Assembly (NCBI GenBank): GCA_015067825.1
Contig: SVLQ01000004.1
Coordinates: forward strand, 62,001 to 126,000
Reading direction: 5' to 3'
Source of the DNA: Oscillospiraceae bacterium
GTDB lineage: Bacteria > Bacillota > Clostridia > Oscillospirales > QAMX01
Length of the DNA stretch: 64,000 nucleotides
Shown here: piece after piece, positions 1-64,000 of the stretch
Numbering within the stretch: position 1 is the first letter of the stretch
Layout of the letters: each line of letters opens with the position of its first letter
The notes under the pieces: model-generated
What the model was told of the DNA's origin: nothing
The model's input: the letters and a program-made list of their open reading frames with translations, nothing else
Database searches by the model: none
Program-made: the position numbers and the translations under genes

Positions 1-1647
1 GTTGCATCTCCGCAGGCGGTGGGAAGCATTGCGGCGTTCCGTTTGCGGTTGTCTCCCCAAAATCCGCGTGCCGTTTTGGCTGCTGCGGCAGCAGACCGTG
101 TCGCTGCCGCGGTTGCCCTCGCCAAACACGGCGCGGACCCAACGCGCGGCTTCTTCGCCGAAGCGCGTGATACACGCCTTGCCCAGACGCAACTGATCAC
201 CGTCTCCACACCGAGCGCGCCGCTCGACCGCTACCTGAACGATTGGAATGTCTGGCAGATCAAAGGTGCGCGCCTTTTTGCGCGGTCGTCGCTTTACCAA
301 AACGGCGGTGCAATCGGCTTTCGCGACCAGCTGCAGGATGCGCTGGCGCTCCTGCCGGACGAACCGCAGATTCTGCGCGCATTGCTTTGCCTGTGTGCGG
401 CGCATCAGTATGCCGAGGGCGATGTGCAGCACTGGTTCCACATCGGCTTTGTCGACCAAACCGTCGCCAGCGGTGTGCGCACGCGCTGCAGCGACGATCT
501 GCTGTGGCTACCGTTGGCCGTCGGCGAATACGTTGCGCGCACGGGTGATCTGACGGTGTTGGCCGAGCAGATTCCGTTTCTCGAGAGCCCGCCGCTGCGC
601 GCAGAAGAACACGAGCGTTACGAGGATGCGCACGTCGGCGGAGAAATCAGAACGCTCAGTGTGCACTGTCTGCGGGCACTGGAACAGTTTTTTACCCGCG
701 GTACTGGCGAACACGGTCTACCGCTGATGCTCGGCGGCGACTGGAACGACGGGATGAATGCCGTGGGACTTGCGGGGCGCGGCGAGAGTGTTTGGCTCGC
801 GTGGTTTGCCGCGCTGGCGGCCCGCCGGTTCGCCGATGTGTGCGAACGTCTGGACGACCCCGATACCGCCCAAATGCTTCGAGCCCGCGCGGCAGAGATG
901 TTTTCTGCGGCGGATGCGAGCTTTGCCTCCGACCGTTATGCGCGCGCCTATACCGATGACGGTCGCGTCCTCGGTACGGCCGAGTCGCAAGCCTGTCGAA
1001 TCGATTCCATCGCCCAAAGCTTTGCATGGCTGGCGGCAGAGGGAACGGAATCGGAGGAAACGCGCACGCGCATGCGCGTGGCGCTGCAATCGGCATTGGC
1101 GCATCTGGTTGATCCCAAGCGAAAAATTGTCCGGCTCTTTGATCCGCCGTTTGCGCCGGAGGATGGGGTTGGTTATATCGGCACCTATCCCGCCGGTGTC
1201 CGCGAAAACGGCGGACAGTACACGCATGCGGCAGTGTGGCTGGCGATGGCGTGTTTTGCCGCCGATCGCCCGGACGACGGCTGGGAAATTCTGGAAATGC
1301 TGTTGCCGGAAACCCACGACCCAAGCGTCTACGGCGGCGAAGATTTTGTGCTGGCGGCCGATGTCGGCGGCGAGGGAAACTTCGCGGGTGTCTGCGGCTG
1401 GAGCTGGTACACAGGTTCGGCCGCATGGTACCGCCGGGCCGTGCTGGAATCGATGCTGGGCATCCGCTTTCTGCCCGATGGCCTTTGCGTTATGCCCTGC
1501 TTGCCGTCCAAACTGCCGCACTGCCGCTGCCGCCTGCAGCTGGGCAAAAACACGGTTGGCCTTGCAATCAACCGCAGTGCCAACGGCAAGCGCCACGTGC
1601 TGAAATTCACCGAAGGCAAAACCGTATACGAAATGGAGGTTCGCTGA
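1..1647 (+). CDS. GH94-type glycoside phosphorylase / glycosyltransferase-36-like protein, 3' part
   Basis: The reading frame is open from base 1, so this is the C-terminal 548 residues of a larger protein cut by the window edge. It resembles the (alpha/alpha)6-barrel catalytic domain of GH94 phosphorylases, which split beta-glucosidic bonds with phosphate, including the large NdvB-like and cellobionate-type members. Visible family signatures are LNDWNVWQIKGARLFARSS near local residue 78, GGAIGFRDQLQDA, and GGDWNDGMN at about local residue 245-253, whose second Asp (about 250) aligns with the general acid. A GRGESVWLAWF segment follows and the C-terminus reads as a beta-sandwich cap. The frame is intact to the stop and a terminator follows directly. 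Family is confident; the exact donor sugar is not. Confidence 0.82.
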   Translation, partial: VASPQAVGSIAAFRLRLSPQNPRAVLAAAAADRVAAAVALAKHGADPTRGFFAEARDTRLAQTQLITVSTPSAPLDRYLNDWNVWQIKGARLFARSSLYQNGGAIGFRDQLQDALALLPDEPQILRALLCLCAAHQYAEGDVQHWFHIGFVDQTVASGVRTRCSDDLLWLPLAVGEYVARTGDLTVLAEQIPFLESPPLRAEEHERYEDAHVGGEIRTLSVHCLRALEQFFTRGTGEHGLPLMLGGDWNDGMNAVGLAGRGESVWLAWFAALAARRFADVCERLDDPDTAQMLRARAAEMFSAADASFASDRYARAYTDDGRVLGTAESQACRIDSIAQSFAWLAAEGTESEETRTRMRVALQSALAHLVDPKRKIVRLFDPPFAPEDGVGYIGTYPAGVRENGGQYTHAAVWLAMACFAADRPDDGWEILEMLLPETHDPSVYGGEDFVLAADVGGEGNFAGVCGWSWYTGSAAWYRRAVLESMLGIRFLPDGLCVMPCLPSKLPHCRCRLQLGKNTVGLAINRSANGKRHVLKFTEGKTVYEMEVR

Positions 1648-1655
1648 TCCTCCGC

Positions 1656-1689
1656 GCCGCCGACTTTTTAGCCGGCGGCACTTTTTTTT
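1656..1689 (+). terminator. Rho-independent terminator after the GH94 gene
   Basis: A 7-bp GC stem (GCCGCCG at 1656-1662 with CGGCGGC at 1673-1679) is followed by a run of eight T at 1682-1689. It separates the glycosidase from the spoIIIA operon. Confidence 0.85.
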
Positions 1690-1798
1690 GTTCTGTGTCT
1701 GACAGGCGGGGCATAGGTATAAGCAAATGGAACAGCGGAAAGGGGATGAGAGCGTGCGGCTGATTGCAAAACATGTGCTGCCGGAAGGGAGTGCCCGC

Positions 1799-2728
1799 GT
1801 GACGGCAGCTCAGCTGCTGCCGGCTCTGGATTGTTTGCCGTCGGAACTCAAACGGGCAATTCTTTTACTGCCGGAGAGCACGCGCTACCGTCTGGAGGAA
1901 ATTCGCCTGCGAACCGGACGGATGGCTTCGGTCACCGTGGGTGGGCAGGAAAAGATCGTCACCCGCGACGGCAGATTGATCCCGGAAGACAGCCTTGGCC
2001 GTGGCATCCTTTGTCCGGCGGAATATGTGCGGGCTGTTGTCGAACGCGCAGCCGACGGCTTTGTCTACAGCGCTGAGGAAACGATCCGGCAGGGATTTGT
2101 TGCGATGCGCGGCGGCCACCGCTGCGGTCTGGCCGGCCGTGCCGTTCTCTCCGGCGGCACGGTCACATCCATCGGGGAACTCGGGTCGGTTTGCCTGCGG
2201 ATCGCGCGCGATATCGAAGGGGTTGCCGCCGAAGGAGCGGACGCGATCATTGCCGACGGCAAACTTTGTAACACGCTGATCGTTTCGCCGCCTCTGGCCG
2301 GCAAGACGACGTATCTGCGGGATCTTGTTCGGTCACTGGCCGCACGCCGATTGCGCGTGGGGGTCTGCGACGAACGCTGCGAAATTGCCGCTGTGTGCGC
2401 TGGTGAGCCGCAGTTTTCACTCGGTCAGAGTATTGACGTGATCGATAACTGCCCTAAGGCCGAGGCGGCAATGATTCTGCTGCGTGCGCTGGCGCCGCAG
2501 GTGATTGCGATGGACGAGATCACCGCTCCCGGTGACGTGGCCGCGATTCTCTGTGCGGCCAACTGCGGTGTGGCGGTTGTGGCGACCGCACATGCCGACA
2601 GCACCGAGGCGGCCATGCGGCGTCCGATCTATGCGCCGCTGTGGGAAAACCGCGTGTTTTCCCGCGTGCTCGAGCTTTCGGCTGTTCCGCCGCGGCGCAC
2701 ATGCGCGGTCTACGCGTTGGATGGCTGA
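1799..2728 (+). CDS. spoIIIAA: Stage III sporulation protein AA (ATPase)
   Basis: SpoIIIAA is the cytoplasmic, secretion-type ATPase of the SpoIIIA-SpoIIQ channel that links mother cell and forespore. The Walker A motif SPPLAGKTTYLRDL lies near residue 162 and a Walker B-like VIAMDEI segment follows. I prefer the GTG start at 1799: GGAAGGGAG lies 7 bases upstream and the product then begins close to the usual family N-terminus. GTG 1754 and ATG 1727 are in-frame alternatives; the latter has no clear ribosome site. The stop overlaps the start region of spoIIIAB. The gene heads a complete spoIIIAA-AH cluster. No convincing promoter was seen upstream. Confidence 0.93.
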   Translation: MTAAQLLPALDCLPSELKRAILLLPESTRYRLEEIRLRTGRMASVTVGGQEKIVTRDGRLIPEDSLGRGILCPAEYVRAVVERAADGFVYSAEETIRQGFVAMRGGHRCGLAGRAVLSGGTVTSIGELGSVCLRIARDIEGVAAEGADAIIADGKLCNTLIVSPPLAGKTTYLRDLVRSLAARRLRVGVCDERCEIAAVCAGEPQFSLGQSIDVIDNCPKAEAAMILLRALAPQVIAMDEITAPGDVAAILCAANCGVAVVATAHADSTEAAMRRPIYAPLWENRVFSRVLELSAVPPRRTCAVYALDG

Positions 2729-2729
2729 T

Positions 2730-3239
2730 ATGGTGCGGTGGATCGGATTTTTCCTCCTCTGCTCGGCCGGCACCGCGATCGGACTGCGGGCAAAACGCGC
2801 GGTCACGGTACGCGTGCGTGCGCTGTATGCGCTCGGTGCGGCATGTGAGCAGATGCAGCAGGCAATCGCCTTTGCCAAACCGTCTCCGTCTGCCCTGTTT
2901 CGGCAGCTGCGGGAACAACCGGGGGCAACGGCTCCGTTATTTGCCGCTGCCGATGCGGCGGTTCGCCGCGGTCTTCCGCCTGGTGTGGCCTGGCAGGAGG
3001 CGTGTGAACGCGCCGGAGGCGCTTTGGCACTGCAACCGGCAGAACTCGCCGAGCTGAAAACGGTCGGAACTTCGCTGACGTCGCTGCCGGCCGATGCCGT
3101 GCGGCAGGCGTTGGGCGCATCTGCCGCCCTGTTTTTGCAGTGGGCGCGGGCGGCAGAATCTGTGCAGAAAAATGAAGAGCGTCTGCGGCTGACCGTTTGG
3201 ATCACAGCGGCGCTTTTGCTGGGAATCCTATTTGTGTAA
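2730..3239 (+). CDS. spoIIIAB: Stage III sporulation protein AB
   Basis: Small membrane-anchored protein of the SpoIIIA complex with the fold of type II secretion GspF cytoplasmic domains. An N-terminal hydrophobic segment (MVRWIGFFLLCSAGTAIG) is followed by a helical domain with the family hallmarks of alternating Ala/Leu helices, and a C-terminal hydrophobic anchor ends in LLLGILFV. The ATG at 2730 gives the usual family N-terminus; ATG 2721, overlapping the spoIIIAA stop, is also possible. It lies second in the operon, and downstream spoIIIAC follows after a short gap. The length of about 169 residues matches the family. Confidence 0.9.
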   Translation: MVRWIGFFLLCSAGTAIGLRAKRAVTVRVRALYALGAACEQMQQAIAFAKPSPSALFRQLREQPGATAPLFAAADAAVRRGLPPGVAWQEACERAGGALALQPAELAELKTVGTSLTSLPADAVRQALGASAALFLQWARAAESVQKNEERLRLTVWITAALLLGILFV

Positions 3240-3258
3240 CGTGACGGAGGAAAAGAGT

Positions 3259-3453
3259 TTGCAAGTCGATCTGCTCTTCAAAATTGCCGCGGTCGGGTTG
3301 GCGATCGCATTTCTGAATATGGTACTTTCGCGCGCCGGACGCGACGATCAGGCGCTTTTGGTGACGATCGCAGGCGTTGTGGTCGTGCTGGTGGTGCTGA
3401 TCGACGAAATCGCCGCACTCTTTACCGCCATCCGCCGCGTATTTTCGCTGTAG
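3259..3453 (+). CDS. spoIIIAC: Stage III sporulation protein AC
   Basis: A 64-residue, two-helix membrane protein of the SpoIIIA channel. The TTG start at 3259 is chosen because GGAGGA at 3246-3251 is well placed and the resulting MQVDLLFKIAAVGLAIAF N-terminus and length match SpoIIIAC. A longer frame from 3232 would overlap the spoIIIAB stop without a ribosome site. A second hydrophobic segment (VTIAGVVVVLVVLIDEIAA) completes the hairpin. SpoIIIAD begins 2 bases after the stop. Confidence 0.9.
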   Translation: MQVDLLFKIAAVGLAIAFLNMVLSRAGRDDQALLVTIAGVVVVLVVLIDEIAALFTAIRRVFSL

Positions 3454-3455
3454 GC

Positions 3456-3851
3456 ATGGACGAAGCTCTGCGCTATACCGCGCTGGTACTGGCCGTGCTC
3501 GTCTGTGTGCTCCTGCTCAAAAAAGCCGAGCCGACGGCGGCAACGGCGGTTTCGCTGATCGGTGCCGCGGCCATCGGCGCGGCGGCGGTGACGGCGTTTT
3601 CCGTGGTCGTCGACTTTCTGCGCGAGACTGAGCCGATGATAGAAGGGGCGGAAGGTGTGGTGCCACTGCTGCTGAAGGTGCTTGCGACGGTGCTGACCAC
3701 GGGCTTTGGCGCGCAGGCATGCCGGGACTGCGGCGAAGGTTCTTTGGCGATGCAGCTGGAATTTTTGGGTGGCGTCCTCGCATTTGTGCAGGTGCTGCCG
3801 TTGCTCGGCGGGGTGTTTTCCATGCTGCGGGCAATGGCGGGGTTGGTCTGA
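3456..3851 (+). CDS. spoIIIAD: Stage III sporulation protein AD
   Basis: A 131-residue polytopic membrane protein of the engulfment channel complex. Four hydrophobic stretches are visible: the N-terminal YTALVLAVLVCVLLL, an Ala/Val-rich one near residues 30-50, one over VVPLLLKVLATVLTTGFGAQ, and the C-terminal VLPLLGGVFSMLRAMAGLV. The conserved GFGAQACRDCGEGSLA segment is typical of SpoIIIAD. It is packed tightly between spoIIIAC and spoIIIAE. Confidence 0.92.
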   Translation: MDEALRYTALVLAVLVCVLLLKKAEPTAATAVSLIGAAAIGAAAVTAFSVVVDFLRETEPMIEGAEGVVPLLLKVLATVLTTGFGAQACRDCGEGSLAMQLEFLGGVLAFVQVLPLLGGVFSMLRAMAGLV

Positions 3852-3878
3852 AACAAGACCGGAAAGTGGGAACAAACG

Positions 3879-4958
3879 ATGAAACGGCGGAGATTTTGGC
3901 TGATTTTGCTGCTGCTGTGGCAGTTATCGCCCCTGTGTGCGGCATTCGACGGTGAGGCGGAAACCGAAGAACTCGGTGGTCTTTTGCCCGATGCTCAAAC
4001 CGACATTCTACGGGAGGCACAGACCGAAGCCGGGTACGATTTTACAAAGGGAATCTCCGCAATCCTACAAAACGCCTGGTCGGCGGCCGGTGGTGTTTGC
4101 AAGCACGGTGTGCAGACTGCTGCGGCGATGCTGGTGGTTTGCCTTGCGTGCGGTGCGGTGGGAATGTGGTTGGCTGACGGCTCGGTGGTCGGCGCGCTTG
4201 CACTCAGTTCCGCTTCGGTCGGTTCGGTGTTTGCGATCGGTGCGGTGGCACTGAACGGAACACTGACGCAGCTGACTGCGTTTCTCGGCGAACTTGATGC
4301 GTTTTCCAAAGCTCTGCTGCCAACGCTGACGGCTGCGGGGATCGCGGCGGGTAACGGCGGTGCGGCAGTGGCACGGCAGAGTGCGGCCTTAGTGTGCGCC
4401 GATCTGCTGATCACGCTGTTTCGCCGCGTGTTTGTTCCGCTTGTCTATGCCGTACTTGCCTTTCGAGGAGCTGGGATCATCGCACAAAACCCGTTTTTTG
4501 CCCGCGCAGGTGCTTTCTGTAAAAACACGGTGTCTCTCGTGCTCCGCGTGCTGCTGACGCTGTATTTTGGCTATCTCACCGTTGTGGGTCTGGTCGGCGG
4601 CGCTGCCGATACGCTGGCTAAGCGGGCTGCCAAAACGGCGGTCTCTGCGGGGATTCCGCTCATCGGCGGTGTGCTGACCGATGCGGCCGAAGCGGTTTAC
4701 GCCGGTGCGGCACTCGCCAAAAATACGATCGGCGTGTTTGGCTTGCTCGCAATCCTTGCCTTGGCGGTGCTGCCGATTCTATCGGCGGGCGGTGCGTATC
4801 TTTGTCTGCGGGTCGGTGCGGCGCTCGCGCAGAATCTGCCGGAAACCGGCGGCAGAGAGGCGATCGATGCGGTTGCCGATGCTGTGGGGATGGTGTTTGC
4901 CATGTGTGCGGCGTCGGCGGCACTGCTGCTACTGACGGTGATTTTATGCATGCGGTAA
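3879..4958 (+). CDS. spoIIIAE: Stage III sporulation protein AE
   Basis: Polytopic membrane subunit of the SpoIIIA channel, 359 residues. An N-terminal signal sequence (FWLILLLLWQLSPLCAAF) is followed by an extracytoplasmic acidic stretch and about seven transmembrane segments from residue 80 onward, the usual SpoIIIAE arrangement. Start ATG 3879 sits 27 bases after the spoIIIAD stop, and spoIIIAF follows closely. No disruption was seen. Confidence 0.92.
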   Translation: MKRRRFWLILLLLWQLSPLCAAFDGEAETEELGGLLPDAQTDILREAQTEAGYDFTKGISAILQNAWSAAGGVCKHGVQTAAAMLVVCLACGAVGMWLADGSVVGALALSSASVGSVFAIGAVALNGTLTQLTAFLGELDAFSKALLPTLTAAGIAAGNGGAAVARQSAALVCADLLITLFRRVFVPLVYAVLAFRGAGIIAQNPFFARAGAFCKNTVSLVLRVLLTLYFGYLTVVGLVGGAADTLAKRAAKTAVSAGIPLIGGVLTDAAEAVYAGAALAKNTIGVFGLLAILALAVLPILSAGGAYLCLRVGAALAQNLPETGGREAIDAVADAVGMVFAMCAASAALLLLTVILCMR

Positions 4959-4985
4959 AACTTGTGTGCGAGAGGGGAGAACTGT

Positions 4986-5456
4986 GTGCGCGCGTTGGGA
5001 TCGTGGCTGCTTTCGTTGGCGGCGGTCGGACTGTTCGGAGCGGTTATTGCGGCAGTCGCGCCGGGAAAGCACCAAAAAACCGTACGGTTTGCGGTGGGAT
5101 TGGCCGTGATTTTGCTAGTTCTGCGGCCGCTGCAAAACCGTTGGGCGGTTTCGCTTCCGGCGGAACTAGCGCACTATGAAGCCGAAGTGGCCGGGCGCCT
5201 GCGCGCGGCACGGGGCTCTGCACAAACCGCTGCGGTGGAAATGGTTTGCGCGCAGACGGCCCGATCCTGTGAACTGGCGCTGGAAGAAATCGGAATCCTC
5301 GCGGATGTCACGTTGGTTCCCTCTGCCGACGGTGCGCGCTTTCTGCGTGCGGAAATTTCCTATGAAGTTTGGCCGGATTCCGATCTTTGCGCCGAAGCTG
5401 CGGCCGTGATCACTGCACAGACCGGCGTGGCTGCGGAAGACCAGATCCATCGCTGA
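4986..5456 (+). CDS. spoIIIAF: Stage III sporulation protein AF
   Basis: Bitopic SpoIIIA protein: two N-terminal transmembrane segments (SWLLSLAAVGLFGAVIAAV and FAVGLAVILLVLRPL), then a soluble ring-building-motif-like domain. The GTG at 4986 is preferred because AGGGGAG lies 6-7 bases upstream and gives the normal N-terminus; a TTG frame start at 4962 would add eight residues. About 156 residues. It is followed at 15 bases by spoIIIAG. Confidence 0.88.
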   Translation: MRALGSWLLSLAAVGLFGAVIAAVAPGKHQKTVRFAVGLAVILLVLRPLQNRWAVSLPAELAHYEAEVAGRLRAARGSAQTAAVEMVCAQTARSCELALEEIGILADVTLVPSADGARFLRAEISYEVWPDSDLCAEAAAVITAQTGVAAEDQIHR

Positions 5457-5470
5457 AAGGAGAAGAAGCC

Positions 5471-6001
5471 GTGACCTTGCGGGAATTGCTTGGCGGAAAA
5501 GAAAAACTGTTCGCATTTTGCAAAAAGAACAAGTGGCTGCTTCTGACAGGCGTTTTGGGGCTGTTTCTGCTCTGCTTGCCAGTCGGCGGCGGAGTGGAAA
5601 CACCGCCGGTGATCGCCGAAACCGCCGAGGAGACGTTTTCGGCCGAGGCATTTGAGCAAAAGCTGGAGGAGATCCTCGCGGAAATCGACGGCGCAGGAGA
5701 TGTCCGCGTGATGCTGACGGTAGGGCGCGGCACAGAGACGATCTACGCAACCGACACGCTGGAGCATGTCCGCACGCAGGAGGGCGTGAGCGAACGCGAG
5801 CACGAAGAATCGCTTGTCCTGCGTGGGCAAAACGGGAGCAGCGAGGCGGTGGAGCGGGTACGGGTGTATCCGCAGTTTTCCGGCGCTGTCGTTGTCTGCG
5901 ACGGTGCGGACAAAGCGAGCGTGAAGCTGATGGTGCTGTCGGCGGTTTCGGCGGCAACGGGATTGTCAAGCGAAAAGATCAGCGTTCTGCCGCGAAAATA
6001 G
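5471..6001 (+). CDS. spoIIIAG: Stage III sporulation protein AG
   Basis: SpoIIIAG forms a large ring in the intermembrane space of the feeding-tube channel. The GTG at 5471 follows AAGGAGAAGAA and yields 176 residues: a short cytoplasmic start, one transmembrane helix (WLLLTGVLGLFLLCLPVG), then the ring-building-motif domain with GAGDVRVMLTVGRG and a C-terminal AVSAATGLSSEKISVLPRK segment characteristic of the family. The frame is open much further upstream, but only the GTG has a good ribosome site. Confidence 0.9.
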   Translation: MTLRELLGGKEKLFAFCKKNKWLLLTGVLGLFLLCLPVGGGVETPPVIAETAEETFSAEAFEQKLEEILAEIDGAGDVRVMLTVGRGTETIYATDTLEHVRTQEGVSEREHEESLVLRGQNGSSEAVERVRVYPQFSGAVVVCDGADKASVKLMVLSAVSAATGLSSEKISVLPRK

Positions 6002-6013
6002 TGCAAAAAAATA

Positions 6014-6042
6014 GCATAGTGTTTGCCGCTTGCGCATACGAT
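6014..6042 (+). promoter_or_regulatory. Putative sigma-E type promoter of spoIIIAH
   Basis: GCATAGT at 6014-6020 and CATACGAT at 6035-6042, 14 bases apart, match the Bacillus sigma-E pattern (KMATATT, about 14 bases, CATACAHT) at 6 of 7 and 7 of 8 positions. It lies between the spoIIIAG stop and the spoIIIAH start. The consensus is recalled from established Bacillus work; use here is inferred. Confidence 0.5.
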
Positions 6043-6079
6043 TTTATCGTAAAACTACCGCAAAAGGAAGGAATCTGAT

Positions 6080-6688
6080 ATGAAAGTGAAGAAAAGAACG
6101 GCGGTCGCCGCTGTCGTCGCGCTCCTTGTCTGCATGGCGGTCTACTTAAACTGGAGCTATCAGAAAGGGCTGGAAGGCGATTTGGATGTCGCGGGAGATG
6201 CCGATCTCGGCGCGGTGCAGAAAGAAGACCCTGTCAGCGATGAAGCGCGTCTGCTCGGCCAGATCAGCGAGGTCGGCAAAAATGAAGGCGACAATGCCAC
6301 CGCCGTCAGCGATACCGATTCGGCCATCCGCGAGTATTTTGCCCAGCTCCGCGTGACCCGTCAGCAAGCCCGTGACGAGGCCATCGGCGTATTGGAAACA
6401 ACCTCCACCGATAACAGTGTGAGTCAGGAGGCCAAAGAGGTGGCCGTGGCCAGCATCTCCAGAATTGCCAACAATGCCGTCACCGAAGCGCGGATCGAAT
6501 CGCTTGTTCTGGCCAAGGGGTATGTCGACTGTGCGGTCTTCCTGAACGATGACAGCCTGAGTATCGTCGTCGCACCGGTCGAAGGTGGACTGAAGAGCGA
6601 GGATGCCGTCCGTATCAAAGACATTGCCGTCAGCGAAACGACCATCGGCGTCGAGAACATCCGCATCATCGAAGCGCGTGTCGGCTGA
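6080..6688 (+). CDS. spoIIIAH: Stage III sporulation protein AH
   Basis: Mother-cell membrane protein whose extracellular domain binds SpoIIQ to form the intercellular channel. 202 residues: a basic N-terminus, one transmembrane helix (AAVVALLVCMAVYLNW), a charged linker, then the YscJ/FliF-like ring-building domain from about residue 80 to the end (AIREYFAQLRVTRQQARDEA and a C-terminal GVENIRIIEARV). GGAAGGAAT lies ahead of the ATG. It is set off from spoIIIAG by 78 bases containing a sigma-E-like promoter and is followed by a strong terminator. Confidence 0.93.
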   Translation: MKVKKRTAVAAVVALLVCMAVYLNWSYQKGLEGDLDVAGDADLGAVQKEDPVSDEARLLGQISEVGKNEGDNATAVSDTDSAIREYFAQLRVTRQQARDEAIGVLETTSTDNSVSQEAKEVAVASISRIANNAVTEARIESLVLAKGYVDCAVFLNDDSLSIVVAPVEGGLKSEDAVRIKDIAVSETTIGVENIRIIEARVG

Positions 6689-6703
6689 AGTACGGCCAAC
6701 GCG

Positions 6704-6736
6704 AACCGCGGCAGAAGATCTCTGCCGCGGTTTTTT
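6704..6736 (+). terminator. Rho-independent terminator of the spoIIIA operon
   Basis: A 12-bp perfect stem (6704-6715 with 6721-6732), five-base loop AGATC, and T run through 6736. Confidence 0.92.
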
Positions 6737-6822
6737 GACGGAAAAACGGCAGGGGAATGTAAATTTATTTCGGAGGCGGCCAACCGCCGAAAAAAACCAT
6801 CGCTTTTTTCGGCAAACTGTGT

Positions 6823-6828
6823 TATAAT
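6823..6828 (+). promoter_or_regulatory. Probable -10 box for cdaA
   Basis: A perfect TATAAT lies about 50 bases before the cdaA start. The -35 position (about 6800-6805) is weak and overlaps a small A/T-rich hairpin (6786-6795 with 6804-6813), so only the -10 is supported. Confidence 0.5.
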
Positions 6829-6877
6829 GGTATTTGTATCAGAGTGCTTTGCCGCACCGGGAAAGGAGCCTCCGTTT

Positions 6878-7735
6878 ATGAGCCAATTCCTCACCTTCAT
6901 TCAAAACTCGATCAAATGGATGCGTTGGCAGGATATCGTCGATATGCTGCTGATGGCGTTCCTCATTTATAAAGGAATGCAGCTGTTGCGCGATACCAGC
7001 GCTGGACAAGTTATCAAAGGCATTTTGCTGATTGTTGTCGCCGGTCAGATCTTCGGCTGGCTGCAGCTGAACGTGATCTACTATCTTCTGACTGCGACCT
7101 TGCAGATCGGTATCATCGCGCTGGTCATTCTTTTCCAGCCGGAGCTGCGCCGTATGCTCGATACGGTCGGCCGCAGCCGGCTGCCATCCTTCTTCAAAGC
7201 GGAGCGAACGCAACCAAACAACGAAACACTCCGCGCAATCGCGCAGCTCGTCGAGACATGCGGCGATATGTCCCGCACCAAGACCGGTGCGCTGATCGTC
7301 ATCGAGCGTGAGACCAAGCTTGGCGAAATCATGAAGACCGGTACCATTGTCAACGCCGATATCACCAGCGAACTGCTGAAAAATATCTTCTTCAACAAAG
7401 CTCCGCTCCACGATGGTGCCGTTGTCATCCGCGATAACCGCATCGCCGCTGCCGGCTGCTTCCTGCCGCTGTCGTCGAACAAAAACCTCAGCAACGAGCT
7501 CGGCACGCGTCACCGCGCCGGTGTCGGCATCAGCGAAGTGAGCGATGCGCTCGTGCTGATCGTTTCCGAAGAGACCGGTTCGGTCTCGGTCGCCGCCGAA
7601 GGTGTTTTAAAGCGTCACCTCTCGTCCGCCACGCTGACGACGATTTTGAACAATGAGCTTGTCCACGATGCGGAAAAAGAAGAAAAACTGGAAAAATTCA
7701 AATTCTGGAAACGCCGCAAACCGCAGCAGCAATAA
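6878..7735 (+). CDS. cdaA: Diadenylate cyclase CdaA
   Basis: Membrane enzyme that condenses two ATP into cyclic di-AMP, a messenger controlling potassium and cell-wall homeostasis. About 285 residues: three N-terminal transmembrane helices (residues about 20-95), then the DAC domain with the catalytic DGA motif at 179-181 (PLHDGAVVI) and RHR at 211-213 (GTRHRAGVGISE), both intact. The ATG at 6878 follows GAAAGGAG; the upstream in-frame extension to 6827 overlaps the -10 box and is rejected. The cdaR-like gene follows, the conserved Firmicutes pairing. Confidence 0.96.
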   Translation: MSQFLTFIQNSIKWMRWQDIVDMLLMAFLIYKGMQLLRDTSAGQVIKGILLIVVAGQIFGWLQLNVIYYLLTATLQIGIIALVILFQPELRRMLDTVGRSRLPSFFKAERTQPNNETLRAIAQLVETCGDMSRTKTGALIVIERETKLGEIMKTGTIVNADITSELLKNIFFNKAPLHDGAVVIRDNRIAAAGCFLPLSSNKNLSNELGTRHRAGVGISEVSDALVLIVSEETGSVSVAAEGVLKRHLSSATLTTILNNELVHDAEKEEKLEKFKFWKRRKPQQQ

Positions 7736-7765
7736 CCCGATGCGGAAGGAAAGGTATGGTGAAAT

Positions 7766-9139
7766 ATGTTGGCACGCTTGAAAAAATATCGGATTTTCAG
7801 CAAATTGCTGGCCTTGGCGGCGGCAGTCATCCTTTGGTTCGTCGTCATGTCGATCATCAACCCCGACCTTGAAGTTTCGTTCTCCGATGTCAAGGTCACG
7901 TTCAACGGCAAAACCGAACTTTACAACAACAAAGGCTACACGATCCTTTCGGATACGGATATGGAAATGGACGTTGTTCTGCTCGGCAAGCGCAACGACG
8001 TGCTGGAGCTTTCGAAAGCCGATATCGAGCTGATCTGCGACGTTTCACAGATCTCCGGCGACGGTGAAAACCGTATCATGTGCTCGGTCAACACGCCCAA
8101 GGGCGACAGCGTGACTGTGGTCAACCGCACCGAGCTGATCGCCACTGTGCGCGTCGACGAGATTGTTGAGCGCAAGATCGATATCCGCGTGGAGACGAGC
8201 GGCACGCTTGCCGAAAATCTGCGCGTCGGCACCATCACGCTCTCCACCGATTCGGCTGTTGTGCGCGGCCCGGCGATGGAAGTGGCGGAAATCACCCATG
8301 CCGTCGTCACCGTTCCGCTCTACGGCATCGAAAATTCGATGACGCAAACGCTGGATGTCACGCTGTTTAATGCCGCGGACGAAGTGGTGCAGTCGCAGTA
8401 CGTGCAGCTGATAACCAAAACGGTCGATGTTGAAGTCCCTGTGCAGATGATCAAGGAACTTCCGCTGCGGATTACGCTGAACAACGGTGGCGGCCTGACG
8501 GAAAACGAAGTTGAAACGCTGATTACGCCCTCGAAGATCACTGTGATCGGCGAACGCAGCGCTGTGGAAGAAGTTGAATATCTGTCGCTTGGCATGATCG
8601 ACCTCGACGGCATCGGCGACGGTCTTACCACCGAGCGCGACTTTATGCTGCCTTCGGGTCTGAGCTGCATGAGTGACCGTTCGTCGGCGACGATCACCGT
8701 CACCGTCAAGGATATCATCGTCAAAACCTTTGAATTGACGAACATCAATTTCATTCCGGGGCTTTCCAACGATATCTATGATTTTACCCCGGTCGATACT
8801 CATGTCACCGTGCGTCTGCGCGGCAACGCCACTCTGCTCAATACGATCACTGCCAGCGACTTTACGGCCATCGTCATGGTCAGCGAACTCGATCCCACCG
8901 AAGAGGGAATTCTGCTTGCGCCGGTGCAGGTGCTCTTCAAACCGGCTGTCAACGCGGTGCTGACCGAAAAAGAGTACACGATGGTTTTGAGCGTTACCGA
9001 AATCGTTCCGGATGAGCCGGTGGCTCCGATCGATCCGGATGATCCGAATAATCCGGACGATCCGAATCAACCCGATCCGGCGGCCCTGCCCCCGGAAGAG
9101 CAGGAACGCTTGGACAACAAATTTCATGGGATTGGCTGA
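7766..9139 (+). CDS. cdaR: YbbR-domain protein, CdaR-like regulator of CdaA
   Basis: CdaR is a membrane-anchored extracytoplasmic protein that modulates CdaA. One N-terminal transmembrane helix (KLLALAAAVILWFVVMSII, about residues 13-31) is followed by four YbbR-like beta-rich repeats to about residue 420. The C-terminus ends in a low-complexity Asp/Pro/Asn tail (DPDDPNNPDDPNQPDP) and a short charged end. Its position 30 bases after cdaA supports the assignment. The glmM gene that often follows this pair is absent; an FAD oxidoreductase follows instead. Confidence 0.9.
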   Translation: MLARLKKYRIFSKLLALAAAVILWFVVMSIINPDLEVSFSDVKVTFNGKTELYNNKGYTILSDTDMEMDVVLLGKRNDVLELSKADIELICDVSQISGDGENRIMCSVNTPKGDSVTVVNRTELIATVRVDEIVERKIDIRVETSGTLAENLRVGTITLSTDSAVVRGPAMEVAEITHAVVTVPLYGIENSMTQTLDVTLFNAADEVVQSQYVQLITKTVDVEVPVQMIKELPLRITLNNGGGLTENEVETLITPSKITVIGERSAVEEVEYLSLGMIDLDGIGDGLTTERDFMLPSGLSCMSDRSSATITVTVKDIIVKTFELTNINFIPGLSNDIYDFTPVDTHVTVRLRGNATLLNTITASDFTAIVMVSELDPTEEGILLAPVQVLFKPAVNAVLTEKEYTMVLSVTEIVPDEPVAPIDPDDPNNPDDPNQPDPAALPPEEQERLDNKFHGIG

Positions 9140-9175
9140 TCAACTTGAATCATAACGGCGGAAGGAGGGTTCGCC

Positions 9176-10771
9176 TTGAGCATTTTAGTTCCCGGGATCG
9201 CACTGCCGATCGAAGCAAGTGAAGACGACGCGATCCGCGAGGCTGCCCGTATCTGCCGCATCTCACCGAAGAAACTGCGAGAAGCGTCGATCTTTCGCCG
9301 GTCGATCGACGCCCGCCGCGGAAGCGTGCAGTTTGTCTACAGCGTTGAGCTCACGTCTGATGCGTGGAATGAAGAAACGGTGGCCGAGCGGCTGAAAGCG
9401 AGCGGTGTGCGCCGCCACGTCCGCACGACGCTGGCGGAAATTTTGGCATCCCGCCGCGTACCGTCTGCGGCAGAGCGGCCGGTTGTTGTTGGGTTTGGCC
9501 CGGCCGGCATGTTCGCCGCGCTCACGCTGGCGCGCGCCGGTCTGCGCCCGATCGTTCTGGAACGCGGTGCGGCGCTCAGCGAACGCGATCACGCAGTCAG
9601 CCGTTTTGAACGGACGCGTCTGCTCGATACCGAATCGAATATCCAGTTTGGTGAGGGCGGTGCCGGTGCGTATTCCGACGGCAAGCTGACTACGCGCATC
9701 AACGATCCGCTCTGCGAAGCCGTGCTCGACGAACTCGTCGCCCACGGTGCGCCGGAGGATATTTTGAAAAATGCCCATCCCCACGTCGGGACCGACCTTT
9801 TGAAAGGCGTGGTCAAGGCGGTGCGCGAGGAGATCTGCGCGCTGGGTGGGGAAGTCCGGTTTCTGACCGCGGCGGAAGGCTTTGTCATCAAAAACGGCCG
9901 CATTGCCGCCGTGAAAACGCGCAGCGGCGAGATTCCCGCTTCGCATCTGATCCTTGCCACGGGCCACAGCGCCCGCGATACGTTTTCCGAACTGCTCTCC
10001 GCCGGTGTGGCGGTCATTCCCAAAAGCTTTGCCGTCGGTGTCCGGATCGAGCATCTGCAAAGCGAGATCGATGCGGCCATGCACGGTCGGTATGCCGGAG
10101 ATCCGCGGCTGGGGGCTGCGGAATACAGCGTTTCCCACCGCGAGGATGGCCGAGGCTGTTTTTCGTTCTGCATGTGCCCGGGCGGCTGTGTGATGGCCGC
10201 GGCGAGCGAGAACGGCACAGTCGTCACCAACGGCATGAGCCGCCACGCCCGTGACGGCAAAAACGGCAACGCGGCGCTTGCGATCTCGGTGGACGCCGCT
10301 GCCTTCGGCGACGATCCGCTCGGAGGTGTGGCGTTCGCCCGTTCAATCGAACAGCGCGCCTATATTGCCGGCGGCAGTGACTATACGGCCCCGGCGCAGC
10401 TCGTCGGCGATTTCCTTGACGGCCGTGCCTCTGTGCGGGGCGGACGCGTCGAACCCACCTATCCGCTCGGCGTGTGTTATGGCTCGATCGAATCGTTCCT
10501 GCCCGCAGGCGGTGCGGAACTGCTGCGCACCTCTCTGGCACGTTTTGCCCGCCGGCACCGCTTTTTTGCCGACCGCGACGCCGTGCTTACCGCGCCCGAA
10601 ACGCGCACGTCTTCGCCTGTGCGGATCCCGCGCGGCGAAGGATTCACCTCGGTTTCCGCCGAAGGGATCTATCCTTGCGGCGAGGGTGCCGGATATGCCG
10701 GCGGGATCATGAGTGCTGCGGTCGACGGCATCAAAGTTGCCTGCGCCGTTCTCGACAGTCTTCGAAAATAA
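9176..10771 (+). CDS. NAD(P)/FAD-dependent oxidoreductase (COG2509-like)
   Basis: 531-residue flavoprotein of the uncharacterised FAD-dependent dehydrogenase group. After an N-terminal domain of about 95 residues, the dinucleotide-binding motif VVVGFGPAGMFAALTLARAG appears, followed by the ERG acidic end of the second strand. A C-terminal GEGAGYAGGIMSAAVDG segment closes the FAD-binding fold. Start is TTG with a strong GGAAGGAGGG site. Substrate unknown; such genes are widespread in Clostridia as apparent housekeeping genes. A strong terminator follows. Confidence 0.85.
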   Translation: MSILVPGIALPIEASEDDAIREAARICRISPKKLREASIFRRSIDARRGSVQFVYSVELTSDAWNEETVAERLKASGVRRHVRTTLAEILASRRVPSAAERPVVVGFGPAGMFAALTLARAGLRPIVLERGAALSERDHAVSRFERTRLLDTESNIQFGEGGAGAYSDGKLTTRINDPLCEAVLDELVAHGAPEDILKNAHPHVGTDLLKGVVKAVREEICALGGEVRFLTAAEGFVIKNGRIAAVKTRSGEIPASHLILATGHSARDTFSELLSAGVAVIPKSFAVGVRIEHLQSEIDAAMHGRYAGDPRLGAAEYSVSHREDGRGCFSFCMCPGGCVMAAASENGTVVTNGMSRHARDGKNGNAALAISVDAAAFGDDPLGGVAFARSIEQRAYIAGGSDYTAPAQLVGDFLDGRASVRGGRVEPTYPLGVCYGSIESFLPAGGAELLRTSLARFARRHRFFADRDAVLTAPETRTSSPVRIPRGEGFTSVSAEGIYPCGEGAGYAGGIMSAAVDGIKVACAVLDSLRK

Positions 10772-10781
10772 ATGTGGAATC

Positions 10782-10826
10782 AAACAGGCTGTTGGCAGAA
10801 AATCTCTGCCAACAGCCTGTTTTTTT
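10782..10826 (+). terminator. Rho-independent terminator after the FAD oxidoreductase
   Basis: An 18-bp perfect stem (10782-10799 with 10805-10822), loop AAATC, then a T run. Confidence 0.95.
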
Positions 10827-10910
10827 ATTTGCCGCCGCTCTGCACACCGCCGATCCGGAATGCGTATGATGGAGCAGAGAGAAACCCGCATAGCAAGGGA
10901 CTGGGGAAAG

Positions 10911-11387
10911 ATGAAGTTTGGTCTTGTGCTCGACTGCGCGGAAGCGGCAGGGCAGGCGGTCTGGGCGTATCTCGAGGCGCTGGGGCTTTCTCCGGCGGAG
11001 GTTATCGCATCTTGCGGTGTGTATTTGGAAAGGGAGCCAAAGCCTTCGTTTCTCGCAGTGCGGGATGGAAGATACGTGTTTTACGCGCCGGAACGCTCCG
11101 ATATCGGCTACGATTCGTTTCTTACCTACGGCGGCGAATCGGCGGAAAGCCCGTTCCGAGGGCCGGAGGGAGATCGGCTGCGGGATAACCGCCTGTGCGT
11201 GATGGTGTCTTTTCTGCGCCGCTGCGGATGCGAAACGGTGGTCGCCGCTTTGGAGCGCAGGCCGATGAACGATCTGCCGCAGAAGTGCCGTGTGATCCTG
11301 CTGCCGTCGGGAATGAACCGCGAAGAGACTGCAAAATTCCTGCACGCAGCGGAACAAAACCTGCTGCCGATGCTGCTGTTTGGATGA
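10911..11387 (+). CDS. Protein of unknown function
   Basis: A 158-residue soluble protein that I do not recognise. From ATG 10911 it starts MKFGLVLDCAEAAGQAVW; AAGGGA at 10895-10900 is a reasonable ribosome site. An in-frame ATG at 10866 would add 15 residues. It contains Cys residues at CGVYLE and RRCGCETVV and ends in NLLPMLLFG. No membrane segment or known catalytic motif is visible. It is a single-gene unit bounded by terminators on both sides. Confidence 0.6.
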   Translation: MKFGLVLDCAEAAGQAVWAYLEALGLSPAEVIASCGVYLEREPKPSFLAVRDGRYVFYAPERSDIGYDSFLTYGGESAESPFRGPEGDRLRDNRLCVMVSFLRRCGCETVVAALERRPMNDLPQKCRVILLPSGMNREETAKFLHAAEQNLLPMLLFG

Positions 11388-11389
11388 AA

Positions 11390-11429
11390 AAACGAGCCGT
11401 GCAAAGTGTTTTCTTTGCATGGCTCGTTT
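11390..11429. terminator. Bidirectional terminator between convergent genes
   Basis: A 17-bp stem with one G-U pair (11390-11406 with 11413-11429). T-rich flank on the plus side and A-rich flank on the left, so it can serve both the unknown gene (plus) and the nucleotidyltransferase gene (minus). Confidence 0.85.
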
Positions 11430-11435
11430 CTGTTA

Positions 11436-12197
11436 TCAAAGGAGCGAAAGACAGGTTTTTGCGAAATCCGCGAAATGATCCCGCAGTGCATCGTCGGAAA
11501 AAGGCTGTCCGCGCCGGTAACAATCGGCTGCGTGGCCAATCAGCGGGGCAAACCGCTCCGGCAAATGACGCAGCGCCCACTCCGCACCGTCCAGCTTGGA
11601 TAAGATCAACCCATCGCGCACGAATGCGATCGCCCGGCAGAGATTCAGCGTGACATAGACCGGATGCGCGAAAATATCCTCGGCCGCATTCCCGATGTCA
11701 AAGAGAATACTTTCTCGGTAAAGCTCCGGCGGAACTTCGGCGAATACCTCGGCCGGCTCTTTCCCGCAGAGGCGGATGCACGCGCGGTTGACAACGGCAA
11801 AATGAGCCGGCAAATCGGGATCCTCGCCATGGAGCTCGCGCAGCGTTTCGTCGAGGTCGCGAAGATATGCTTCCCGCCATGCGCCGGAATAGTGCAGGCA
11901 GTAGGGAACCGATGGGCGGATCTCGCGGCAGTCCGTTTCGAGCACGATGCTCAACTCCAGCCCCTTGCGCGGGCAGATCGTTTCCAGATCGAGAAAGCGC
12001 CGGATCAATTCCCGCCGAACATCAAACGGCGGCTCGGCCGATACGACGATCAGCACGTCGACGTCGCTTCCGGCCCATGTGAATCCGCCCAAAGCGAGCG
12101 AACCGTGGACGTAGACGCCGACGAGCGTTTTACCCAACAGCGTCCGGCAGATCTCCGTCAATCCGTCGAAAACCGCCGCAACGCGCGGATCGGTCAC
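11436..12197 (-). CDS. AadA-like nucleotidyltransferase (DUF4111 type)
   Basis: 253 residues resembling the aminoglycoside adenylyltransferase family (ANT(3'')/ANT(9)). The nucleotidyltransferase signature HGSLALGGF followed by GSDVDVLIVV (GS then DxD) lies at about residues 31-52, and the C-terminal half matches the DUF4111 helical domain. Proteins of this kind transfer AMP to aminoglycosides, but chromosomal relatives can have other substrates. GTG start overlaps the upstream UroD-like stop by four bases (GTGA), indicating translational coupling in a sugar-related operon, which argues against a simple acquired resistance cassette. Resistance is untested. Confidence 0.75.
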   Translation of the reverse strand: MTDPRVAAVFDGLTEICRTLLGKTLVGVYVHGSLALGGFTWAGSDVDVLIVVSAEPPFDVRRELIRRFLDLETICPRKGLELSIVLETDCREIRPSVPYCLHYSGAWREAYLRDLDETLRELHGEDPDLPAHFAVVNRACIRLCGKEPAEVFAEVPPELYRESILFDIGNAAEDIFAHPVYVTLNLCRAIAFVRDGLILSKLDGAEWALRHLPERFAPLIGHAADCYRRGQPFSDDALRDHFADFAKTCLSLL

Positions 12198-13366
12198 AGC
12201 TCTTCCCCGTAGAGGAAACTCTGTTCGTAGGCCGTGTCGAGCATGGCGATGATGTTTTCGGCAGGGACGTTGCCCATGACGTTGTGCACCTGATTAAAGA
12301 CAAATCCGGAGTTCGGCGCAAGAATGCTGCAAAGCTCCGTGACGTTTTTGCGCACGTCTTCGGGGCTTCCGGCACCGAGAACGTGCTGCGCGTTGCAGCC
12401 GCCGCCCCAGAATGCGATCTTGTCGCCGTATTTTGCCTTCAGGTCGTGCGGATCCATATTGGCCGCCGAGATCTGAACGGGGTTGATCACGTCGACTCCG
12501 GCGTCGATCAGGTAGGGGATATAGGGCTGCATCGAGCCGCAGCAGTGCATGAAGAGCTTGATATCGCTCGATTCGTGGACGATCTTGCAGAATTCCTTCA
12601 AGAACGGATAGGTACATTCTTCGTAAACGTCGGTGCCGACGTACGGCGCGGTCTGGGTGCCGAGGTCGCCGTTGAGTTCGATGCTGTCGACGTTGTTGCC
12701 GATAAAGCGCATCAACTTATCAAACTTTGCTTTCATATCCACCAGCCGCTGCTTGTTCAGCGCGATGAATTCTTCCGGCTCGGCGTACATCATGCAGCAT
12801 TCGTCGATCTCGCCAAAGAATCCGGAGAAGCCGCAGAACATCGTGAAGAAGTCAGTCTCGTTGTGAATGCGGTCGGCCTCTTTTGCGTAGAGCTTCCACC
12901 ATTCGTCACCGGGCAGCTCCCACATATCCACGCCGCCGTCGCCGTCGAAGAAAAAGCCGTTTCTGGGCATGATCGAACGGCGCTCGGGCGATTCCGGACG
13001 AAAAATGTGGTAGGCGCCGTTGGGCTGCAGCTCGGGGCGGAACGCATCGGGGACGATAAATTCGTACTCTCCGCGTGGATTCCAACGGCGTGTTTTCGGA
13101 TAGCCGGGGTGCAGCACGACCGCGTCGAGGTGGAAGCGGTCGATGACGTCGGCGTCGACGCGGGCGAGAAACTGGCCGGGGTCGACGATCTCGACCTTGT
13201 CGGTCGAGAGTCCGAGGGCCTTGCGGAGGTTATAGTAGGCAAACGCCGAGATACCGGTGGAAAAATGGCAGCCGAGATCGATCGGCATACGGTCGACGGG
13301 CTTGTGCTCAATGGCGCGGCGCACGCGCTCCCGGCGCGAAAGTGTTTCTTTACGAGCGGAGTTCAA
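12194..13366 (-). CDS. Uroporphyrinogen decarboxylase-like (MtaA/UroD superfamily) protein
   Basis: 390-residue TIM-barrel protein of the COG0407 group, which includes uroporphyrinogen decarboxylase and zinc/cobalamin-linked methyltransferases. The N-terminus has the family RRERVRRAIEHKPVDRMP segment, and KLFMHCCGSMQPYIPYLIDA in the barrel resembles the zinc-binding His/Cys region of the MtaA-type methyltransferases. It lacks any nearby heme or corrinoid genes, so a classical heme role is unlikely. It lies between a GH38 mannosidase and a nucleotidyltransferase; such UroD-like genes often sit in sugar loci. Reaction unknown. Confidence 0.8.
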   Translation of the reverse strand: MNSARKETLSRRERVRRAIEHKPVDRMPIDLGCHFSTGISAFAYYNLRKALGLSTDKVEIVDPGQFLARVDADVIDRFHLDAVVLHPGYPKTRRWNPRGEYEFIVPDAFRPELQPNGAYHIFRPESPERRSIMPRNGFFFDGDGGVDMWELPGDEWWKLYAKEADRIHNETDFFTMFCGFSGFFGEIDECCMMYAEPEEFIALNKQRLVDMKAKFDKLMRFIGNNVDSIELNGDLGTQTAPYVGTDVYEECTYPFLKEFCKIVHESSDIKLFMHCCGSMQPYIPYLIDAGVDVINPVQISAANMDPHDLKAKYGDKIAFWGGGCNAQHVLGAGSPEDVRKNVTELCSILAPNSGFVFNQVHNVMGNVPAENIIAMLDTAYEQSFLYGEEL

Positions 13367-13395
13367 AGCAAAAACCTCCCTGACGTGTATTGGGC

Positions 13396-13430
13396 AAAAC
13401 GGCGGCAGCCGTGGGGACTGCCGCCGTTTT
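13396..13430 (-). terminator. Intra-operon terminator between GH38 and UroD-like genes
   Basis: A perfect 13-bp stem (13396-13408 with 13418-13430), whose minus-strand reading ends in TTTT. It sits after the mannosidase stop and before the UroD-like start, so it probably attenuates or ends the mannosidase transcript. Confidence 0.75.
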
Positions 13431-13444
13431 TGGTGAGAACGAAC

Positions 13445-15931
13445 TTATTTGACGATGCCTTCGAGGAAATCGACGACCTTCACTTCGCCGTTGGGTTCGA
13501 TGCGGAAGGTCTTGATCTTGTGCGGTTCGAAGTCGGACCAGAAGGCAAATCCGAGGTCTTCGCTGGTGATGGCCGCACGGCAAGCCTTGCCCTTGGTCTC
13601 GTAGCAGCGGAGAATGACCGCACCGGAGCCGTCTTCGGAGAGCTTCAGCGCCGTGGCGATGACGTTGTCGGCGTCGATGGAGAGGAAACTCTTGGTCTGC
13701 GGTGCCCCCGTGCCCTTGTGGTAGCTTTCGGGGATGGCAACGAGCTTGTTGTTCAAAAGGGTCGCTTCTTTCACGACGTCGCTTTCTTCCACTTCGCCCT
13801 CGTGGAGGAAGATGCCGTATTCAAAGCGCTGCAGACCTTCGTCGGTGAAGTTGAAGTCTGCGGGCGGACGCGGCGAATAGTGGTCGGCAAAGATGACGTT
13901 TCTGAGCGCGGTCAGGCGGACTTCGGCGCCCGGGCAATCGCAGCTGTATTTCGAATCGTTGAGGATCGAGATACCGCGGCGGACGCCCTGGTTGGTCGCC
14001 GTGACGTCAACCCATTTCTGCATCGGCTCTTCCTCGCCGTTGCACGGACGCTTGATGAACGCACCGGCAACTTCGTGGGTCGAGATCTCGTCGGTGCCCG
14101 CGACCGGGAAGGCGATCTTGAGCATCGTGAATTTTTCCTGCCACACCGCTTTGCATTCCACGCGCAGCGTTTTCTGGCCGGCGGCGAGGATGAAGTTCTG
14201 GATGATGTAGGAGTTGCCGTAGGTATGCTTGGTGCGCATGACCGAGCGCAGCGGACCGCTTTCGACCAGTTCGATCGATTCGAGCTTCATAATGTCTTTG
14301 ATGTTGTGGAACTTAAAGACCATGTGCGCCCAAGTATCGGTTTCGTGGTCGTCAATGACCTGCAGAACCGCACCGGTTCCGCGCAGATAGTTCGTATACT
14401 TGTCGCCGATGTACCAGATAAAGCCGGTCTTGGCATCGAAGTCGACGCAGATGTGTTCGTTTTCCATGTGCATGACTTCCGACCATGCTCTGGTTTTGAC
14501 GTGGCCGTTTTCTTCCGTCTTCGGGTACAGCCAGTGCGTCGCGTAGCCCATCGCCGGAACCTTTGCGAGGAAGACGGTGTCGGCGTGATCGTCGTTGGAG
14601 CGGGAAGAGCGGACGTTCTGATAGGCAACCATGTTGCCTTCGGAGTCCTTGACCATCTCGGAGGGATGGTAGGTCTGCACCGGGGTTTCGACGTCCCAGG
14701 AGTTCGGGTTGAAGACCACGATCGGGCGCGGAATATTGCCGGGGGCGCTGTAGTGGCGGACTTCCGGCAGATCATCGGTGTTGACCGGGTCGGAAACACC
14801 GTCGATCCAAGTGTCGATGGTGCGGGCAAGCTTAATGTGCGCATTGTTCTGTGCGCGGGCGGCGATCGTCATCGCGTGGCCCATCGTTTCGTTAACGTCG
14901 TTGTAGGCTTCCATGATCGAGCAGCCGTCGAGGATATCGTGGAACTGGTTGAAAAGAACGTCGCGCCAAGCTTCGGCGAAGTTTTCGGTCTGGGCAGGCA
15001 TATCGGTCGTTTTCGCCGCGATCGTGTTCCATTTTTCGGCACTCTGCAGCGCGTTTTCCGCCATGCGGTTCAGGCGCTTGACGAGGCTGGTGGCGGAGTA
15101 GCAGCCGCTGGCGTGGTGCTGGAGATCGTCCGTCCAGGTCGGCAGGTCGAGCGGATTGGCGAGTATGTACTTGAAGTATTCGTCCGGCGAGGAGAACTTG
15201 ATGTTATTGTAGCCTTCTTCGCCCATTTTTTCCATCATGAATTCGATGTCGCCTCTGGTCGGGCCGCCGCCGTGGTTGCCGACGCCGTAGAAGAGCATCA
15301 TGCCGTGGTTGCGTTCGTCGATGGCGTTTTCAAAGAGATCGAGCGCGCGCTGGATGCATCTGTGGCCGGTTTCGCCGTAACCGGTGGGGATACGGTAGGT
15401 GAGAACGCGCGAACCGTCCGGCGAATCCCACCAGAAAGCGTATTCGGGGATCGTGTTGTTTTCGTGCATGCCGGGACGCATCATGACGTAATGATCCATG
15501 CGGCCCTGTTTTAAAAGCTGCGGCAGCATATAGTTGTGGCCGAACGAGTCGACGTTGTAGCCGGTGTGGCAGATGACGCCGAACTTTTCGTAGTAATAAA
15601 GCTGGCTGTAAAGCGCGTGGCGGGCAAAGCTTTCGGCGGAGGGGATGTTACAGTCGGGCTGCACCCACCAGCCGTTGACCGGAACCCAACGGCCTTCCTG
15701 CACGCGAGCGCGGATTTCGTCAAACATGGCCGGATCGATCTCTTCGACCCAACGGTAATACGCGGCGGACGAACAGGTGAACACAAAATCCGGGTATTCG
15801 TTCAAGCGGTCGAGCGCGGAACGGAACGTCTGCAGAACTTCACCGCAGCCTTCCTGCCAACGCCAAAGCCAGATGGGATCTAAGTGTGCGTTGCCGATCA
15901 GATGGATTTCAGGTTTCTTTTCCATGGTCAT
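13445..15931 (-). CDS. Alpha-mannosidase, GH38
   Basis: 828-residue GH38 glycosidase that hydrolyses alpha-mannosides by a retaining, zinc-dependent mechanism. The metal ligands appear in GNAHLDPIWLWRW (His16, Asp18) and the nucleophile in GYNVDSFGHNYML (Asp128). The middle helical domain and long C-terminal beta-sandwich domains are intact. No signal peptide, so it is predicted to act in the cytoplasm on imported oligosaccharides. It lies 76 bases downstream of the ROK gene in the same direction. It is distinct from the second GH38 at 55962. Confidence 0.94.
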   Translation of the reverse strand: MTMEKKPEIHLIGNAHLDPIWLWRWQEGCGEVLQTFRSALDRLNEYPDFVFTCSSAAYYRWVEEIDPAMFDEIRARVQEGRWVPVNGWWVQPDCNIPSAESFARHALYSQLYYYEKFGVICHTGYNVDSFGHNYMLPQLLKQGRMDHYVMMRPGMHENNTIPEYAFWWDSPDGSRVLTYRIPTGYGETGHRCIQRALDLFENAIDERNHGMMLFYGVGNHGGGPTRGDIEFMMEKMGEEGYNNIKFSSPDEYFKYILANPLDLPTWTDDLQHHASGCYSATSLVKRLNRMAENALQSAEKWNTIAAKTTDMPAQTENFAEAWRDVLFNQFHDILDGCSIMEAYNDVNETMGHAMTIAARAQNNAHIKLARTIDTWIDGVSDPVNTDDLPEVRHYSAPGNIPRPIVVFNPNSWDVETPVQTYHPSEMVKDSEGNMVAYQNVRSSRSNDDHADTVFLAKVPAMGYATHWLYPKTEENGHVKTRAWSEVMHMENEHICVDFDAKTGFIWYIGDKYTNYLRGTGAVLQVIDDHETDTWAHMVFKFHNIKDIMKLESIELVESGPLRSVMRTKHTYGNSYIIQNFILAAGQKTLRVECKAVWQEKFTMLKIAFPVAGTDEISTHEVAGAFIKRPCNGEEEPMQKWVDVTATNQGVRRGISILNDSKYSCDCPGAEVRLTALRNVIFADHYSPRPPADFNFTDEGLQRFEYGIFLHEGEVEESDVVKEATLLNNKLVAIPESYHKGTGAPQTKSFLSIDADNVIATALKLSEDGSGAVILRCYETKGKACRAAITSEDLGFAFWSDFEPHKIKTFRIEPNGEVKVVDFLEGIVK

Positions 15932-16007
15932 AGCCTCCTCATGATCAAATATAAGGTCTGTTGTTTTATATGGTAGAACGACACATGCGTGCCGTGGGGG
16001 GACAAAA

Positions 16008-16982
16008 TCAAAGCGAAGCGACGGAGAGCGCGGCGATGTCGCCGATGGCTTCGCCCAACGCAGCCGGAACGACCTTACAGGCTTTGGCTGCCGTGGGGAT
16101 GCATTCGCGGTCGATCACTTCCTGCATGGCCTCGCGGATTAGGTGTTCGCTGCGGGCAAAGACCGAACCGATGACGATCTTTTCCGGGTTCAGAAGGTCG
16201 ATAACGATCGCGCAGAACTTGCCGAGGTAATGGCCGACTTCTTTATATACGGCGATGGCGACTGCGTCTCCGGCATTAGCCGCTTCGGCGATCGATTTGG
16301 CCGTGATCGAATCGAGCTCGGCGTAGTTCTTGCAGTAGCCGCAGCTGCCGCCACCCTGCAAGACTTCGAGTGCAGCCGTACGGCCGACCTGTGCGATCCC
16401 GCCGCCGCTGCAGAAGCCTTCGACCGAACCGCGCTTGGTAAAGCCGACGGGCCCTTGGTCGGAGAGACGGATGTGGCCGACTTCGCCGGCGAGATCGGAG
16501 ATCCCGGCGTAAAGGCGGCCGTCCAGGATCAGACCGGCGCCGAAACCCGTGCCCATCGTGCAGAAAACCATGCTCTGCGTATCCTTGCCGGCACCGAATT
16601 TCCACTCGGCCACCGCGCAGGCGTTGGCATCGTTCTGGACCCGCACGGGGACGCGGTATTTGTTTTCGAGGTATTCCACGATGTGGACGTTGTCCCAACC
16701 GGGGAGGTTCGGCGGAGAGAGGATCAGGCCTTTGCGGGAGTCGAGCGGGCCGCCGCAGCTGATGCCGATCGCTTTGATCTCGTGTTCGGCGAGCATCGGT
16801 GCGAGGTAACGGTCGAATCCGTCGATGGTGGCGTAAGGGCCGGCTTTGGTGTCGGTCGGTGCGGCGTAACGCTCAAGCACTTCGATCGAGCCGTCGGTAT
16901 GACAGACGCGCCCCAAAAGGACCGCGCATTTGGTGCCGCCGATATCGATCCCTGCGTAGTAAGTATATCCGTTTGCAGACAT
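16008..16982 (-). CDS. ROK family sugar kinase
   Basis: 324-residue ROK protein, likely an ATP-dependent sugar kinase. The phosphate-binding motif YAGIDIGGTKCAVLLG opens the protein and TMGTGFGAGLILDGRLYAG with LAGEVGHIRL follows. The usual CxCGxxGCxE zinc site after GH is absent: the corresponding segment reads GFTKRGSVEGFCSG. No helix-turn-helix is present, so it is a kinase rather than a repressor. It is the first gene of the minus-strand mannosidase operon and is divergent from the 2-oxoacid dehydrogenase operon. Substrate may be mannose or a related sugar; this is inference. Confidence 0.85.
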   Translation of the reverse strand: MSANGYTYYAGIDIGGTKCAVLLGRVCHTDGSIEVLERYAAPTDTKAGPYATIDGFDRYLAPMLAEHEIKAIGISCGGPLDSRKGLILSPPNLPGWDNVHIVEYLENKYRVPVRVQNDANACAVAEWKFGAGKDTQSMVFCTMGTGFGAGLILDGRLYAGISDLAGEVGHIRLSDQGPVGFTKRGSVEGFCSGGGIAQVGRTAALEVLQGGGSCGYCKNYAELDSITAKSIAEAANAGDAVAIAVYKEVGHYLGKFCAIVIDLLNPEKIVIGSVFARSEHLIREAMQEVIDRECIPTAAKACKVVPAALGEAIGDIAALSVASL

Positions 16983-17044
16983 GGTGAGTTCCTCCGGTTG
17001 AATCGTGAAAGATAAGCTCCGTAATGCGGAGAATATCTGTGCAA

Positions 17045-17073
17045 ATTATATCATGCCGGGCTTGAAAATACAA
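17045..17073 (-). promoter_or_regulatory. Promoter of the ROK-GH38 operon
   Basis: On the minus strand TTGTAT (17068-17073), a 17-base spacer and a perfect TATAAT (17045-17050). A small hairpin (CTCCG/CGGAG) lies in the leader. It is in the 354-base divergent region 16983-17336. Confidence 0.65.
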
Positions 17074-17176
17074 GCATATCCGGCAAAATGGCAGAAAAGA
17101 AAATAGCCGTGGCACAAAGCCGAAAAAAGAAAGGCGCTGCAGAAAAAACGCATTACGGATTTAGATAAAAGAAGTC

Positions 17177-17205
17177 TTGAAAAACAGGGAAAAATATACT
17201 ATAAT
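17177..17205 (+). promoter_or_regulatory. Promoter of the 2-oxoacid dehydrogenase/rhamnose operon
   Basis: TTGAAA (17177-17182), exactly 17 bases, then TATAAT (17200-17205). It is the only strong promoter noticed ahead of the 14.6-kb plus-strand gene run. Confidence 0.85.
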
Positions 17206-17211
17206 AATAGA

Positions 17212-17336
17212 TGGCGAAATAGGTGCGTAGGGGAGAAGTATACCCTGCCGACGGTTTCGCAACCTGAAAACGTCAATTTTTTATTTCCGAAAGATTTCGA
17301 AATATCAAGAAAAAAGAACAAAGGAGAAGATCTATC
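17212..17336 (+). other. Long leader before the E2 gene
   Basis: About 125 bases of untranslated leader follow the promoter. It can form small hairpins (AGGG with CCCT, GGTT with AACC around TCGC) and has a T-rich stretch before the ribosome site. It matches no riboswitch class I can recognise. Confidence 0.35.
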
Positions 17337-18593
17337 ATGGCAAACATTGTTCTGATGCCGCAGCTGGGCATCTCGGAAGAATCCGCGGTCCTGTCGCAGT
17401 GGCGCGTCGCCGAAGGCGATGTGGTGAAGGCCGGTCAGATCCTGTTTACGCTGGAAACGGGCAAATCGTCGTTTGATGTGGAAAGCGAATTCGACGGTAC
17501 CGTTCTGAAACTTTTGTGCGATGAGGGCGACGAACTGCCCATCAAAGCACCGATCTGCGTGATCGGCGAACCCGGCGAAACCGTCGACGTTCCCGGCGCT
17601 GCCGCCGCTCCTGCTGCCGCGGAAGAAGCCGCTCCGGCCGTCGAGGAAAAAGTCGCCGCTCCGATCGCTGCTCCGGTGGCCACCGTTGCCGCCGACGATA
17701 AGCTCCATATCTCGCCGCGTGCGAGAAATCTCGCCGAAAAGACCGGCGCGGATCTCTCTGCCGTGACCGCGACCGGCCCCGAAGGCCGCATTATCGAACG
17801 CGACGTCGTCCGTGCGCTCAACGAAGGCAAGATCGGCAAGGCTGCTCCGGCCGTCGCCGAAGAAAAACCGGCCGCTCCGGCGCCTGCTGCCGAAACCAAG
17901 GCTGCCTACACCGTCGAACCGCTCACGCGCGTCCGCAAGGTCATTGCCGACAATATGCACCGCTCGCTCTCCGAAATGGCGCAGCTCACGCTCACCACTT
18001 CGTTCGATGCCACCGCGCTGCTCGATTTCCGCAAGGCGGCCAAGAGCGGCAAGATCGCCGGCCTCGAAGGCGTGACCTACAACGACATGATCCTCTTTGC
18101 CGTCTCGCGCACGCTGCTCGACTTCCCGTACTTCAACGCCCACTTCACCGGCGATGAATTCCACCTCTACAACACCGTCAATCTCGGCTTCGCCTGCGAT
18201 ACCGATAAAGGCCTGATGGTCCCGGTCATCAAGAACGCCGAAACGCTTTCGCTCAAGGCCCTTTCCGAACGCGCCAAGACGCTCGCGAAGTCGGCGCAGA
18301 GCGGCTCGATCGCCCCGGCCGATATGCAGGAAGGCACCTTTACCGTCTCCAACCTCGGCTCGCTCGGCATCGAAAGCTTTACCCCGGTCATCAACCCGCC
18401 GCAGACGGGCATTCTCGGCGTCAATACGCTGGAAACGCGCGTCCGCCTCGAAAACGGCAACCCCGTTTACTACACGGCGATGGGCCTCTCGCTCACGTTC
18501 GACCACCGCGCGGTCGACGGTGCTCCGGCCGCCCGCTTCCTCGCGGCGCTGAGAGCCAACCTTGAAAACTTCACGCTGCTGCTTGCAAAATAA
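17337..18593 (+). CDS. 2-oxoacid dehydrogenase E2 (dihydrolipoyl acyltransferase)
   Basis: Core acyltransferase of a pyruvate/branched-chain/acetoin dehydrogenase-type complex, 418 residues. One lipoyl domain (1-80) carries the lipoyl lysine in FTLETGKSSFDVES (Lys43). An Ala/Pro/Glu linker follows, then a peripheral-subunit-binding domain (about 124-162, ISPRARNLAEKTGADL), a second Ala/Pro linker, and the catalytic domain (about 190-418) ending in the active-site motif DHRAVDG (His390, Asp394). AAAGGAGAAGAT precedes the ATG. First gene of the operon, before E3 and fused E1. Substrate cannot be read from sequence. Confidence 0.93.
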   Translation: MANIVLMPQLGISEESAVLSQWRVAEGDVVKAGQILFTLETGKSSFDVESEFDGTVLKLLCDEGDELPIKAPICVIGEPGETVDVPGAAAAPAAAEEAAPAVEEKVAAPIAAPVATVAADDKLHISPRARNLAEKTGADLSAVTATGPEGRIIERDVVRALNEGKIGKAAPAVAEEKPAAPAPAAETKAAYTVEPLTRVRKVIADNMHRSLSEMAQLTLTTSFDATALLDFRKAAKSGKIAGLEGVTYNDMILFAVSRTLLDFPYFNAHFTGDEFHLYNTVNLGFACDTDKGLMVPVIKNAETLSLKALSERAKTLAKSAQSGSIAPADMQEGTFTVSNLGSLGIESFTPVINPPQTGILGVNTLETRVRLENGNPVYYTAMGLSLTFDHRAVDGAPAARFLAALRANLENFTLLLAK

Positions 18594-18618
18594 TTCTTAG
18601 GAAAACTGGTGAATCGTT

Positions 18619-19977
18619 ATGTATGATCTGATGATCCTCGGCGGCGGCCCCGCCGGTTACCGTGCCGCGGAAGTTGCGGCGGCCAACGGCATGAAAACCT
18701 TGGTCATTGAAAAACGCGCTTTGGGCGGTGTCTGCCTCAACGAAGGCTGCATTCCCTCCAAAACGCTTCTGCACTCGGCGAAGATCTACGACTACGCCAA
18801 GGGTGGCGGCGAAAAGTACGGTGTTTACGCCGAAAACGCCCGCCTCGACCACGCGTACGTCATCAAGAGAAAGGACAAGGTCGTCAAAACGCTCGTGCAG
18901 GGCATTGCCTATACGCTGAAAAACCACAAGGCCGACGTCGTTTACGCCGAAGCCAAGATCACCGGCCGCAGCGCCGAAGGCTTTACGGTCGAAGCCGAAG
19001 GCAAGACCTACGAAGGCAAAAAGCTGCTGATCGCCACCGGTTCGGAAGCACTGCTGCCGCCGATCAACGGCCTGCACGACGCTTATAAGGCCGGCTACGC
19101 GCTGACCAACCGCGAGATCCTCTCGCTCGAAAAAGTGCCCGCCTCGCTCTGCATCATCGGCGGCGGCGTCATCGGTCTGGAAATGGCCTCGTATTTCTGC
19201 TCGGCGGGCAGCAAAGTCACCGTCGTGGAAATGATGAACAAGATCGCCGGCCCCACCGACTCCGAGATCTCCGCGCTGCTGCTCGACCACTACAAGGCCA
19301 AGGGCGTGACCTTCCACCTCGGCGCGAAGGTTACCGCGCTGACCGACGGCTCGGTCACCTTTGAAAAAGACGGCGAGACCGTTACGATCGAGACCGAAAA
19401 GGCGCTCGTTTCCATCGGCCGCCGCGCAGTCACCAAAGAGATCGGCCTTGAGTCGATCGGCGTTCTGACCGAACGCGGTGCGGTCGTGACCGACGAACAG
19501 ATGAAGACCAACGTTCCCGGCGTGTTCGCCGCGGGCGACGTCAACGGCAAGTCGATGCTGGCGCACACGGCCTACCGCGAAGCGGAAGTCGCCGTCAACG
19601 TGATGCTCGGCAAAAAAGACCGCATGGACTACTCCGCAGTTCCGGCCGTCATCTACACCAATCCCGAATCCGCATCCGTCGGCGAAACCGAAGAAACCGC
19701 CAAAGCCAAGGGCTACGACGTTGAAGTCAAGAAGCTCTCGATGAACTACAGCGGCCGTTACCTCGCCGAAAACGAAGGCGGCAAGGGCATCTGCAAGGTC
19801 GTCTACGAAAAGGGCACCGAACGTCTGCTGGGCGTGGCGATGCTCGGCAATCCCGCCAGCGAGATCATCGTCGCCGCGACGGAAATGATCGCCCGCGAAG
19901 ACCGCATGGTCGATCTGCAGAAGGTCATCTTCCCGCACCCGACGGTGGGCGAAGTGCTCAGAGAAACCGCGTTTTAA
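18619..19977 (+). CDS. lpdA: Dihydrolipoyl dehydrogenase (E3)
   Basis: 452-residue flavoprotein disulfide reductase that reoxidises the lipoyl groups of E2 with NAD+. FAD motif LGGGPAGYRAAEVAA at residues 7-21, redox-active disulfide GGVCLNEGCIPSKTLL (Cys39, Cys44), NAD motif IIGGGVIGLEMASYF, and the C-terminal HPTVGEVLRE containing the catalytic His-Glu pair. No fused lipoyl domain. It starts 25 bases after the E2 stop and precedes E1. Confidence 0.95.
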   Translation: MYDLMILGGGPAGYRAAEVAAANGMKTLVIEKRALGGVCLNEGCIPSKTLLHSAKIYDYAKGGGEKYGVYAENARLDHAYVIKRKDKVVKTLVQGIAYTLKNHKADVVYAEAKITGRSAEGFTVEAEGKTYEGKKLLIATGSEALLPPINGLHDAYKAGYALTNREILSLEKVPASLCIIGGGVIGLEMASYFCSAGSKVTVVEMMNKIAGPTDSEISALLLDHYKAKGVTFHLGAKVTALTDGSVTFEKDGETVTIETEKALVSIGRRAVTKEIGLESIGVLTERGAVVTDEQMKTNVPGVFAAGDVNGKSMLAHTAYREAEVAVNVMLGKKDRMDYSAVPAVIYTNPESASVGETEETAKAKGYDVEVKKLSMNYSGRYLAENEGGKGICKVVYEKGTERLLGVAMLGNPASEIIVAATEMIAREDRMVDLQKVIFPHPTVGEVLRETAF

Positions 19978-20030
19978 GTTGTAAACCGTAAGTTTTCACG
20001 AACCATATCTATAAAAACATCACAGGAGGA

Positions 20031-22508
20031 TTGTTTTTTATGCCGAAGAGCCAATTTGTCGATCCTGCAAAAATGCGGGAGCCCGGAGTTCTTACCTTTA
20101 AGGATATTCCGATCAACGCTTATTCCAAGACCTTCGAACAGGAACGTGCGAATTTTTCCGACAACGACCTGATCGGGATCTTCAAGGACATGCAGTACAT
20201 CCGTGAATTCGAGACGATGCTGTTCTCCGTCCGTACCACCAAGCAGTACAACGACGTCGAATACGTCTACACCGGCCCGGCCCACCTCTATACCGGTCAG
20301 GAAGCCGGCGCTGTCGGTATGGCCTACAGCCTGACGATGGACGACTACATCTTTGGTAACCACAGAAGCCACGGCGAAGTGCTCGCCAAGGGTCTGGCTG
20401 CCATCAAGAATCTCGACGACGACAAGCTCTACGAGATCATGAAGAACTTTGCCGGCGGCAAGATCCTCTCCGTCGCCGAAGCCAACAACACCAGCGGCAA
20501 CATCAAAGACCTCGCCGTCGACTTCCTGCTCTACGGCTTCATGGCCGAACTCTTCGGCCGCGAAAACGGCTTTACGATGGGCCTTGGCAACTCGATGCAC
20601 GTCTTCTTCACGCCGTTTGGCATCTACCCGAACAACGCCATCGTCGGCGGCTCGGCCGGTGTCTCGGTCGGTGCGGGTCTCTACAAGCGCGTCAACAACA
20701 AGCCCGGCATCGTCGTCTGCAACATCGGTGACGGTTCGCTCGGCTGCGGCCCGGTCTGGGAAGCGATGAACTTTGCCGCGCAGGATCAGTTCACCCAGCT
20801 GTGGGACGAAGCCCACAAGGGCGGCCTGCCGATCATCTTCAACTTCTTCAACAACCACTACGGCATGGGCGGTCAGACCCGCGGCGAAACGATGGCCTAC
20901 GATATCCTCGCCCGCGTCGGCGCCGGTATCTCGCCCACCCAGCTGCACTCCGAACGCGTCGACGGCTACAACCCGCTGGCCGTTATCGATGCCTTCCGCC
21001 GCAAGAGAGAGATCATCGAACGCCGCGAAGGCCCGGTCCTTCTCGATACCGTTACCTACCGCTACGTCGGCCACTCCGCGACCGACTCCTCGAGCTACCG
21101 TACGCCCGAAGAAATCGAAGCCTGGCGCGCCCACGATTCGATCGCTGCGTTCAAGGAACAGCTCCAGAAGAACGAAATCGCCGACGCCGATCTGTGCGCC
21201 AACCTCGAAGAGGGCATCAAGGAACGCATTACGCGCATCATGAAGCTCGCCATCGACGATTCGATCTCCCCGCGTATCAACCTCGCCGCCAACCCCGACG
21301 GCATCCGCAACCTCATCTTCTCCAACGAACGCAAGGAAAAGATGTCGGACGAGAAGCCCGAAACTCTCACCGCTTACGCCGACAACAGCCGTGTTAAGAA
21401 GCTCGCCGACAAGATCCGCTGCGGTATCGACAAGGACGGCAAGCCGGTCTCCAAGCTTAAGACGCTCTCGATCCGCGATGCTCTGTTTGAAGCGATCTTC
21501 TCCAAATTCTATGAAGATCCGACTCTCATCGCCTTCGGCGAAGACAACCGCGACTGGGGCGGCGCGTTCGGCGTCTACACCGGTATGACCGAATCGCTCC
21601 CGTATCACCGCTTCTTCAATGCGCCGATTTCCGAAGGCACGATCGTCGCCGCTTCCGTTGGCTATGGTCTCTGCGGCGGCCGCGCGATCCCCGAGCTCAT
21701 GTACTGCGACTTCCTCGGCCGCGCCGGCGACGAAGTCTTCAACCAGCTCGCCAAGTGGCAGGCGATGAGCGCCGGCATCCTCAAGATGCCCGTCGTGCTC
21801 CGCGTTTCCTGCGGCTCCAAGTACGGCGCGCAGCATGCGCAGGACTGGACGAGCCTGACGACCCATATCCCGGGCCTCAAGGTCTGCTTCCCGGTCACCC
21901 CGTACGATGCCAAGGGTATGATGAACGCCGCCCTCGCCGGCACCGACCCGGTCATCTTCTTCGAAAGCCAGAAGCTCTACGACATGGGCGAAATGTTCCG
22001 CGACGAAGTTCCGGAAGGCTATTACGAAATCCCGCTGGGCGAACCGGACGTCAAGCGCGTCGGTAAGGACATCACGATCCTCAGCGTCGGCGCCTCGCTG
22101 TACGCTGCGGTCGAAGCCGCCAAGCAGCTCCAGGAAAAATACGGCCTCGAAGCCGAAATCATCGATGCCCGCAGCCTTGTCCCGTTCAACTACGAACCGG
22201 TCGTCGAATCCGTCAAGAAGACGGGCCGCATCATTCTCGTGTCCGACGCCTGCGAACGCGGCTCGCACCTGAACGATATGGCGCGCAACATCACCGAATT
22301 CGCTTTCGATTACCTCGATGCGCCGCCGGTCGTCGTCGGTGCCCCGAACGTGATCTCTCCGTGCCCGGAACTCGAAAGCTACTACTATCCGCAGGCCGCG
22401 TGGATCCTCGACGCGATCAACGAAAAGATCCTGCCGCTGCCCGGCCACACCGGCGTCAACAACTTCACCACGCTGGAGAAGATCCGCCGCGAAAAGCTCG
22501 GTATCTAA
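20031..22508 (+). CDS. 2-oxoacid dehydrogenase E1, alpha and beta fused
   Basis: 825-residue thiamine-diphosphate dehydrogenase in which the alpha (about 1-400) and beta (about 475-825) subunits are one chain. The ThDP motif starts at GDGSLGCG (230-237) and ends at NNHYGMGG (271-278). The beta part begins with TLSIRDALFEAIFSKF and contains FGEDNRDWGGAFGVYTGM. It would decarboxylate a 2-oxoacid and load the acyl group on E2. Fused E1s are known, but the partner genes here are rhamnose enzymes. Pyruvate, a branched-chain oxoacid, acetoin or an unknown oxoacid are all possible. Confidence 0.92.
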   Translation: MFFMPKSQFVDPAKMREPGVLTFKDIPINAYSKTFEQERANFSDNDLIGIFKDMQYIREFETMLFSVRTTKQYNDVEYVYTGPAHLYTGQEAGAVGMAYSLTMDDYIFGNHRSHGEVLAKGLAAIKNLDDDKLYEIMKNFAGGKILSVAEANNTSGNIKDLAVDFLLYGFMAELFGRENGFTMGLGNSMHVFFTPFGIYPNNAIVGGSAGVSVGAGLYKRVNNKPGIVVCNIGDGSLGCGPVWEAMNFAAQDQFTQLWDEAHKGGLPIIFNFFNNHYGMGGQTRGETMAYDILARVGAGISPTQLHSERVDGYNPLAVIDAFRRKREIIERREGPVLLDTVTYRYVGHSATDSSSYRTPEEIEAWRAHDSIAAFKEQLQKNEIADADLCANLEEGIKERITRIMKLAIDDSISPRINLAANPDGIRNLIFSNERKEKMSDEKPETLTAYADNSRVKKLADKIRCGIDKDGKPVSKLKTLSIRDALFEAIFSKFYEDPTLIAFGEDNRDWGGAFGVYTGMTESLPYHRFFNAPISEGTIVAASVGYGLCGGRAIPELMYCDFLGRAGDEVFNQLAKWQAMSAGILKMPVVLRVSCGSKYGAQHAQDWTSLTTHIPGLKVCFPVTPYDAKGMMNAALAGTDPVIFFESQKLYDMGEMFRDEVPEGYYEIPLGEPDVKRVGKDITILSVGASLYAAVEAAKQLQEKYGLEAEIIDARSLVPFNYEPVVESVKKTGRIILVSDACERGSHLNDMARNITEFAFDYLDAPPVVVGAPNVISPCPELESYYYPQAAWILDAINEKILPLPGHTGVNNFTTLEKIRREKLGI

Positions 22509-22545
22509 ACGCGATACCGAAAAAAACGGAAAGGAACTACAAATT

Positions 22546-23808
22546 ATGCAGACAACTGCTGTCCGCCTTTACGGTAAAGACGACCTGCGCCTGGAGACCT
22601 TTGAGCTCCCGGCGCTCGGCGACAACGAGATCCTTGCGCGTGTCATCTCCGACTCGATCTGTATGTCGAGCTTCAAAGCGGCCGAACAGGGTGCCGACCA
22701 CAAACGCGTGCCCAACGACTGCGCCGAAAACCCGGTCATGATCGGCCACGAATTCTGTGGCGAACTGGTCGCTGTCGGCAAAAACTGGCAGCACAAATAC
22801 AAAGCCGGCGACAAATTCTCGATCCAGCCGGCCATCAACCACAACGGTTCTCTCGCCGCACCCGGTTACTCCTACCAGTATATCGGCGGCGACGCCACTT
22901 ACATCATCATCCCCAACGAAGTCATGGAGCACGACTGCCTGCTGCCGTACCATGCCGATGCCTATTTTTACGGCTCGCTGGCCGAACCGATGAGCTGTGT
23001 CATCGGTGCCTTCCATGCCAACTACCACACGAAACAGGGCAGCTACGTCCATGAAATGGGCATCCGCGAAGGTGGCTGCATGGCGCTGCTCGCGTCCGCC
23101 GGCCCGATGGGTATGGGTGCGATCGACTATATCATCCACTGTGACCGCCGTCCGCGTCTGCTGGTCGTCACCGATATCGACGATGCGCGCCTGACCCGCG
23201 TTGCCTCGCTGATCACGGTCGAAGAAGCCGCGAAAAACGGTGTCGAGCTGCACTACGTCAATACCTCGTCCGGCGCGGAAGCGGAAGCTGCGATCATGGC
23301 GCTTACCGACGGCAAGGGCTACGACGACGTTTTCTGCTTTGCTCCGGTGCGTCCGGTCGTCGAGATGTCCGACCGCCTGCTCGGCCACGACGGCTGCCTG
23401 AACTTCTTTGCCGGCCCGATGGACAAGAAGTTTGCCGCCGAGCTGAACTTCTACAACGTCCACTATGCCGCGACCCATATCGTCGGCACCTCCGGCGGCA
23501 ACACCGACGATATGCTCGAGGCGCTTTCAATGATGGAAAAGGGTCTGGTCAATCCGGCTGCGATGGTCACCCATATCGGCGGCCTCGACGCCGTCGTCGA
23601 TACGACGCTCCGTCTGCCCAAGATCCCGGGCGGCAAAAAGCTGATCTATACGCATATTTCGATGCCGCTGACTGCGATCGCGGATTTCGCCAAGCTGGGC
23701 GAGACCGATCCGCTGTTTGCCAAGCTCGCCGAGATCTGTGACAGAAATAACGGCCTCTGGAGCACGGAAGCCGAGCAGTATCTGCTTTCCGTAAAGGCGG
23801 TGGACTGA
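22546..23808 (+). CDS. Zinc-type dehydrogenase similar to L-sorbose-1-phosphate reductase (SorE)
   Basis: 420-residue medium-chain dehydrogenase. Catalytic zinc ligands appear as Cys in DSICMSSFKAAEQG and His-Glu in VMIGHEFCGELVAVG. A Rossmann region (LLASAGPMGMGAIDY) binds NAD(P). The overall layout, with a short loop without the four-Cys structural zinc site and the EPMSCVIGAFHANYH segment, resembles SorE, which reduces L-sorbose 1-phosphate to glucitol 6-phosphate. It lies between fused E1 and the aldolase/SDR fusion, whose SDR half resembles glucitol-6-phosphate dehydrogenase. Actual substrate unknown. Confidence 0.75.
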   Translation: MQTTAVRLYGKDDLRLETFELPALGDNEILARVISDSICMSSFKAAEQGADHKRVPNDCAENPVMIGHEFCGELVAVGKNWQHKYKAGDKFSIQPAINHNGSLAAPGYSYQYIGGDATYIIIPNEVMEHDCLLPYHADAYFYGSLAEPMSCVIGAFHANYHTKQGSYVHEMGIREGGCMALLASAGPMGMGAIDYIIHCDRRPRLLVVTDIDDARLTRVASLITVEEAAKNGVELHYVNTSSGAEAEAAIMALTDGKGYDDVFCFAPVRPVVEMSDRLLGHDGCLNFFAGPMDKKFAAELNFYNVHYAATHIVGTSGGNTDDMLEALSMMEKGLVNPAAMVTHIGGLDAVVDTTLRLPKIPGGKKLIYTHISMPLTAIADFAKLGETDPLFAKLAEICDRNNGLWSTEAEQYLLSVKAVD

Positions 23809-23809
23809 T

Positions 23810-25762
23810 ATGCCGCTGACCGATATCATCGCGCTGTCTAATTTCTACGGCTCCGATCCCGACTACGTGCTCGCCGGCGGCGGCAATACGTCGGTCAAAG
23901 AGCAGGGCGTTCTCTACGTCAAAGCCAGCGGTACGCGCCTCGGCGACATCACCGCGGAAGGCTTTGTCGCGCTCAGCATGGAAAAACTGACTGCGATCAC
24001 CGAAAAAACGTATTCCGACGACGAGAAAACGGCGGAAGCCGAAGTTCTCGCCGATATGATGGCCTCGCGCCTGCCCGGCATGAGCGGCCGGCCGAGCGTG
24101 GAAGCGCTGCTGCACGCGCTCTTCCCGCAGAAGCTGGTCGTCCACCTGCACCCGGCCGCCGTCAACGGCGTGACCTGCGGTGCCGAGGGCATGGCCGCTG
24201 CCAAGCGCCTGTGGGGCGAAGACTGTGTCTGGCTCGATGAGATCAAGCCGGGCTACACGCTCGCGATGGGCGCAAAGGCCGCGATGGATGCCTACAAAGC
24301 CGCATCCGGCAAGGATGCCGATCTGCTCGTGATGCAGAACCACGGTATCTTCTTCGCCTCCGATACCAAAGACGAGATCACCGCGCTGATCGACCGTGCG
24401 ATGGCTGCGGTCAAGGCCGCTGCCGAAACGCCGGATACGGCCGACGCCGCGTTTGACGACGCCGACGTTGCCGCAATTGCGCCGGTCGTCCGCTCGCTGA
24501 CGGTCGTCGACGGCTACGCCTGCTTCTTTACGAATGCCGCGCTGAAAGCGCAGTCGGAGACGTGGGCGGGCACGACGCTGTGCGCGATGACCCCGGACCA
24601 TATCGTCTACATCGGCCACGCGTTCGTCTGTGTCGACCGTATCGAAGATCTTGAAGCGCAGTATGCCGCGATCGAAGCGGCGGTCAAGGCGTTCGTCGCC
24701 GAAAACGGATATGTGCCCAAGGTCGTCGTGATCAAAGGTCTCGGTGCGTTTGCCTGTGCGTCTTCCTGGAAGGATGCCCAGACGATCAAAGCGCTCTTCA
24801 ACGATTTCGTCAAGATCAACGCCTATGCCGCGAGCTTCGGCGGTGCCAAACTGATGGCCGATTCGATGATCGCGTTCATCCGCAACTGGGAAGTCGAGAG
24901 CTACCGCAAGAGTGTTTCGATGGCCGGTTCGGCTGCCAAGCGCATGGCGGGCAAGATCGCCATCATGACCGGCGGTGCGCAGGGCTTTGGCGCGGGTCTC
25001 GCGGAAGAACTCTGCAAAAACGGTGCTTCCGTCGTCATTGCCGACATCAATATGGCCGGTGCCGAGGCGTTTGCCAACACGCTGAACGAAAAGTTCGGCG
25101 CGGGTTCGGCTGCTGCGGCGGCGTGCGACGTCTCCAACGAAGAATCCGTCAAGGCGCTGATGGACAAGACCTGTGCGCACTTCGGCGGTCTGGACGTGTT
25201 CGTCTCCAACGCCGGTATCGTCCGTTCGGGCGGTCTGGAAGAGATGGATGCCAAAACCTTCGATCTGATGACGCGCGTCAATTACGTCGCCTTCTTCCAC
25301 TGCACGAAGTACGCTTCGCGCGTGATGAAGCTGGAAACGCGTTTTGCCCCGGGCAAGATCTGCGACGTGATCCAAATCAACTCCAAATCCGGCCTCACCG
25401 GTTCCAACAAGAACTTTGCCTACGCCGGTGCGAAATTCGGCGGCATCGGTCTGGTGCAGTCGTTTGCGCTGGAGCTCATTCCGTATAACATCAAAGTCAA
25501 CGCCATCTGCCCGGGCAACTTCCTCAACGGCCCGCTGTGGATGGACCCCGAACGCGGCCTTTTCGTGCAGTATCTGCGCGCGGGCAAGGTTCCGGGTGCG
25601 AAAACGGTCGAGGACGTCAAGCGCTTCTACGAAGCCAAGGTTCCGATGAACCGCGGCTGCGAGATCGAAGACGTCGTGACGGCGCTCTTCTATGCCATTG
25701 AACAGAAGTACGAAACCGGACAGGCGATCCCTGTCACGGGCGGACAGAATATGCTGAAATAA
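23810..25762 (+). CDS. Bifunctional class II aldolase / short-chain dehydrogenase (RhaEW-like)
   Basis: 650-residue fusion. The N-terminal class II aldolase (about 1-380) has the phosphate loop GGGNTSVKEQ, metal ligands in HLHPAAVNG, and a third His in QNHGIFFA. The C-terminal SDR (about 383-650) has TGGAQGFGAGLAEEL for NAD(P) and the catalytic YAGAK. Such fusions act as L-rhamnulose-1-phosphate aldolase plus lactaldehyde dehydrogenase. The SDR half, however, closely recalls glucitol-6-phosphate 2-dehydrogenase (QINSKSG, AKFGGIGL, GQAIPVTGGQNML). Neighbours rhaB and rhaA support rhamnose use. The ATG begins one base after the SorE-like stop. Confidence 0.85.
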   Translation: MPLTDIIALSNFYGSDPDYVLAGGGNTSVKEQGVLYVKASGTRLGDITAEGFVALSMEKLTAITEKTYSDDEKTAEAEVLADMMASRLPGMSGRPSVEALLHALFPQKLVVHLHPAAVNGVTCGAEGMAAAKRLWGEDCVWLDEIKPGYTLAMGAKAAMDAYKAASGKDADLLVMQNHGIFFASDTKDEITALIDRAMAAVKAAAETPDTADAAFDDADVAAIAPVVRSLTVVDGYACFFTNAALKAQSETWAGTTLCAMTPDHIVYIGHAFVCVDRIEDLEAQYAAIEAAVKAFVAENGYVPKVVVIKGLGAFACASSWKDAQTIKALFNDFVKINAYAASFGGAKLMADSMIAFIRNWEVESYRKSVSMAGSAAKRMAGKIAIMTGGAQGFGAGLAEELCKNGASVVIADINMAGAEAFANTLNEKFGAGSAAAAACDVSNEESVKALMDKTCAHFGGLDVFVSNAGIVRSGGLEEMDAKTFDLMTRVNYVAFFHCTKYASRVMKLETRFAPGKICDVIQINSKSGLTGSNKNFAYAGAKFGGIGLVQSFALELIPYNIKVNAICPGNFLNGPLWMDPERGLFVQYLRAGKVPGAKTVEDVKRFYEAKVPMNRGCEIEDVVTALFYAIEQKYETGQAIPVTGGQNMLK

Positions 25763-25772
25763 TTTTGGGCGC

Positions 25773-25875
25773 GCGGCGCGTACTCTATGTGCGCGCCGCA
25801 CGCCGACTTGTTTTTCTGCCGACGGCGGGAAAACGATCTTTGCGGAAGGCTTTTCCGCGGAAAGGCAGAAAATAA
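25773..25875 (+). other. Structured spacer inside the rhamnose operon
   Basis: The spacer before the PHP gene holds a GC-rich inverted repeat (GCGGCGCG with CGCGCCGC around 25782-25800) and a short palindrome TTTCCGCGGAAA near 25852. No T tract follows the first stem, so RNA processing or pausing is more likely than termination. Confidence 0.35.
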
Positions 25876-27159
25876 ATGACTCTCGAACAACTGACGATCC
25901 GTCTGAATCACCCCACGCTTGCGGTGCGTCTGAACGCGCTGAAAGAGCTTGTCGAAAAGGAAAAGGCAGGGGAGCTCGCTCCGGTCGAATGCCAGGGCGA
26001 CGTCAATAACCATATCCATACGTGGTATTCCTTCTCGCCGTATTCCCCGACCAAAGCCGCGTGGCTTGCCCACCGCGCCGGACTGGCGACGGCCGGCATC
26101 ATGGACCACGACAGCATCGCCGGTGCGGCCGAATTTCTGGCTGCCGGTGAGATCCTCGGTCTGGACGTCACCAGCGGTCTGGAACTGCGCGTGTCGTTTG
26201 CGGATACGCCGTTCGGCGATCGCCGCATCAATAACCCCGACCAGTCGGGTATTGCCTACATCGCGCTCCACGCCGTCCCCGAATGCGGCCGTGCGGTCAT
26301 CGCCGAATACCTTAAGGGTGTTTCGCTCGCGCGTGCCCGCCGCAACCGCAAAATGGTCGACAAGATCAACGCGCTGATCGCACCGCTGGAGATCAAAATG
26401 GAGTACGCCTGCGACGTTCTTCTCTACACCTCCAAAAAGGGTGCGGGCGGCAGCGTGACCGAACGCCATCTCCTTTACAGCCTTGCCGGCAAGCTCATCG
26501 ATAAATTCGGCAAGGGCGAAAAGCTCATTGACGCGCTGGAAAACCAGCTCGGCCTTAAAATTAGCGACAAAAACCGTGCTTGGCTCTCCGATACCAATAA
26601 TCCGGGCTATGCCTACGACGTGCTCGGCGTTTTGAAAGGCGAACTCGTCGCGAAGATCTACGTCGACGCCGATACCGACGAATGCCCCGACGTGCGCGAA
26701 GTCATCGCGCTGGCCAAAAAAGCCGGTGCGATCTGCGCCTATGCCTACCTCGGCGACGTCGGCAGCTCTGTCACCGGCGATAAGCGCCCGCAGAGTTTCG
26801 AGGATTCGTATCTCGACGACCTGATCCCGTACCTGAAAGACCTCGGCTTCAACGCCGTGACGTATATGCCCTCGCGCAACACTCCCGAACAGCTCACGCG
26901 TCTCAAGGCGCTCTGCGAAGCAAACGAACTCTTCCAGATCAGCGGCGAAGATATCAACTCTCCGCGCCAGAGCTTCGTCTGCCTTGCGGCCCGCGCGCCG
27001 GAATTTGCCAACCTGAAAACCGCGGCCTATGCCCTGATCGGCAGCGAAAAGGCGGCGAAGGACGATGCCGGCAAGAGCATGTTTGCCGACGCACAGGTCG
27101 CGGCCGAACCCTCGCTCAATGCTCGCACCGAGGCGTTCGCCGCACTCGCGCACAACTGA
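25876..27159 (+). CDS. PHP-domain phosphoesterase-like protein
   Basis: 427-residue protein with a polymerase-and-histidinol-phosphatase (PHP) domain. The metal-binding motifs NNHIHTWYSFSPYSP (HxH, about residues 41-43) and MDHDSIAGAAEF are clear, and GLELRVSF provides a further acidic ligand. The second half has no domain I recognise but ends with further PHP-like motifs (TYMPSRNTPEQL). PHP enzymes hydrolyse phosphate esters. In this operon, between the aldolase fusion and rhaB, it may remove a sugar-phosphate intermediate or overflow; that is inference. Confidence 0.8.
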   Translation: MTLEQLTIRLNHPTLAVRLNALKELVEKEKAGELAPVECQGDVNNHIHTWYSFSPYSPTKAAWLAHRAGLATAGIMDHDSIAGAAEFLAAGEILGLDVTSGLELRVSFADTPFGDRRINNPDQSGIAYIALHAVPECGRAVIAEYLKGVSLARARRNRKMVDKINALIAPLEIKMEYACDVLLYTSKKGAGGSVTERHLLYSLAGKLIDKFGKGEKLIDALENQLGLKISDKNRAWLSDTNNPGYAYDVLGVLKGELVAKIYVDADTDECPDVREVIALAKKAGAICAYAYLGDVGSSVTGDKRPQSFEDSYLDDLIPYLKDLGFNAVTYMPSRNTPEQLTRLKALCEANELFQISGEDINSPRQSFVCLAARAPEFANLKTAAYALIGSEKAAKDDAGKSMFADAQVAAEPSLNARTEAFAALAHN

Positions 27160-27195
27160 ACCGATCAAAAAACGACGAAAGGCGGTCTTGACCGA

Positions 27196-28671
27196 ATGAA
27201 CAAACGCTTCCTGACATTCGACTATGGCGCGTCGAGCGGACGCGGCATTCTCGCCGAATTCGACGGACAACAGCTCTCTGTCCGCGAGATCCACCGCTTT
27301 GTGAACGATCCGATCAATGCCTTCGGCCACTATTACTGGGATCTTCTGCGCCTGTTCCAGGAGATCAAAACGGGTCTGATCAAGCTCAAGCGCGAAGGTA
27401 TCACCGATATCGCGTCGATGGGCGTCGATACTTGGGGTGTCGATTTTGCGCTGCTCGACCAGTACGATAAGCCTCTGAGCAACCCGTTTTACTACCGCGA
27501 CAGTCTGACCGACGGCGCGATGGAGGCGGTTTACTCCATCATCCCCAAAAAAGAGATCTACGAACGCACGGGCATTCAGTTCATGAAGTTCAACACGATC
27601 TTCCAGCTCTACGCGCTCCGTCAGCGCTATCCCGCACTTCTCGATAACGCCAAGACCCTGCTTCTGATGCCCGACCTCTTAAACTTCATGCTCACGGGCG
27701 TGAAGTCGGCGGAATATTCGATGGCGTCGACGACGCAGCTCCTCGATGCCCGCACGCAGCAATGGGATCCGGAGATCCTTGAACGCCTTGATATCCCCAA
27801 GGATATCTTCCTGCCGGTCACCCAGCCCGGCCGCATCCTTGGCAATACGACCGACGAGGTCTTTGCCGAGACCGGTATGCGCGTTCCGGTCGCCTCCGTC
27901 TGCGGCCACGATACGGGCAGCGCGGTTCTGGCGATCCCGATGGAAAAAGGCGAACGTTGTGCCTATATTTCCTGCGGCACTTGGAGCCTGCTCGGTGTCG
28001 AACGCGACGCTCCGCAGACCGACGATGCCGCCTATGCGATCGAGTACACCAACGAAGGCGGCTTCGGCGGTACGATCCGTTTCCTCAAAAATATCATGGG
28101 TCTCTGGATCCACCAGGAAGTCAAGCGCGAACTCGAAAAAGAGTACGGCCCGATCAGCTACGCCGTCCTCGACGCCGAAACCGAAGCTGCTCCGGCGTTT
28201 GCCCGCTTCATCGACCCCGACGACGACGTGTTCTTCGACAAGGGCGGCATGATCGGCAAGATCCGCGACTACTGTATCGCCACCGGCCAGACTCCGCCGG
28301 AAACGCGCGGCGAGATCTTCCGCTGCGTGCTCGAGAGCCTTGCGTTCAAGTACCGCTATGCGGTCGAACAACTCGAATCCATGCTCGGCTACGACCTGCC
28401 GGTCATCCGCGTGGTCGGCGGCGGCTGCAAGGACATCATGCTGATGGCCTACACCGCGCGTGCCACCGGTCGCCGTGTGCTTGCCGGCCCGATTGAAGCG
28501 ACCGCCATCGGCAACATCTGTGCGCAGATGATCGCCACGGGTGTCGTCAAGGACGTTTGGGAAGCGCGTGAGATCGTCGCCCGTTCCTTCGAGATTAAGG
28601 ACTACACGGTCACCGAACGCGACGGTTGGGACGAACAGTACGGCCGTTTCCTCAAACTGATCAAAAAATAA
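27196..28671 (+). CDS. rhaB: Rhamnulokinase
   Basis: 491-residue FGGY-type kinase that phosphorylates L-rhamnulose to L-rhamnulose 1-phosphate. The N-terminal ATP-binding start LTFDYGASSGRGILAEF, the SMGVDTWGVDFALLD segment and the second-domain VCGHDTGSAVLAIP and VVGGGCKDIMLMAYTARATGR match RhaB well. Length is normal. The gene follows the PHP gene at 36 bases and precedes the Gfo/Idh gene at 15 bases. Confidence 0.95.
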   Translation: MNKRFLTFDYGASSGRGILAEFDGQQLSVREIHRFVNDPINAFGHYYWDLLRLFQEIKTGLIKLKREGITDIASMGVDTWGVDFALLDQYDKPLSNPFYYRDSLTDGAMEAVYSIIPKKEIYERTGIQFMKFNTIFQLYALRQRYPALLDNAKTLLLMPDLLNFMLTGVKSAEYSMASTTQLLDARTQQWDPEILERLDIPKDIFLPVTQPGRILGNTTDEVFAETGMRVPVASVCGHDTGSAVLAIPMEKGERCAYISCGTWSLLGVERDAPQTDDAAYAIEYTNEGGFGGTIRFLKNIMGLWIHQEVKRELEKEYGPISYAVLDAETEAAPAFARFIDPDDDVFFDKGGMIGKIRDYCIATGQTPPETRGEIFRCVLESLAFKYRYAVEQLESMLGYDLPVIRVVGGGCKDIMLMAYTARATGRRVLAGPIEATAIGNICAQMIATGVVKDVWEAREIVARSFEIKDYTVTERDGWDEQYGRFLKLIKK

Positions 28672-28686
28672 ACAGGGGATAAAGAT

Positions 28687-29754
28687 ATGGAACATAAACT
28701 TGGTTTTATTGGTTTCGGCGGCATGGCCGAACACCATTACAGAATGGGCAAACGCGAAGACATCGCGATGGAACCGGTCGCCGTGTTCGACATCCGTGCC
28801 GAACGCAGAGAACGTGCCGAAGAACTCGGCATGAAGGCCTACGATAACGTCGCCGATTTCCTCGCCGATAAGCGCTTCGACGTCGTTGTCGTCGCGACTC
28901 CCAACCAGTTCCACTGCCTCTATACCTGCAAGGCGCTGGAAGCCGGCTACAACGTCATCTGCGAAAAACCGGCGGCGATGAACACCGCCGAGGTCGAAAA
29001 GATGATCGCCACCGCCGAGCGCGTGGGCAAGATCTTTACGATCCACCAGAATCGCCGTTTCGACGAGGATTTCCGCGTGGCCAAGAAGGTATACGAAGCT
29101 GGTTACCTCGGCAAGCCGTATATGCTCGAATCGCGCATCGAAAGCCCCGACGGCAACGGCTGTATGTACAACTGGCGCGGTATGCTCGACCACGGCGGCG
29201 GCATGTTCCCCGACTGGGGCGTGCATATGCTCGACCAGCTCCTGTGGCTCATCGGCACACCGGTGCGCTCGGTCTATGCCAAAATCAGCACCATCCACTC
29301 CGAAGAAGTCGACGACTATTCCAAACTGCTGCTCACGTTTGACGACGGTCTGACCGCGCAGGTCGAAGTCGCGACCTTCGGTCCGGTCGCGCGCCCGCGC
29401 TTCAATTTCTACGGCACGCAGGGCGCGGCCGTTCTGGAAGAGATGGATTGGCCGGTGATGAAGGTGCGCCGTGTCTCCGCGTCCGAATATGAACCCAACG
29501 AATGCCCGGCATACCTCGAAAACGAGGTCACCACGCGCCATCAGCGCATCCATAAGGTCAAGCGCTTTGAGGAATTCTACGAAACCAGCAACGACACCGA
29601 ACACGGCTGGCATCACTACTACGAGCACTTTAAGAATACGCTCGACGGCAAAGAAGAACTGCTCGTCAAGCCCGAACAGGTGCTGCAGTGCATGCGCGTG
29701 ATCGATGCCGCGTTTGAATCCGCGCGCGAAAACAAGGTCGTTTATCTCGGCTAA
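28687..29754 (+). CDS. Gfo/Idh/MocA family oxidoreductase
   Basis: 355-residue NAD(P)-dependent sugar oxidoreductase. The N-terminal Rossmann motif LGFIGFGGMAEHHYRMG (residues 4-20) and the EKPAAMNTAEVEKMI segment with the conserved Lys are typical, and the C-terminal substrate domain carries GGGMFPDWGVHMLDQLLWL with the His seen in this family. These enzymes oxidise or epimerise sugars and inositols. It lies between rhaB and rhaA, so a rhamnose-derived or rhamnoside-derived substrate is plausible. Confidence 0.88.
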   Translation: MEHKLGFIGFGGMAEHHYRMGKREDIAMEPVAVFDIRAERRERAEELGMKAYDNVADFLADKRFDVVVVATPNQFHCLYTCKALEAGYNVICEKPAAMNTAEVEKMIATAERVGKIFTIHQNRRFDEDFRVAKKVYEAGYLGKPYMLESRIESPDGNGCMYNWRGMLDHGGGMFPDWGVHMLDQLLWLIGTPVRSVYAKISTIHSEEVDDYSKLLLTFDDGLTAQVEVATFGPVARPRFNFYGTQGAAVLEEMDWPVMKVRRVSASEYEPNECPAYLENEVTTRHQRIHKVKRFEEFYETSNDTEHGWHHYYEHFKNTLDGKEELLVKPEQVLQCMRVIDAAFESARENKVVYLG

Positions 29755-29779
29755 ACCGAATCAATAAAGGAGCTTTCAC

Positions 29780-31030
29780 ATGGATATGATGAAACAGTAC
29801 GAACTCGCCCGCGAACAGTTCGCGGCCTACGGCGTCGATACCGATGCCGCCATCGAAAAAGCACTGTCCGTTCCCGTGTCGCTGCACTGCTGGCAGGGCG
29901 ACGACGTCGTCGGCTTTGAAAATCCCGAGGGTGCGCTGACCGGCGGTATTCAGACCACCGGCAACTATCCCGGCAAAGCCCGTACCCCGGCCGAACTCCG
30001 CGCCGATATCGAAAAAGTTCTGTCGTTTGTCCCGGGCGAAACCAAGGTCTCGCTCCATGCGACCTACCTCGACGTCGATGCGCCGGTCTCCCGCGATCAG
30101 ATCGGCCCCGAACACTTCGCCCGTTGGGTCGAATGGGCCAAGGGCCAGAAGATCGGTCTCGACTTTAACGAAACCTTCTTCTCCCACCCGCTGTCCGGCG
30201 ACTTCTCCATCACCAATGCCGATCCGGGCATCCGCAAGTTCTGGATCGACCACGCCAAAAACTGCCGCAAGATCGCCGAAAGCTTCGGCAAAGAAACCGG
30301 CAAGACCTGTGTGACCAACTTCTGGATCCATGACGGCTGCAAGGAAGTTCCGGTCGACCGCTTTGCGCCGCGCGCCCGCCTGGTCGAAGCGCTCGACGAA
30401 GTGTTCGCCGAAAAGATCGATCCGAAGTACAACCGTGATACGCTCGAAAGCAAGCTCTTCGGCATCGGCAGCGAAAGCTACGTCGTCGGCAGCCACGAAT
30501 TCTACATGGGCTACTGCACCTCTCGTCAGATGATGGCCACGCTCGACACCGGCCACTTCCATCCGACGGAACTCGTCTCCAACAAGATCTCCGCGATGCT
30601 TCTCTTCCTGCCCGAACTGATGCTCCACGTTTCCCGTCCGGTCCGTTGGGACAGCGACCACGTGGTCGTGATGGACGACGAACTGATGGCGATCATGCAG
30701 GAGATCGTGCGCAACGGCATCGAAGACCGCGTGCACATTGGCCTCGACTACTTCGACGCCTCGATCAACCGTATCGCCGCCTGGACGGTCGGTGCCCGCA
30801 ACGCCCGCAAAGCGCTGCTTCGCGCCTACCTCGAACCGGTCGAACTGCTCAAGAAGTACGAAATCGACGGCGACAATACCTCCGTCCTCGCCATCACCGA
30901 AGAACTCAAGAGCCTGCCGTGGGGCATCGTCTGGGATTACCTCTGCGAGAAGACCGGCAAATACGCCGGCCGCACCTGGCTCGACGAAACCAAAAAGTAC
31001 GAAGCGGAAGTTACCTCCAAGAGAGCGTAA
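29780..31030 (+). CDS. rhaA: L-rhamnose isomerase
   Basis: 416-residue metal-dependent TIM-barrel isomerase converting L-rhamnose to L-rhamnulose, the first step of catabolism. The N-terminal [19 protein letters not shown] segment is a strong RhaA signature, and [37 protein letters not shown] and DTGHFHPTE supply barrel residues with metal-binding Glu/Asp/His. Length fits the family. Good AAAGGAG site. Confidence 0.95.
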
Positions 31031-31069
31031 GCCGCACCATATTCCGATCGAACGAAAGAAGGTACGACT

Positions 31070-31438
31070 ATGACTTACGGCAAAACCACGTGGCTCATCG
31101 GCGACGGTTACTGGGATTCCCACTCCAACGGCCTGTTTAACAGCCATGAATCGGTCTGTGTGCTCAATACCTCGGACAAAGATGCCACGATCACGATGAC
31201 GCTCTATTTCGAAGACCGCGATGAAATGGGCGGCTTCGTCGCCAAATGCGGCGCCAAACGCACCCACCACATCCGCATGGATAAACTCATCTCGCAGGAA
31301 GGCAAAGCCGTCCCGCAGGACGTTCCGTACGCGATTCTTGTCGAAAGCGACGTTCCGGTCGTCGTGCAGTACAGCCGCCTGATGTCGTCGCAGCCCGAAC
31401 TCGGTCTGATGTCGACGATCGCTTACCCGGTGGAATAA
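31070..31438 (+). CDS. Sensory rhodopsin transducer-like (ASRT-family) protein
   Basis: 122-residue soluble beta-sandwich protein of the family named after the Anabaena sensory rhodopsin transducer. Family features visible are WLIGDGYWDSHSNGLFNSHE at the start, a LYFEDRDEMGGF strand, THHIRMDKL, and VPVVVQYSRLMSSQPELGL near the end. No rhodopsin gene occurs in this window. ASRT relatives occur in sugar-metabolism neighbourhoods and are predicted to bind small molecules. Here it sits directly after rhaA and before a small membrane protein, which suggests a ligand-binding role linked to rhamnose. Confidence 0.85.
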   Translation: MTYGKTTWLIGDGYWDSHSNGLFNSHESVCVLNTSDKDATITMTLYFEDRDEMGGFVAKCGAKRTHHIRMDKLISQEGKAVPQDVPYAILVESDVPVVVQYSRLMSSQPELGLMSTIAYPVE

Positions 31439-31476
31439 GGCAAATGCGCATGTTCGTGCGAAAGGGGGCATGACGG

Positions 31477-32001
31477 TTGAATACGCATAATCTGGAAAAA
31501 CTCGACGTGTATAAGCACGGGTCGATCTGGTTCCGCATTTATATGTTCGGCTATCTCTACGGATTTCTGATCGCCTATTCGGTCGTTATGCTCGGTTTCC
31601 TCTCCAGTCAGGAGATGTGGCTCGATATCATCCATACGTGGTCGGGCAAAGAAGCGACCTACGCGGGCGTCCATTCGATCTGCTCGGTCATTCTGGTCGC
31701 TTCTGCCGTGATCAATGCGGCGTTGATGCCGATGGTCAACAAGTGGGCGTATATCGCAACGGTGACGCATCTTTTGGTGCTGCTGACTCACCGTCCGCTG
31801 ATCTTTGTGCTCACGAAGATCTTTGTCGGCCCGTTGCCCGAGTCCTTCGGCAGCTATACGAGCTTTCTTCTGCCGATCGCGGTTGTCTTCGTCGTGCCGA
31901 ACCTTTGGTATTTCTTCCGCCGCCGCGACCTCTTCACAAAGGATATTGTGAAGATCGTCACCGGGCAGGAAAAAGACGAGATCACCAGCGAATTCCGTTA
32001 A
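31477..32001 (+). CDS. Small multi-pass membrane protein of unknown function
   Basis: 174 residues with four predicted transmembrane segments: FRIYMFGYLYGFLIAYSVVM, VHSICSVILVASAVINAAL, YIATVTHLLVLLTH/LIFVLTKIFVG, and FLLPIAVVFVVPNLWYFF, then a charged C-terminus. The TTG start at 31477 follows AAAGGGGG at 31461-31468. Last gene of the rhamnose operon, immediately before its terminator. I recognise no family. It could be a partner of the preceding ASRT-like protein; it is too small for a known sugar permease. Confidence 0.7.
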   Translation: MNTHNLEKLDVYKHGSIWFRIYMFGYLYGFLIAYSVVMLGFLSSQEMWLDIIHTWSGKEATYAGVHSICSVILVASAVINAALMPMVNKWAYIATVTHLLVLLTHRPLIFVLTKIFVGPLPESFGSYTSFLLPIAVVFVVPNLWYFFRRRDLFTKDIVKIVTGQEKDEITSEFR

Positions 32002-32007
32002 CCATTC

Positions 32008-32056
32008 GATCCCGCTGTTTTTGCCGGCTTATCCGGCCAAAACAGCGGGATCGTTT
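32008..32056 (+). terminator. Terminator of the rhamnose operon
   Basis: A near-perfect 20-bp stem (32008-32027 with 32033-32052) and loop CTTAT, followed by GTTTTG. Confidence 0.9.
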
Positions 32057-32098
32057 TGTCGTGGTGCGGCATAGCATGGTGAGAGGGGAGATGATGCT

Positions 32099-32872
32099 AT
32101 GCAATACGAGGGAATTGACGTATCAGTTTATCAGGGCGCGATCGATTGGGCAAGCGTTGCACGAGCCGGGATCCGCTTTGCGATGGTTCGCGCCGGGAGC
32201 GGGCAGACTGCCGACAGCCGTGCTGCCGAAAATGCACGCGGTGCGAATGCCAACGGGATCGTTCTCGGGCTCTATTGGTTTTCTTATGCCTATACGGTCG
32301 AGATGGCGCGCGCGGAGGCCGAGCGCCTGATTCGGTTTGCCCGCGACTACGACGTGCGGTTTCCGCTGGCGTGGGATTATGAGGAAGCGTCGGTGCGCTA
32401 TGCCGCGCAGCAGGGGATCACGGTCAGCCGAGAATTGGTCACAGCGATGGCGGAGACCTTTTGCAAAACGGTTTACGCGGCGGGCTATACGCCGATGGTG
32501 TACTCCAATTTGAATATGCTGGCAAGTTATGTAGACCTTGCTGCGATTGACGCACCTGTGCGGCTGTGGCTGGCACAGTGGGGCGCGGTGCTGCCGACGA
32601 GAGAGCCGATGATCTGGCAGTATTCGTCGACCGGTCGGGTGAACGGGATCGAAGGCGACGTCGACCGCGACCGCGCGTGGGAACTGCCGGCGATGCCTGC
32701 GCGCCGCCTGCAAACACTGGCCGATGTTCCGCCGTCGCTGCGGGAAGAAACCGAACAGCTCGTAGAAAGTGGCGCTCTGCGCGGTAGCGGCGCGGGGCTG
32801 AATGTGACGGAGGATATGCTGCGGGCGATGATCGTGGCCAAACGCTACACCGATAGCCGTACAGACGGGTAA
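32099..32872 (+). CDS. GH25 muramidase (lysozyme)
   Basis: 257-residue lysozyme-like glycoside hydrolase acting on peptidoglycan. The GH25 motifs are GIDVSVYQGAIDW (Asp7) and FPLAWDYEEAS (Asp93, Glu95 as the catalytic DxE), with WQYSSTGRVNGIEGDVDRD near residue 180. After residue about 205 there is a small helical domain (LADVPPSLREETEQLVESGA), common at the end of phage-type endolysins. No signal peptide, so release may need a holin or lysis; phage origin is possible but no other phage gene is near. AGAGGGGAG precedes the ATG. Confidence 0.88.
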   Translation: MQYEGIDVSVYQGAIDWASVARAGIRFAMVRAGSGQTADSRAAENARGANANGIVLGLYWFSYAYTVEMARAEAERLIRFARDYDVRFPLAWDYEEASVRYAAQQGITVSRELVTAMAETFCKTVYAAGYTPMVYSNLNMLASYVDLAAIDAPVRLWLAQWGAVLPTREPMIWQYSSTGRVNGIEGDVDRDRAWELPAMPARRLQTLADVPPSLREETEQLVESGALRGSGAGLNVTEDMLRAMIVAKRYTDSRTDG

Positions 32873-32929
32873 ACCGTCCGTGCGGCGGAAAATTGCGATA
32901 GCAAAGAAGAAATTTTTTGAAAAAAGTGC

Positions 32930-32958
32930 TTGACAAAAACGACTTTGTGGTATATAAT
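32930..32958 (+). promoter_or_regulatory. Promoter of the tRNA cluster
   Basis: Perfect TTGACA (32930-32935), 17 bases, perfect TATAAT (32953-32958), about 46 bases before tRNA-Met. Confidence 0.92.
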
Positions 32959-33004
32959 ATATCTTGCTTGTGTTGCTCACGACGGTGCGGCAACGGGTTA
33001 AGAT

Positions 33005-33081
33005 GGCGGCATAGCTCAGTTGGCTAGAGCATTCGGTTCATACCCGACAGGTCGTTGGTTCAAGTCCGACTGCCGCTACCA
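33005..33081 (+). tRNA. tRNA-Met (CAT), elongator type
   Basis: 77-nt cloverleaf with encoded CCA. Acceptor GGCGGCA/TGCCGCT, D stem GCTC/GAGC, anticodon loop TTCATAC, T loop TTCAAGT. The G1-U72 end and the GGCGGC acceptor resemble the elongator tRNA-Met of Bacillus rather than the initiator. Confidence 0.93.
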
Positions 33082-33125
33082 AATATCTCACGAAGTCTCT
33101 CGGGAAGAGCTTTGTGAGATCACAT

Positions 33126-33200
33126 GGCCCGATGGTCAAGCGGTTAAGACACCGCCCTTTCACGGCGGTAACGGGGGTTCGATTCCCCCTCGGGTCACCA
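33126..33200 (+). tRNA. tRNA-Glu (TTC)
   Basis: 75-nt cloverleaf with encoded CCA. Acceptor GGCCCGA/TCGGGTC, anticodon loop CTTTCAC, T arm GGGGGTTCGATTCCCCC. Confidence 0.95.
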
Positions 33201-33236
33201 CAAGGTCTCCCTGAAATATGGGAGACTTTGCAATTT

Positions 33237-33312
33237 GGAGGCATAGCTCAGCTGGTAGAGCATCCGCCCCACACGCGGGGGGTCACAGGTTCGAGTCCTG
33301 TTGTCTCCACCA
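33237..33312 (+). tRNA. tRNA-Val (CAC) with C at position 33
   Basis: 76-nt cloverleaf with encoded CCA. Acceptor GGAGGCA/TGTCTCC, anticodon stem TCCGC/GCGGG, loop CCCACAC (anticodon CAC), T arm ACAGG TTCGAGT CCTGT. The nearly universal U33 is replaced by C. Confidence 0.88.
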
Positions 33313-33356
33313 AAAAGAAACGACAATCTTCGTTCAGAAGATTGTCGTTTCTTTTT
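33312..33356 (+). terminator. Terminator of the tRNA cluster
   Basis: A 19-bp perfect stem (33312-33330 with 33338-33356), loop CGTTCAG, ending in a T run. The left arm starts at the last base of the tRNA-Val CCA end. Confidence 0.93.
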
Positions 33357-33469
33357 GTTCTGTTCTCTTTTCATTTTTCTCTTTTCTCTTTTCGCTAAAA
33401 CTGTCGTTTCCAGAGAAAAGATAAGAGCGAACAGAGAAGAGAAAAGGTCGCTTTGCTTCGCAAAGCATG
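33357..33469. repeat. Pyrimidine/purine-biased imperfect inverted repeat
   Basis: A C/T-rich strand (33363-33395, TTCTCTTTTC-like) faces a later G/A-rich strand (33413-33447), partly complementary, and a small perfect hairpin GCTTTGC-TTC-GCAAAGC follows at 33450-33466. It contains no gene. Confidence 0.4.
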
Positions 33470-33496
33470 GACGGAAAGAGAAACATATGGTATAAT
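33468..33496 (+). promoter_or_regulatory. Promoter of the methyltransferase-like gene
   Basis: TGGACG (33468-33473), 17 bases, perfect TATAAT (33491-33496), 64 bases before the ATG. Confidence 0.65.
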
Positions 33497-33559
33497 ACAT
33501 TTGAGGTGAGGCGAAAGAATGCTCATCGCATCCCTGAATACCGCAAAGGAGAAATACCC

Positions 33560-34111
33560 ATGAAAATTGTGATCGGTGCCGGAAAAACGGCATATGACGG
33601 CTGGATCTCCACACAGGAAGCGGAACTGAACCTTCTGAATCCCGCCGATTTTGAACGGCTGTTTGCCGACGAGAAACCGATCGCATTTCTGGCCGAACAC
33701 GTGTGGGAACATATGACCTTTGAAGACGGATGTCGGGCAGCGGCAAACTGCTTTGCGTATCTGGCCGATGGTGGCTATTTGCGCGTGGCGGTGCCGGACA
33801 AAAACTTCCGCAACGAGTGGTATCAGAACATGGTGAAGATTGGCGGAAACGGCGATCCGAACCACCCCTCGTTTACGCATAAGATCGTGTACGATTACAA
33901 AACGTTTGTGCAGGTATTTGAAGCCGCCGGGTTTGAAGTCGAGCTTTTAGAATGGTGCGACGAGAACGGGCAGTTCCACTATAAATATTGGAACGAAGCC
34001 GACGGCCGGATCGGGCGCTCGCTTCGATTTGACACGCGCAATCATGACGGGCATCTTGGCATGGTCTCGATCATTCTGGATGCAAAAAAAGTCAAGAATC
34101 TGGCATATTGA
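33560..34111 (+). CDS. SAM-methyltransferase-like protein (COG4627 type)
   Basis: 183-residue protein similar to a small class of predicted methyltransferases. It keeps the later half of the Rossmann fold (AFLAEHVWEHMTFEDGCRAA, then YLADGGYLRVAVPD) but has almost no upstream motif I glycine loop; the start MKIVIGAGKTAYDGWISTQE is short. The ATG at 33560 has AAAGGAGA upstream, so the longer open frame before it is not used. It precedes a Nudix gene by 14 bases. Confidence 0.75.
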   Translation: MKIVIGAGKTAYDGWISTQEAELNLLNPADFERLFADEKPIAFLAEHVWEHMTFEDGCRAAANCFAYLADGGYLRVAVPDKNFRNEWYQNMVKIGGNGDPNHPSFTHKIVYDYKTFVQVFEAAGFEVELLEWCDENGQFHYKYWNEADGRIGRSLRFDTRNHDGHLGMVSIILDAKKVKNLAY

Positions 34112-34125
34112 AGGGGGGACGAACC

Positions 34126-34590
34126 GTGCAGCGACTGATCCGCAATTCTGCCAAAGCCGTGATCATCCGCGATGGAAAACTGGCCGCGATCACCATCAGC
34201 GACGGCAGAGAAGAATGGTATATTTTGCCCGGCGGCGGACAGAATGCCGAGGAAACGCTGGAGAAGGCGGTTTGCCGCGAGGTCGCCGAAGAGCTGGGGC
34301 TTGCGGTCGCGTGCAAAGAGCTCTTGTTTGTGATCGAGGGCGTGCACGGTGAGGCGTTCCACCGCGTCGATCTGGTCTTTGCCTGCGAGGTTCTTGCCGA
34401 ACGAACGGGGCAAAAATTGCAATACGACACCGATCAGGTCGGGGTAGCATGGCTCGATCTCGCCACGTTAAATACCCAACCGCTGTATCCTTCAAAATTG
34501 CGGCGGCCGATCATGAACTATTACGAAGGCAAACCCTACCAAACCTATCTCGGCAACGAAGAGATCGGCGATCCGGAAGTAACCGAATAA
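34126..34590 (+). CDS. Nudix hydrolase
   Basis: 154-residue Nudix protein that should cleave a nucleoside diphosphate linked to another moiety. The full Nudix box is present at residues 37-59 (GGQNAEETLEKAVCREVAEE then LGL), matching G-x5-E-x7-REUxEExGU. GTG start follows AAGGGGGGAC. Its last 62 bases, with 8 bases beyond the stop, recur at 36496-36565. Confidence 0.92.
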   Translation: MQRLIRNSAKAVIIRDGKLAAITISDGREEWYILPGGGQNAEETLEKAVCREVAEELGLAVACKELLFVIEGVHGEAFHRVDLVFACEVLAERTGQKLQYDTDQVGVAWLDLATLNTQPLYPSKLRRPIMNYYEGKPYQTYLGNEEIGDPEVTE

Positions 34591-34598
34591 GGCGCTTG
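34529..34598 (+). repeat. 70-bp direct repeat, copy 1 (3' end of Nudix gene)
   Basis: Positions 34529-34598 and 36496-36565 are identical at 69 of 70 bases. This copy covers the last Nudix codons, the stop and 8 bases beyond. Confidence 0.95.
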
Positions 34599-34641
34599 TA
34601 TACTTGTATCAAACGAATTACGGAGGCCATGAAGCATCCAT

Positions 34642-36462
34642 ATGAAGACTCCTTACGATATCCGTAAAATTGAAAAGAAATTGGCAACCGTTTCCTATGC
34701 CGGGACTGCGCTGGGGCTTTTGGGAGTGGCTGTCAATACGTGGGTCGTCTGTTCGATACCGCCGCTCATCCCGTTTCAAAAGGTGTCGACTTTTTTCTGC
34801 CGAGGTGGATTTTTGCTGCTTCCGGCATTGGCAGTACTGTTTTGGTGGTTGTGGGGCAGGGCAATCTTTCCGGTGAGCACAGAGGTTTCTCTTGCGGCCG
34901 AGGCCTATTTCTTGTACGAACGCTCCCGCTGCAGCCGGTGGTGGTTGTGGGCGGTGCTTTGGTTGCCGACGTTTCTGGTTGCGATCCTGACCTGCGACAG
35001 TTCGATTTCACCGCTATTTTTGGGAATCTCCTCTGTGAGCGCGTTTTTGGCGCTGCAGTGGGGATTTGAATGGTCTGTACTCCGCAAGATCACGCTGCAT
35101 CCGATCAGCGATTCCGGCATAGAGGATTCGATCGATCTGAAACGGGCAAGACGTTGGTCGATGATCCGCTGGAGTCTGTATTGGCTATTGGCTCTGGGGA
35201 TCTACATAGGAAGTGTGCTTGTATTCCGCAGCTTTTTGCTCTATTCGCCGCTGCTGATTTTCTTTGCGGCAAATTTTGTACTTCGGTTGGTGACTGCCAA
35301 TCCCTTTCGGCCGTACACTGTACTGAAACACCGGAGGATCACGCTTCGTCTTTTGCATCTCTTGACGATCGTGGCAGGCGTATTTCTGGGAGTGACGGCA
35401 CTTTTTGACGGTACCGGTTATAACAGAATGTACATCGGCAGAATGGATTATTCGGTGTTCGAGCACCATAGCACGGCAAGCTGTGACGCTGCGACCGGTG
35501 TCTACACCTTGCGGAGTGACCGTGACGAGTTTCGGATCCTGCAGCTGACCGATCTGCACATCGGTGGCAGCGTGACCACAATTCGCCACGACAGACGCGC
35601 TTTTGATGCCTGCTACGATCTGATTTCACGGACACAGCCGGATCTCGTCATCATCACCGGCGATCTGGTGTACCCGCTGCCGTACCAAAGCTTCAGCACG
35701 AACAATCTCGTGCCGCTGTGGCTGATCGCCGACTTTATGAACAACGTCGGTATTCCGTGGACTTTGGTCTACGGCAACCATGATACAGAGGCGATTGCCA
35801 GCTTCGGTGCTGCGGATATGGATATGGTTTTGCGGCAAATCGCGCGCAATGACGATTCTGCGCTGCTCTATGCCGAAGTCCGGCCGCAGATTTACGGGCG
35901 CTACAACCAATACCTGCGGATCGAAAATCGCGACGGCACGTTGGAGCGCGTGTGTTTTCTCGTCGATTCCAACGACTATGTGGTTGGCAGTACGGAAATC
36001 AATGCCTACGATTCGGTTCACCAAGATCAGATCGACTGGTATTGCCAAACGATTGATCAGCTTGCGCAGGAAGCGGAGCGGAGAGTTCCGTCGTTTGTCT
36101 TTCAGCATATTCCATTCCGCGAGTTTGCCGATGCAGCCGCGGCGCTGCAGCGGGGAGATCCGGATGCGGTCTATCTTTTTGGCGAAAATCTGGAAGCCGT
36201 CCATTGCCCGGACAAAGACAACGGTTTTTTTGAAGCGATTCTGGAAAAGGGGAGCACGGAAGCGGTATTTGTCGGACACGACCACCGCAATTATATGGGA
36301 GTCCGTTATCGCGGTGTGGATCTGGTCTATGCAAAATCGATCGATTTCTTGGCGTATCCCGGGATCTCCGGTAAAACCGAACAACGCGGCGGCAATCTGA
36401 TTATTCTGGATGGCAATGGCGGCTACAGGATCGAGCAAATTGGATGCGATATTAGACAGTAA
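34642..36462 (+). CDS. Membrane-anchored metallophosphoesterase
   Basis: 606-residue protein. The first about 255 residues hold seven or eight transmembrane segments; the second half is a calcineurin-like metallophosphoesterase with LQLTDLHIGG (DxH), IITGDLVY (GD), LVYGNHDTE (GNHD), FQHIPF and VGHDHRNYMGV (GHxH). It may cleave a phosphodiester or phosphomonoester at the membrane. The ribosome site GGAGG lies 15 bases ahead of the ATG, slightly far. The gene is bracketed by the 70-bp direct repeat and seems inserted between the Nudix gene and the propeller gene. Confidence 0.85.
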   Translation: MKTPYDIRKIEKKLATVSYAGTALGLLGVAVNTWVVCSIPPLIPFQKVSTFFCRGGFLLLPALAVLFWWLWGRAIFPVSTEVSLAAEAYFLYERSRCSRWWLWAVLWLPTFLVAILTCDSSISPLFLGISSVSAFLALQWGFEWSVLRKITLHPISDSGIEDSIDLKRARRWSMIRWSLYWLLALGIYIGSVLVFRSFLLYSPLLIFFAANFVLRLVTANPFRPYTVLKHRRITLRLLHLLTIVAGVFLGVTALFDGTGYNRMYIGRMDYSVFEHHSTASCDAATGVYTLRSDRDEFRILQLTDLHIGGSVTTIRHDRRAFDACYDLISRTQPDLVIITGDLVYPLPYQSFSTNNLVPLWLIADFMNNVGIPWTLVYGNHDTEAIASFGAADMDMVLRQIARNDDSALLYAEVRPQIYGRYNQYLRIENRDGTLERVCFLVDSNDYVVGSTEINAYDSVHQDQIDWYCQTIDQLAQEAERRVPSFVFQHIPFREFADAAAALQRGDPDAVYLFGENLEAVHCPDKDNGFFEAILEKGSTEAVFVGHDHRNYMGVRYRGVDLVYAKSIDFLAYPGISGKTEQRGGNLIILDGNGGYRIEQIGCDIRQ

Positions 36463-36495
36463 TTAAGCAGAAGCATTTTGATGGGGAGCAGGATC

Positions 36496-36565
36496 GCAAA
36501 CCCTACCCAACCTATCTCGGCAACGAAGAGATCGGCGATCCGGAAGTAACCGAATAAGGCGCTTG
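36496..36565 (+). repeat. 70-bp direct repeat, copy 2 (orphan Nudix tail)
   Basis: A truncated copy of the Nudix 3' end with no upstream gene, one mismatch to copy 1. Its last three bases (TTG) form part of the next promoter -35. Confidence 0.95.
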
Positions 36566-36591
36566 CTATCTACGTGAAACTGTGGTACAAT
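36563..36591 (+). promoter_or_regulatory. Promoter of the beta-propeller hydrolase gene
   Basis: TTGCTA (36563-36568), 17 bases, TACAAT (36586-36591). The -35 straddles the end of the second repeat copy. Confidence 0.7.
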
Positions 36592-36640
36592 TTTTTTGTA
36601 AGAAAAGACTGATTTTCAGCAGAATCGGGAGGTTGCGTGC

Positions 36641-37594
36641 ATGTTATTGGATTTCAGAAAACCTTTGAAAACTGTGGATATGCCTCTGCGAAAAACGATG
36701 CGTAAGCTCGGTACACTCAAGGTGAATACCGTCGAAACGACGCCTGTCGTGTGGAAAGACAAGCTGTTGCGTTTTGAATGGGTGCGCAATACCTTTTGGG
36801 GCGCCGACGGCGGTCTATGTCGTGAAGTGGGCTGCTACCACTTTGTTGATATGGAGACAGAAGAATCCCTGGGTGAGTTTGCCGAGGATCATTCTTTTGG
36901 CTGCTGCTACGCCGAAGACGGAAAGATGTACGTTTACGGTCCGCGTGGCGGTGTTGGCGGCAGGGTGATGGATCTGTTCGTTTCCTCCGACTTACAGCAG
37001 TGGGAACAATCGACTATACTGACTTTGCCGGATGACGTCAGCATATTCAACACCTCAGTCTGCAAAGGTGACGGAAAATACGTGATGGCGATTGAAGTCG
37101 GCGGCGATAATCCGATGGTCGGTGAGCCGTTTACCTGCATTTTTGCCGAGTCGACCGACCTGCTTCATTGGTCGCTGATGGATACCATGGAATGCTCCTA
37201 TTCCCGCGATCGCTACACGGCTTGCCCGTGCCTGCGTTATGTCGATGGGTTCTACTACATGATCTACCTCGAAGAAATGCCGTGTCACCGCTGGGTTCCG
37301 TACATTGTGCGCACGCGTGACTTCCGCGAATATGAGATGGGCATCAACAACCCGGTCATGTGGTTTGATCCGGCCGAGGACAAGAAACTCATTCACCCCG
37401 AACGTTTTACCGAAGAAGAAAAGCGGAAGGTCGCCTTGGCCGTCGACTGCAACAACAGCGACGTCGACCTCTGCGACTATCAGGGCAAAACCGTGATCAC
37501 CTATAGCTGGGGCAACCAGTTTGGCAAAGAATTTTTGGCGCTTGCCGAGTACGACGGCCCGAGCAGCGAATTCCTGCAGTCGTTCTTTGCATAA
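36641..37594 (+). CDS. Five-bladed beta-propeller glycosidase-like protein (GH43/GH32 fold)
   Basis: 317-residue protein with the look of the GH43/62/32/68 beta-propeller superfamily: repeated blades such as RVMDLFVSSDLQQWEQSTI, FTCIFAESTDLLHWSLMD and YIVRTRDFREYEMG, each with the D-x-x-x-W blade motif. Possible acidic residues occur at YYMIYLEEMPC and DCNNSDVDLCDY, but the three catalytic acids cannot be fixed. No signal peptide. The gene has its own promoter and precedes an alpha/beta hydrolase. Confidence 0.72.
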   Translation: MLLDFRKPLKTVDMPLRKTMRKLGTLKVNTVETTPVVWKDKLLRFEWVRNTFWGADGGLCREVGCYHFVDMETEESLGEFAEDHSFGCCYAEDGKMYVYGPRGGVGGRVMDLFVSSDLQQWEQSTILTLPDDVSIFNTSVCKGDGKYVMAIEVGGDNPMVGEPFTCIFAESTDLLHWSLMDTMECSYSRDRYTACPCLRYVDGFYYMIYLEEMPCHRWVPYIVRTRDFREYEMGINNPVMWFDPAEDKKLIHPERFTEEEKRKVALAVDCNNSDVDLCDYQGKTVITYSWGNQFGKEFLALAEYDGPSSEFLQSFFA

Positions 37595-37628
37595 GCGTTT
37601 GAATAGAAGGCGTTAGGAGGAGAGCCGG

Positions 37629-38564
37629 ATGAACGGTAAAAAAGCATTGGGGCTGCTGGCGGGTGTTCCGGCGGCGGTTTTGGGTGTGGCCGCGGTGACG
37701 TTCGGCATTGCCTTCTATTCGCCCTATCCCGGGCAGAACAACCCGCATATGCTGCCGCCGGGCGAACAATACGAGCAGGAAAAAGAGCGGATGCACCGCC
37801 TGATCGACGAGCTGGATGCCCGTCCGTTTGAGTGGGTGACGACTACCTCGCACGATGGTCTCCGGCTTAGCGGGCGCTACTACCACCAAGCCGACGGCGC
37901 ACCCGTGGCGATCGGATTCCACGGCTACCGCGGAACGTCGATCCGCGATTTCAGCGGCGGTGCCAATATTTCGTTCGACTACGGCCTGAACGTGCTGCTT
38001 GTCGACCAACGCGGACAAGGCAGGAGCGGGGGCCACACGATCGGATTTGGCATCAAAGAGCGCTACGATTGCCTTGATTGGATCGACTACGTCAAAGCTC
38101 GGTTCGGCGCCGACGTGCCGATCGTGCTGTACGGTGTTTCCATGGGTGCGGCGACCGTGCTGATGGCAAGCGGTATGGAACTGCCGGAGAACGTCCGCGG
38201 GATCGTCGCCGATTCTCCCTACGATTCGCCCGCGGCGATTATCAAAAAAGTCAGCGGCGACCGCCACGTTTCGCCGAAGCTTTCCTATCCGTTTCTGAAC
38301 CTCGGTGCGCGCGTGTTCGGTCGGCTGCGCCTTCGCGACGGTGATACCGTCGAGGCGGTCCGCCGCAGCCGCGTTCCGATCCTGATCATCCACGGTGCCG
38401 ACGACCGCTTTGTCCCGTGCGATATGAGCCGTACGATCGCCGCAGCAAACCCCGAAAAAGTACGCCGCCATACGTTCGACGGCGCCGGCCACGGCCTTTC
38501 CTATATCGCCGATGCCGATCGCTACAAATCGCTGATTTGCGAATTTCTGGATGAGATCCTTTGA
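37629..38564 (+). CDS. Alpha/beta hydrolase with N-terminal membrane anchor
   Basis: 311-residue serine hydrolase. A hydrophobic N-terminus (LGLLAGVPAAVLGVAAVTFGI) anchors or exports it. The nucleophile elbow is YGVSMGAAT (Ser in GVSMG), the acid and His follow as IIHGADDRFVP and AGHGLSY. VDQRGQGRSGGHTIGFG is typical of the family with the lid near residue 135. Substrate unknown; esterase or lipase-like. AGGAGGAG precedes the ATG and a terminator follows. Confidence 0.88.
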   Translation: MNGKKALGLLAGVPAAVLGVAAVTFGIAFYSPYPGQNNPHMLPPGEQYEQEKERMHRLIDELDARPFEWVTTTSHDGLRLSGRYYHQADGAPVAIGFHGYRGTSIRDFSGGANISFDYGLNVLLVDQRGQGRSGGHTIGFGIKERYDCLDWIDYVKARFGADVPIVLYGVSMGAATVLMASGMELPENVRGIVADSPYDSPAAIIKKVSGDRHVSPKLSYPFLNLGARVFGRLRLRDGDTVEAVRRSRVPILIIHGADDRFVPCDMSRTIAAANPEKVRRHTFDGAGHGLSYIADADRYKSLICEFLDEIL

Positions 38565-38590
38565 AAAAACGGCCGCAAGGCCGTTTTTTT
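38564..38590 (+). terminator. Rho-independent terminator
   Basis: ACGGCC stem with GCAA loop (38569-38583) flanked by A and T runs ending at 38590. Confidence 0.88.
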
Positions 38591-38624
38591 GCTGAGCCCT
38601 CTTTTTATGTGCGGGCAGATATGA

Positions 38625-38630
38625 TATAAT
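38625..38630 (+). promoter_or_regulatory. -10 box of the ECF sigma gene
   Basis: A perfect TATAAT about 75 bases before the start; the -35 is T-rich and weak. An autoregulatory ECF promoter was not recognised. Confidence 0.45.
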
Positions 38631-38703
38631 ACAGAAAAATTTTCCACCGATGCAATAAAACGTGTACCTCGTGCATTAACATAGCGAAAGGAAGGATGCA
38701 GAC

Positions 38704-39282
38704 ATGTTCATTTGCTTGACGTCAGCATATGAATATGAGACAAAACGGGATGACCGTCAGTTGGATATGCTGATCGCCGCCGTGGGAACGGGCGATCGGG
38801 AAGCGCTTGCCGAGCTCTATTCGCTGACACAGGTCGCAGTCTACAGCTTTTGTCTGTCGCTTCTGAAGAATGCGCAGGATGCCGAGGACGCGCTACACGA
38901 TACTTACCTCGATCTCTTCCGGTCGGCCGAGGGTTACCAAACCAAGGGTAAACCGATGGCGTGGATCATCACCGTGGCGAAAAACCGCTGCCTGATGCGC
39001 ATCCGTGACCGTCAGAAGACGGCGGAACTCCCGACAGAAGATTGGGATCGCGTATCGGACACCGCAACGGGGACGGATCTGAACGATCGGATCGCGCTTG
39101 AGGCCTGCCTGCAAAAGCTGACCGACGAGGAACGCCAGATCGTCGTGCTCCACGCGGTTTCCGGACTCAAGCACCGCGAGATCGCCCGTGTGCTCGAAAA
39201 ACCGTTGTCAACCGTCCTTTCAAAATACCACCGCGCTATGAAAAAGCTCAAAGCATTCTTGGCAGAAGGAGAGTCCGCATGA
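38704..39282 (+). CDS. ECF-type RNA polymerase sigma factor
   Basis: 192-residue sigma-70-family factor. Region 2 spans about residues 26-90 (AEDALHDTYLDLF and AWIITVAKNRCLMRIRDR) and region 4 about 128-185 (LTDEERQIVVLHAVSGLKHREIARVL, then a helix for -35 contact). Starts ATG with GGAAGG upstream. Its stop overlaps the next gene's start (ATGA), the usual sigma/anti-sigma coupling. Confidence 0.93.
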   Translation: MFICLTSAYEYETKRDDRQLDMLIAAVGTGDREALAELYSLTQVAVYSFCLSLLKNAQDAEDALHDTYLDLFRSAEGYQTKGKPMAWIITVAKNRCLMRIRDRQKTAELPTEDWDRVSDTATGTDLNDRIALEACLQKLTDEERQIVVLHAVSGLKHREIARVLEKPLSTVLSKYHRAMKKLKAFLAEGESA

Positions 39283-41063
39283 AAAAACGCGACGTTGAAA
39301 AGCGATTGAAAACGGCGTTTGCAAGCGCCACCCCCAATGTTTTGTCTGCAGTTCTCTCCGATTGTGCAAGCGAGAAAGGAACTGTGATGAAAATGACGAA
39401 GACTTCAAAGAATCCAGCCTGGGTCCGCAGAGCTGCGGCCATGGCAGCAGCCCTCGTTTTGATCGTCGGCGGTGCGTTCGGCTTTTCCGCCTACCGTGCC
39501 ACTCATGCCGTCGCTTCGGTGATCTCCCTCGACGTCAACCCGAGCCTGGAGATCAAAGTCAACAAGCATGAAAAAGTTTTGGATGTGATCGCGCTGAACG
39601 AAGAGGCGCAGATCGTGATCGGTTCGATGGACTTCCGCGACAGCTCGCTGGAGGTCACGATCAACGCCTTGATCGGCTCGATGCTCCGTAACGGCTATCT
39701 GGACGATTTGGCAAACTCGATCCTTGTGACCGTCGATAACGACGATGCCGCCAAAGGCGAAGCGCTCCGCCGCCGCCTTGCCGATGAGATTGCCGCCGCG
39801 TTGCAGACCAGCGCCTTCAGCGGTGCGGTCGTCAGCCAAACAATCGGTGCCGATGCCGCTTTGGATGATCTCGCCGCGCAAAACGGGATCTCGAAAGGAA
39901 AAGCGCAGTTGATCCAGCAACTTGTTGCCCAAAATACACTCTATTCGTTCGAAGAACTGGCCGTACTCTCGGTCAACGAATTGAACCTGCTGCTGACGGC
40001 CAACAACACGCCGCTCGAAAACGGCGAAGTCACCGGAATAGCCAGCGAAAAATCCTATATCGGCACCGAAAAGGCGTTGGACGCCGCACTTGCGCACGCA
40101 AACGTCTTGCCAGCCGATGTACGGCACTCGTGGGTGGAACTCGATTTCGACGACGGAAAGATCGTCTACGAAGTGGAATTTTACGTCAATGGCATCGAAT
40201 ATGAATACGAAATCGGTGCGGTCGACGGCACGATCGTCAAAGCCGAGCTGGACGAACACCGACAGGTGGCAGCCCCTGTCGAGCCGATCGGCGCCGCTGC
40301 TGCCAAAACGGCAGCCCTGACCCACGCCGGTGTGGATGCGGCAAATGCCCGCTTTGAAAAAGTCGAACTCGACGAAGATGACGGTGTTGCCTACTATGAG
40401 GTGGAGTTCATTGCCGATCGTGTGAAGTACGACTATATCATTGCCGCCGTCGATGCAACCGTTTTGCGTTATAAGTGCGAACCGATCGTTTTGGCACCTG
40501 CCGACACGGCGGATGCCGCGATCATCGGCCCGGAACGCGCCAAAGAGATCGCGCTTGCTTATGCCGGTGTTTCGGCGGCAGATGCGCAGTTTGAAAAAGC
40601 GGAGCTTGACCGCGACGACGGCGTTCTCTCCTACGAACTGGAGTTTTACGCCAACGGTGTCGAATATGAGGCCGATATCAACGTGCTGACCGGCGCGATC
40701 ATCGACTTTGTGCGCGACGATAAAAATGCCCAGCGTCCGGCGCAGACGACGCCTGCCGTGACCACGAGCCCCGTAACCGAGCCGCCGATCACAACTACGC
40801 AGCCCGCAACGACCTTTGTGCCCCAAACGACACCCGCCACAACGACGCAGGGACAGATCAGCGCCGAACAGGCAAAATCGATCGCACTCGAACGCGCCGG
40901 CGTTTCGGCGGCAGATGCGCGGTTTGAAAAGGTTGAGCTCGATTACGACGACGGCCGTGCGCACTACGAGATCGAATTCTCCGTCGGCAACGTGGAATAC
41001 GAGGCCGATGTCGATGCCGTGACCGGTGCGATCATCGAGTTTGAACGCGATATCGACGACTAA
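39279..41063 (+). CDS. RsgI-like membrane protein with four PepSY domains (probable anti-sigma factor)
   Basis: 594-residue bitopic protein. About 50 cytoplasmic residues, a transmembrane helix (AAAMAAALVLIVGGAFGF, about 52-69), then an RsgI-type juxtamembrane domain with the SLDVNPSLEIKVN motif (Asn87-Pro88). Four PepSY repeats follow at about residues 250-323, 329-400, 408-483 and 527-594, with a Thr/Pro linker (TTPAVTTSPVTEPPITTTQ) before the last. In RsgI proteins this Asn-Pro bond is the known self-cleavage site. Coupling to the ECF sigma gene makes an anti-sigma role likely; the cytoplasmic domain itself is not clearly RsgI-like. Confidence 0.82.
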   Translation: MKKRDVEKRLKTAFASATPNVLSAVLSDCASEKGTVMKMTKTSKNPAWVRRAAAMAAALVLIVGGAFGFSAYRATHAVASVISLDVNPSLEIKVNKHEKVLDVIALNEEAQIVIGSMDFRDSSLEVTINALIGSMLRNGYLDDLANSILVTVDNDDAAKGEALRRRLADEIAAALQTSAFSGAVVSQTIGADAALDDLAAQNGISKGKAQLIQQLVAQNTLYSFEELAVLSVNELNLLLTANNTPLENGEVTGIASEKSYIGTEKALDAALAHANVLPADVRHSWVELDFDDGKIVYEVEFYVNGIEYEYEIGAVDGTIVKAELDEHRQVAAPVEPIGAAAAKTAALTHAGVDAANARFEKVELDEDDGVAYYEVEFIADRVKYDYIIAAVDATVLRYKCEPIVLAPADTADAAIIGPERAKEIALAYAGVSAADAQFEKAELDRDDGVLSYELEFYANGVEYEADINVLTGAIIDFVRDDKNAQRPAQTTPAVTTSPVTEPPITTTQPATTFVPQTTPATTTQGQISAEQAKSIALERAGVSAADARFEKVELDYDDGRAHYEIEFSVGNVEYEADVDAVTGAIIEFERDIDD

Positions 41064-41089
41064 ACCGAGAAATCCTCTGTGATAAACCT

Positions 41090-41150
41090 CCTTTGAAGAA
41101 AGCCCCTTCGGCGAAATCCAATCGGATTTCGCCGAAGGGGCTTCAAGGAC
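41090..41150. repeat. Long inverted repeat downstream of the RsgI-like gene
   Basis: A perfect 20-bp stem (41100-41119 with 41124-41143), extended by CCTTTGAAG / CTTCAAGG outer arms. There is no T tract right after it, so it may be a terminator for convergent genes or a small repeat element. Confidence 0.6.
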
Positions 41151-41259
41151 TGTTTTGCAATCCGTCAAAGTTACAAACTTACTCACCACATAAGGTATGT
41201 GTTGGTGATTGGATCATTGACCGTCGAGAGCAACCAAACGGTTATTCTCGGCGGTGCTT

Positions 41260-42126
41260 TTATGCATATTCAAAATAGGGTTTCGTTCTGTTACAAGAGA
41301 AATCGTAATAACATTGTCTTGCGTTGATAAACTGGTAAGCCATCATCAATAGCGGACGGATTTCGGGATTGCTCCACTTATGGTAGACCTTGATGATACT
41401 GTCATCCAACGTTAAGCTATCTTCATTCAAAAGACCGTATTTTATGAGTAACGGTTCAATTTCGAGAAATTTTTCCGTTGTAATCCCAATTTTCTTAGCA
41501 ATCATATCCGCCGTGTACTGACTGCTTTCCGTGGTGCTTTGCGTGAACAGAATTGTCCGCATTCCATCTTCAGAAGCAAGCAAAGAGAAAAACTCGCCAA
41601 AGTTCTTCTCGGCTAATATTTTTCTGGATATCTCCGGAGTATCACGGACAGCACAGAAGAATGGGAAATTTTCCACAAGTGACAAATACGTTGTTCCTTT
41701 ATCGTTGATAATTTGCGACGTTATTTGCGGATTGCCGCGATTCTTCTCAATAACATCCTCTAAAGGCCATCGGCGCTCATTTTCGAAATGTGCGCACTGC
41801 AAAGTCCATATAGTTTCAAATAAAAAATTGAAAAAATCCAATTTATCTTCTTTGCAATAGGTCTTTTGAAGACAAAATTTAAACAAAACATCAAGGATGT
41901 CATCTTTGGAATAATCGGATATCTTTTTTTCTACACCAAATAAGGCATCAATAGATACACCCAAAACCTTAGAGATGATCGGCAGTAAATATGTGTCGGG
42001 AACTCCGCCATTTTCCCATTTGGATACAGCTTGACCGGAAACGCCCACCAATTCTCCAAGTTGTTCTTGCGTATATCCTTTTAACTTTCTGTATTTTGCG
42101 ATTTTTTCTCCAATTTTGAGTTCCAT
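41260..42126 (-). CDS. XRE-family transcriptional regulator
   Basis: 288-residue DNA-binding protein. The N-terminal helix-turn-helix (about 7-60) reads KIAKYRKLKGYTQEQLGELV then GVSGQAVSKWENGGVPD. The remaining 225 residues have no domain I know and are rich in Phe, Lys and Ile. The gene looks AT-richer than most of the window, suggesting acquisition. A CACCGGTG palindrome lies between its -10 box and start and may be its own operator. Confidence 0.88.
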   Translation of the reverse strand: MELKIGEKIAKYRKLKGYTQEQLGELVGVSGQAVSKWENGGVPDTYLLPIISKVLGVSIDALFGVEKKISDYSKDDILDVLFKFCLQKTYCKEDKLDFFNFLFETIWTLQCAHFENERRWPLEDVIEKNRGNPQITSQIINDKGTTYLSLVENFPFFCAVRDTPEISRKILAEKNFGEFFSLLASEDGMRTILFTQSTTESSQYTADMIAKKIGITTEKFLEIEPLLIKYGLLNEDSLTLDDSIIKVYHKWSNPEIRPLLMMAYQFINARQCYYDFSCNRTKPYFEYA

Positions 42127-42149
42127 AAAAGCCTCCTTACCTTCAGTAC

Positions 42150-42157
42150 CACCGGTG
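42150..42157 (-). promoter_or_regulatory. Putative operator of the XRE gene
   Basis: The perfect 8-bp palindrome CACCGGTG lies between a minus-strand TATAAT (42165-42170) and the start codon at 42126. Autorepression is inferred from position. Confidence 0.4.
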
Positions 42158-42261
42158 TAACCTTATTATATCACAAAATGCGGTTTGATGAAATAGAGGC
42201 GATATTGCGTTTCACAACTGCGAGTTGGATTTTGCTTTTTGTATACCAAAACGACACATGC

Positions 42262-42294
42262 AAAAGGACAGAGACGAAAATCTCTGTCCTTTTT
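42262..42294 (-). terminator. Terminator after the TIM-barrel glycosidase gene
   Basis: A 13-bp perfect stem (42262-42274 with 42281-42293), loop CGAAAA, with T runs on both strands. Confidence 0.88.
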
Positions 42295-42309
42295 AGCGTT
42301 TCAGAATAT

Positions 42310-44427
42310 TTACCACTCAACCGTAACTTCCACGCCGTCGGGCGAGGAGGCAAACGTCAGCAGTGCGGTGTTGCCGATCGGTTCAAACTCGACCTCGCAC
42401 GCGATCACTTCACTGCTGACGGCGGCCGAAGCGGAAAGTGCGGCGAGGTTGATGCCGTCGGGCAGGCGGATACGCACGGCGGCGGTCATCTCCGACGGGC
42501 CGGTGAGCGTGAATTGCAGTGCGTGCTCGGCGGACACCTCGGCAGAAACGCGGCCGGATGCCGCCAAAATACCGCAGGAATCATCGTCGAGCGAGCGCAG
42601 CAGACGCACCGTGCCGGGCGCAAAGCTCGGATCGGTGACGACGGAGAGGGCGTGGTCGAAAAGATCGACGTAGCGCCCCTCGAGGGTACAGGGCGCATCG
42701 ATACCGGTCTCCTCCAACACCGAAACGACCGTGTACGGCCCACGGCGCAGAACGAGCGCGTTTGCCGGTGCTTTGGTGCAACCGGCAGATGCGAGCAGGG
42801 AAGCAAATTGCGCGAGGTATTCGTCGCATATCGCGCTTTCCCGCGCAATCGCGGCCGGATGCCGGTGGAAAACTCCGACAAAGCCGTTCTCCACGGCGTA
42901 AACGCCGTCGTCTGGCGTACGGCCGAGGCCGAGCGCGGCAAAGAGGTGCTCGGTGGGAGTTTGGTAGTCCGCGCCGCCTTGGTTCCACCATGCGCGGATC
43001 TTGTGGAAACAGTCGGAACCGTCGCCGACGACGAGCAGTCTGCCGCCGCCGCGCACCCATTGTGCGAGAGCGTTGTGCATATCGGGCGAGTCCGGTTTCA
43101 TAAATTCGTAGGAAAGCACGATCGTGCGGTAGTCGTCAAGGTAATTTGCGTAACGCCGCACGTTGTCGAGCTGCAGCGGCCGCACGCAGAAGCCCTGCTT
43201 CAAAAGCGGCATGGCCAGCCCGTAGAAGGCGCTCCAGCGCGTCGAGAACGATTCCTCGCGTTCCGGGTCGCCGACCGGGTAAATGCGCTGGTACATGCAC
43301 GAATCCGCCAACATAACGCCGACTTCCGCTGCCTCCGTGAGCCACTCACTCGGCTGCCCGCGCATATCGCGCAGTGTGTGCGTGACGGTCAGGAGATTCG
43401 TTTTGTATTCCGGCGGGATCTTTTCGCGCGTGCTGCCATCTTCACTCGGATAGGTGCCGCGCATGATACGGTGCGGCCACGGCGCGATCTCGTAGCTGTC
43501 GACTTCCGGGTGGAAGAGCGAAGCGACGACCGTGCGGTAGTAGTTGTCGCGGTAATCGCGCCAAGTGTGTTCCGGGTCGTCCTCGATCGGGTCGGCCAGA
43601 TACCACATCTTCCGCCCCGTACCGCGCACGAGCTCCTGCATGACACCGTATTCCAAAAACGCAGTCTCAAAGGTGCGCTCTTTTTCCAATCCGCGGTAGC
43701 AGTTTTTGACGCGTGCCGTGCCTGTCCAGATCTGCGCGATGTAGCCGTCGATCGTCGGCAGGTCGATCAGCGCCGATTCCGGGCTGACGATCTTCCATTG
43801 CGAATAGTTGACGAGCGAATGCGTCGGCACATAGAAGCGGAGCAGACGGCCGTATTTGACGAGTGCGTACTCTTTCAACTCGGAGCAGAGACGGTCGAGC
43901 GTGCGCGTATAGAGGTAGCGCTTGAGCTGCGAGGCGCGGTATTGTCCTTCGGCCGATGCCTGCGGATCCTGCCAAGGCTCCTTGTAGTAGATCTGCCATT
44001 CGCGCTTGAATGCCTCGGAGTAACCCGCGTGCACCCAAAACTCCGGCTCTTCCAGATGGATCGCTTCCACGCCGGCATCGACGGCTTTTTTCAGATTCTC
44101 CGTCAGATACCGCGCAAACGAGACCGACGGCACCATGTACGGCACGTCAACACCGTGGTTGATCTCCTTGCCGTTGTGGTCGACCTGTCCCTCGTCGTGG
44201 TGGTCGATTCCGTCAAACTTGCCGTAGAGATAATCCTGATATTCGCCCCACGAAACGCCGGTCATCAGATGGATGCCGTAGCCGTGGGCTTTCCATTGGG
44301 CAATGCGCTGTTCCAGATCGTGGAAACCGTACACCATCACAAAATCGCATTGCAGGTCGTAATCCGCACCGTAACACACGGATTCCTGCATGCCGGTGCG
44401 TTCTTCGCTTCGGTCGTATTGCAGCAT
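42310..44427 (-). CDS. TIM-barrel glycosidase-like protein of unknown family
   Basis: 705-residue protein. The first 400 residues read as a TIM barrel with a GVEAIHLEEPEFWVHAGYSEAF segment holding Glu pairs typical of acid/base residues. A flavodoxin/amidotransferase-like domain (about 410-560: SPDMHNALAQWVRGGGRLLVVGDGS) and a C-terminal beta domain follow, as in GH42-type beta-galactosidases. The start is ATG 44427: the promoter at 44460-44488 initiates after the frame's earlier ATG (44469), and GAGGTG precedes 44427. No signal peptide. The exact GH family is not recognised. Confidence 0.65.
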   Translation of the reverse strand: MLQYDRSEERTGMQESVCYGADYDLQCDFVMVYGFHDLEQRIAQWKAHGYGIHLMTGVSWGEYQDYLYGKFDGIDHHDEGQVDHNGKEINHGVDVPYMVPSVSFARYLTENLKKAVDAGVEAIHLEEPEFWVHAGYSEAFKREWQIYYKEPWQDPQASAEGQYRASQLKRYLYTRTLDRLCSELKEYALVKYGRLLRFYVPTHSLVNYSQWKIVSPESALIDLPTIDGYIAQIWTGTARVKNCYRGLEKERTFETAFLEYGVMQELVRGTGRKMWYLADPIEDDPEHTWRDYRDNYYRTVVASLFHPEVDSYEIAPWPHRIMRGTYPSEDGSTREKIPPEYKTNLLTVTHTLRDMRGQPSEWLTEAAEVGVMLADSCMYQRIYPVGDPEREESFSTRWSAFYGLAMPLLKQGFCVRPLQLDNVRRYANYLDDYRTIVLSYEFMKPDSPDMHNALAQWVRGGGRLLVVGDGSDCFHKIRAWWNQGGADYQTPTEHLFAALGLGRTPDDGVYAVENGFVGVFHRHPAAIARESAICDEYLAQFASLLASAGCTKAPANALVLRRGPYTVVSVLEETGIDAPCTLEGRYVDLFDHALSVVTDPSFAPGTVRLLRSLDDDSCGILAASGRVSAEVSAEHALQFTLTGPSEMTAAVRIRLPDGINLAALSASAAVSSEVIACEVEFEPIGNTALLTFASSPDGVEVTVEW

Positions 44428-44459
44428 CGTCAACACCTCGTTTTTCGGTTTGTGCCTGT

Positions 44460-44488
44460 ATTGTATCATGTTGGAGAAGCAAAATCAA
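44460..44488 (-). promoter_or_regulatory. Promoter of the TIM-barrel gene
   Basis: Minus strand TTGATT (44483-44488), 17 bases, TACAAT (44460-44465). It places transcription start after the first in-frame ATG, which decides the start codon. Confidence 0.78.
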
Positions 44489-44519
44489 GTATGAAACGTG
44501 CCAAAAGATTTTGTTTCAC

Positions 44520-45971
44520 TCATTCCGTCCAACACACACGGTAGCGGATGGGCAAGCAGTTAATGGCGTAATCGTTCGGATCTGCCGCGACTGATAAGCT
44601 GTTTTCGTATTCGCCGTAATAAACAAGCCCTGTGCAATCGTATATGGCAACGGTGAATCCGCAAAGTTCCAATGTGCCGTATGTTTTTTCGGCAGTTCTG
44701 TCCACAATCGCGAGCTTTTTGCCGTCAAAAGCCATAGCGGTTGCGACGCCCTTTTGGATTGTGTGATCGTTTATCTCTTGTTTTCGTGAAACGGTGAAGG
44801 CGAGTCTGCACAAGCCGTCTTCTTGCTTTTCAATAACGGAGAGGTAGTCCCAACCGCTCAAAACAATGCAGTTGTCGTATTCGTAAAAGGTGAATTGCTG
44901 TGCTTCGGTGATCGGCAGCTTTTGACGCTTGGTCATCGAGTCGATTTCGACGACCGTGAGATAGGTGACACCTCGTTCTCGTGTGAATATCAAAAGGTCA
45001 TGTTCATCGTTGCTTAAGGTTAAGTAAATAACCTCCGCATGTTGCTCGAGCGGGAATACCATTGCAAGGCTCTCTTGCTCTACGCCGGTTTCATAGCCCG
45101 GATAAAAGTATGTCGCATTGCCCTTTGTATTTTTGGAATTGCGGACATTTTTGTAAGTGAAAGAATAGATGCCGTATCCTCCGGGAATCAGGCTTGTATC
45201 AATGTATTTTGTTACCTCGCCGTCTTTTAGATCATACTTGTTTCCAATCGAGAAAAACACCCGATCGCCGGTATAAGCCGATCTGACGTTGAAATAGAAG
45301 TCCACGGCGTGCCCGGATGAGCCGACGCCGATACACTCGCCGCGGGAATCCTTTGTAACACTGATTTCCAGCGGAGGAAGATCTTCGGGGATCGGGATGC
45401 GGAAGAACGCGTTGAATTTGTCCCATACCGCACGCTCATTGATATAATCGTCAGAACGGAGTCGATCGTAATCGTTGCCGTTCCATACCGTTCCCGGCAG
45501 ATCTATGGCGACCCGAACCGGATAATATGTGTAGTACTCCTGCAGGCGAATCAACTGCTTTCCTTGCATGCCCGGTGCGGTTGCGTCGAAAAGCTCGCGG
45601 TACGCTTTTTGAAGCCCAATACTCTCCTCTGCAGGGGTACTGGTATCAACCCCGAATCGGAAATCACAATCGAGCTCCACTGCGTGATAGTTTCGCTCGT
45701 CGGTTTGGTATAACTTGTCGTAATGAAATTCATAATCAGTCATGATCGTGGGCGTATCGCCTATGGTATAGGCGGTGTCCCAAAACAAATGCTCATCAAA
45801 ATGTGCTTCTGTCCATACTGTGACACCTTTTGCATAGGATTTATCACCGTATAGGATGTTTTCCCGAATTGTTACGTTTGCTTTTTCCGCGCTGACAGCT
45901 CCGCTTAGAATACAGAACGAAGTGACAGATAAAAGTGCAAGTGCAAGAACGGCAACAACGATTTTTTTCAT
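44520..45971 (-). CDS. Secreted protein of unknown function, ABC-operon partner
   Basis: 483-residue protein with a clear signal peptide (IVVAVLALALLSVTSFCILSGAVSA, about residues 4-28). The mature part is rich in Tyr and Asp with beta-type segments (NILYGDKSYAKGVTVWTEAH, WDYLSVIEKQEDGLCRLAF) and no domain I recognise. Its ATG overlaps the ABC ATPase stop (ATGA). As the last gene of a GntR-controlled ABC operon it may be the sensed or exported factor or a lipid-type ligand-binding protein; this is inference. Confidence 0.6.
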   Translation of the reverse strand: MKKIVVAVLALALLSVTSFCILSGAVSAEKANVTIRENILYGDKSYAKGVTVWTEAHFDEHLFWDTAYTIGDTPTIMTDYEFHYDKLYQTDERNYHAVELDCDFRFGVDTSTPAEESIGLQKAYRELFDATAPGMQGKQLIRLQEYYTYYPVRVAIDLPGTVWNGNDYDRLRSDDYINERAVWDKFNAFFRIPIPEDLPPLEISVTKDSRGECIGVGSSGHAVDFYFNVRSAYTGDRVFFSIGNKYDLKDGEVTKYIDTSLIPGGYGIYSFTYKNVRNSKNTKGNATYFYPGYETGVEQESLAMVFPLEQHAEVIYLTLSNDEHDLLIFTRERGVTYLTVVEIDSMTKRQKLPITEAQQFTFYEYDNCIVLSGWDYLSVIEKQEDGLCRLAFTVSRKQEINDHTIQKGVATAMAFDGKKLAIVDRTAEKTYGTLELCGFTVAIYDCTGLVYYGEYENSLSVAADPNDYAINCLPIRYRVCWTE

Positions 45972-46705
45972 ACGCGCTCCTCCCCGGATATCTCGTCAAG
46001 CGCACGGCTCACGCGGTCGGAACGGTAATGGTAGGTCTCTTTGATGTAATTCATCAGCGTTTGCCCACGCTCATCCAATTCGGCGGTCGTTGTGTCGCCG
46101 ATGATCTGGCCCCGGCGGATCAAAACAGCGCGGCCGATAAAATCGGATACCTCTTCAATCAAGTGTGTGGAAAGGATCACGGTCTCGTGCGGTTCTAAAA
46201 TTCCGAGCAAAACCTTGTAAAAATCCTCGCGGTTGAATACGTCATTTCCTGCAAATGGTTCATCCATGAGGATATAATCCGCCCCTTGGCAAAGCGCAAG
46301 AATCACCTCAAATTGGTTTTTCTGTCCCATCGAAAAATGCTTCAGCGCTTTGTGCATGGGCAGGGCAAAGAACTCCATCAGTCCCCGGAAACGCTGATCC
46401 GAAAATGCCGGGAAATGCTCTTTGTAGAAATCTCTGTGCGCTTTGGGGGTGAGGTTGGGGAAGAAGGAGTGCTCACTCGTGGCAAACGAGAGGCGGGCAA
46501 TGTTTTTGGTGTTGACGGGCATTCCGTCAAGTGTGATCTCTCCGAGATAGCTGTGAAAACCGAGAATGGATTTCATCAAGGTTGTTTTACCGGCACCGTT
46601 TTCGCCAAAGAGTCCGATGATCTCACCGCGCGGGAACGTGATGCTAATATCCTTCAGAGCGGTTTTTCCGGCATACGCTTTTGTCAGGTTTTTGATCTCA
46701 AGCAT
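45968..46705 (-). CDS. ABC transporter ATP-binding protein
   Basis: 245-residue ATPase of the YtrB/EcsA-like group. Walker A GENGAGKTT (34-42), Walker B YILMDE (144-149), and H-loop ILSTHLIEEV are intact, but the signature reads FSMGQ (124-128) in place of LSGGQ. The ATG at 46705 has GGAGG upstream; the open frame extends further but lacks a site. It follows two membrane proteins and a GntR regulator in the order typical of YtrA-type operons. Confidence 0.92.
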   Translation of the reverse strand: MLEIKNLTKAYAGKTALKDISITFPRGEIIGLFGENGAGKTTLMKSILGFHSYLGEITLDGMPVNTKNIARLSFATSEHSFFPNLTPKAHRDFYKEHFPAFSDQRFRGLMEFFALPMHKALKHFSMGQKNQFEVILALCQGADYILMDEPFAGNDVFNREDFYKVLLGILEPHETVILSTHLIEEVSDFIGRAVLIRRGQIIGDTTTAELDERGQTLMNYIKETYHYRSDRVSRALDEISGEERV

Positions 46706-46710
46706 TCGTG

Positions 46711-47205
46711 CTACCTCCATAACTCGCGCAATGCCGCATATGGCAGACAAGCCTTTGGCGTTGCGAGAAAGTAGATGATAAAGTAAAACAAAATTGCGGC
46801 AATTGCCACGCCGATTGTGGCAAGGACAGCCAAGCAAGGAAGGGTAAGCGCACGGCGGTGGAGTTCACTTTTTCGGGGAAGCCGCTTCATTAGATAGATG
46901 CTCATACTGCCCTGCCGAAAGTACGCGTAATGATAAACGATATAGCCAAGGAGAATGCACATGGTCAGGAAGAATCCCGAAAAATAGATACTGAACAAAT
47001 GGTGGAACGGAACAATAATTGCCCCGTCTATAAGCATCTTTTTTTCGCCGACCACCGTGAACAACCGATTTCGCGCATCGATATATTGATCCAAAAATGC
47101 GAAGAAGCTGACAGCAACCGAGGAAATGTTGCCGATCAAGAATACGCGCCATTCTTGTGCCAAATCCATGCCGGGAGGAGAATTGCGCCGAAGAAATTCA
47201 CGCAT
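46711..47205 (-). CDS. ABC transporter membrane protein
   Basis: 164-residue membrane protein with three or four helices (VFLIGNISSVAVSFFAFL, FSIYFSGFFLTMCILLGYIV, LPCLAVLATIGVAIAAILFY). ATG 47205 is preceded by AGGAGG at 47215-47220, 9 bases away. It lies 5 bases before the ATPase gene and overlaps the previous membrane gene by 8 bases. Probably part of the transporter's transmembrane domain; family not recognised. Confidence 0.75.
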   Translation of the reverse strand: MREFLRRNSPPGMDLAQEWRVFLIGNISSVAVSFFAFLDQYIDARNRLFTVVGEKKMLIDGAIIVPFHHLFSIYFSGFFLTMCILLGYIVYHYAYFRQGSMSIYLMKRLPRKSELHRRALTLPCLAVLATIGVAIAAILFYFIIYFLATPKACLPYAALRELWR

Positions 47206-47950
47206 CTTCAGCCACCTCCTCGTCTTTTTGGATGAGACAGTAAATAACGTCGCCGACGACCATGCAGACAATGATCGCGCTCGTGATCACGTGAAAGCGT
47301 TGGCCGATACTCTGGTCAAAAGATAGAATCATGTAGATACCAAACGCGATCACGGTTGTCGAGAATTTGTGTCTGCGCTGCCTGTAAGGAAATTCAGCAA
47401 CAGCCAATCCATAGGCGATCATGAACAAACCATTTCGGATCCATAAGCCGATGTCCTCAAGGGGAAGCAAGCTGTGCAGGAAATTATTTCTGTAAAAGGC
47501 GAGGGCGATCGTCTGGTTGCTGATGCATTCTACCGGTGCGTTTGCGAGGTAATATTGCGAAAGCCCAAAAACCACAGTGAGCTGAACTGCCATCAAGATG
47601 AGATAGGCGAGCGAGTTGTATGTTGCTTGATGAAAGAAGATTGCGCGTTCGCTGACAGATAGCCTGCGCAGTGTGTAGCTTGTATTGGATTTGAACATAC
47701 ATCCCGGCAGACAGAGTACGACCGTGAGCAAAGCAAGCGCAATTCTGAAATAAACGTTGGTTGCTGCCATCATGAATATTCGCTCCAAAGAAGCCATCCC
47801 GAAACCGGTTGCTTCGTACGTCTCTAACGCACCCCGAAATTCGAAGTGGAAACTTGCAAATTCAACGGCACACATGGCCAGCGATATGAAGAAGACTTTA
47901 AAAAAAGAGCTTCGCGCAAAAAGACCAAAAACAGATAAATGTTTCTTCAA
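47198..47950 (-). CDS. ABC transporter membrane protein
   Basis: 250-residue polytopic protein with about six hydrophobic segments (FFKVFFISLAMCAVEF, IALALLTVVLCLPGCMF, YLILMAVQLTVVFGL, VIAFGIYMILSF and others). The start TTG 47950 sits 6 bases after a near-ideal GAGGTG site; the frame is open to 47980. It probably forms the channel with the 46711 product. Confidence 0.75.
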   Translation of the reverse strand: MKKHLSVFGLFARSSFFKVFFISLAMCAVEFASFHFEFRGALETYEATGFGMASLERIFMMAATNVYFRIALALLTVVLCLPGCMFKSNTSYTLRRLSVSERAIFFHQATYNSLAYLILMAVQLTVVFGLSQYYLANAPVECISNQTIALAFYRNNFLHSLLPLEDIGLWIRNGLFMIAYGLAVAEFPYRQRRHKFSTTVIAFGIYMILSFDQSIGQRFHVITSAIIVCMVVGDVIYCLIQKDEEVAEDA

Positions 47951-47960
47951 AGTAATCACC

Positions 47961-48332
47961 TCATTCCCAGTAGGATGCAATCAACGCTAATGCTTCTTCC
48001 TTGTCAAGCCCCATTTGCTTCAATGAGCAGATGACCGCGGTTGCATCATTTTTGAGCAACTGTTTTCGGACGGAAGCGATAGCCGTTTCGTCGAAGATCA
48101 TATAGCTTTTTGCTCCCGAATGCGATTCCATCAAACCATCTTCTTCCAGCATCCTGTAAGCCTTTTGGATGGTATTGGGATTTACGCCGAGCAAGGCAGA
48201 AAGCACTCTGCGTGAGGGTACTTCGTCACCGCTGATGATCGTACCGGATACGATTCCGCGCTTTATGTGCTTGACAATTTGCAGGTAGATCGGCACACCT
48301 TCCTGTGCGATAAAAGAGTCGAAGGAAATCAT
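47961..48332 (-). CDS. GntR-family regulator (YtrA-like)
   Basis: 123-residue repressor. Winged helix (about 14-76) reads PIYLQIVKHIKRGIVSGTII then GDEVPSRRVLSALLGVNPNT, VQKAY-like. Short C-terminal helical part (about 80-123), the YtrA subfamily form, which usually controls an adjacent ABC transporter and itself. A palindrome sits at the promoter of this operon. Confidence 0.92.
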   Translation of the reverse strand: MISFDSFIAQEGVPIYLQIVKHIKRGIVSGTIISGDEVPSRRVLSALLGVNPNTIQKAYRMLEEDGLMESHSGAKSYMIFDETAIASVRKQLLKNDATAVICSLKQMGLDKEEALALIASYWE

Positions 48333-48361
48333 TGCTTATTATCCTTTCACAATGACAAACT

Positions 48362-48379
48362 GTATTACTTGAGTAATAC
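48362..48379. promoter_or_regulatory. Putative YtrA-type operator
   Basis: GTATTACT-TG-AGTAATAC, arms of 8 bases perfectly inverted, just downstream of the -10 of the GntR operon and about 30 bases before the GntR start. Confidence 0.75.
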
Positions 48380-48389
48380 GGACAACTGT

Positions 48390-48418
48390 ATTATATAACT
48401 GATACGGTTGCTTGTCAA
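48390..48418 (-). promoter_or_regulatory. Promoter of the GntR-ABC operon
   Basis: Minus-strand TTGACA (48413-48418), 17 bases, TATAAT (48390-48395), both perfect consensus. The adjacent operator suggests repression by the GntR protein. Confidence 0.93.
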
Positions 48419-48481
48419 GTCCTTCCAAAAAAATCTCTCTCTATACATAGTTTTCATACTCCGAGAACAGCGCCTAAAAAC

Positions 48482-48512
48482 AAAACAGCCAAGTCGAAAG
48501 ACTTGGCTGTTT
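48482..48512 (-). terminator. Terminator after the lipoprotein gene
   Basis: A 13-bp stem (48483-48495 with 48500-48512) and GAAA tetraloop, with T-rich minus-strand tail. Confidence 0.85.
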
Positions 48513-48553
48513 ACGAAAATGCGGGGAGATCATGTAACTTTGGAAGCCTGTGC

Positions 48554-48868
48554 TTAACCGCCGGGACGGTAGCCTTCCTCGCAAGCGATCGCAACGCCGT
48601 TTGCGTCAAAGGTGATCAGCAGCAAAACTTCCGATGAAGATCCTAAAAAAGATTTTTGCGATTCTATGATCGTGTATCCGCATTGGCAATTGCGATACAA
48701 ACCGTCGCTGCTTACAGGCATGCCGGTATAATCAAAAACACCGTATTCGCTGATGATTTCCGCAGAAGTCTTCCCGATATAATCGTCGGGAACGTAATCC
48801 GCCGTACATCCGGCGAGGAATAAGAGCAAAAATGCGGCCGTCAAGATTCCGAAAAGATATCTTTTCAT
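48554..48868 (-). CDS. Small lipoprotein
   Basis: 104-residue lipoprotein. The signal peptide is FGILTAAFLLLFLAGC with lipobox LAGC (Cys at about residue 20). A short mature domain of about 84 residues (YIGKTSAEIISEYGVFDYTG, NCQCGYTIIE) follows, with ITFDANGVAIAC near the end. ATG 48868 has GGAGG 9 bases upstream. Function unknown; SmpA/OmlA-like short repeats are possible but not proven. Confidence 0.72.
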   Translation of the reverse strand: MKRYLFGILTAAFLLLFLAGCTADYVPDDYIGKTSAEIISEYGVFDYTGMPVSSDGLYRNCQCGYTIIESQKSFLGSSSEVLLLITFDANGVAIACEEGYRPGG

Positions 48869-48916
48869 GTGGATATGCCTCCGTTCTGAAGAAATATAGG
48901 TCAAACGTATCAATTT

Positions 48917-49270
48917 TTACTTCATATTCCCTTTAGAGGTTCTGCAGGATGCGATCAACATCGCACGAAGCGAAGTGCATTTGGAGGAAAGGGCCTTGAA
49001 TGATTGATCATCGATATATTTTGTCCTGTGCAAAAGCTCAAGCCAATAACCTGTTTCGCTTGCTTCTTTTAAAGCAATCTCAAGCTTGGAAATAAAATCC
49101 TTTTTTCCTTGAGCATACTGTGCTTCGTGGATGTTAGCACCGATACTTGTACCGCTTCTGCCGATTTGATTGGATATGACAGACTCTTTGACGGATTTTA
49201 GATGCTTGACCAATTCAATAATATCTACGGAAAATTCCAAGGAGAGATTTTTGAGTTTCGATTCTGACAT
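48917..49270 (-). CDS. Four-helix bundle protein (23S rRNA intervening-sequence/S23 type)
   Basis: 117-residue helical protein of the IVS/bAvd-like family. Family features are IIELVKHLKSVKESVISNQI, RSGTSIGANIHEAQYAQGKK and DFISKLEIALKEASETGYWL. ATG 49270 has GAGGTG upstream. These proteins occur as stand-alone chromosomal genes; function unclear. A set of small hairpins lies directly upstream. Confidence 0.9.
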   Translation of the reverse strand: MSESKLKNLSLEFSVDIIELVKHLKSVKESVISNQIGRSGTSIGANIHEAQYAQGKKDFISKLEIALKEASETGYWLELLHRTKYIDDQSFKALSSKCTSLRAMLIASCRTSKGNMK

Positions 49271-49374
49271 AATATGCACCTCTTTATTTATAATACCACA
49301 AATCTTGGTTGCTTGCAATATTGTGATAAGTGATGCAGCTTTGCTATGATAAGTGATGCGATGCGTTCTGCTCA

Positions 49375-49445
49375 CACGCCGAAGGCGTGCATCACAGGCG
49401 AAGCCTGCATCACGCACAACGTGTGCATCGTGTTCCGCAAGGAAC
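49375..49445. repeat. Array of four short hairpins with CATCA spacers
   Basis: Four consecutive hairpins: CACGCC-gaa-GGCGTG, CAGGC-gaa-GCCTG, GCACA-acg-TGTGC, GTTCC-gcaa-GGAAC. They are separated by CATCA(C)-type spacers, with further GTGATGC copies at 49330-49362. The stems differ while the spacer is kept. Confidence 0.8.
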
Positions 49446-49454
49446 GCATCACTC

Positions 49455-49494
49455 AAAAAAGTCACTTTTGTCGGTAGACAAAAGTGACTTTTTT
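49455..49494 (-). terminator. Terminator of tRNA-Ala
   Basis: An 18-bp perfect stem (49455-49472 with 49477-49494) and loop GGTA. Confidence 0.92.
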
Positions 49495-49496
49495 GT

Positions 49497-49572
<76 letters not shown>

Positions 49573-49607
49573 ATATGAAATTATTGTGTTCTCGCGAACA
49601 CTTATAT

Positions 49608-49635
49608 ATTATACCATGTTTCGGGAATTTGTCAA
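49608..49635 (-). promoter_or_regulatory. Promoter of tRNA-Ala
   Basis: Minus-strand TTGACA (49630-49635), 16 bases, TATAAT (49608-49613), about 35 bases before the tRNA. Confidence 0.85.
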
Positions 49636-49673
49636 GGCTTTTTTGCGATTTTTTTCGGGCAAATTTGTGCCTG

Positions 49674-49707
49674 AAAAAACTGCCCTTCCGGTTTCGCGGA
49701 AGGGCAG
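49674..49707 (-). terminator. Terminator after the esterase gene
   Basis: An 11-bp stem (49680-49690 with 49697-49707) with an A run (T on the minus strand) at 49674-49679. Confidence 0.85.
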
Positions 49708-49713
49708 CCGGTT

Positions 49714-50571
49714 TTATGATCGGTAGGTGTCACGGTCGATGCCGGCCAAGCGGAGCATCCAGTCGGCGCAGTCGTTGACCCAGCTTGCGATCGTGCGCGG
49801 CGGCGGATCGCCTTGGTCGAACGCGGTCAGCCAGTTGACGAGTGCGAGTCCGTGGCGGCCTTCGGGGTAGATATGCAGCTCGAAGGGGATCTTGTGGGCG
49901 TTCAGCGCTGAGGCGGCCAGAAGTGCGTTCTCCACGGGAACGGCCTGATCGGCCACCGTATGCCAGATAAAAGCCGGCGGCGTATCGGCGGTGACGTTTT
50001 CTTCAAAGCTCAAATACCGGCGCATCTCCGGCGAATCCTGCTCGCCGAGCAGATTCTTCATCGTGCCGTCGTGCGTGTGCTCGCCGCCGGACAACACGCC
50101 GTAGCAGGGCACGACGCCGTTGGGGCGCAACGTTTCGCGGTCGCAACCCAGCATTTCGGCATACTGCGGTTCGTGCCAATGCGTCGCATAGCTGCCGACG
50201 AGATGGCCGCCGGCGGAAAAGCCCATGACGGAGATGTGTTCCGGATCGATCGAATACCGCTCTGCGTTTGTCCGCACGAATGCGACGGCTGCGGCCAACT
50301 CCGTCAGCTGGGCCGGATACCGTACCGGTGCGGTGTGGTATCGGAGCACGAAGCATTGGATGCCCTGGGCCAAAAACGCCAGCGCGATCGGCTCGCCTTC
50401 CCGTCCGGCGATGCCGCCGTAACCGCCGCCGGGGCAGATGATCACGGCCGGAAAGCGGCGCGGTCTGAGCTCGGTCAGCGTGTCGCGGCAGTAGGTTGTG
50501 AGCGGTGTGGGAGAGGGCAGGGAAGAGAGCGCGGGGAAGATATCCTGCAGGAAGATCTGTTCGGCGATCAC
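49714..50571 (-). CDS. Alpha/beta hydrolase, acetylxylan-esterase/BD-FAE-like
   Basis: 285-residue serine esterase. The oxyanion motif PGGGYGGIAGREGE (HGGG-type variant), nucleophile MGFSAGGHLVGSYA, acid in HTVADQAVPVENAL and His in YPEGRHGLALV are all present. This arrangement is typical of cytoplasmic sugar-ester deacetylases. No signal peptide. It lies 18 bases after smpB on the same strand and probably shares its transcript. Acetyl removal from imported glycans is plausible. Confidence 0.88.
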   Translation of the reverse strand: MIAEQIFLQDIFPALSSLPSPTPLTTYCRDTLTELRPRRFPAVIICPGGGYGGIAGREGEPIALAFLAQGIQCFVLRYHTAPVRYPAQLTELAAAVAFVRTNAERYSIDPEHISVMGFSAGGHLVGSYATHWHEPQYAEMLGCDRETLRPNGVVPCYGVLSGGEHTHDGTMKNLLGEQDSPEMRRYLSFEENVTADTPPAFIWHTVADQAVPVENALLAASALNAHKIPFELHIYPEGRHGLALVNWLTAFDQGDPPPRTIASWVNDCADWMLRLAGIDRDTYRS

Positions 50572-50589
50572 AAAAATCCCTCACTTTAC

Positions 50590-51060
50590 TTATTCGTCGC
50601 GCAGGTTACGCGATTTCATCTGTTGGTCGCGCTCGCGTTCGGCGTCGCGTTGGGCTTCGCTGGCGCGCTTGTCGTAGAGCTTTTTGCCCTTGCAAAGCCC
50701 GACCTCGACCTTAATTTTCGAATTCTTCAGGTAAAATTTCAGCGGGATCAGCGTCAGACCGTCCTGCTGCACCGATGCAGCCAAACGGCGGATCTCGCGC
50801 TTGTGCATCAGCAGACGGCGGTCGCGGCGGGGATCGCGGTTGAAGATGTTGCCCTTTTCATACGGGCTGATGTGGACCCCGCGGGCGAAAAGCTCGCCGT
50901 TTTTGACCGAGCAGAAACTGTCCTTCAGGTTGACGCCGCCGTTGCGGATCGATTTGACTTCCGTTCCGACCAGCTCGATCCCGGCTTCCATCTGTTCGAG
51001 CACGAAGTAGTCGTGCCACGCTTTTTTGTTTTGTGCAATGATCTTAATTCCGTCGGCCAT
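50590..51060 (-). CDS. smpB: SsrA-binding protein SmpB
   Basis: 156-residue trans-translation factor that brings tmRNA to stalled ribosomes. The OB-fold reads [20 protein letters not shown] then [17 protein letters not shown], and the C-terminal basic tail ends in [15 protein letters not shown]. Length is normal. A promoter lies 31-59 bases upstream. No ssrA gene was seen in the window. Confidence 0.97.
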
Positions 51061-51090
51061 GCTTTTTTACCTCGCTTTTGTCATACTTAT

Positions 51091-51119
51091 ATGATACAAC
51101 GAAACGCCCGTTTGGTCAA
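51091..51119 (-). promoter_or_regulatory. Promoter of smpB
   Basis: Minus-strand TTGACC (51114-51119), 17 bases, TATCAT (51091-51096). Confidence 0.7.
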
Positions 51120-51141
51120 GCACTTTTTGGCGGAACACGCT

Positions 51142-52212
51142 TCAACGGGACTGAATGCGGGCAAAATAGGCGGCATTTTGCAGCGCGGCAGGATCGTCGG
51201 GAGCAAAAGAGAGTGCACGCTCATTCCATTGAGCGGCGCGTTCCAATTCGCCCAAGCGGTCAAAACACACCGTTAGCTGCAGGCAGGGGTACAGCGTGTG
51301 CAGCACGGGACTGTCGAAGGTCTCGGGCGCACAGTCCTCGCGCAAGGCCGCCTCAAACCAGTCTGCGGCAGCGCGGTAAAGTCCGCGGGCGAAAAAGCGC
51401 TCGCCGATCGCATAACAGGTGACGGCCGAGGGACAACCGTTTTCTCCTGCGGCAAGCAGCCAGCGGAGCGCACCGATCGGGTCGGCGGCACGATCGCGGC
51501 AGGCCGCCAACCCGCGGTAGAGCGCACCGCGGTCGGGCGAAGTGACGGGCATCTCGGCCAAAAGCGCGGAAAAAATTGGCTCGGCTTCGCTGAATCTTCC
51601 GTTGTCACAGAGTTCGCGCGCGTAGTAAAACTTCTCCCGCACCGATAGCTGCTGGCCGTTGTCCAACAGTTTTTCGTAGATCCGCAGATTTCTGCCGGGT
51701 ATTCCTGCCTTGGTCTTCTTATGCTCGATCGGTGCGTCGAGGGATGCGATCTTCCCAAATGGCACGATCACCTCATGTACCGCGCCGATCCATTTTGCCT
51801 GTCCGCACCTCCGCACGATCCGTTCCCGCACGGTTGCGGCTGTTGGCCGGCCGTCGGCGGAAAACGCGAGGCGATAGGGGAGCATCAACGTATCAGTACC
51901 GTCAAAATCACGCGCTTTTGCCGCCGAGATCGCTGCCGCACTCGCTTCCGGGACGACGTCGTCTGCGTCCAGCCACATCAAGTAGTCGCTGTGCGCCAAA
52001 GAAAACGCGAAGTTCCGTGCGGCGGAAAAATCGTCGATCCACGCAAATTCCTCTACGATTGCGCCGTTTGCGGCGGCAATCGCGGCCGTTTCGTCGGCCG
52101 AGCCCGTGTCAACGACAATCAGCTCGTCGGTAAACGGTGCGGCGCTTCGGAGCACGCGTGCGATGGTTTCTGCTTCATCCTTTGCGATCAAACAAACGGA
52201 TAGTGTTTTCAA
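51142..52212 (-). CDS. Family 2 glycosyltransferase with C-terminal helical repeats
   Basis: 356-residue GT2-type protein. The nucleotide-sugar domain starts LSVCLIAKDEAETIARVL, IVVDTGSADETAAIA, and the DxD-type MWLDADDVVP; then a helical repeat region (about 220-356, YRGLAACRDRAADP, LGELERAAQWNERAL) like TPR units. The TTG start at 52212 has GGGAGGAAG just ahead; the longer frame to 52347 is rejected. It likely transfers sugar to a surface polymer or protein; acceptor unknown. Divergent from the collagen-like gene. Confidence 0.85.
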   Translation of the reverse strand: MKTLSVCLIAKDEAETIARVLRSAAPFTDELIVVDTGSADETAAIAAANGAIVEEFAWIDDFSAARNFAFSLAHSDYLMWLDADDVVPEASAAAISAAKARDFDGTDTLMLPYRLAFSADGRPTAATVRERIVRRCGQAKWIGAVHEVIVPFGKIASLDAPIEHKKTKAGIPGRNLRIYEKLLDNGQQLSVREKFYYARELCDNGRFSEAEPIFSALLAEMPVTSPDRGALYRGLAACRDRAADPIGALRWLLAAGENGCPSAVTCYAIGERFFARGLYRAAADWFEAALREDCAPETFDSPVLHTLYPCLQLTVCFDRLGELERAAQWNERALSFAPDDPAALQNAAYFARIQSR

Positions 52213-52309
52213 TGCTTCCTCCCGAGTCCGCGGTAACGCCTGTCGGCGCTGCGGCATATTTTGTAAATGAGCACGGTCGGAAAAGACTGTGCCGATTCCA
52301 TGATATGAG

Positions 52310-53314
52310 ATGGTGATCAAATTGTCGAATGGTTTTGCGAGATCCAACAGCTATTACGATGCGTGCCGGCGCAACGTTTCGTTTGGTGAAAACACGCAGA
52401 ATGTTTGCGCGGAAATGCCGTTGGCGGAGTTTGTTGTCGGCAACAACGGATGCGGCTGCCGCGGCGGTCATACGCCGTGCGCACCCTGTGTTCCTCCGAG
52501 CCAGCCGTGTGTGCCCTGTGTTCCGCCGAGCTCACCGCCGAGCTCGTCTCCGTGCATGCCGTCTCCGTGTGTGCCGCCGCCCTGTCCGCCGCCTGTGATC
52601 CCGGGCTGTGTGACCTGTCCGACCGGCCCGACCGGCCCTGCCGGGCCGCAGGGACCGCAAGGGGTTCAGGGGCCGCAAGGCCCGCAGGGGATCCAGGGAC
52701 CGCAAGGTGCGGCCGGTGCAAGAGGGCCGCAGGGTGAAGTCGGTCCGCAAGGCCCGCAGGGCGCTGCCGGTGCGACCGGTGCGGCCGGCCCTGCCGGTGC
52801 AGTTGGCCCGACAGGCCCCGCCGGTGCAGTCGGCCCGACCGGTGCGACCGGTGCTACGGGGGCTACGGGTGCGACCGGCGCTGCGGGTCCTGCCGGCCCT
52901 GCGGGTGCTGTCGGTCCTGCCGGTGCCGTTGGTGCAGCCGGTGCGACCGGTGCGACCGGTCCGACTGGTGCCACGGGTGCGGCCGGTCCGGTCGGTGCTA
53001 CGGGCGCAACCGGCGCGACTGGTGCGGCCGGTCCGGTCGGTGCTACGGGTGCAACCGGCGCGACTGGTGCGACCGGTCCCGAAGGTGCCGTTGGTCCTGT
53101 CGGCCCTGCCGGTGCCGTCGGCCCGATCGGTGCAACCGGTGCGACCGGCGCTACGGGTGCGACCGGCGCTACCGGTGCGACTGGCGCGGATGCGGTGATC
53201 ACGCCGGCGCCGGCGGTAGCCGACTTGGCGACGACGGCCACGCTGGAGGATGCGATTGCTACGCTGAATACGCTGCTGGCATCTCTTCGTTCCGCCGGCT
53301 TCCTCGCGGAATAA
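52310..53314 (+). CDS. Collagen-like repeat protein (BclA/exosporium type)
   Basis: 334 residues. An N-terminal head (1-45) is followed by a Cys/Pro-rich section (about 47-105, with repeated CVPP/CAPC), then about 60 collagen-type Gly-X-Y triplets (about 105-290), mostly GPQ, GAT and GPA, and a short C-terminal domain of about 45 residues ending in [12 protein letters not shown]. Such proteins form filaments on spores or cell surfaces of Firmicutes. No classical signal peptide, as in BclA. A spore-surface role is inferred only. Confidence 0.82.
52610..53189 (+). repeat. Collagen triplet-coding tandem repeats
   Basis: Tandem 9- and 18-base units encoding GPT/GAT/GPQ triplets with codon GGT/GGC heavily reused. 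Unit number may vary between strains. Confidence 0.9.
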
Positions 53315-53352
53315 AAAAAATGCCCGAAACCATTGTGGTTTCGGGCATTTTT
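53313..53352. terminator. Bidirectional terminator between collagen-like and PfkB genes
   Basis: A 17-bp perfect stem (53316-53332 with 53336-53352), loop TTG, A and T runs at both ends. Confidence 0.93.
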
Positions 53353-53359
53353 ATGTGGG

Positions 53360-54382
53360 TTACATGCAATATTCTTCGTAGCGGGTGATGACCTGTGCGG
53401 GCGTGGCAAACCCGGTCACGCCGATCTGCTGGATCGTGATCGACGAGATGATGTTTGCGAGGTCGGCCGCATCGCGCGGAGAAGCACCGAGCGCAAGCGC
53501 AAGCACGATGCCGGAAGCCGAGGCATCGCCGGCGCCGCAGATGTCAAACGGGCCAGGAACGTCGACGGCCGGGGAATTGTAGACGCCTTCGGCGTCGAAG
53601 ACCATGCTGCCGTGCTTGCCGCGGGTGACAAACACCGGGCGGTTATTTTTGGCGTAGAGCTTGCTGCCGCAGTCGAGCACCATGTCGCCGTCGGGCTCGC
53701 CTTCAAAGTTCGTGTCGATCGATTTGACGACCTCGAAGTTGTTGCACTTGACAACGACGTCGGAGAACAGATGGATGAAGGCGCGGGAGTCGGCGTAGAT
53801 AACGAGCTCAGGCTTTTCGGCGGCGAGGGCGATCACCGCTTCGCGCACGGCCGTGTTGATCACGCCGCAATCGGGCTCGATAAACTGGTCGAGTACGAGG
53901 AGTGCGTCGGATTCCGCCGCGCAGACGAGCATGTTGGCGATGATCTTCGCTTCGATGTCCTTGTCCATCGGCTTGAAATTCTTGAAGTCGAGGCGGTTGA
54001 GCTCGGTGTAGTTGCCGGGCGTGCCGTACATCGGCTTGGTGTAGGTCGAGGTGCAGCGGTTGGGATCGCGAACCATCATCGAGGTATCCGCGCCGATCGA
54101 TTCCAACGCGCGCAAGAGCTCGTAGCCTTCGCCGTCGTCACCGACGATACCGACGCACTTGACCTGAGCAGTCAGACCGCGCAGGTTGCTGGCGACGTTG
54201 CCGGCGCCACCGGGATACAGGCCCTTGCCGATGACCTGATAGGCGGTCTTGCCGGTTTCAAGGGAGGGTTCGTCGAGAGCGGGATCGATGTAGAGATATT
54301 TGTCCAGGCAGAAGTCGCCGACGACCGTAACCTTGGCGCCGGACGCACGAGCCATCAGATCTTTTACGGTTTGCAGTGTCAT
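53360..54382 (-). CDS. PfkB-family carbohydrate kinase (HldE-kinase-like)
   Basis: 340-residue ribokinase-type enzyme. N-terminal VTVVGDFCLDKYLYID, the sugar loop GLYPGGAGNVASNLRGLTA, and the C-terminal PfkB signature GPFDICGAGDASASGIVLALALGA are intact (the Asp of GAGD is the base). The opening and GGAGNVA segment recall the kinase domain of HldE/RfaE, which makes heptose 1,7-bisphosphate. No nucleotidyltransferase domain is fused. It follows the SIS-HAD gene by 26 bases on the same strand. Confidence 0.85.
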   Translation of the reverse strand: MTLQTVKDLMARASGAKVTVVGDFCLDKYLYIDPALDEPSLETGKTAYQVIGKGLYPGGAGNVASNLRGLTAQVKCVGIVGDDGEGYELLRALESIGADTSMMVRDPNRCTSTYTKPMYGTPGNYTELNRLDFKNFKPMDKDIEAKIIANMLVCAAESDALLVLDQFIEPDCGVINTAVREAVIALAAEKPELVIYADSRAFIHLFSDVVVKCNNFEVVKSIDTNFEGEPDGDMVLDCGSKLYAKNNRPVFVTRGKHGSMVFDAEGVYNSPAVDVPGPFDICGAGDASASGIVLALALGASPRDAADLANIISSITIQQIGVTGFATPAQVITRYEEYCM

Positions 54383-54408
54383 AGTAAATTCCTCCTACGA
54401 TCGTAGCC

Positions 54409-55737
54409 TTACTTGCCGAGAATGTAGCTGACAACGCGTTCGGCGCATTCGAAGTCGGGGATGACCGCACCGGCACCGGCCTTGACCAGACGGTCACGCT
54501 TCCAGGTATCGATACCGAACTTGCGCGATTCGTCGGTGGCGACGGCGATCGGGTAGCCGCCGAGGTTGGAAACGAGCTCGATCTCAACAAAGCCGTCGCC
54601 GAAGCTCAAAAGCTCGGTGCCGTCGAGACCGTTTTCGGCGAGCAGACGCTTGATGACCAGTTCTTTGGTGCAGGAGGTCAGGTGTTCGTCGAGTGCGCCG
54701 TAGATGTTACCGTCAAAATACTGGTCGAGTCCCAGGAGAGCAGCTTCTTCGCGCACCTGCGGCTGGTCGGTACCGGAGGCGAGGTAGAGGGTGACGCCTT
54801 CGCGCTTCAAGGCCTCCAGCAGCGGAACGCTGCCGCGGACAAGGAGCGTTTCGCGGTCGATCGTGCCATTGGCGAGACCTTCGCGGCGATCCTTGATCTT
54901 TTCCATCAGGCGGCGGAGGTATTCATTTTTGTAATCCAGCGGATCGAGCGGCGTGCCGCCGCGCTTCTTCACTTCATCGGCCAGCGCCATGCACTGGTAG
55001 ATCGTCTGCTTGCCCGTGAGCATATCGACGAATTCGGTGACGCAGGCTTTGATCGCTTCAGGATCTTCGTCTTTGCCCATCGGGGTATTGGTCACTTCTT
55101 CGCAGAAGTAGGGGATCATGATCTGCTGCCAGCCTTCGCGGATCAGCGAGAGCGTACCGTCGAAGTCAAAGAGGGCAAATTTGAATTCTCTGCCGGGGAC
55201 GGGCGGGAAGATCACTTCCATGCCCCACGCATCGATTAGAGCGGCGCGCAACGACGAAACGATCGCGTGGGCGGCGGCATTCTGCAGATCAGCGACCTTG
55301 ACCGGGCAGACTTCGGCGGTGATCAGCGAAACGTCGCAGAGCGGGAGAAGTTCGCTTTCGGGGTCGGTGACGAAGCCGATGACGGACATGCCGATCGATT
55401 TGGCGTAGGCAGCGGCTTTGACCATGCAGTCGCATTTGCTGCCGGCGAAGCAGACGAGAACGTCACCGCGCTTGGCAAAGGTCGCGAGCGAATCGGCGGC
55501 GTTTTTGGCAAAGTAGGTGGCCTTCACACCGGTACGGCCGAGAACGGCGCAGCCCTCTCTGAGCGACTGGGCAAACGCGTCGGCGGTGTGAGCGGAACCG
55601 GCAGAGTAGACCGCATGTTCGGCCATATGGGCGTCGAAGATCAGTTCGGCAGCTTTGTTGAGAGCAGCCTTGTCGAGGGCGGCGACTGCGGCGGTCAGAC
55701 CGTCAAGATAGCCGTGAATATTGGCGGTGAAATCCAT
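54409..55737 (-). CDS. SIS isomerase - HAD phosphatase fusion (GmhA-GmhB-like)
   Basis: 442-residue fusion. The N-terminal SIS sugar-isomerase domain (about 1-175) has YSAGSAHTADAFAQSLREGC, a GmhA-like GRTGVKATYF, and FAGSKCDCMVKAAAYAKS. The C-terminal HAD phosphatase (about 185-442) has FDFDGTLS (Asp191, Asp193), LASGTDQPQVREE and SFGDGFVEIEL. With the adjacent PfkB kinase this could isomerise a sugar phosphate, phosphorylate it and remove a phosphate, as heptose biosynthesis does. No heptose transferase is in the window; substrate unproven. Confidence 0.82.
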   Translation of the reverse strand: MDFTANIHGYLDGLTAAVAALDKAALNKAAELIFDAHMAEHAVYSAGSAHTADAFAQSLREGCAVLGRTGVKATYFAKNAADSLATFAKRGDVLVCFAGSKCDCMVKAAAYAKSIGMSVIGFVTDPESELLPLCDVSLITAEVCPVKVADLQNAAAHAIVSSLRAALIDAWGMEVIFPPVPGREFKFALFDFDGTLSLIREGWQQIMIPYFCEEVTNTPMGKDEDPEAIKACVTEFVDMLTGKQTIYQCMALADEVKKRGGTPLDPLDYKNEYLRRLMEKIKDRREGLANGTIDRETLLVRGSVPLLEALKREGVTLYLASGTDQPQVREEAALLGLDQYFDGNIYGALDEHLTSCTKELVIKRLLAENGLDGTELLSFGDGFVEIELVSNLGGYPIAVATDESRKFGIDTWKRDRLVKAGAGAVIPDFECAERVVSYILGK

Positions 55738-55821
55738 AGAGAAATCTCCTTACTGTTGAAAAAATCAATAAATTTTCTGCGAGGGAGGGTTGGACGGCGC
55801 AAACGCCGACCGCTTGCAGAT

Positions 55822-55827
55822 ATTATA
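55822..55827 (-). promoter_or_regulatory. -10 box of the SIS-HAD/PfkB unit
   Basis: Minus-strand TATAAT; the -35 is not convincing. It lies 85 bases from the start. Confidence 0.45.
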
Positions 55828-55879
55828 CCATATCAGAGGAAAGATTGCTACGGTCTGGGAAAATATTTTATGGGATATC

Positions 55880-55908
55880 TTGCATTTTGACGGGTAAATG
55901 TGTATAAT
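55880..55908 (+). promoter_or_regulatory. Promoter of the GH38-GH2 operon
   Basis: TTGCAT (55880-55885), 17 bases, perfect TATAAT (55903-55908), divergent from the SIS-HAD gene. Confidence 0.7.
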
Positions 55909-55961
55909 CATAGTGACCCTTTGTATCCTTACGACAAAACACAATCGGAGGTAAGCAAGTT

Positions 55962-58900
55962 ATGGACAATCAAATGATACAAGGCATCCACCGCTCCCTC
56001 AGTGAAAAAATCCGCACAGCATTTATCTGCGCTGAAAATCTTGTTTGGCGTCCGGCCGATCACGTCGGCGAGGCGCGTTATGAAATGAAAGGCGACTGGC
56101 AACCGCTGACGTCGGCCACGGGTATCCCCGCCGGCACGATCTTTATCAAAGGCTCGGTCACCATTCCCGCCGACCTCAAAACCGAAGGCGACTATGTCGA
56201 CTACCTCTGCGTCAATATCCCGCGCAGAGAAGGTCAGGTCCTCGTCAACGGCGAACACTATCAGGGTCACGACAACAACCGTACCCGCATCCCGATCCGT
56301 CCCGAATGGGCCGGTCAGACGCTTGCGCTCGAAGTGCTGAGCTATGGCCACGAGCAGGGCTTTATCCGCGAGATCGGTGTCGAACGCGTGGATATGGTCC
56401 TCGAAAACTACCGCTATTCCTTTATGCTGGCGACGGATGCCTGCAAAATGGAAAACGACCAGAACCACATCGAAAACACCCACATCCGCGTGCGCATCAA
56501 CCGTGCGGTCGAGCTCTCCATCCGCGACCTCGACGTCGACGCCGAAGGTGAAGAACTGCACGCATCCGTGAAGACCGCTGCGGCGATTCTGAAGGAAGAA
56601 CTCTCGAAAATCGACGACGGCGACGTGCGCGGCTGGGTCGATTTCATCGGCCACACCCACATCGACGTGGCGTGGCTGTGGCAGCTCAAGGACACCGTCC
56701 GCAAATGCGGCCACACCTTCCCCAATATGCTCCGTCTGATGGACGAATACCCCGACTTTACGTTCAGCTGCAGCCAGCTTCAGCTGATGGACTACACGAA
56801 GAAATACTATCCCGAAGTCTTTGAACAGATCAAAGACCGCGTGAAGGAAGGCCGTTGGGAGATCGTCGGCCCGATGTGGGTCGAATCCGACTGCAACGTC
56901 GTCAGCGGCGAATCGCTCGTCCGCCAGAACCTCTACGGCGTCCGCTTCTCCGAGGAAGAATTCGGCACGCGCAGCCGTGTTGCGTGGCTGCCCGATACCT
57001 TCGGCTTCCAGGCCAATATGCCGCAGATCTTGAAGAAGAGCGGCACCGACTTCTTCTACACCTATAAGCTCCACTGGCAGCGTCAGACCCGTTTCCCCTA
57101 CGGTATGTTCCGTTGGCAGGGTCTGGACGGCAGCGAAGTCGTCTGCTCGTTTGCCAATAACTTTGGCTGCTACAACGGCGATCCGACCCCGCGTGAAGTG
57201 CGCGGTGCGAAGGAACGCAACCTCCAGAGCGGCAAATTCGACGACGTCATCTTCCCCTACGGTCACGGTGACGGCGGCGGCGGCCCGACCAGAGAAATGA
57301 TTGAATACGCCACGCGTATGGCCGATTTCCCGGGTCTGCCGAAGACGCGCATGGAACGCGCCGACTCCTACTTTGCCCGCCTGAATGAAAAGAAAGACGA
57401 AATGCCCGTTTGGTTCGGCGAGCTCTATATCGAAACCCACCGCGGCACGATGACCACCGAAGGCAAAAACAAACGCGCCAACCGCATGGCCGAGATCATG
57501 TACCAGAACGCCGAAAAGCTCGGTGTCTGGGCCGAACTGCTGGGCGAGAAAGCCAACTGGGATCTCCTGCACGAAGGTTGGAAAGAAATCCTTCTCCTCC
57601 AGTTCCACGATATTCTGCCGGGCAGCTCGATCCACCCGGTCTACGCCGAAGACTGCGAAGAAGGCTACGCCAAGATCTTTGCGCTCGTCAAGGAATTCAC
57701 CGAAGATATCCACGCCAAGATCGGCTCCGGCGTTTACGCCGCCTGCAACTTCCTCGCATGGACGCGTGACGCCGTCTGCGAATTCACCTGTGCTGCCGAT
57801 GCGGTCGGTGCGGGTAAAACGCTCGTCGACTGTGATGGCAACGCCGTTCCGTGCAGCATTGCCGACAACGGCGACGGCACAGTCAAGGTCGTCTTTGCGG
57901 CCAAGGCGCTGCCGCCGATGGGCATGAAGGCCTACCGCTTTGCCGAAGCGAACGCCGTCAGCGGCGAATGCGCGGTCGTCACCGAAGCCGACGGCGCGAT
58001 CACGCTGGAAACCCAGCAGAGCATCGTCACCATCGATGCGCTCGGCCGCGTGAGCCGCCTCTACGACAAAAACGGCGCCCGTGAAGCCATCACCGCCCCC
58101 GCCAACGATATCCGCCTCTTCCGCGACGGCCCGCAGGGCGAAGACGCGTGGAATATTTACGAGATCTACAAAGAACGTCCGGTCGACTGCGACTGGAACG
58201 TCACGCTCAAGCTGACCGAAAACAGTCCGCTGCGTGCGGTCGTCCACGTCGATAAGGTCATCGACAAGTGCACGATCTCGCAGGATATCATCGTCTACAA
58301 GGATTCGCCGGTCGTCGATTTCAAGACCCACATCGACTGGGCGGTGCGCCATCAGGTCATGCGCGTCTACTTCCCGACCAACGTCAAGAGCCAGATGGCC
58401 GCGTTCGAATCGGGCTTCGGCACGCTCCTGCGCCCGACGATCGCCAACACGCCGTTTGATCAGGCGAAGTTCGAGGTCTGCGCCCACAAGTTTGCCGACC
58501 TTTCCGAAGGCGACTACGGCGTTTCGGTCCTCAACGACTGCAAGTATGCCCACGACTGCGTGCAGAACACCATTGGCATCACGCTGCTGCGCGGTACGAG
58601 CAGCCCGGACGAACTCGCCGACCTCGGTGAGCACGAGATCAACTACGCCATCTACCCGCATACCGGCGACTGGCGCATTGCGCAGACCGCCCGCAAGGGT
58701 CACGAATTCAACAACACTGTCAAGGTCGTCCCGATGAACGCGGCGCTCGCCCGCGATATCTGCGGCAAGGGCCTCGTTTCCGCCGACAACGAAAACATCA
58801 TCGTCGATACCTTCAAGCGCGCCGAAGACGGCGACGGCTACATCGTCCGTCTCTACGAAGCCAACGGCAACCGCGGCAACGTCACGCTGTCGTTTGCGTA

Positions 58901-59027
58901 TGCGCTGACCGATGCGGCCGAAGTCGACCTCATCGAAGAGAACCCGACCGAAGCCGACTGGAGCGGCAAAACGATCACCTGCGGCTTCACCCCGTACGAA
59001 ATCAAAACGTTCCGGGTCAAATTTTAA
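55962..59027 (+). CDS. Alpha-mannosidase, GH38
   Basis: 1021-residue GH38 enzyme, longer than the first one. After an N-terminal domain of about 220 residues, the metal-binding motif FIGHTHIDVAWLWQLK (His233, Asp235) and the nucleophile motif WLPDTFGFQANMPQ (Asp345) are intact, followed by YGHGDGGGGPTREM. The long C-terminal beta domains run to the end. It has no signal peptide. It heads an operon with two isomerase-like genes and a beta-galactosidase. Confidence 0.95.
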   Translation: MDNQMIQGIHRSLSEKIRTAFICAENLVWRPADHVGEARYEMKGDWQPLTSATGIPAGTIFIKGSVTIPADLKTEGDYVDYLCVNIPRREGQVLVNGEHYQGHDNNRTRIPIRPEWAGQTLALEVLSYGHEQGFIREIGVERVDMVLENYRYSFMLATDACKMENDQNHIENTHIRVRINRAVELSIRDLDVDAEGEELHASVKTAAAILKEELSKIDDGDVRGWVDFIGHTHIDVAWLWQLKDTVRKCGHTFPNMLRLMDEYPDFTFSCSQLQLMDYTKKYYPEVFEQIKDRVKEGRWEIVGPMWVESDCNVVSGESLVRQNLYGVRFSEEEFGTRSRVAWLPDTFGFQANMPQILKKSGTDFFYTYKLHWQRQTRFPYGMFRWQGLDGSEVVCSFANNFGCYNGDPTPREVRGAKERNLQSGKFDDVIFPYGHGDGGGGPTREMIEYATRMADFPGLPKTRMERADSYFARLNEKKDEMPVWFGELYIETHRGTMTTEGKNKRANRMAEIMYQNAEKLGVWAELLGEKANWDLLHEGWKEILLLQFHDILPGSSIHPVYAEDCEEGYAKIFALVKEFTEDIHAKIGSGVYAACNFLAWTRDAVCEFTCAADAVGAGKTLVDCDGNAVPCSIADNGDGTVKVVFAAKALPPMGMKAYRFAEANAVSGECAVVTEADGAITLETQQSIVTIDALGRVSRLYDKNGAREAITAPANDIRLFRDGPQGEDAWNIYEIYKERPVDCDWNVTLKLTENSPLRAVVHVDKVIDKCTISQDIIVYKDSPVVDFKTHIDWAVRHQVMRVYFPTNVKSQMAAFESGFGTLLRPTIANTPFDQAKFEVCAHKFADLSEGDYGVSVLNDCKYAHDCVQNTIGITLLRGTSSPDELADLGEHEINYAIYPHTGDWRIAQTARKGHEFNNTVKVVPMNAALARDICGKGLVSADNENIIVDTFKRAEDGDGYIVRLYEANGNRGNVTLSFAYALTDAAEVDLIEENPTEADWSGKTITCGFTPYEIKTFRVKF

Positions 59028-59062
59028 GATCCGCTCAATAATAACAGGAGGAATATAAAGAA

Positions 59063-59890
59063 ATGGCAGACAATGTGAAAGTTGGTATTCAGCTCTATAC
59101 CCTGAGAGAATTTGCGGAAAAAGATTACGTCGGCATGCTGGAAGGCGTTAAGCGCCTCGGCTACGACGCCGTTGAATTTGCCGGTTACGGCGGTCTGGCG
59201 GCCGGCGAACTGAAGCGCATCTGCGCCGAACTCGGCCTCGATCCGGTTTCGACCCACTTCGGCCTCGAAAACTTCGACAACTCCATCGAAGATTCCGTCA
59301 ACTTCCACAAGGAACTCGGCGTCAAATACGTCGGTATCCCGTGGATGGCTGCCGATCGCGGCCCGGGCGGCGAAAACTACGCCACGACCAAACCGCTGAT
59401 CGAAAAGGCTGCCGCCGCTCTGAAGGAAGCCGGTATCCAGATGCTCTACCACAACCACGATTTTGAATTCACCGCCCTCGAAGACGGCACCCTCGCGATC
59501 GACCGCCTCTACGCCGATATCCCGACTCTGCTGCCGGAATTCGACACCTGCTGGGTCAAGTACGCGGGCTACGATCCGATCAAGTACATCAACGACTACG
59601 CCGGAAAGACCCCGGTCATCCACCTCAAGGATTTCGTCGGCAAAAAGACCGATAAGCCCGACTACGCGCTGATCGACAAAGACGGCAAGGCTTCGCAGGT
59701 CGAAGAAAAAGAAGTCAAGACCTTTGCGTTCCGTCCGGTCGGCCAGGGCATCCAGGATATCCCTGGCATCGTCCGTGCCGGTATCGCTTCCGGCTGCGGC
59801 ATCTTCATCGTGGAACAGGACGACTGCTACGGCGACGCGTGGGGCGCGGCAGAACAGAGCCTCAAGTATCTGCGCTCGATCGGTCTGTAA
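59063..59890 (+). CDS. Sugar phosphate isomerase/epimerase (AP-endonuclease-like TIM barrel)
   Basis: 275-residue xylose-isomerase-like TIM barrel. Start segment VGIQLYTLREFAEKDYVGML, then GYDAVEFAGYGGLAAGELK, metal ligands in LYHNHDFEF (His-His) and IHLKDFVG, and IFIVEQDDC near the end. These proteins epimerise or isomerise keto-sugars in the cytoplasm. Lies 35 bases after the GH38 gene and 15 bases before a related gene. Confidence 0.9.
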   Translation: MADNVKVGIQLYTLREFAEKDYVGMLEGVKRLGYDAVEFAGYGGLAAGELKRICAELGLDPVSTHFGLENFDNSIEDSVNFHKELGVKYVGIPWMAADRGPGGENYATTKPLIEKAAAALKEAGIQMLYHNHDFEFTALEDGTLAIDRLYADIPTLLPEFDTCWVKYAGYDPIKYINDYAGKTPVIHLKDFVGKKTDKPDYALIDKDGKASQVEEKEVKTFAFRPVGQGIQDIPGIVRAGIASGCGIFIVEQDDCYGDAWGAAEQSLKYLRSIGL

Positions 59891-59905
59891 GGAAGGAGGC
59901 TGCCT

Positions 59906-60685
59906 GTGAGCAATTTCAAGGTGGGTATTATGCTGGACTCGCTGCGTCTCGGATTCGAGCGCGGTATCGACAAAGCCGCCGAGATCGGCGCCGACGGCTT
60001 CCAGATGTACTACTGCCGTAAAGAGCCGACGCCCAAGGATGAAATTGCGTTCCAGCGCTCCTACATCGAAAAAAACGGTCTGTATGTCGCCGCGATCTGC
60101 GGCGACATCGGCCCGTATTCCGATGAATCACAGCACGCTTCGCGTTTTGAGATCATGGAAAACGTCTTTAACTATACTCATGAACTCGGCGCCAACGTCG
60201 TCACCGGCCATATCGGCTGGATCCCCGCAGACAAGGATCATCCGCAGTACCGTGCGATCCACAAGGGCATGCTGACGATCGGCAAGCTCGCGCGCGAACG
60301 CGGCATCACCTTTGCCATTGAAACCGGCCCGGAAACCGCAGCGGTTCTGCGCACCTTCCTCGACGATCTCGAGGGTGGCGTCGGTGTCAACTTCGACCCC
60401 GCTAACCTTGTCATGGGCGCGCATTCCGCCAACGGTGCGGACAGCGTAGAGGCCCTGGCACCCTATATCGTCCATACCCACGCCAAAGACGGCGTGCGCA
60501 TCGACGGGCAGGCGAGGGAAGTCGCGCTCGGCACAGGTTCGGTCGATTTCCCGCTATGGATGTCGGAACTGAAAAAACACGGCTATCGCGGGTTCTTAAC
60601 GATCGAACGCGAAGTCGGCGACGATCCGGTCGGCGACTGCACCGAAGCGATCCGCTATCTGCGCGCGGTCGATGCGACCGTCTGA
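59906..60685 (+). CDS. Sugar phosphate isomerase/epimerase, second family member
   Basis: 259-residue TIM barrel of the same superfamily but diverged from the gene before it. KVGIMLDSLRLGFERGIDKAAEIG, TGHIGWIPADKDH, FAIETGPETAAVLRTFLDDL (catalytic Glu), NFDPANLVM, IVHTHAKDGVRID and FLTIEREVGDD are the family blocks. GTG start with GGAAGGAGG upstream. Two neighbours may act on successive or alternative ketosugars. Confidence 0.88.
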   Translation: MSNFKVGIMLDSLRLGFERGIDKAAEIGADGFQMYYCRKEPTPKDEIAFQRSYIEKNGLYVAAICGDIGPYSDESQHASRFEIMENVFNYTHELGANVVTGHIGWIPADKDHPQYRAIHKGMLTIGKLARERGITFAIETGPETAAVLRTFLDDLEGGVGVNFDPANLVMGAHSANGADSVEALAPYIVHTHAKDGVRIDGQAREVALGTGSVDFPLWMSELKKHGYRGFLTIEREVGDDPVGDCTEAIRYLRAVDATV

Positions 60686-60691
60686 TTCTGA

Positions 60692-63778
<3,087 letters not shown>

Positions 63779-63801
63779 GCACCTGTTCTTCGTAATACCT
63801 G

Positions 63802-63837
63802 GCGGCCCCGCAAATATGTTGCGGGGCCGCTTCTTTT
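63802..63837 (+). terminator. Terminator of the GH38-GH2 operon
   Basis: A 12-bp perfect GC-rich stem (63802-63813 with 63819-63830), loop ATATG, followed by TTCTTTTT. Confidence 0.92.
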
Positions 63838-63860
63838 TGCGAAAAAACACGGTTTGCCCC

Positions 63861-63889
63861 TTGACAGCGGGCGAAAACCGTGCTATAAT
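63861..63889 (+). promoter_or_regulatory. Promoter of the T-box leader
   Basis: Perfect TTGACA (63861-63866), 17 bases, perfect TATAAT (63884-63889). Confidence 0.93.
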
Positions 63890-63911
63890 ACTTTCAAATT
63901 TAATCCAAACC

Positions 63912-64000
63912 GTTGAAGCGGAGATAACGGCAGCGATGCCTCCACAGAGAGCCCGCGGCGCTGAAAGTCGGGCGAGAAACACGTTGTCAAATGGACCGCG
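63912..64000 (+). promoter_or_regulatory. T-box riboswitch leader, 5' part, probable Trp specifier
   Basis: Stem I features: GCGG at 63918-63921 pairs with CCGC at 63996-63999, an AGATAA loop-E-like strand at 63922-63927, AGCGATGCC near 63932-63940, then CAGAGAGCC and GCTGAAAGTCGG. The specifier side reads AA-TGG-A before the closing stem, with TGG at 63992-63994, suggesting tRNA-Trp sensing. The regulated gene and the antiterminator lie outside the window. Confidence 0.8.

Follow-up and report, generated by a model that had tools for sequence, protein, structure and literature searches.

Gene Content and Transcription Signals of the Locus

The stretch analyzed here, referred to as the window, comprises 64,000 nucleotides from an Oscillospiraceae bacterium and contains a plus-strand run of genes in which the components of a 2-oxoacid-dehydrogenase-type complex lie beside enzymes of L-rhamnose use (Table 1). 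All genes listed in the earlier note (E2, E3, a fused E1, the aldolase fusion, RhaB, a Gfo/Idh enzyme, and RhaA) were located on this strand. The run also holds a zinc dehydrogenase, a PHP-domain-like protein, an ASRT-domain protein, and a membrane-protein-like open reading frame, which were absent from that list; a Pfam search with the last of these gave no match. Long antisense reading frames were disregarded because they overlap supported genes. Intergenic gaps across the run measure 1-62 bp, except that 113 bp separate the aldolase fusion from the PHP gene.

Table 1. Features of the run, in window positions, with the basis of each assignment.
Feature	Position	Strand	Basis
Sigma-70-type promoter-like site, TTGAAA-17-TATAAT, upstream of E2	17177-17205	+	consensus scan, 11/12
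E2	17337-18593	+	Pfam: lipoyl PF00364, E3-binding PF02817, 2-oxoacid_dh acyltransferase PF00198
E3, dihydrolipoyl dehydrogenase	18619-19977	+	TIGR01350, 457.5 bits, above cut-off 408.8
Fused E1 alpha/beta, TPP-dependent type	20040-22508	+	Pfam: E1_dh, Transket_pyr, Transketolase_C
SorE-type zinc dehydrogenase (sugar-1-phosphate reductase type)	22546-23808	+	homology to annotated sorE
Class II aldolase domain fused to SDR	23810-25762	+	PF00596 and PF00106
Hairpin followed by U-tract, in the 113-bp gap	25768-25818	+	fold of 25762-25830, -41.2 kcal/mol, z -4.95
PHP-domain-like protein	25876-27159	+	PF02811, 22.2 bits, under gathering score 26.4
RhaB-type FGGY kinase	27196-28671	+	TIGR02627, 503.1 bits, just under cut-off 527.95
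Gfo/Idh/MocA oxidoreductase	28687-29754	+	Pfam
RhaA, L-rhamnose isomerase	29780-31030	+	TIGR01748, 651 bits, above cut-off 584.95
ASRT-domain protein	31070-31438	+	PF07100, 145.8 bits
Small ORF, membrane-protein-like by composition	31477-32001	+	29% homologue in the matching place in G018
End hairpin	32007-32053	+	fold of 32003-32062, -36.5 kcal/mol, z -9.4

The run had been described as one operon with clear signals at both ends and no intervening terminator. The first part of this description holds with a reservation: a promoter-like site precedes E2, in a scan that returned 10 sites of this kind in 18 kb against 5.6 expected from shuffles, and the end hairpin is stable, but the latter is followed by just four consecutive T and was not listed by the terminator scan. 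The second part is not borne out, as the 113-bp gap contains a strong hairpin and U-tract, with the sequence UUGUUUUU 3′ of the hairpin. No promoter-like site was found in this gap by the consensus scan. The internal hairpin is possibly an attenuator or partial terminator, and the run in the window strain may be split or attenuated at this point. In the relative G018 the corresponding gap is 2 bp and the PHP gene overlaps the kinase gene, which makes a single transcript plausible in that genome.

Family and Active Site of the E1-E2-E3 Complex

The complex shares with the pyruvate dehydrogenase (PDH) complex its E1-E2-E3 architecture and E1 fold, but differs in that both E1 (227.1 bits against 454, and 205.9 against 393.85) and E2 (285 against 722 for the best model, and 273 against 445) remain under the curated NCBIfam PDH cut-offs, and in that PDH-type residues are replaced. 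His108 is present in all 104 unique E1 sequences, Met554 in 103, and Asp557 in 104, which correspond to acetoin-type states, with His for Tyr/Phe, Met for Gln, and Asp for Gly of PDH. The combination of His108 and Met554 is that of the acetoin dehydrogenases of Paracoccus, E. faecalis, and S. meliloti (L137, L140, L143) and is unlike two PDH references and one BCKDH reference; Asp557 speaks against PDH only, because Asp also occurs in the BCKDH reference. A Novosphingobium E1 beta whose annotation reads pyruvate dehydrogenase has the same His, Met, Asp state.

An AlphaFold2 model of E1 (pLDDT 89.2, pTM 0.91) was confirmed by Foldseek as an E1 fold, with PDH and BCKDH E1 as the closest solved relatives; the fold leaves the substrate undecided. 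In a FastTree phylogeny PDH and BCKDH split from the rest with a support of 1.000, and the fused E1 forms its own long branch outside the acetoin clade. From the E1 residues, the complex is predicted to be an enzyme that may resemble acetoin dehydrogenase.

Comparison with the acetoin dehydrogenase complex (AcoABC-L) revealed likeness in the TPP-dependent E1 with His, Met, and Asp and in transfer via a lipoyl E2. In Rhizobiales, the genes that come after an E1 of the window's kind (51-54% identical) encode a stand-alone lipoyl protein and an alpha/beta hydrolase that one record annotates as acoC; sugar kinases and transporters surround them. Unlike AcoABC-L, the window's complex has a fused E1 alpha/beta on a separate branch, a sugar-operon context, a PF00198-type E2, and Lys594, a nearly invariant residue (103 of 104 E1 sequences) near the catalytic-type His599.

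Putative Sugar-Phosphate Partner Enzymes

The zinc dehydrogenase of the window is 53% identical over 98% of its length to a Klebsiella protein annotated sorE and 55.7% identical to E. coli YggP, and the cassette reductases compared reach 52-53% identity to annotated sorE across 98-99% of their length. No SorE model was among the five NCBIfam matches obtained. IolM was considered as an identity for this protein (59 bits against 450) and set aside after the sorE homology.

The SDR partner appears to be of hexitol-phosphate dehydrogenase type. Identity to E. coli SrlD is 46-51% for six standalone SDRs, which match the SDR of RhaEW at 31-35%, and the five tested against the sorbitol-6-phosphate dehydrogenase model NF009050 (L006, L007, L009, L012, L032) all score 353-374 bits, above its cut-off of 307. 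The fused SDR of the window (237 bits) and the SDR of L152 (210 bits) stay under this cut-off; the former is 38% identical to SrlD and 29% to the SDR half of Deinococcus RhaEW. Among 24 loci with the reductase, 17 carry an SDR, five a mannitol-1-phosphate-dehydrogenase-like (MtlD-like) protein in its place, none both, and two neither, one of these two being interrupted by a contig end; L020 has the reductase, with SDR and MtlD absent. The MtlD-like proteins of L010 and L041 lie under the curated cut-off for their own type, and L041 is a short contig without the reductase. According to Fischer bookkeeping, L-sugars require SrlD stereochemistry and D-sugars MtlD stereochemistry. Two of the five MtlD loci (L044, L075) hold a distant sulfoquinovose-isomerase-like gene.

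This pairing is reminiscent of the L-sorbose pathway (SorE with SorD; SrlD of sorbitol), in which, by annotation, a ketose-1-phosphate reductase is followed by a sorbitol-6-phosphate dehydrogenase. The logic of that pathway is that the two enzymes shift the keto group along the chain. Unlike there, the substrate proposed here is a 6-deoxyketose-1-phosphate, so the new ketone would be methyl-adjacent and would feed a TPP enzyme.

The aldolase fusion recalls RhaEW, an aldolase fused to a lactaldehyde dehydrogenase (PMC3870299), in that a class II aldolase is joined to an SDR and adjoins RhaA and RhaB. It differs by an SDR nearer to sorbitol-6-phosphate dehydrogenase, by the added SorE-type reductase and E1-E2-E3, and by a TIGR02632 (RhaEW) score of 244.8 bits, under the cut-off of 567.75. 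A class II aldolase domain occurs in every one of the 11 loci where RhaA was seen together with E1, reductase, and SDR (the window, L007, L021, L031, L097, L100, L101, L102, L105, L107, and L108), and therefore lactaldehyde can form there; aldolase matches in L152 and L013 were left out, as they rested only on an antisense-ORF query (L107:5850-6671).

Conservation of the Cassette

The core gene order recurs in three further genera of this family, with a rearranged form in a fourth, which rules out an arrangement peculiar to this strain. Rhamnose or fucose genes also neighbour the same fused E1 in Clostridia, Bacteroidota, Kiritimatiellae, and Tessaracoccus. Minor members vary in their placement: the Gfo/Idh gene, which separates RhaB from RhaA in the window, does not do so in G018 and G009 (gene order of L097/L101), a homologue of the ASRT protein adjoins RhaA in G018, G009, G010, and G011, and homologues of the PHP protein recur near E1 in other loci.

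Within the order, 77 E1-positive genomes were compared with 218 E1-negative ones. Of the 49 genomes with both E1 and RhaA, 9 have the two genes no more than 12 kb apart, against 0.6 expected from a simple chance estimate. A SorE-type gene is present in 58/77 E1-positive and 27/218 E1-negative genomes (odds ratio 21.6, p 3e-24, p values here overstating significance because the genomes are not phylogenetically independent), and 35 of these 58 E1-positive genomes have it at most 12 kb from E1. FucI (45/77 against 43/218) and RhaA (49/77 against 82/218) are likewise more frequent with E1. Taken together, the link between complex and rhamnose genes that the earlier note had read from one stretch is real and conserved, in other phyla too, so its idea of an unlisted pathway branch appears correct.

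The association has exceptions. The reductase is missing from 19 of the 77 E1-positive genomes and from the Acidobacteria loci, and 19 of the 77 lack both RhaA and FucI; G199 and G217 hold the reductase near FucI with E1 absent.

A fucose version is seen in G095, where the genes are arranged FucI-kinase-E2-E3-E1-reductase-SDR-PHP. No fuculose-type aldolase was found in this genome, its sole PF00596 protein being AraD-type; as the genome is 91% complete, an aldolase could be missing from the data.

Proposed Route and Alternative Explanations

Based on these observations, we propose, with a probability of about one half, that E1-E2-E3 is an acetoin-dehydrogenase-like enzyme acting on a 1-deoxyketose phosphate made from 6-deoxyhexoses, a prediction drawn from sequence comparison. 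Briefly, by the family membership of the enzymes, rhamnose or fucose would be isomerized and phosphorylated to L-rhamnulose-1-phosphate or L-fuculose-1-phosphate. The SorE-type reductase would then reduce the phosphate-adjacent C2 keto group to give a 6-deoxyhexitol-1-phosphate, and the sorbitol-6-phosphate-dehydrogenase-type SDR, or in other lineages the mannitol-1-phosphate 5-dehydrogenase-like protein, would oxidize the methyl-adjacent carbon at the far end to yield a 1-deoxyketohexose-6-phosphate (CH3-CO-CHOH-R). Finally, the TPP of E1 would add to the ketone and the next C-C bond would be broken as in acetoin, releasing a tetrose-4-phosphate, while E2 and E3 would pass the acetyl unit on to give acetyl-CoA, with formation of NADH. 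If the reductase has the stereochemistry of SorE, D-threose-4-phosphate would arise from both L-rhamnose and L-fucose, and D-erythrose-4-phosphate from D-6-deoxyhexoses; no enzyme for the use of D-threose-4-phosphate was identified. Speculatively, the class II aldolase domain of the rhamnose versions may open another exit, to DHAP and lactaldehyde, or act as a 4-epimerase converting rhamnulose-1-phosphate to fuculose-1-phosphate.

A dedicated PDH is the alternative that survives best, though we consider it unlikely. The aldolase would yield DHAP and L-lactaldehyde, the SDR lactate, and another enzyme pyruvate, from which the complex would form acetyl-CoA. A class II aldolase domain is indeed present in the window, the nearest solved E1 structures are those of PDH and BCKDH, and RhaEW fusions from Chloroflexus and B. 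subtilis reportedly convert rhamnulose-1-phosphate to DHAP and lactate (PMC3870299); the fusion of the window, however, shares only some 27% identity with the best plasmid-borne fusions found. Weighing further against a PDH are the E1 scores far under the curated cut-offs, the two active-site residues unlike the PDH and BCKDH references, partners of sugar-phosphate-reductase and hexitol-phosphate-dehydrogenase type, and the fucose operon of G095, in which no such aldolase was found. Pyruvate:ferredoxin oxidoreductase (PFOR) points both ways: it is present in the window's genome and in 58/77 E1-positive against 199/218 E1-negative genomes, yet it is somewhat more often missing from the former (19/77 against 19/218; 5/46 against 9/180 when completeness of 90% or more and contamination of 5% or less are required), so that a pyruvate role stays compatible with these counts. 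The earlier suggestion of a 2-oxoacid formed from lactaldehyde or lactate is thus less likely: the genomes without PFOR favour it, and the partner types, the E1 residues, the PFOR of the window's genome, and G095 speak against it. A lactaldehyde-specific module common to rhamnose and fucose loci was rejected for its poor fit to the sugar-phosphate enzyme types and to the aldolase-free fucose operon.

Still more doubtful is a complex that cleaves another sugar-derived acyloin, such as 1-deoxyxylulose-5-phosphate, or an ordinary ketose phosphate to glycolyl-CoA, with deoxyhexoses as one of several uses. Such a role would suit the places where E1 occurs without deoxyhexose isomerases, namely Rhizobiales with PfkB or XylB kinases, Acidobacteria loci in which E1 adjoins a transaldolase, and the 19 of 77 E1-positive genomes that have neither RhaA nor FucI, but the enrichment of FucI and RhaA and the pair of reductase and hexitol-phosphate dehydrogenase best fit a 6-deoxyketose. 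Incidental or regulatory clustering of an ordinary acetyl-CoA-forming complex merely induced by deoxyhexoses is improbable: some loci (L114, L116, L117, L118) do consist of DeoR-E2-E3-E1 with the other partners absent nearby, though G039 and G186 carry a reductase-ALD/SDR-PHP group on another contig, but the cassette recurs across phyla with the same partner types, and E1 tracks the SorE-type reductase genome-wide.

A broader form of the acetyl-CoA/tetrose phosphate proposal is held slightly more tentatively. It envisages a widespread aldolase-independent route for L-fucose, L-rhamnose, and probably D-6-deoxyhexoses, in which the keto group would move from C2 to C5 and a lipoate/TPP-dependent split would give acetyl-CoA, NADH, and tetrose-4-phosphate; the choice between SrlD-like and MtlD-like enzymes would follow the L or D configuration, and the aldolases may be rhamnulose/fuculose-1-phosphate 4-epimerases. 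Among the open-licence papers listed in literature searches, no title concerned a pathway of this kind.

Biological Significance

Rhamnose and fucose are major sugars of plants, algae, and mucin, and their textbook routes proceed via lactaldehyde to propanediol, propionate, or lactate. If the proposed route is true, the predicted fermentation products and redox balance would change for many gut and sediment bacteria, and a toxic aldehyde would be avoided. A group of proteins that currently carry the label 'alpha-ketoacid dehydrogenase subunit alpha/beta' would also gain a function, and the 2-oxoacid/acetoin dehydrogenase family would be extended by a new class of substrates.

Organization of the Operon in the Window

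The genes for the thiamine diphosphate- and lipoate-dependent complex open a run of eleven genes, in which the third encodes an E1 with fused alpha and beta parts and the fourth a SorE-type zinc dehydrogenase (MDR, referred to as the reductase). Intergenic gaps are 1-62 bp, except for 113 bp between the fusion of class II aldolase and short-chain dehydrogenase (ALD/SDR) and the PHP-like gene. The clear end signals described in the earlier note hold up, with a promoter-like site at the start and a strong hairpin at the 3′ end, but its claim of no intervening terminator is wrong since the 113-bp gap holds a hairpin with a U-tract.

Features of the operon and its flanks in the window
Feature	Position	Strand	Remarks
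Divergent gene pair	13445-16982	-	Adjoins the operon; presumably alpha-mannosidase-like and ROK-type kinase-like, as named from sequence; homologues at the same place in loci L003/L099, L097 and L106
Promoter-like site	17177-17205		Scored 11/12
Eleven-gene run	17337-32001	+	E2, E3, fused E1, MDR, class II aldolase-SDR fusion, PHP-like, RhaB-type kinase, Gfo/Idh, RhaA, ASRT, small ORF, in that order
Hairpin with U-tract	25768-25818		Between aldolase fusion and PHP; the matching gap in the relative G018 is 2 bp
Gfo/Idh gene	28687-29754		Between RhaB and RhaA; missing at that position in G018 and G009
ORF	32099-32872		After the operon, ahead of three tRNA genes; presumably resembles GH25-type lysozyme

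The fused E1 is the sole copy in this 2.7-Mb genome (G000, with the window on contig C4), which also encodes a lipoate-protein ligase scoring over its cut-off. A lactaldehyde reductase over cut-off was not found in G000, one match there being truncated at a contig end. FucI of this genome is located elsewhere (contig C3), accompanied by an SDR and a homologue of FGGY kinases.

Recurrence of the Cassette

The earlier note had allowed that the complex might adjoin rhamnose genes in this strain only; a neighbourhood search found otherwise, the core order E1-MDR-ALD/SDR being present in three further genera (G018, G019, G009, G010, G011, G005, and G006, with the E1 of G005 cut by a contig end) and running on into RhaB and RhaA in G018, G005, G009, G010, and G011. 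Of the 21 genomes in the family of the window, 11 encode E1, the genome of the window itself among them. In G018, where the order is E2-E3-E1-MDR-ALD/SDR-PHP-RhaB-RhaA-ASRT-small ORF, neighbouring genes are no more than 67 bp apart and overlap twice. A DeoR gene stands ahead of E2 in G009, and in G008, which belongs to a fourth genus, the reductase gene is upstream of E2, with rhamnose genes on the opposite strand. Two genomes of another family of the order, f2 (G080 and G145), carry LipA, lipoate ligase, RhaA, aldolase, E2-E3-E1, MDR, SDR, PHP, and RhaB consecutively. Apparent in-frame stop codons, which may be real or assembly errors, occur in RhaA of G215 (C60) and in an E1 fragment of G097 (C176).

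Outside the order, E1 accompanies RhaA and RhaB in L007 (Clostridiaceae), L031 (Raymondbacteria), and L021 (Porphyromonadaceae; opposite strand), and is near fucose genes in L015 (FucI), L016 (a fuculokinase over its cut-off), and L018 and L076 (FucI homologues). A scan of genome contigs, in which the best 80 of 115 E1 relatives were kept (54-79% identical), placed these on contigs titled Bacillota, Clostridia, Bacteroidota, Kiritimatiellae, Planctomycetota, Acidobacteriota, Calditrichia, Spirochaetes, Propionibacteriaceae (Tessaracoccus, Arachnia), and others. On plasmids of Rhizobium, Pleomorphomonas, and Agrobacterium, an E1 of 51-54% identity is accompanied by kinases, sugar transporters, a lipoyl protein encoded separately, and an alpha/beta hydrolase that one record annotates as acoC. 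The fused E1 of Rhizobium johnstonii pRL8 (L133) shares a sugar cluster with ABC transporters, a PfkB kinase, and a member of the RbsD/FucU family; a gene for homoserine dehydrogenase is about 10 kb away. A second, distant fused E1 type (33%) on an Arthrobacter plasmid (L144) adjoins a class II fructose-bisphosphate aldolase, a lipoyl protein, an FGGY kinase, and a sugar transporter.

Co-occurrence was counted in 295 genomes of the order, where E1 (E ≤ 1e-100) was present in 77, the SorE-type MDR (E ≤ 1e-80) in 85, RhaA (E ≤ 1e-50) in 131, and FucI (E ≤ 1e-80) in 88. The reductase was found in 58/77 E1-positive versus 27/218 E1-negative genomes (odds ratio 21.6), FucI in 45/77 versus 43/218, RhaA in 49/77 versus 82/218, and either isomerase in 58/77 versus 94/218; kinship of the genomes inflates the p values of these comparisons. 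The distance between E1 and MDR is at most 12 kb in 35 of the 58 genomes with both (0.7 expected for a 2-Mb genome), and that between E1 and RhaA in 9 of 49 (0.6 expected). Separated arrangements also occur: the reductase-ALD/SDR-PHP group and E1 are on different contigs in G039, G186, and G155, RhaB, RhaA, FucI, the reductase, and an MtlD-like gene cluster apart from E1 in G048, and a reductase (46-47%) is near FucI in G199 and G217, where E1 is absent. What the comparisons show is a recurrent cassette that is enriched with deoxyhexose isomerases and has recognisable partner families and a residue signature.

The Fused E1

Reference E1 proteins comprised acetoin dehydrogenases of Paracoccus (L143) and E. 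faecalis (L140), each with 2,3-butanediol dehydrogenase and a sigma-54 regulator, and of S. meliloti (L137, acetoin-type E2), along with two PDH enzymes and one BCKDH enzyme assigned by annotation (L138, L141, L139). The fused E1 agrees with the acetoin enzymes at His108 (Phe, Tyr, and Tyr in the other three references), at Met554 (Gln in all three), and at Asp557 (Gly in the PDH references, but Asp also in the BCKDH reference). A Novosphingobium E1 (L142), with a beta subunit named pyruvate dehydrogenase in its record, also has the acetoin state and clusters with the acetoin enzymes. Among 104 unique near-full-length fused E1 sequences, His108, Asp557, His599, and Glu532 are conserved in 104, Met554 and Lys594 in 103, and Arg561 in 91; His599 and Glu532 align with the His and Glu of catalytic type in PDH. 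The E1 tree separates PDH and BCKDH from the acetoin enzymes, the fused E1, and the Arthrobacter fused E1 with a support of 1.000, but the fused family forms a separate long branch. The AlphaFold2 model of the window's E1 (pLDDT 89.2, pTM 0.91) resembles the E1 beta of PDH/BCKDH with a TM of up to 0.94 by target, and its whole-chain matches are 2-oxoglutarate/2-oxoadipate-type E1 and transketolase.

Partner Enzymes and the Proposed Route

Over 98-99% of its length, the MDR of the window matches the annotated sorE products of Klebsiella, Citrobacter, and Serratia at 52-53% identity; its identity to E. coli YggP is 55.7%. Identity to Klebsiella SorE is 45-54% for 25 of 26 compared MDRs, the window's included, the remaining one (L043, 26%) being a paralogue. 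The Klebsiella sorE gene is accompanied by an SDR gene in a PTS cluster of the mannose/fructose/sorbose type. E. coli YggP (L131), annotated only as a zinc-binding dehydrogenase, is encoded close to glpX, cmtAB, and a gene for transketolase.

The cassette SDR is near sorbitol-6-phosphate 2-dehydrogenase, five standalone copies scoring 353-374 bits against a curated cut-off of 307, under which the SDRs of the window fusion and of the G095 fucose locus (L152) fall. Cassette SDRs are closer to E. coli SrlD than to the SDR half of Deinococcus RhaEW (46-51% versus 31-35% for six standalone SDRs, 38% versus 29% for the window's fused SDR). A mannitol-1-phosphate 5-dehydrogenase-like protein replaces the SDR in L010, L029, L034, L044, and L075; all MtlD-like proteins scored are under the curated cut-offs. 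Among 46 MDR places, duplicates and short fetches counted, 29 have an SDR, 5 an MtlD-like protein, none both, and 12 neither, the last being short fetches or contig-end cuts except for L020.

Part of the regiochemistry is given by the record names sorbose-1-P reductase, sorbitol-6-P 2-dehydrogenase, and mannitol-1-P 5-dehydrogenase, and sorbose-1-P reductase acts on the ketone adjacent to the phosphate. From these families we infer the order of reactions and the E1 substrate: on a 6-deoxyketose-1-phosphate, the reductase and the hexitol-phosphate dehydrogenase would shift the ketone to the position beside the methyl group, and the complex would split the resulting 1-deoxyketohexose-6-phosphate into acetyl-CoA and a tetrose-4-phosphate.

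A Fischer bookkeeping script, which reproduced three controls (glucitol-6-P and mannitol-1-P to fructose-6-P, and L-sorbose-1-P to glucitol-6-P), gave the exposed carbon of L-rhamnose and L-fucose the configuration oxidised by SrlD, and that of D-quinovose, D-rhamnose, and D-fucose the configuration oxidised by MtlD. With SorE-like reduction, the former would yield D-threose-4-P and the latter D-erythrose-4-P. Two of the five MtlD loci (L044, L075) encode a sulfoquinovose-isomerase-like protein, that of L044 being only a distant relative (88 bits versus a cut-off of 700), and in L029 a transaldolase gene adjoins that of the MDR, which would be consistent with D-sugars and erythrose-4-P. L010, where the MtlD-like gene occurs with PHP and an aldolase, is unaccounted for by this scheme. 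In L028, L029, L030, L037, L048, L052, L054, and L058, a transaldolase-family gene shares the strand of E1 and is no more than 8 kb away from it, which would fit an erythrose-4-P product.

The Aldolase and Alternative Roles

In L152 of G095 (family f2), FucI, an FGGY kinase, E2, E3, E1, MDR, SDR, and PHP follow one another on one strand, and neighbouring genes are separated or overlap by no more than about 50 bp; a class II aldolase was not found in the 19.9 kb of this locus. The sole PF00596 match in the whole assemblies of G095 (91% complete) and G157 (89%) is of the L-ribulose-5-P 4-epimerase type, above the NF006047 cut-off and under the stricter TIGR00760. L012 and L013 (rhamnulokinase-type kinase, MDR, SDR, E1-E3, PHP) likewise show no class II aldolase on their contigs, nor an isomerase. 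The domain is present in 11/11 loci with RhaA, E1, MDR, and SDR, and in G197, which has both FucI and RhaA, a second PF00596 protein lies about 0.3 kb from RhaA. Because L-rhamnulose-1-P and L-fuculose-1-P are C4 epimers by the same bookkeeping, the aldolase of the rhamnose versions could be an epimerase, as AraD is.

It could equally be an ordinary aldolase. The Chloroflexus RhaEW is reported to yield DHAP and lactate and to require NAD (PMC3870299), so that a classical aldolase route is possible in the rhamnose versions.

A role in pyruvate oxidation is less likely than the proposed route. Pyruvate:ferredoxin oxidoreductase (PFOR; E ≤ 1e-200), found in 257/295 genomes, is absent more often with E1 (present in 58/77 E1-positive genomes, the absences being read by eye, and in 199/218 E1-negative ones). 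It is well over cut-off in G000, and NCBIfam PDH models score the fused E1 well below cut-off. The deficit is partly due to incomplete assemblies, 46/77 E1-positive genomes versus 226/295 overall having at least 90% completeness and at most 5% contamination; within that class PFOR is missing from 5/46 E1-positive genomes (G018, G074, G111, G180, G270) versus 9/180 E1-negative ones. The complex is no general substitute for PFOR, but on these counts it may still act on pyruvate.

Implications

Cleavage of a 1-deoxyketohexose-6-phosphate would account for the SorE-type reductase, hexitol-phosphate dehydrogenase, and lipoyl complex travelling together, for their attachment to rhamnose as well as fucose genes, and for the fucose version being able to do without an aldolase. 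The proposal leaves PHP, Gfo/Idh, ASRT, the partnerless DeoR-E2-E3-E1 loci, and the fate of D-threose-4-P unexplained. No title on such a pathway was found in the open-licence literature among the matches listed. The enzyme families are already known; their combination and the substrate would be new.

Follow-up and report, generated by a model that had tools for sequence, protein, structure and literature searches.

What does a protein of the ASRT family, known from a sensory-rhodopsin system, do at the end of a rhamnose operon? The question is raised by two genes in the window, the whole 64,000-nucleotide stretch of DNA analysed here. An ASRT-family gene (31070..31438; + strand, like every feature below) follows the L-rhamnose isomerase gene rhaA and is itself followed by a gene for a membrane protein. 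What ASRT proteins do in organisms other than Anabaena has been an open question since 2009, when De Souza, Iyer and Aravind proposed, from gene context, a sugar-sensing role inside the cell for solo ASRT proteins and pointed out an isomerase-aldolase-kinase neighbourhood (PMC2739507). That idea is therefore already published; our analysis bears out the rhamnose link and adds the near-exclusion of one kind of ASRT protein with RhaM, the classical L-rhamnose mutarotase. With a discrete, pathway-tied subfamily whose occurrence complements that of a known enzyme, a vague "sugar sensor" becomes a testable enzyme question.

The end of a rhamnose operon

From 17337 to 32001 all genes share one orientation, and 1-113 bp separate each from the next. 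The run opens with the E2, E3 and fused E1 components of a 2-oxoacid dehydrogenase and a zinc-type dehydrogenase (17337..23808; PF00198, PF07992, PF00676+PF02779+PF02780 and PF00107; gaps of 1-53 bp in this upstream part). It continues with a RhaEW-like bifunctional aldolase/short-chain dehydrogenase (23810..25762; PF00596 + PF00106; TIGR02632 at 245 bits, below its cut-off), a PHP-domain protein (25876..27159; PF02811 at 22.2 bits, below the cut-off of 26.4), a rhaB-like rhamnulokinase (27196..28671; FGGY domains; TIGR02627 at 503 bits, just under the cut-off of 528), a Gfo/Idh/MocA oxidoreductase (28687..29754; PF01408/PF22725) and rhaA (29780-31030; PF06134 at 647 bits, TIGR01748 above cut-off), before the ASRT and membrane-protein genes. 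The PHP-domain protein is a conserved member, with orthologues 53-61% identical in rha operons of other genera. The Gfo/Idh/MocA gene does not adjoin rhaA in the relatives compared, and rhaB and rhaA are directly adjacent in loci L032-L034 and L039-L041.

A candidate promoter lies at 17177..17205 (TTGAAA-17-TATAAT, 11/12 to consensus, from a consensus scan only). Just past the stop codon of the membrane-protein gene begins a rho-independent terminator (32007..32057), a 20-pair hairpin with one internal mismatch followed by UUUUGU, at -37.2 kcal/mol and z -6.84 against shuffles. With a near-consensus promoter at one end and a strong U-tailed hairpin directly after the last stop at the other, the ASRT and membrane-protein genes close the operon, as an earlier note on this DNA had proposed.

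The placement of the 2-oxoacid dehydrogenase complex and zinc-type dehydrogenase upstream of RhaEW-PHP-RhaB-RhaA-ASRT (17337-25762 in the window) recurs in other genomes: G006, G013 and G018 have the same upstream order as far as their contigs show, and G009 has it from E1 on. These upstream genes suggest that lactaldehyde, or a product related to it, takes an unusual route.

The ASRT gene starts with ATG 39 bp past the rhaA stop and encodes 122 residues. The protein matches PF07100 at 145.8 bits (E 7e-43; cut-off 25 bits) over positions 2-119 of 119, thus full-length, and matches that family alone: PF05336, the RhaM family, is found neither in this protein nor anywhere in the genome. No rhodopsin is encoded among the genes of this operon, the scope of our check. 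The family assignment, the position directly after rhaA and, within the operon, the lack of a rhodopsin had all been read correctly in the earlier note. An AlphaFold model (pLDDT 91) is an eight-stranded beta-sandwich, as in 1nc7 and 2ii7. It matches TM1070 of Thermotoga maritima (1nc7) with Z 18.6 and rmsd 1.4 over 115 residues at 39% identity, and Anabaena ASRT with Z 14.7-15.2. The next folds after the ASRT structures score Z about 6 (best 6.4), and several of them are carbohydrate-binding modules. The SHExxC pocket motif and the conserved W8 and N33 of the ASRT-like group are all present. It is the histidine and cysteine of SHExxC that line the TM1070 pocket (PMC2739507), and H26 and C30 are the predicted equivalents here. 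The protein would be a small beta-sandwich of the cytoplasm and, as with TM1070, probably a tetramer, our model being of a single chain.

The last gene (31477..32001) lies 38 bp downstream of the ASRT gene, with a AAAGGGGG ribosome-binding site 8 bp upstream of its TTG start. Its 174-residue product has four membrane helices, at about 17-42, 62-86, 89-116 and 122-148, on which hydropathy and the AlphaFold model (mean pLDDT 82.6) agree. Pfam gave no match, the sole NCBIfam match was at chance level (E 0.11), five relatives had no consistent Pfam match, and a fold search returned generic four-helix bundles only (best Z 7.7), which is uninformative. The four-span protein of no recognised family described earlier is therefore real.

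Do these two proteins work together? The earlier note had suggested that they may form a sugar-sensing or transport-assisting pair. The genes are adjacent and co-oriented in G000, G004, G009 and G014, which represent three genera, and here they are likely on a single transcript. Relatives of the membrane protein, however, occur in only 6 of 21 genomes of the family. They stand beside the ASRT gene in 4 of the 12 family genomes with a rhamnose-type ASRT (the subfamily defined below) and are absent beside it in the other 8, whose ASRT gene also belongs to a rhamnose operon, and a profile search found none in the other 77 named ASRT loci. In G010 and G015, genomes that lack ASRT, the relative sits beside an ispE-like gene. 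Across the order, the profile gave four further marginal matches, all in frames broken by stops (one inside the family, three outside), and a scan of viral contigs found none. Where both genes are present, identity between genomes is 29-32% for the membrane protein, against 75-76% for ASRT. The survey of co-occurrence that the earlier note had called for thus largely went against the pair, and we rejected it as a conserved unit on its distribution and divergence. A functional partnership is very improbable, and the surviving part of the proposal is a rhamnose-linked, sugar-related role for ASRT itself, supported by its neighbourhoods, its co-occurrence with RhaA or RhaI and the match to TM1070. 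The membrane protein would then be a lineage-specific, weakly constrained neighbour, co-transcribed here and dispensable for ASRT function.

A rhamnose-type subfamily of ASRT

ASRT sequences of this class fall into two kinds. One carries S25, C30, T65, H67, P86 and S/T102; the other has G/A25, mostly I/M30, C67, Q86 and G102. Among 81 aligned proteins, 50 have all six of the first set, one has five and 30 have none or one. The bit-score split used to assign the subfamilies was chosen after seeing the data, and the residue signature yields the same split. The protein encoded here has the full rhamnose-type signature (S25 H26 E27 C30 C60 T65 H67 P86 S102).

We surveyed 293 Clostridia genomes, nearly all of them with a completeness of 90% or more. 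Rhamnose-type ASRT was present in 35, of which 28 also encode RhaA and 5 RhaI. In one of the remaining two the gene lies between rhaB and a RhaEW-like gene, and in the other it is at a contig end. A saccharolytic lifestyle could have produced such an association, and we rejected it as the cause with an arabinose isomerase control: rhamnose-type ASRT occurs in 28 of 84 genomes with RhaA and in 0 of 35 with arabinose isomerase but without rhamnose isomerase (RhaI having been searched in part of these).

The link also extends to ASRT genes encoded elsewhere. In a set of 80 named genomes, rhaA or rhaB is no more than 6 kb away from 23 of the ASRT genes; in 50 genomes where the gene is away from rha genes, RhaA is still encoded in 41 and RhaI in two more, so the association is more than co-location. 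Judged by residue signature and occurrence, rhamnose-type ASRT is a discrete branch of the family that appears to serve L-rhamnose breakdown. The signature by itself does not prove a rhamnose role, since in four Bacilli genomes that have both rhamnose-type ASRT and RhaM the ASRT gene sits in other sugar clusters. These clusters (L173, L178, L179 and L181) contain Gfo/Idh dehydrogenases, xylose-isomerase-like TIM barrels and sulfatases, and perhaps serve a sulfated sugar.

At a further set of loci (L100, L102, L105, L066, L067, L069, L071 and L101) rhamnose-type ASRT adjoins a DUF4364 gene (identified by profile in L102), and an obg-like gene often precedes it; those of these genomes that were classed also encode RhaA. 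The frequent DUF4364 neighbour could be taken to favour regulation of the rha operon by DNA binding. Such a role has been reported at the pec promoter for Anabaena ASRT, which loops DNA and affects a reporter (PMC8660804). The affinity reported there is weak, however (about 10 uM), and random sequence looped better (PMC8660804). Anabaena ASRT has three DNA-contact residues; in a comparison of 25 relatives, all have another residue in place of N113, and 20 in place of R109. As the key contact residues are not kept, we rejected a DNA-binding role, to which we would give hardly any weight.

Complementarity with RhaM

Is there an enzyme of the pathway whose place this subfamily could take? Location tests used 82 of the 84 RhaA genomes, two having fragments only. 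RhaM (PF05336) was found in 1 of 28 with rhamnose-type ASRT and in 7 of 12 with other-type ASRT, as compared with 19 of 42 with no ASRT (p 1e-4 and 0.52, respectively). Beside rhaA there was an ASRT gene in 16 cases, and RhaM lay within 5 kb of rhaA in 7; both were never found there together. Further Clostridia genomes with rhamnose-type ASRT had RhaM in 4 of 62, a set in which a few genomes are doubled under two handles and many are incomplete. Control genomes conformed: T. maritima has ASRT and RhaI without RhaM, and in E. coli, B. subtilis and a Bacteroides RhaA is accompanied by RhaM, with ASRT absent.

Exclusion persisted when counts were collapsed to genera (1/19/22/26, p 0.0014) and to families (2/14/13/11, p 0.0095). 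A tree-based independent-pairs test went in the expected direction (0 same, 2.6 opposite, 3.3 equal) and was underpowered; we rejected a lineage effect as the sole cause on the significant genus- and family-level counts. Across gut and rumen bacteria rhamnose-type ASRT thus appears mostly where RhaM is missing, which suggests, as far as gene content can tell, that it may do RhaM's job.

We therefore favour the reading that rhamnose-type ASRT stands in for RhaM as an L-rhamnose mutarotase, although we hold it tentatively, at a little under an even chance. L-rhamnose would bind in the predicted pocket lined by H26 and C30, near which C60, T65, H67, P86 and S102, the residues particular to the rhamnose type, would also lie. 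Putative acid-base groups at this pocket would speed interconversion of the alpha and beta anomers, and RhaA would thereby receive its usable form.

The principal alternative is the intracellular sensor, in which ASRT would bind rhamnose or rhamnulose and tune adjacently encoded enzymes or a transporter through protein contacts. It has behind it the family-wide proposal of 2009, made from gene context, the sandwich resembling carbohydrate-binding modules and the 1,2-ethanediol ligand in the TM1070 pocket (PMC2739507), and it is consistent with both the rhamnose-pathway dependence and the rhamnose-type signature. By itself, however, it predicts neither the near-exclusion with RhaM nor the absence of such exclusion for other-type ASRT. 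Nor does rhamnose-type ASRT have a constant partner beyond the pathway, as its neighbours vary from rhaA and rhaB through to obg/DUF4364. Near-exclusion is explained by non-homologous replacement of the mutarotase but not by a sensor, and for this reason we rank the sensor, a possible but rather unlikely account, below replacement.

The same pattern could be a matter of operon history: two historical rha gene sets, one with ASRT and one with RhaM, could have hitchhiked along with proteins of different jobs. This would fit the observations that ASRT and RhaM are never both near rhaA and that presence tracks lineages to some degree. Against it, ASRT is often far from rhaA in genomes that nonetheless encode RhaA (the 41 of 50 above). 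On the RhaA tree, moreover, there are about 13 changes in the presence of ASRT and about 15 in that of RhaM, so that neither gene is tied to a single lineage of RhaA. We regard hitchhiking as improbable.

Two points weigh on the mutarotase reading itself. Complementary occurrence is expected both of two proteins that catalyse one reaction and of two that meet one need in different ways, and it does not tell these apart. In addition, RhaM is missing from 23 of the 42 genomes that have RhaA but no ASRT of either type, indicating that mutarotase help is often dispensable. More broadly, and with a shade less assurance than for the replacement itself, rhamnose-type ASRT including TM1070 may constitute a second family of L-rhamnose mutarotases, unrelated to the first. 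The name "rhodopsin transducer" would then refer to a secondary use, in cyanobacteria, of an enzyme for sugar anomers, and the small molecules acted on by the other ASRT types would be different ones. If the mutarotase reading is true, TM1070 and hundreds of related Firmicutes genes need re-annotation, and light sensing in Anabaena would have metabolic origins.

Comparison with known systems

Other-type ASRT, which has a GHE motif, belongs to the same Pfam family but lacks all or nearly all of the rhamnose-type signature residues, shows no exclusion with RhaM and has M24 creatinase-like and creatininase-like genes as neighbours. At L082, L049, L074, L076, L079, L083, L087 and others it accompanies a gene for a protein of ~390 aa and, in many loci, one of ~244 aa; where checked, these neighbours were, at L082, an M24 creatinase-like peptidase and, at L049, a creatininase-like protein. 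Our literature search found no paper on this gene set. At one locus (L108, 5408-6251, in G127) other-type ASRT directly adjoins a PF05336 mutarotase-family gene.

Anabaena ASRT (2ii7) shares with the protein described here its family (94 bits), fold and SHExxC motif. It differs in being encoded with a rhodopsin, which this operon lacks, and in its DNA-contact residues, since the ASRT relatives compared have lost N113 and, for the most part, R109. RhaM/RhaU (PF05336), by contrast, is a separate protein family and absent from this genome; what it has in common with rhamnose-type ASRT is the proposed role in the same pathway and a complementary occurrence in Clostridia with RhaA.

TM1070 is alike in fold (Z 18.6, 39% identity), in the SHExxC motif and in the xHxR, P-Y and S-R positions, as well as in its rhamnose-isomerase/kinase/aldolase neighbourhood and in a genome without a PF05336 RhaM. 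It is unlike in that T. maritima has RhaI instead of RhaA, C60 is not conserved in TM1070, and no membrane protein of this kind is reported there. Among the papers searched, none connects TM1070 by name with rhamnose or with a mutarotase. The T. maritima operon, which rhamnose induces 27-37-fold, has been named rhaMADBC (PMC3750489); since the genome has no PF05336 protein, the rhaM of that name is, by elimination, probably TM1070.
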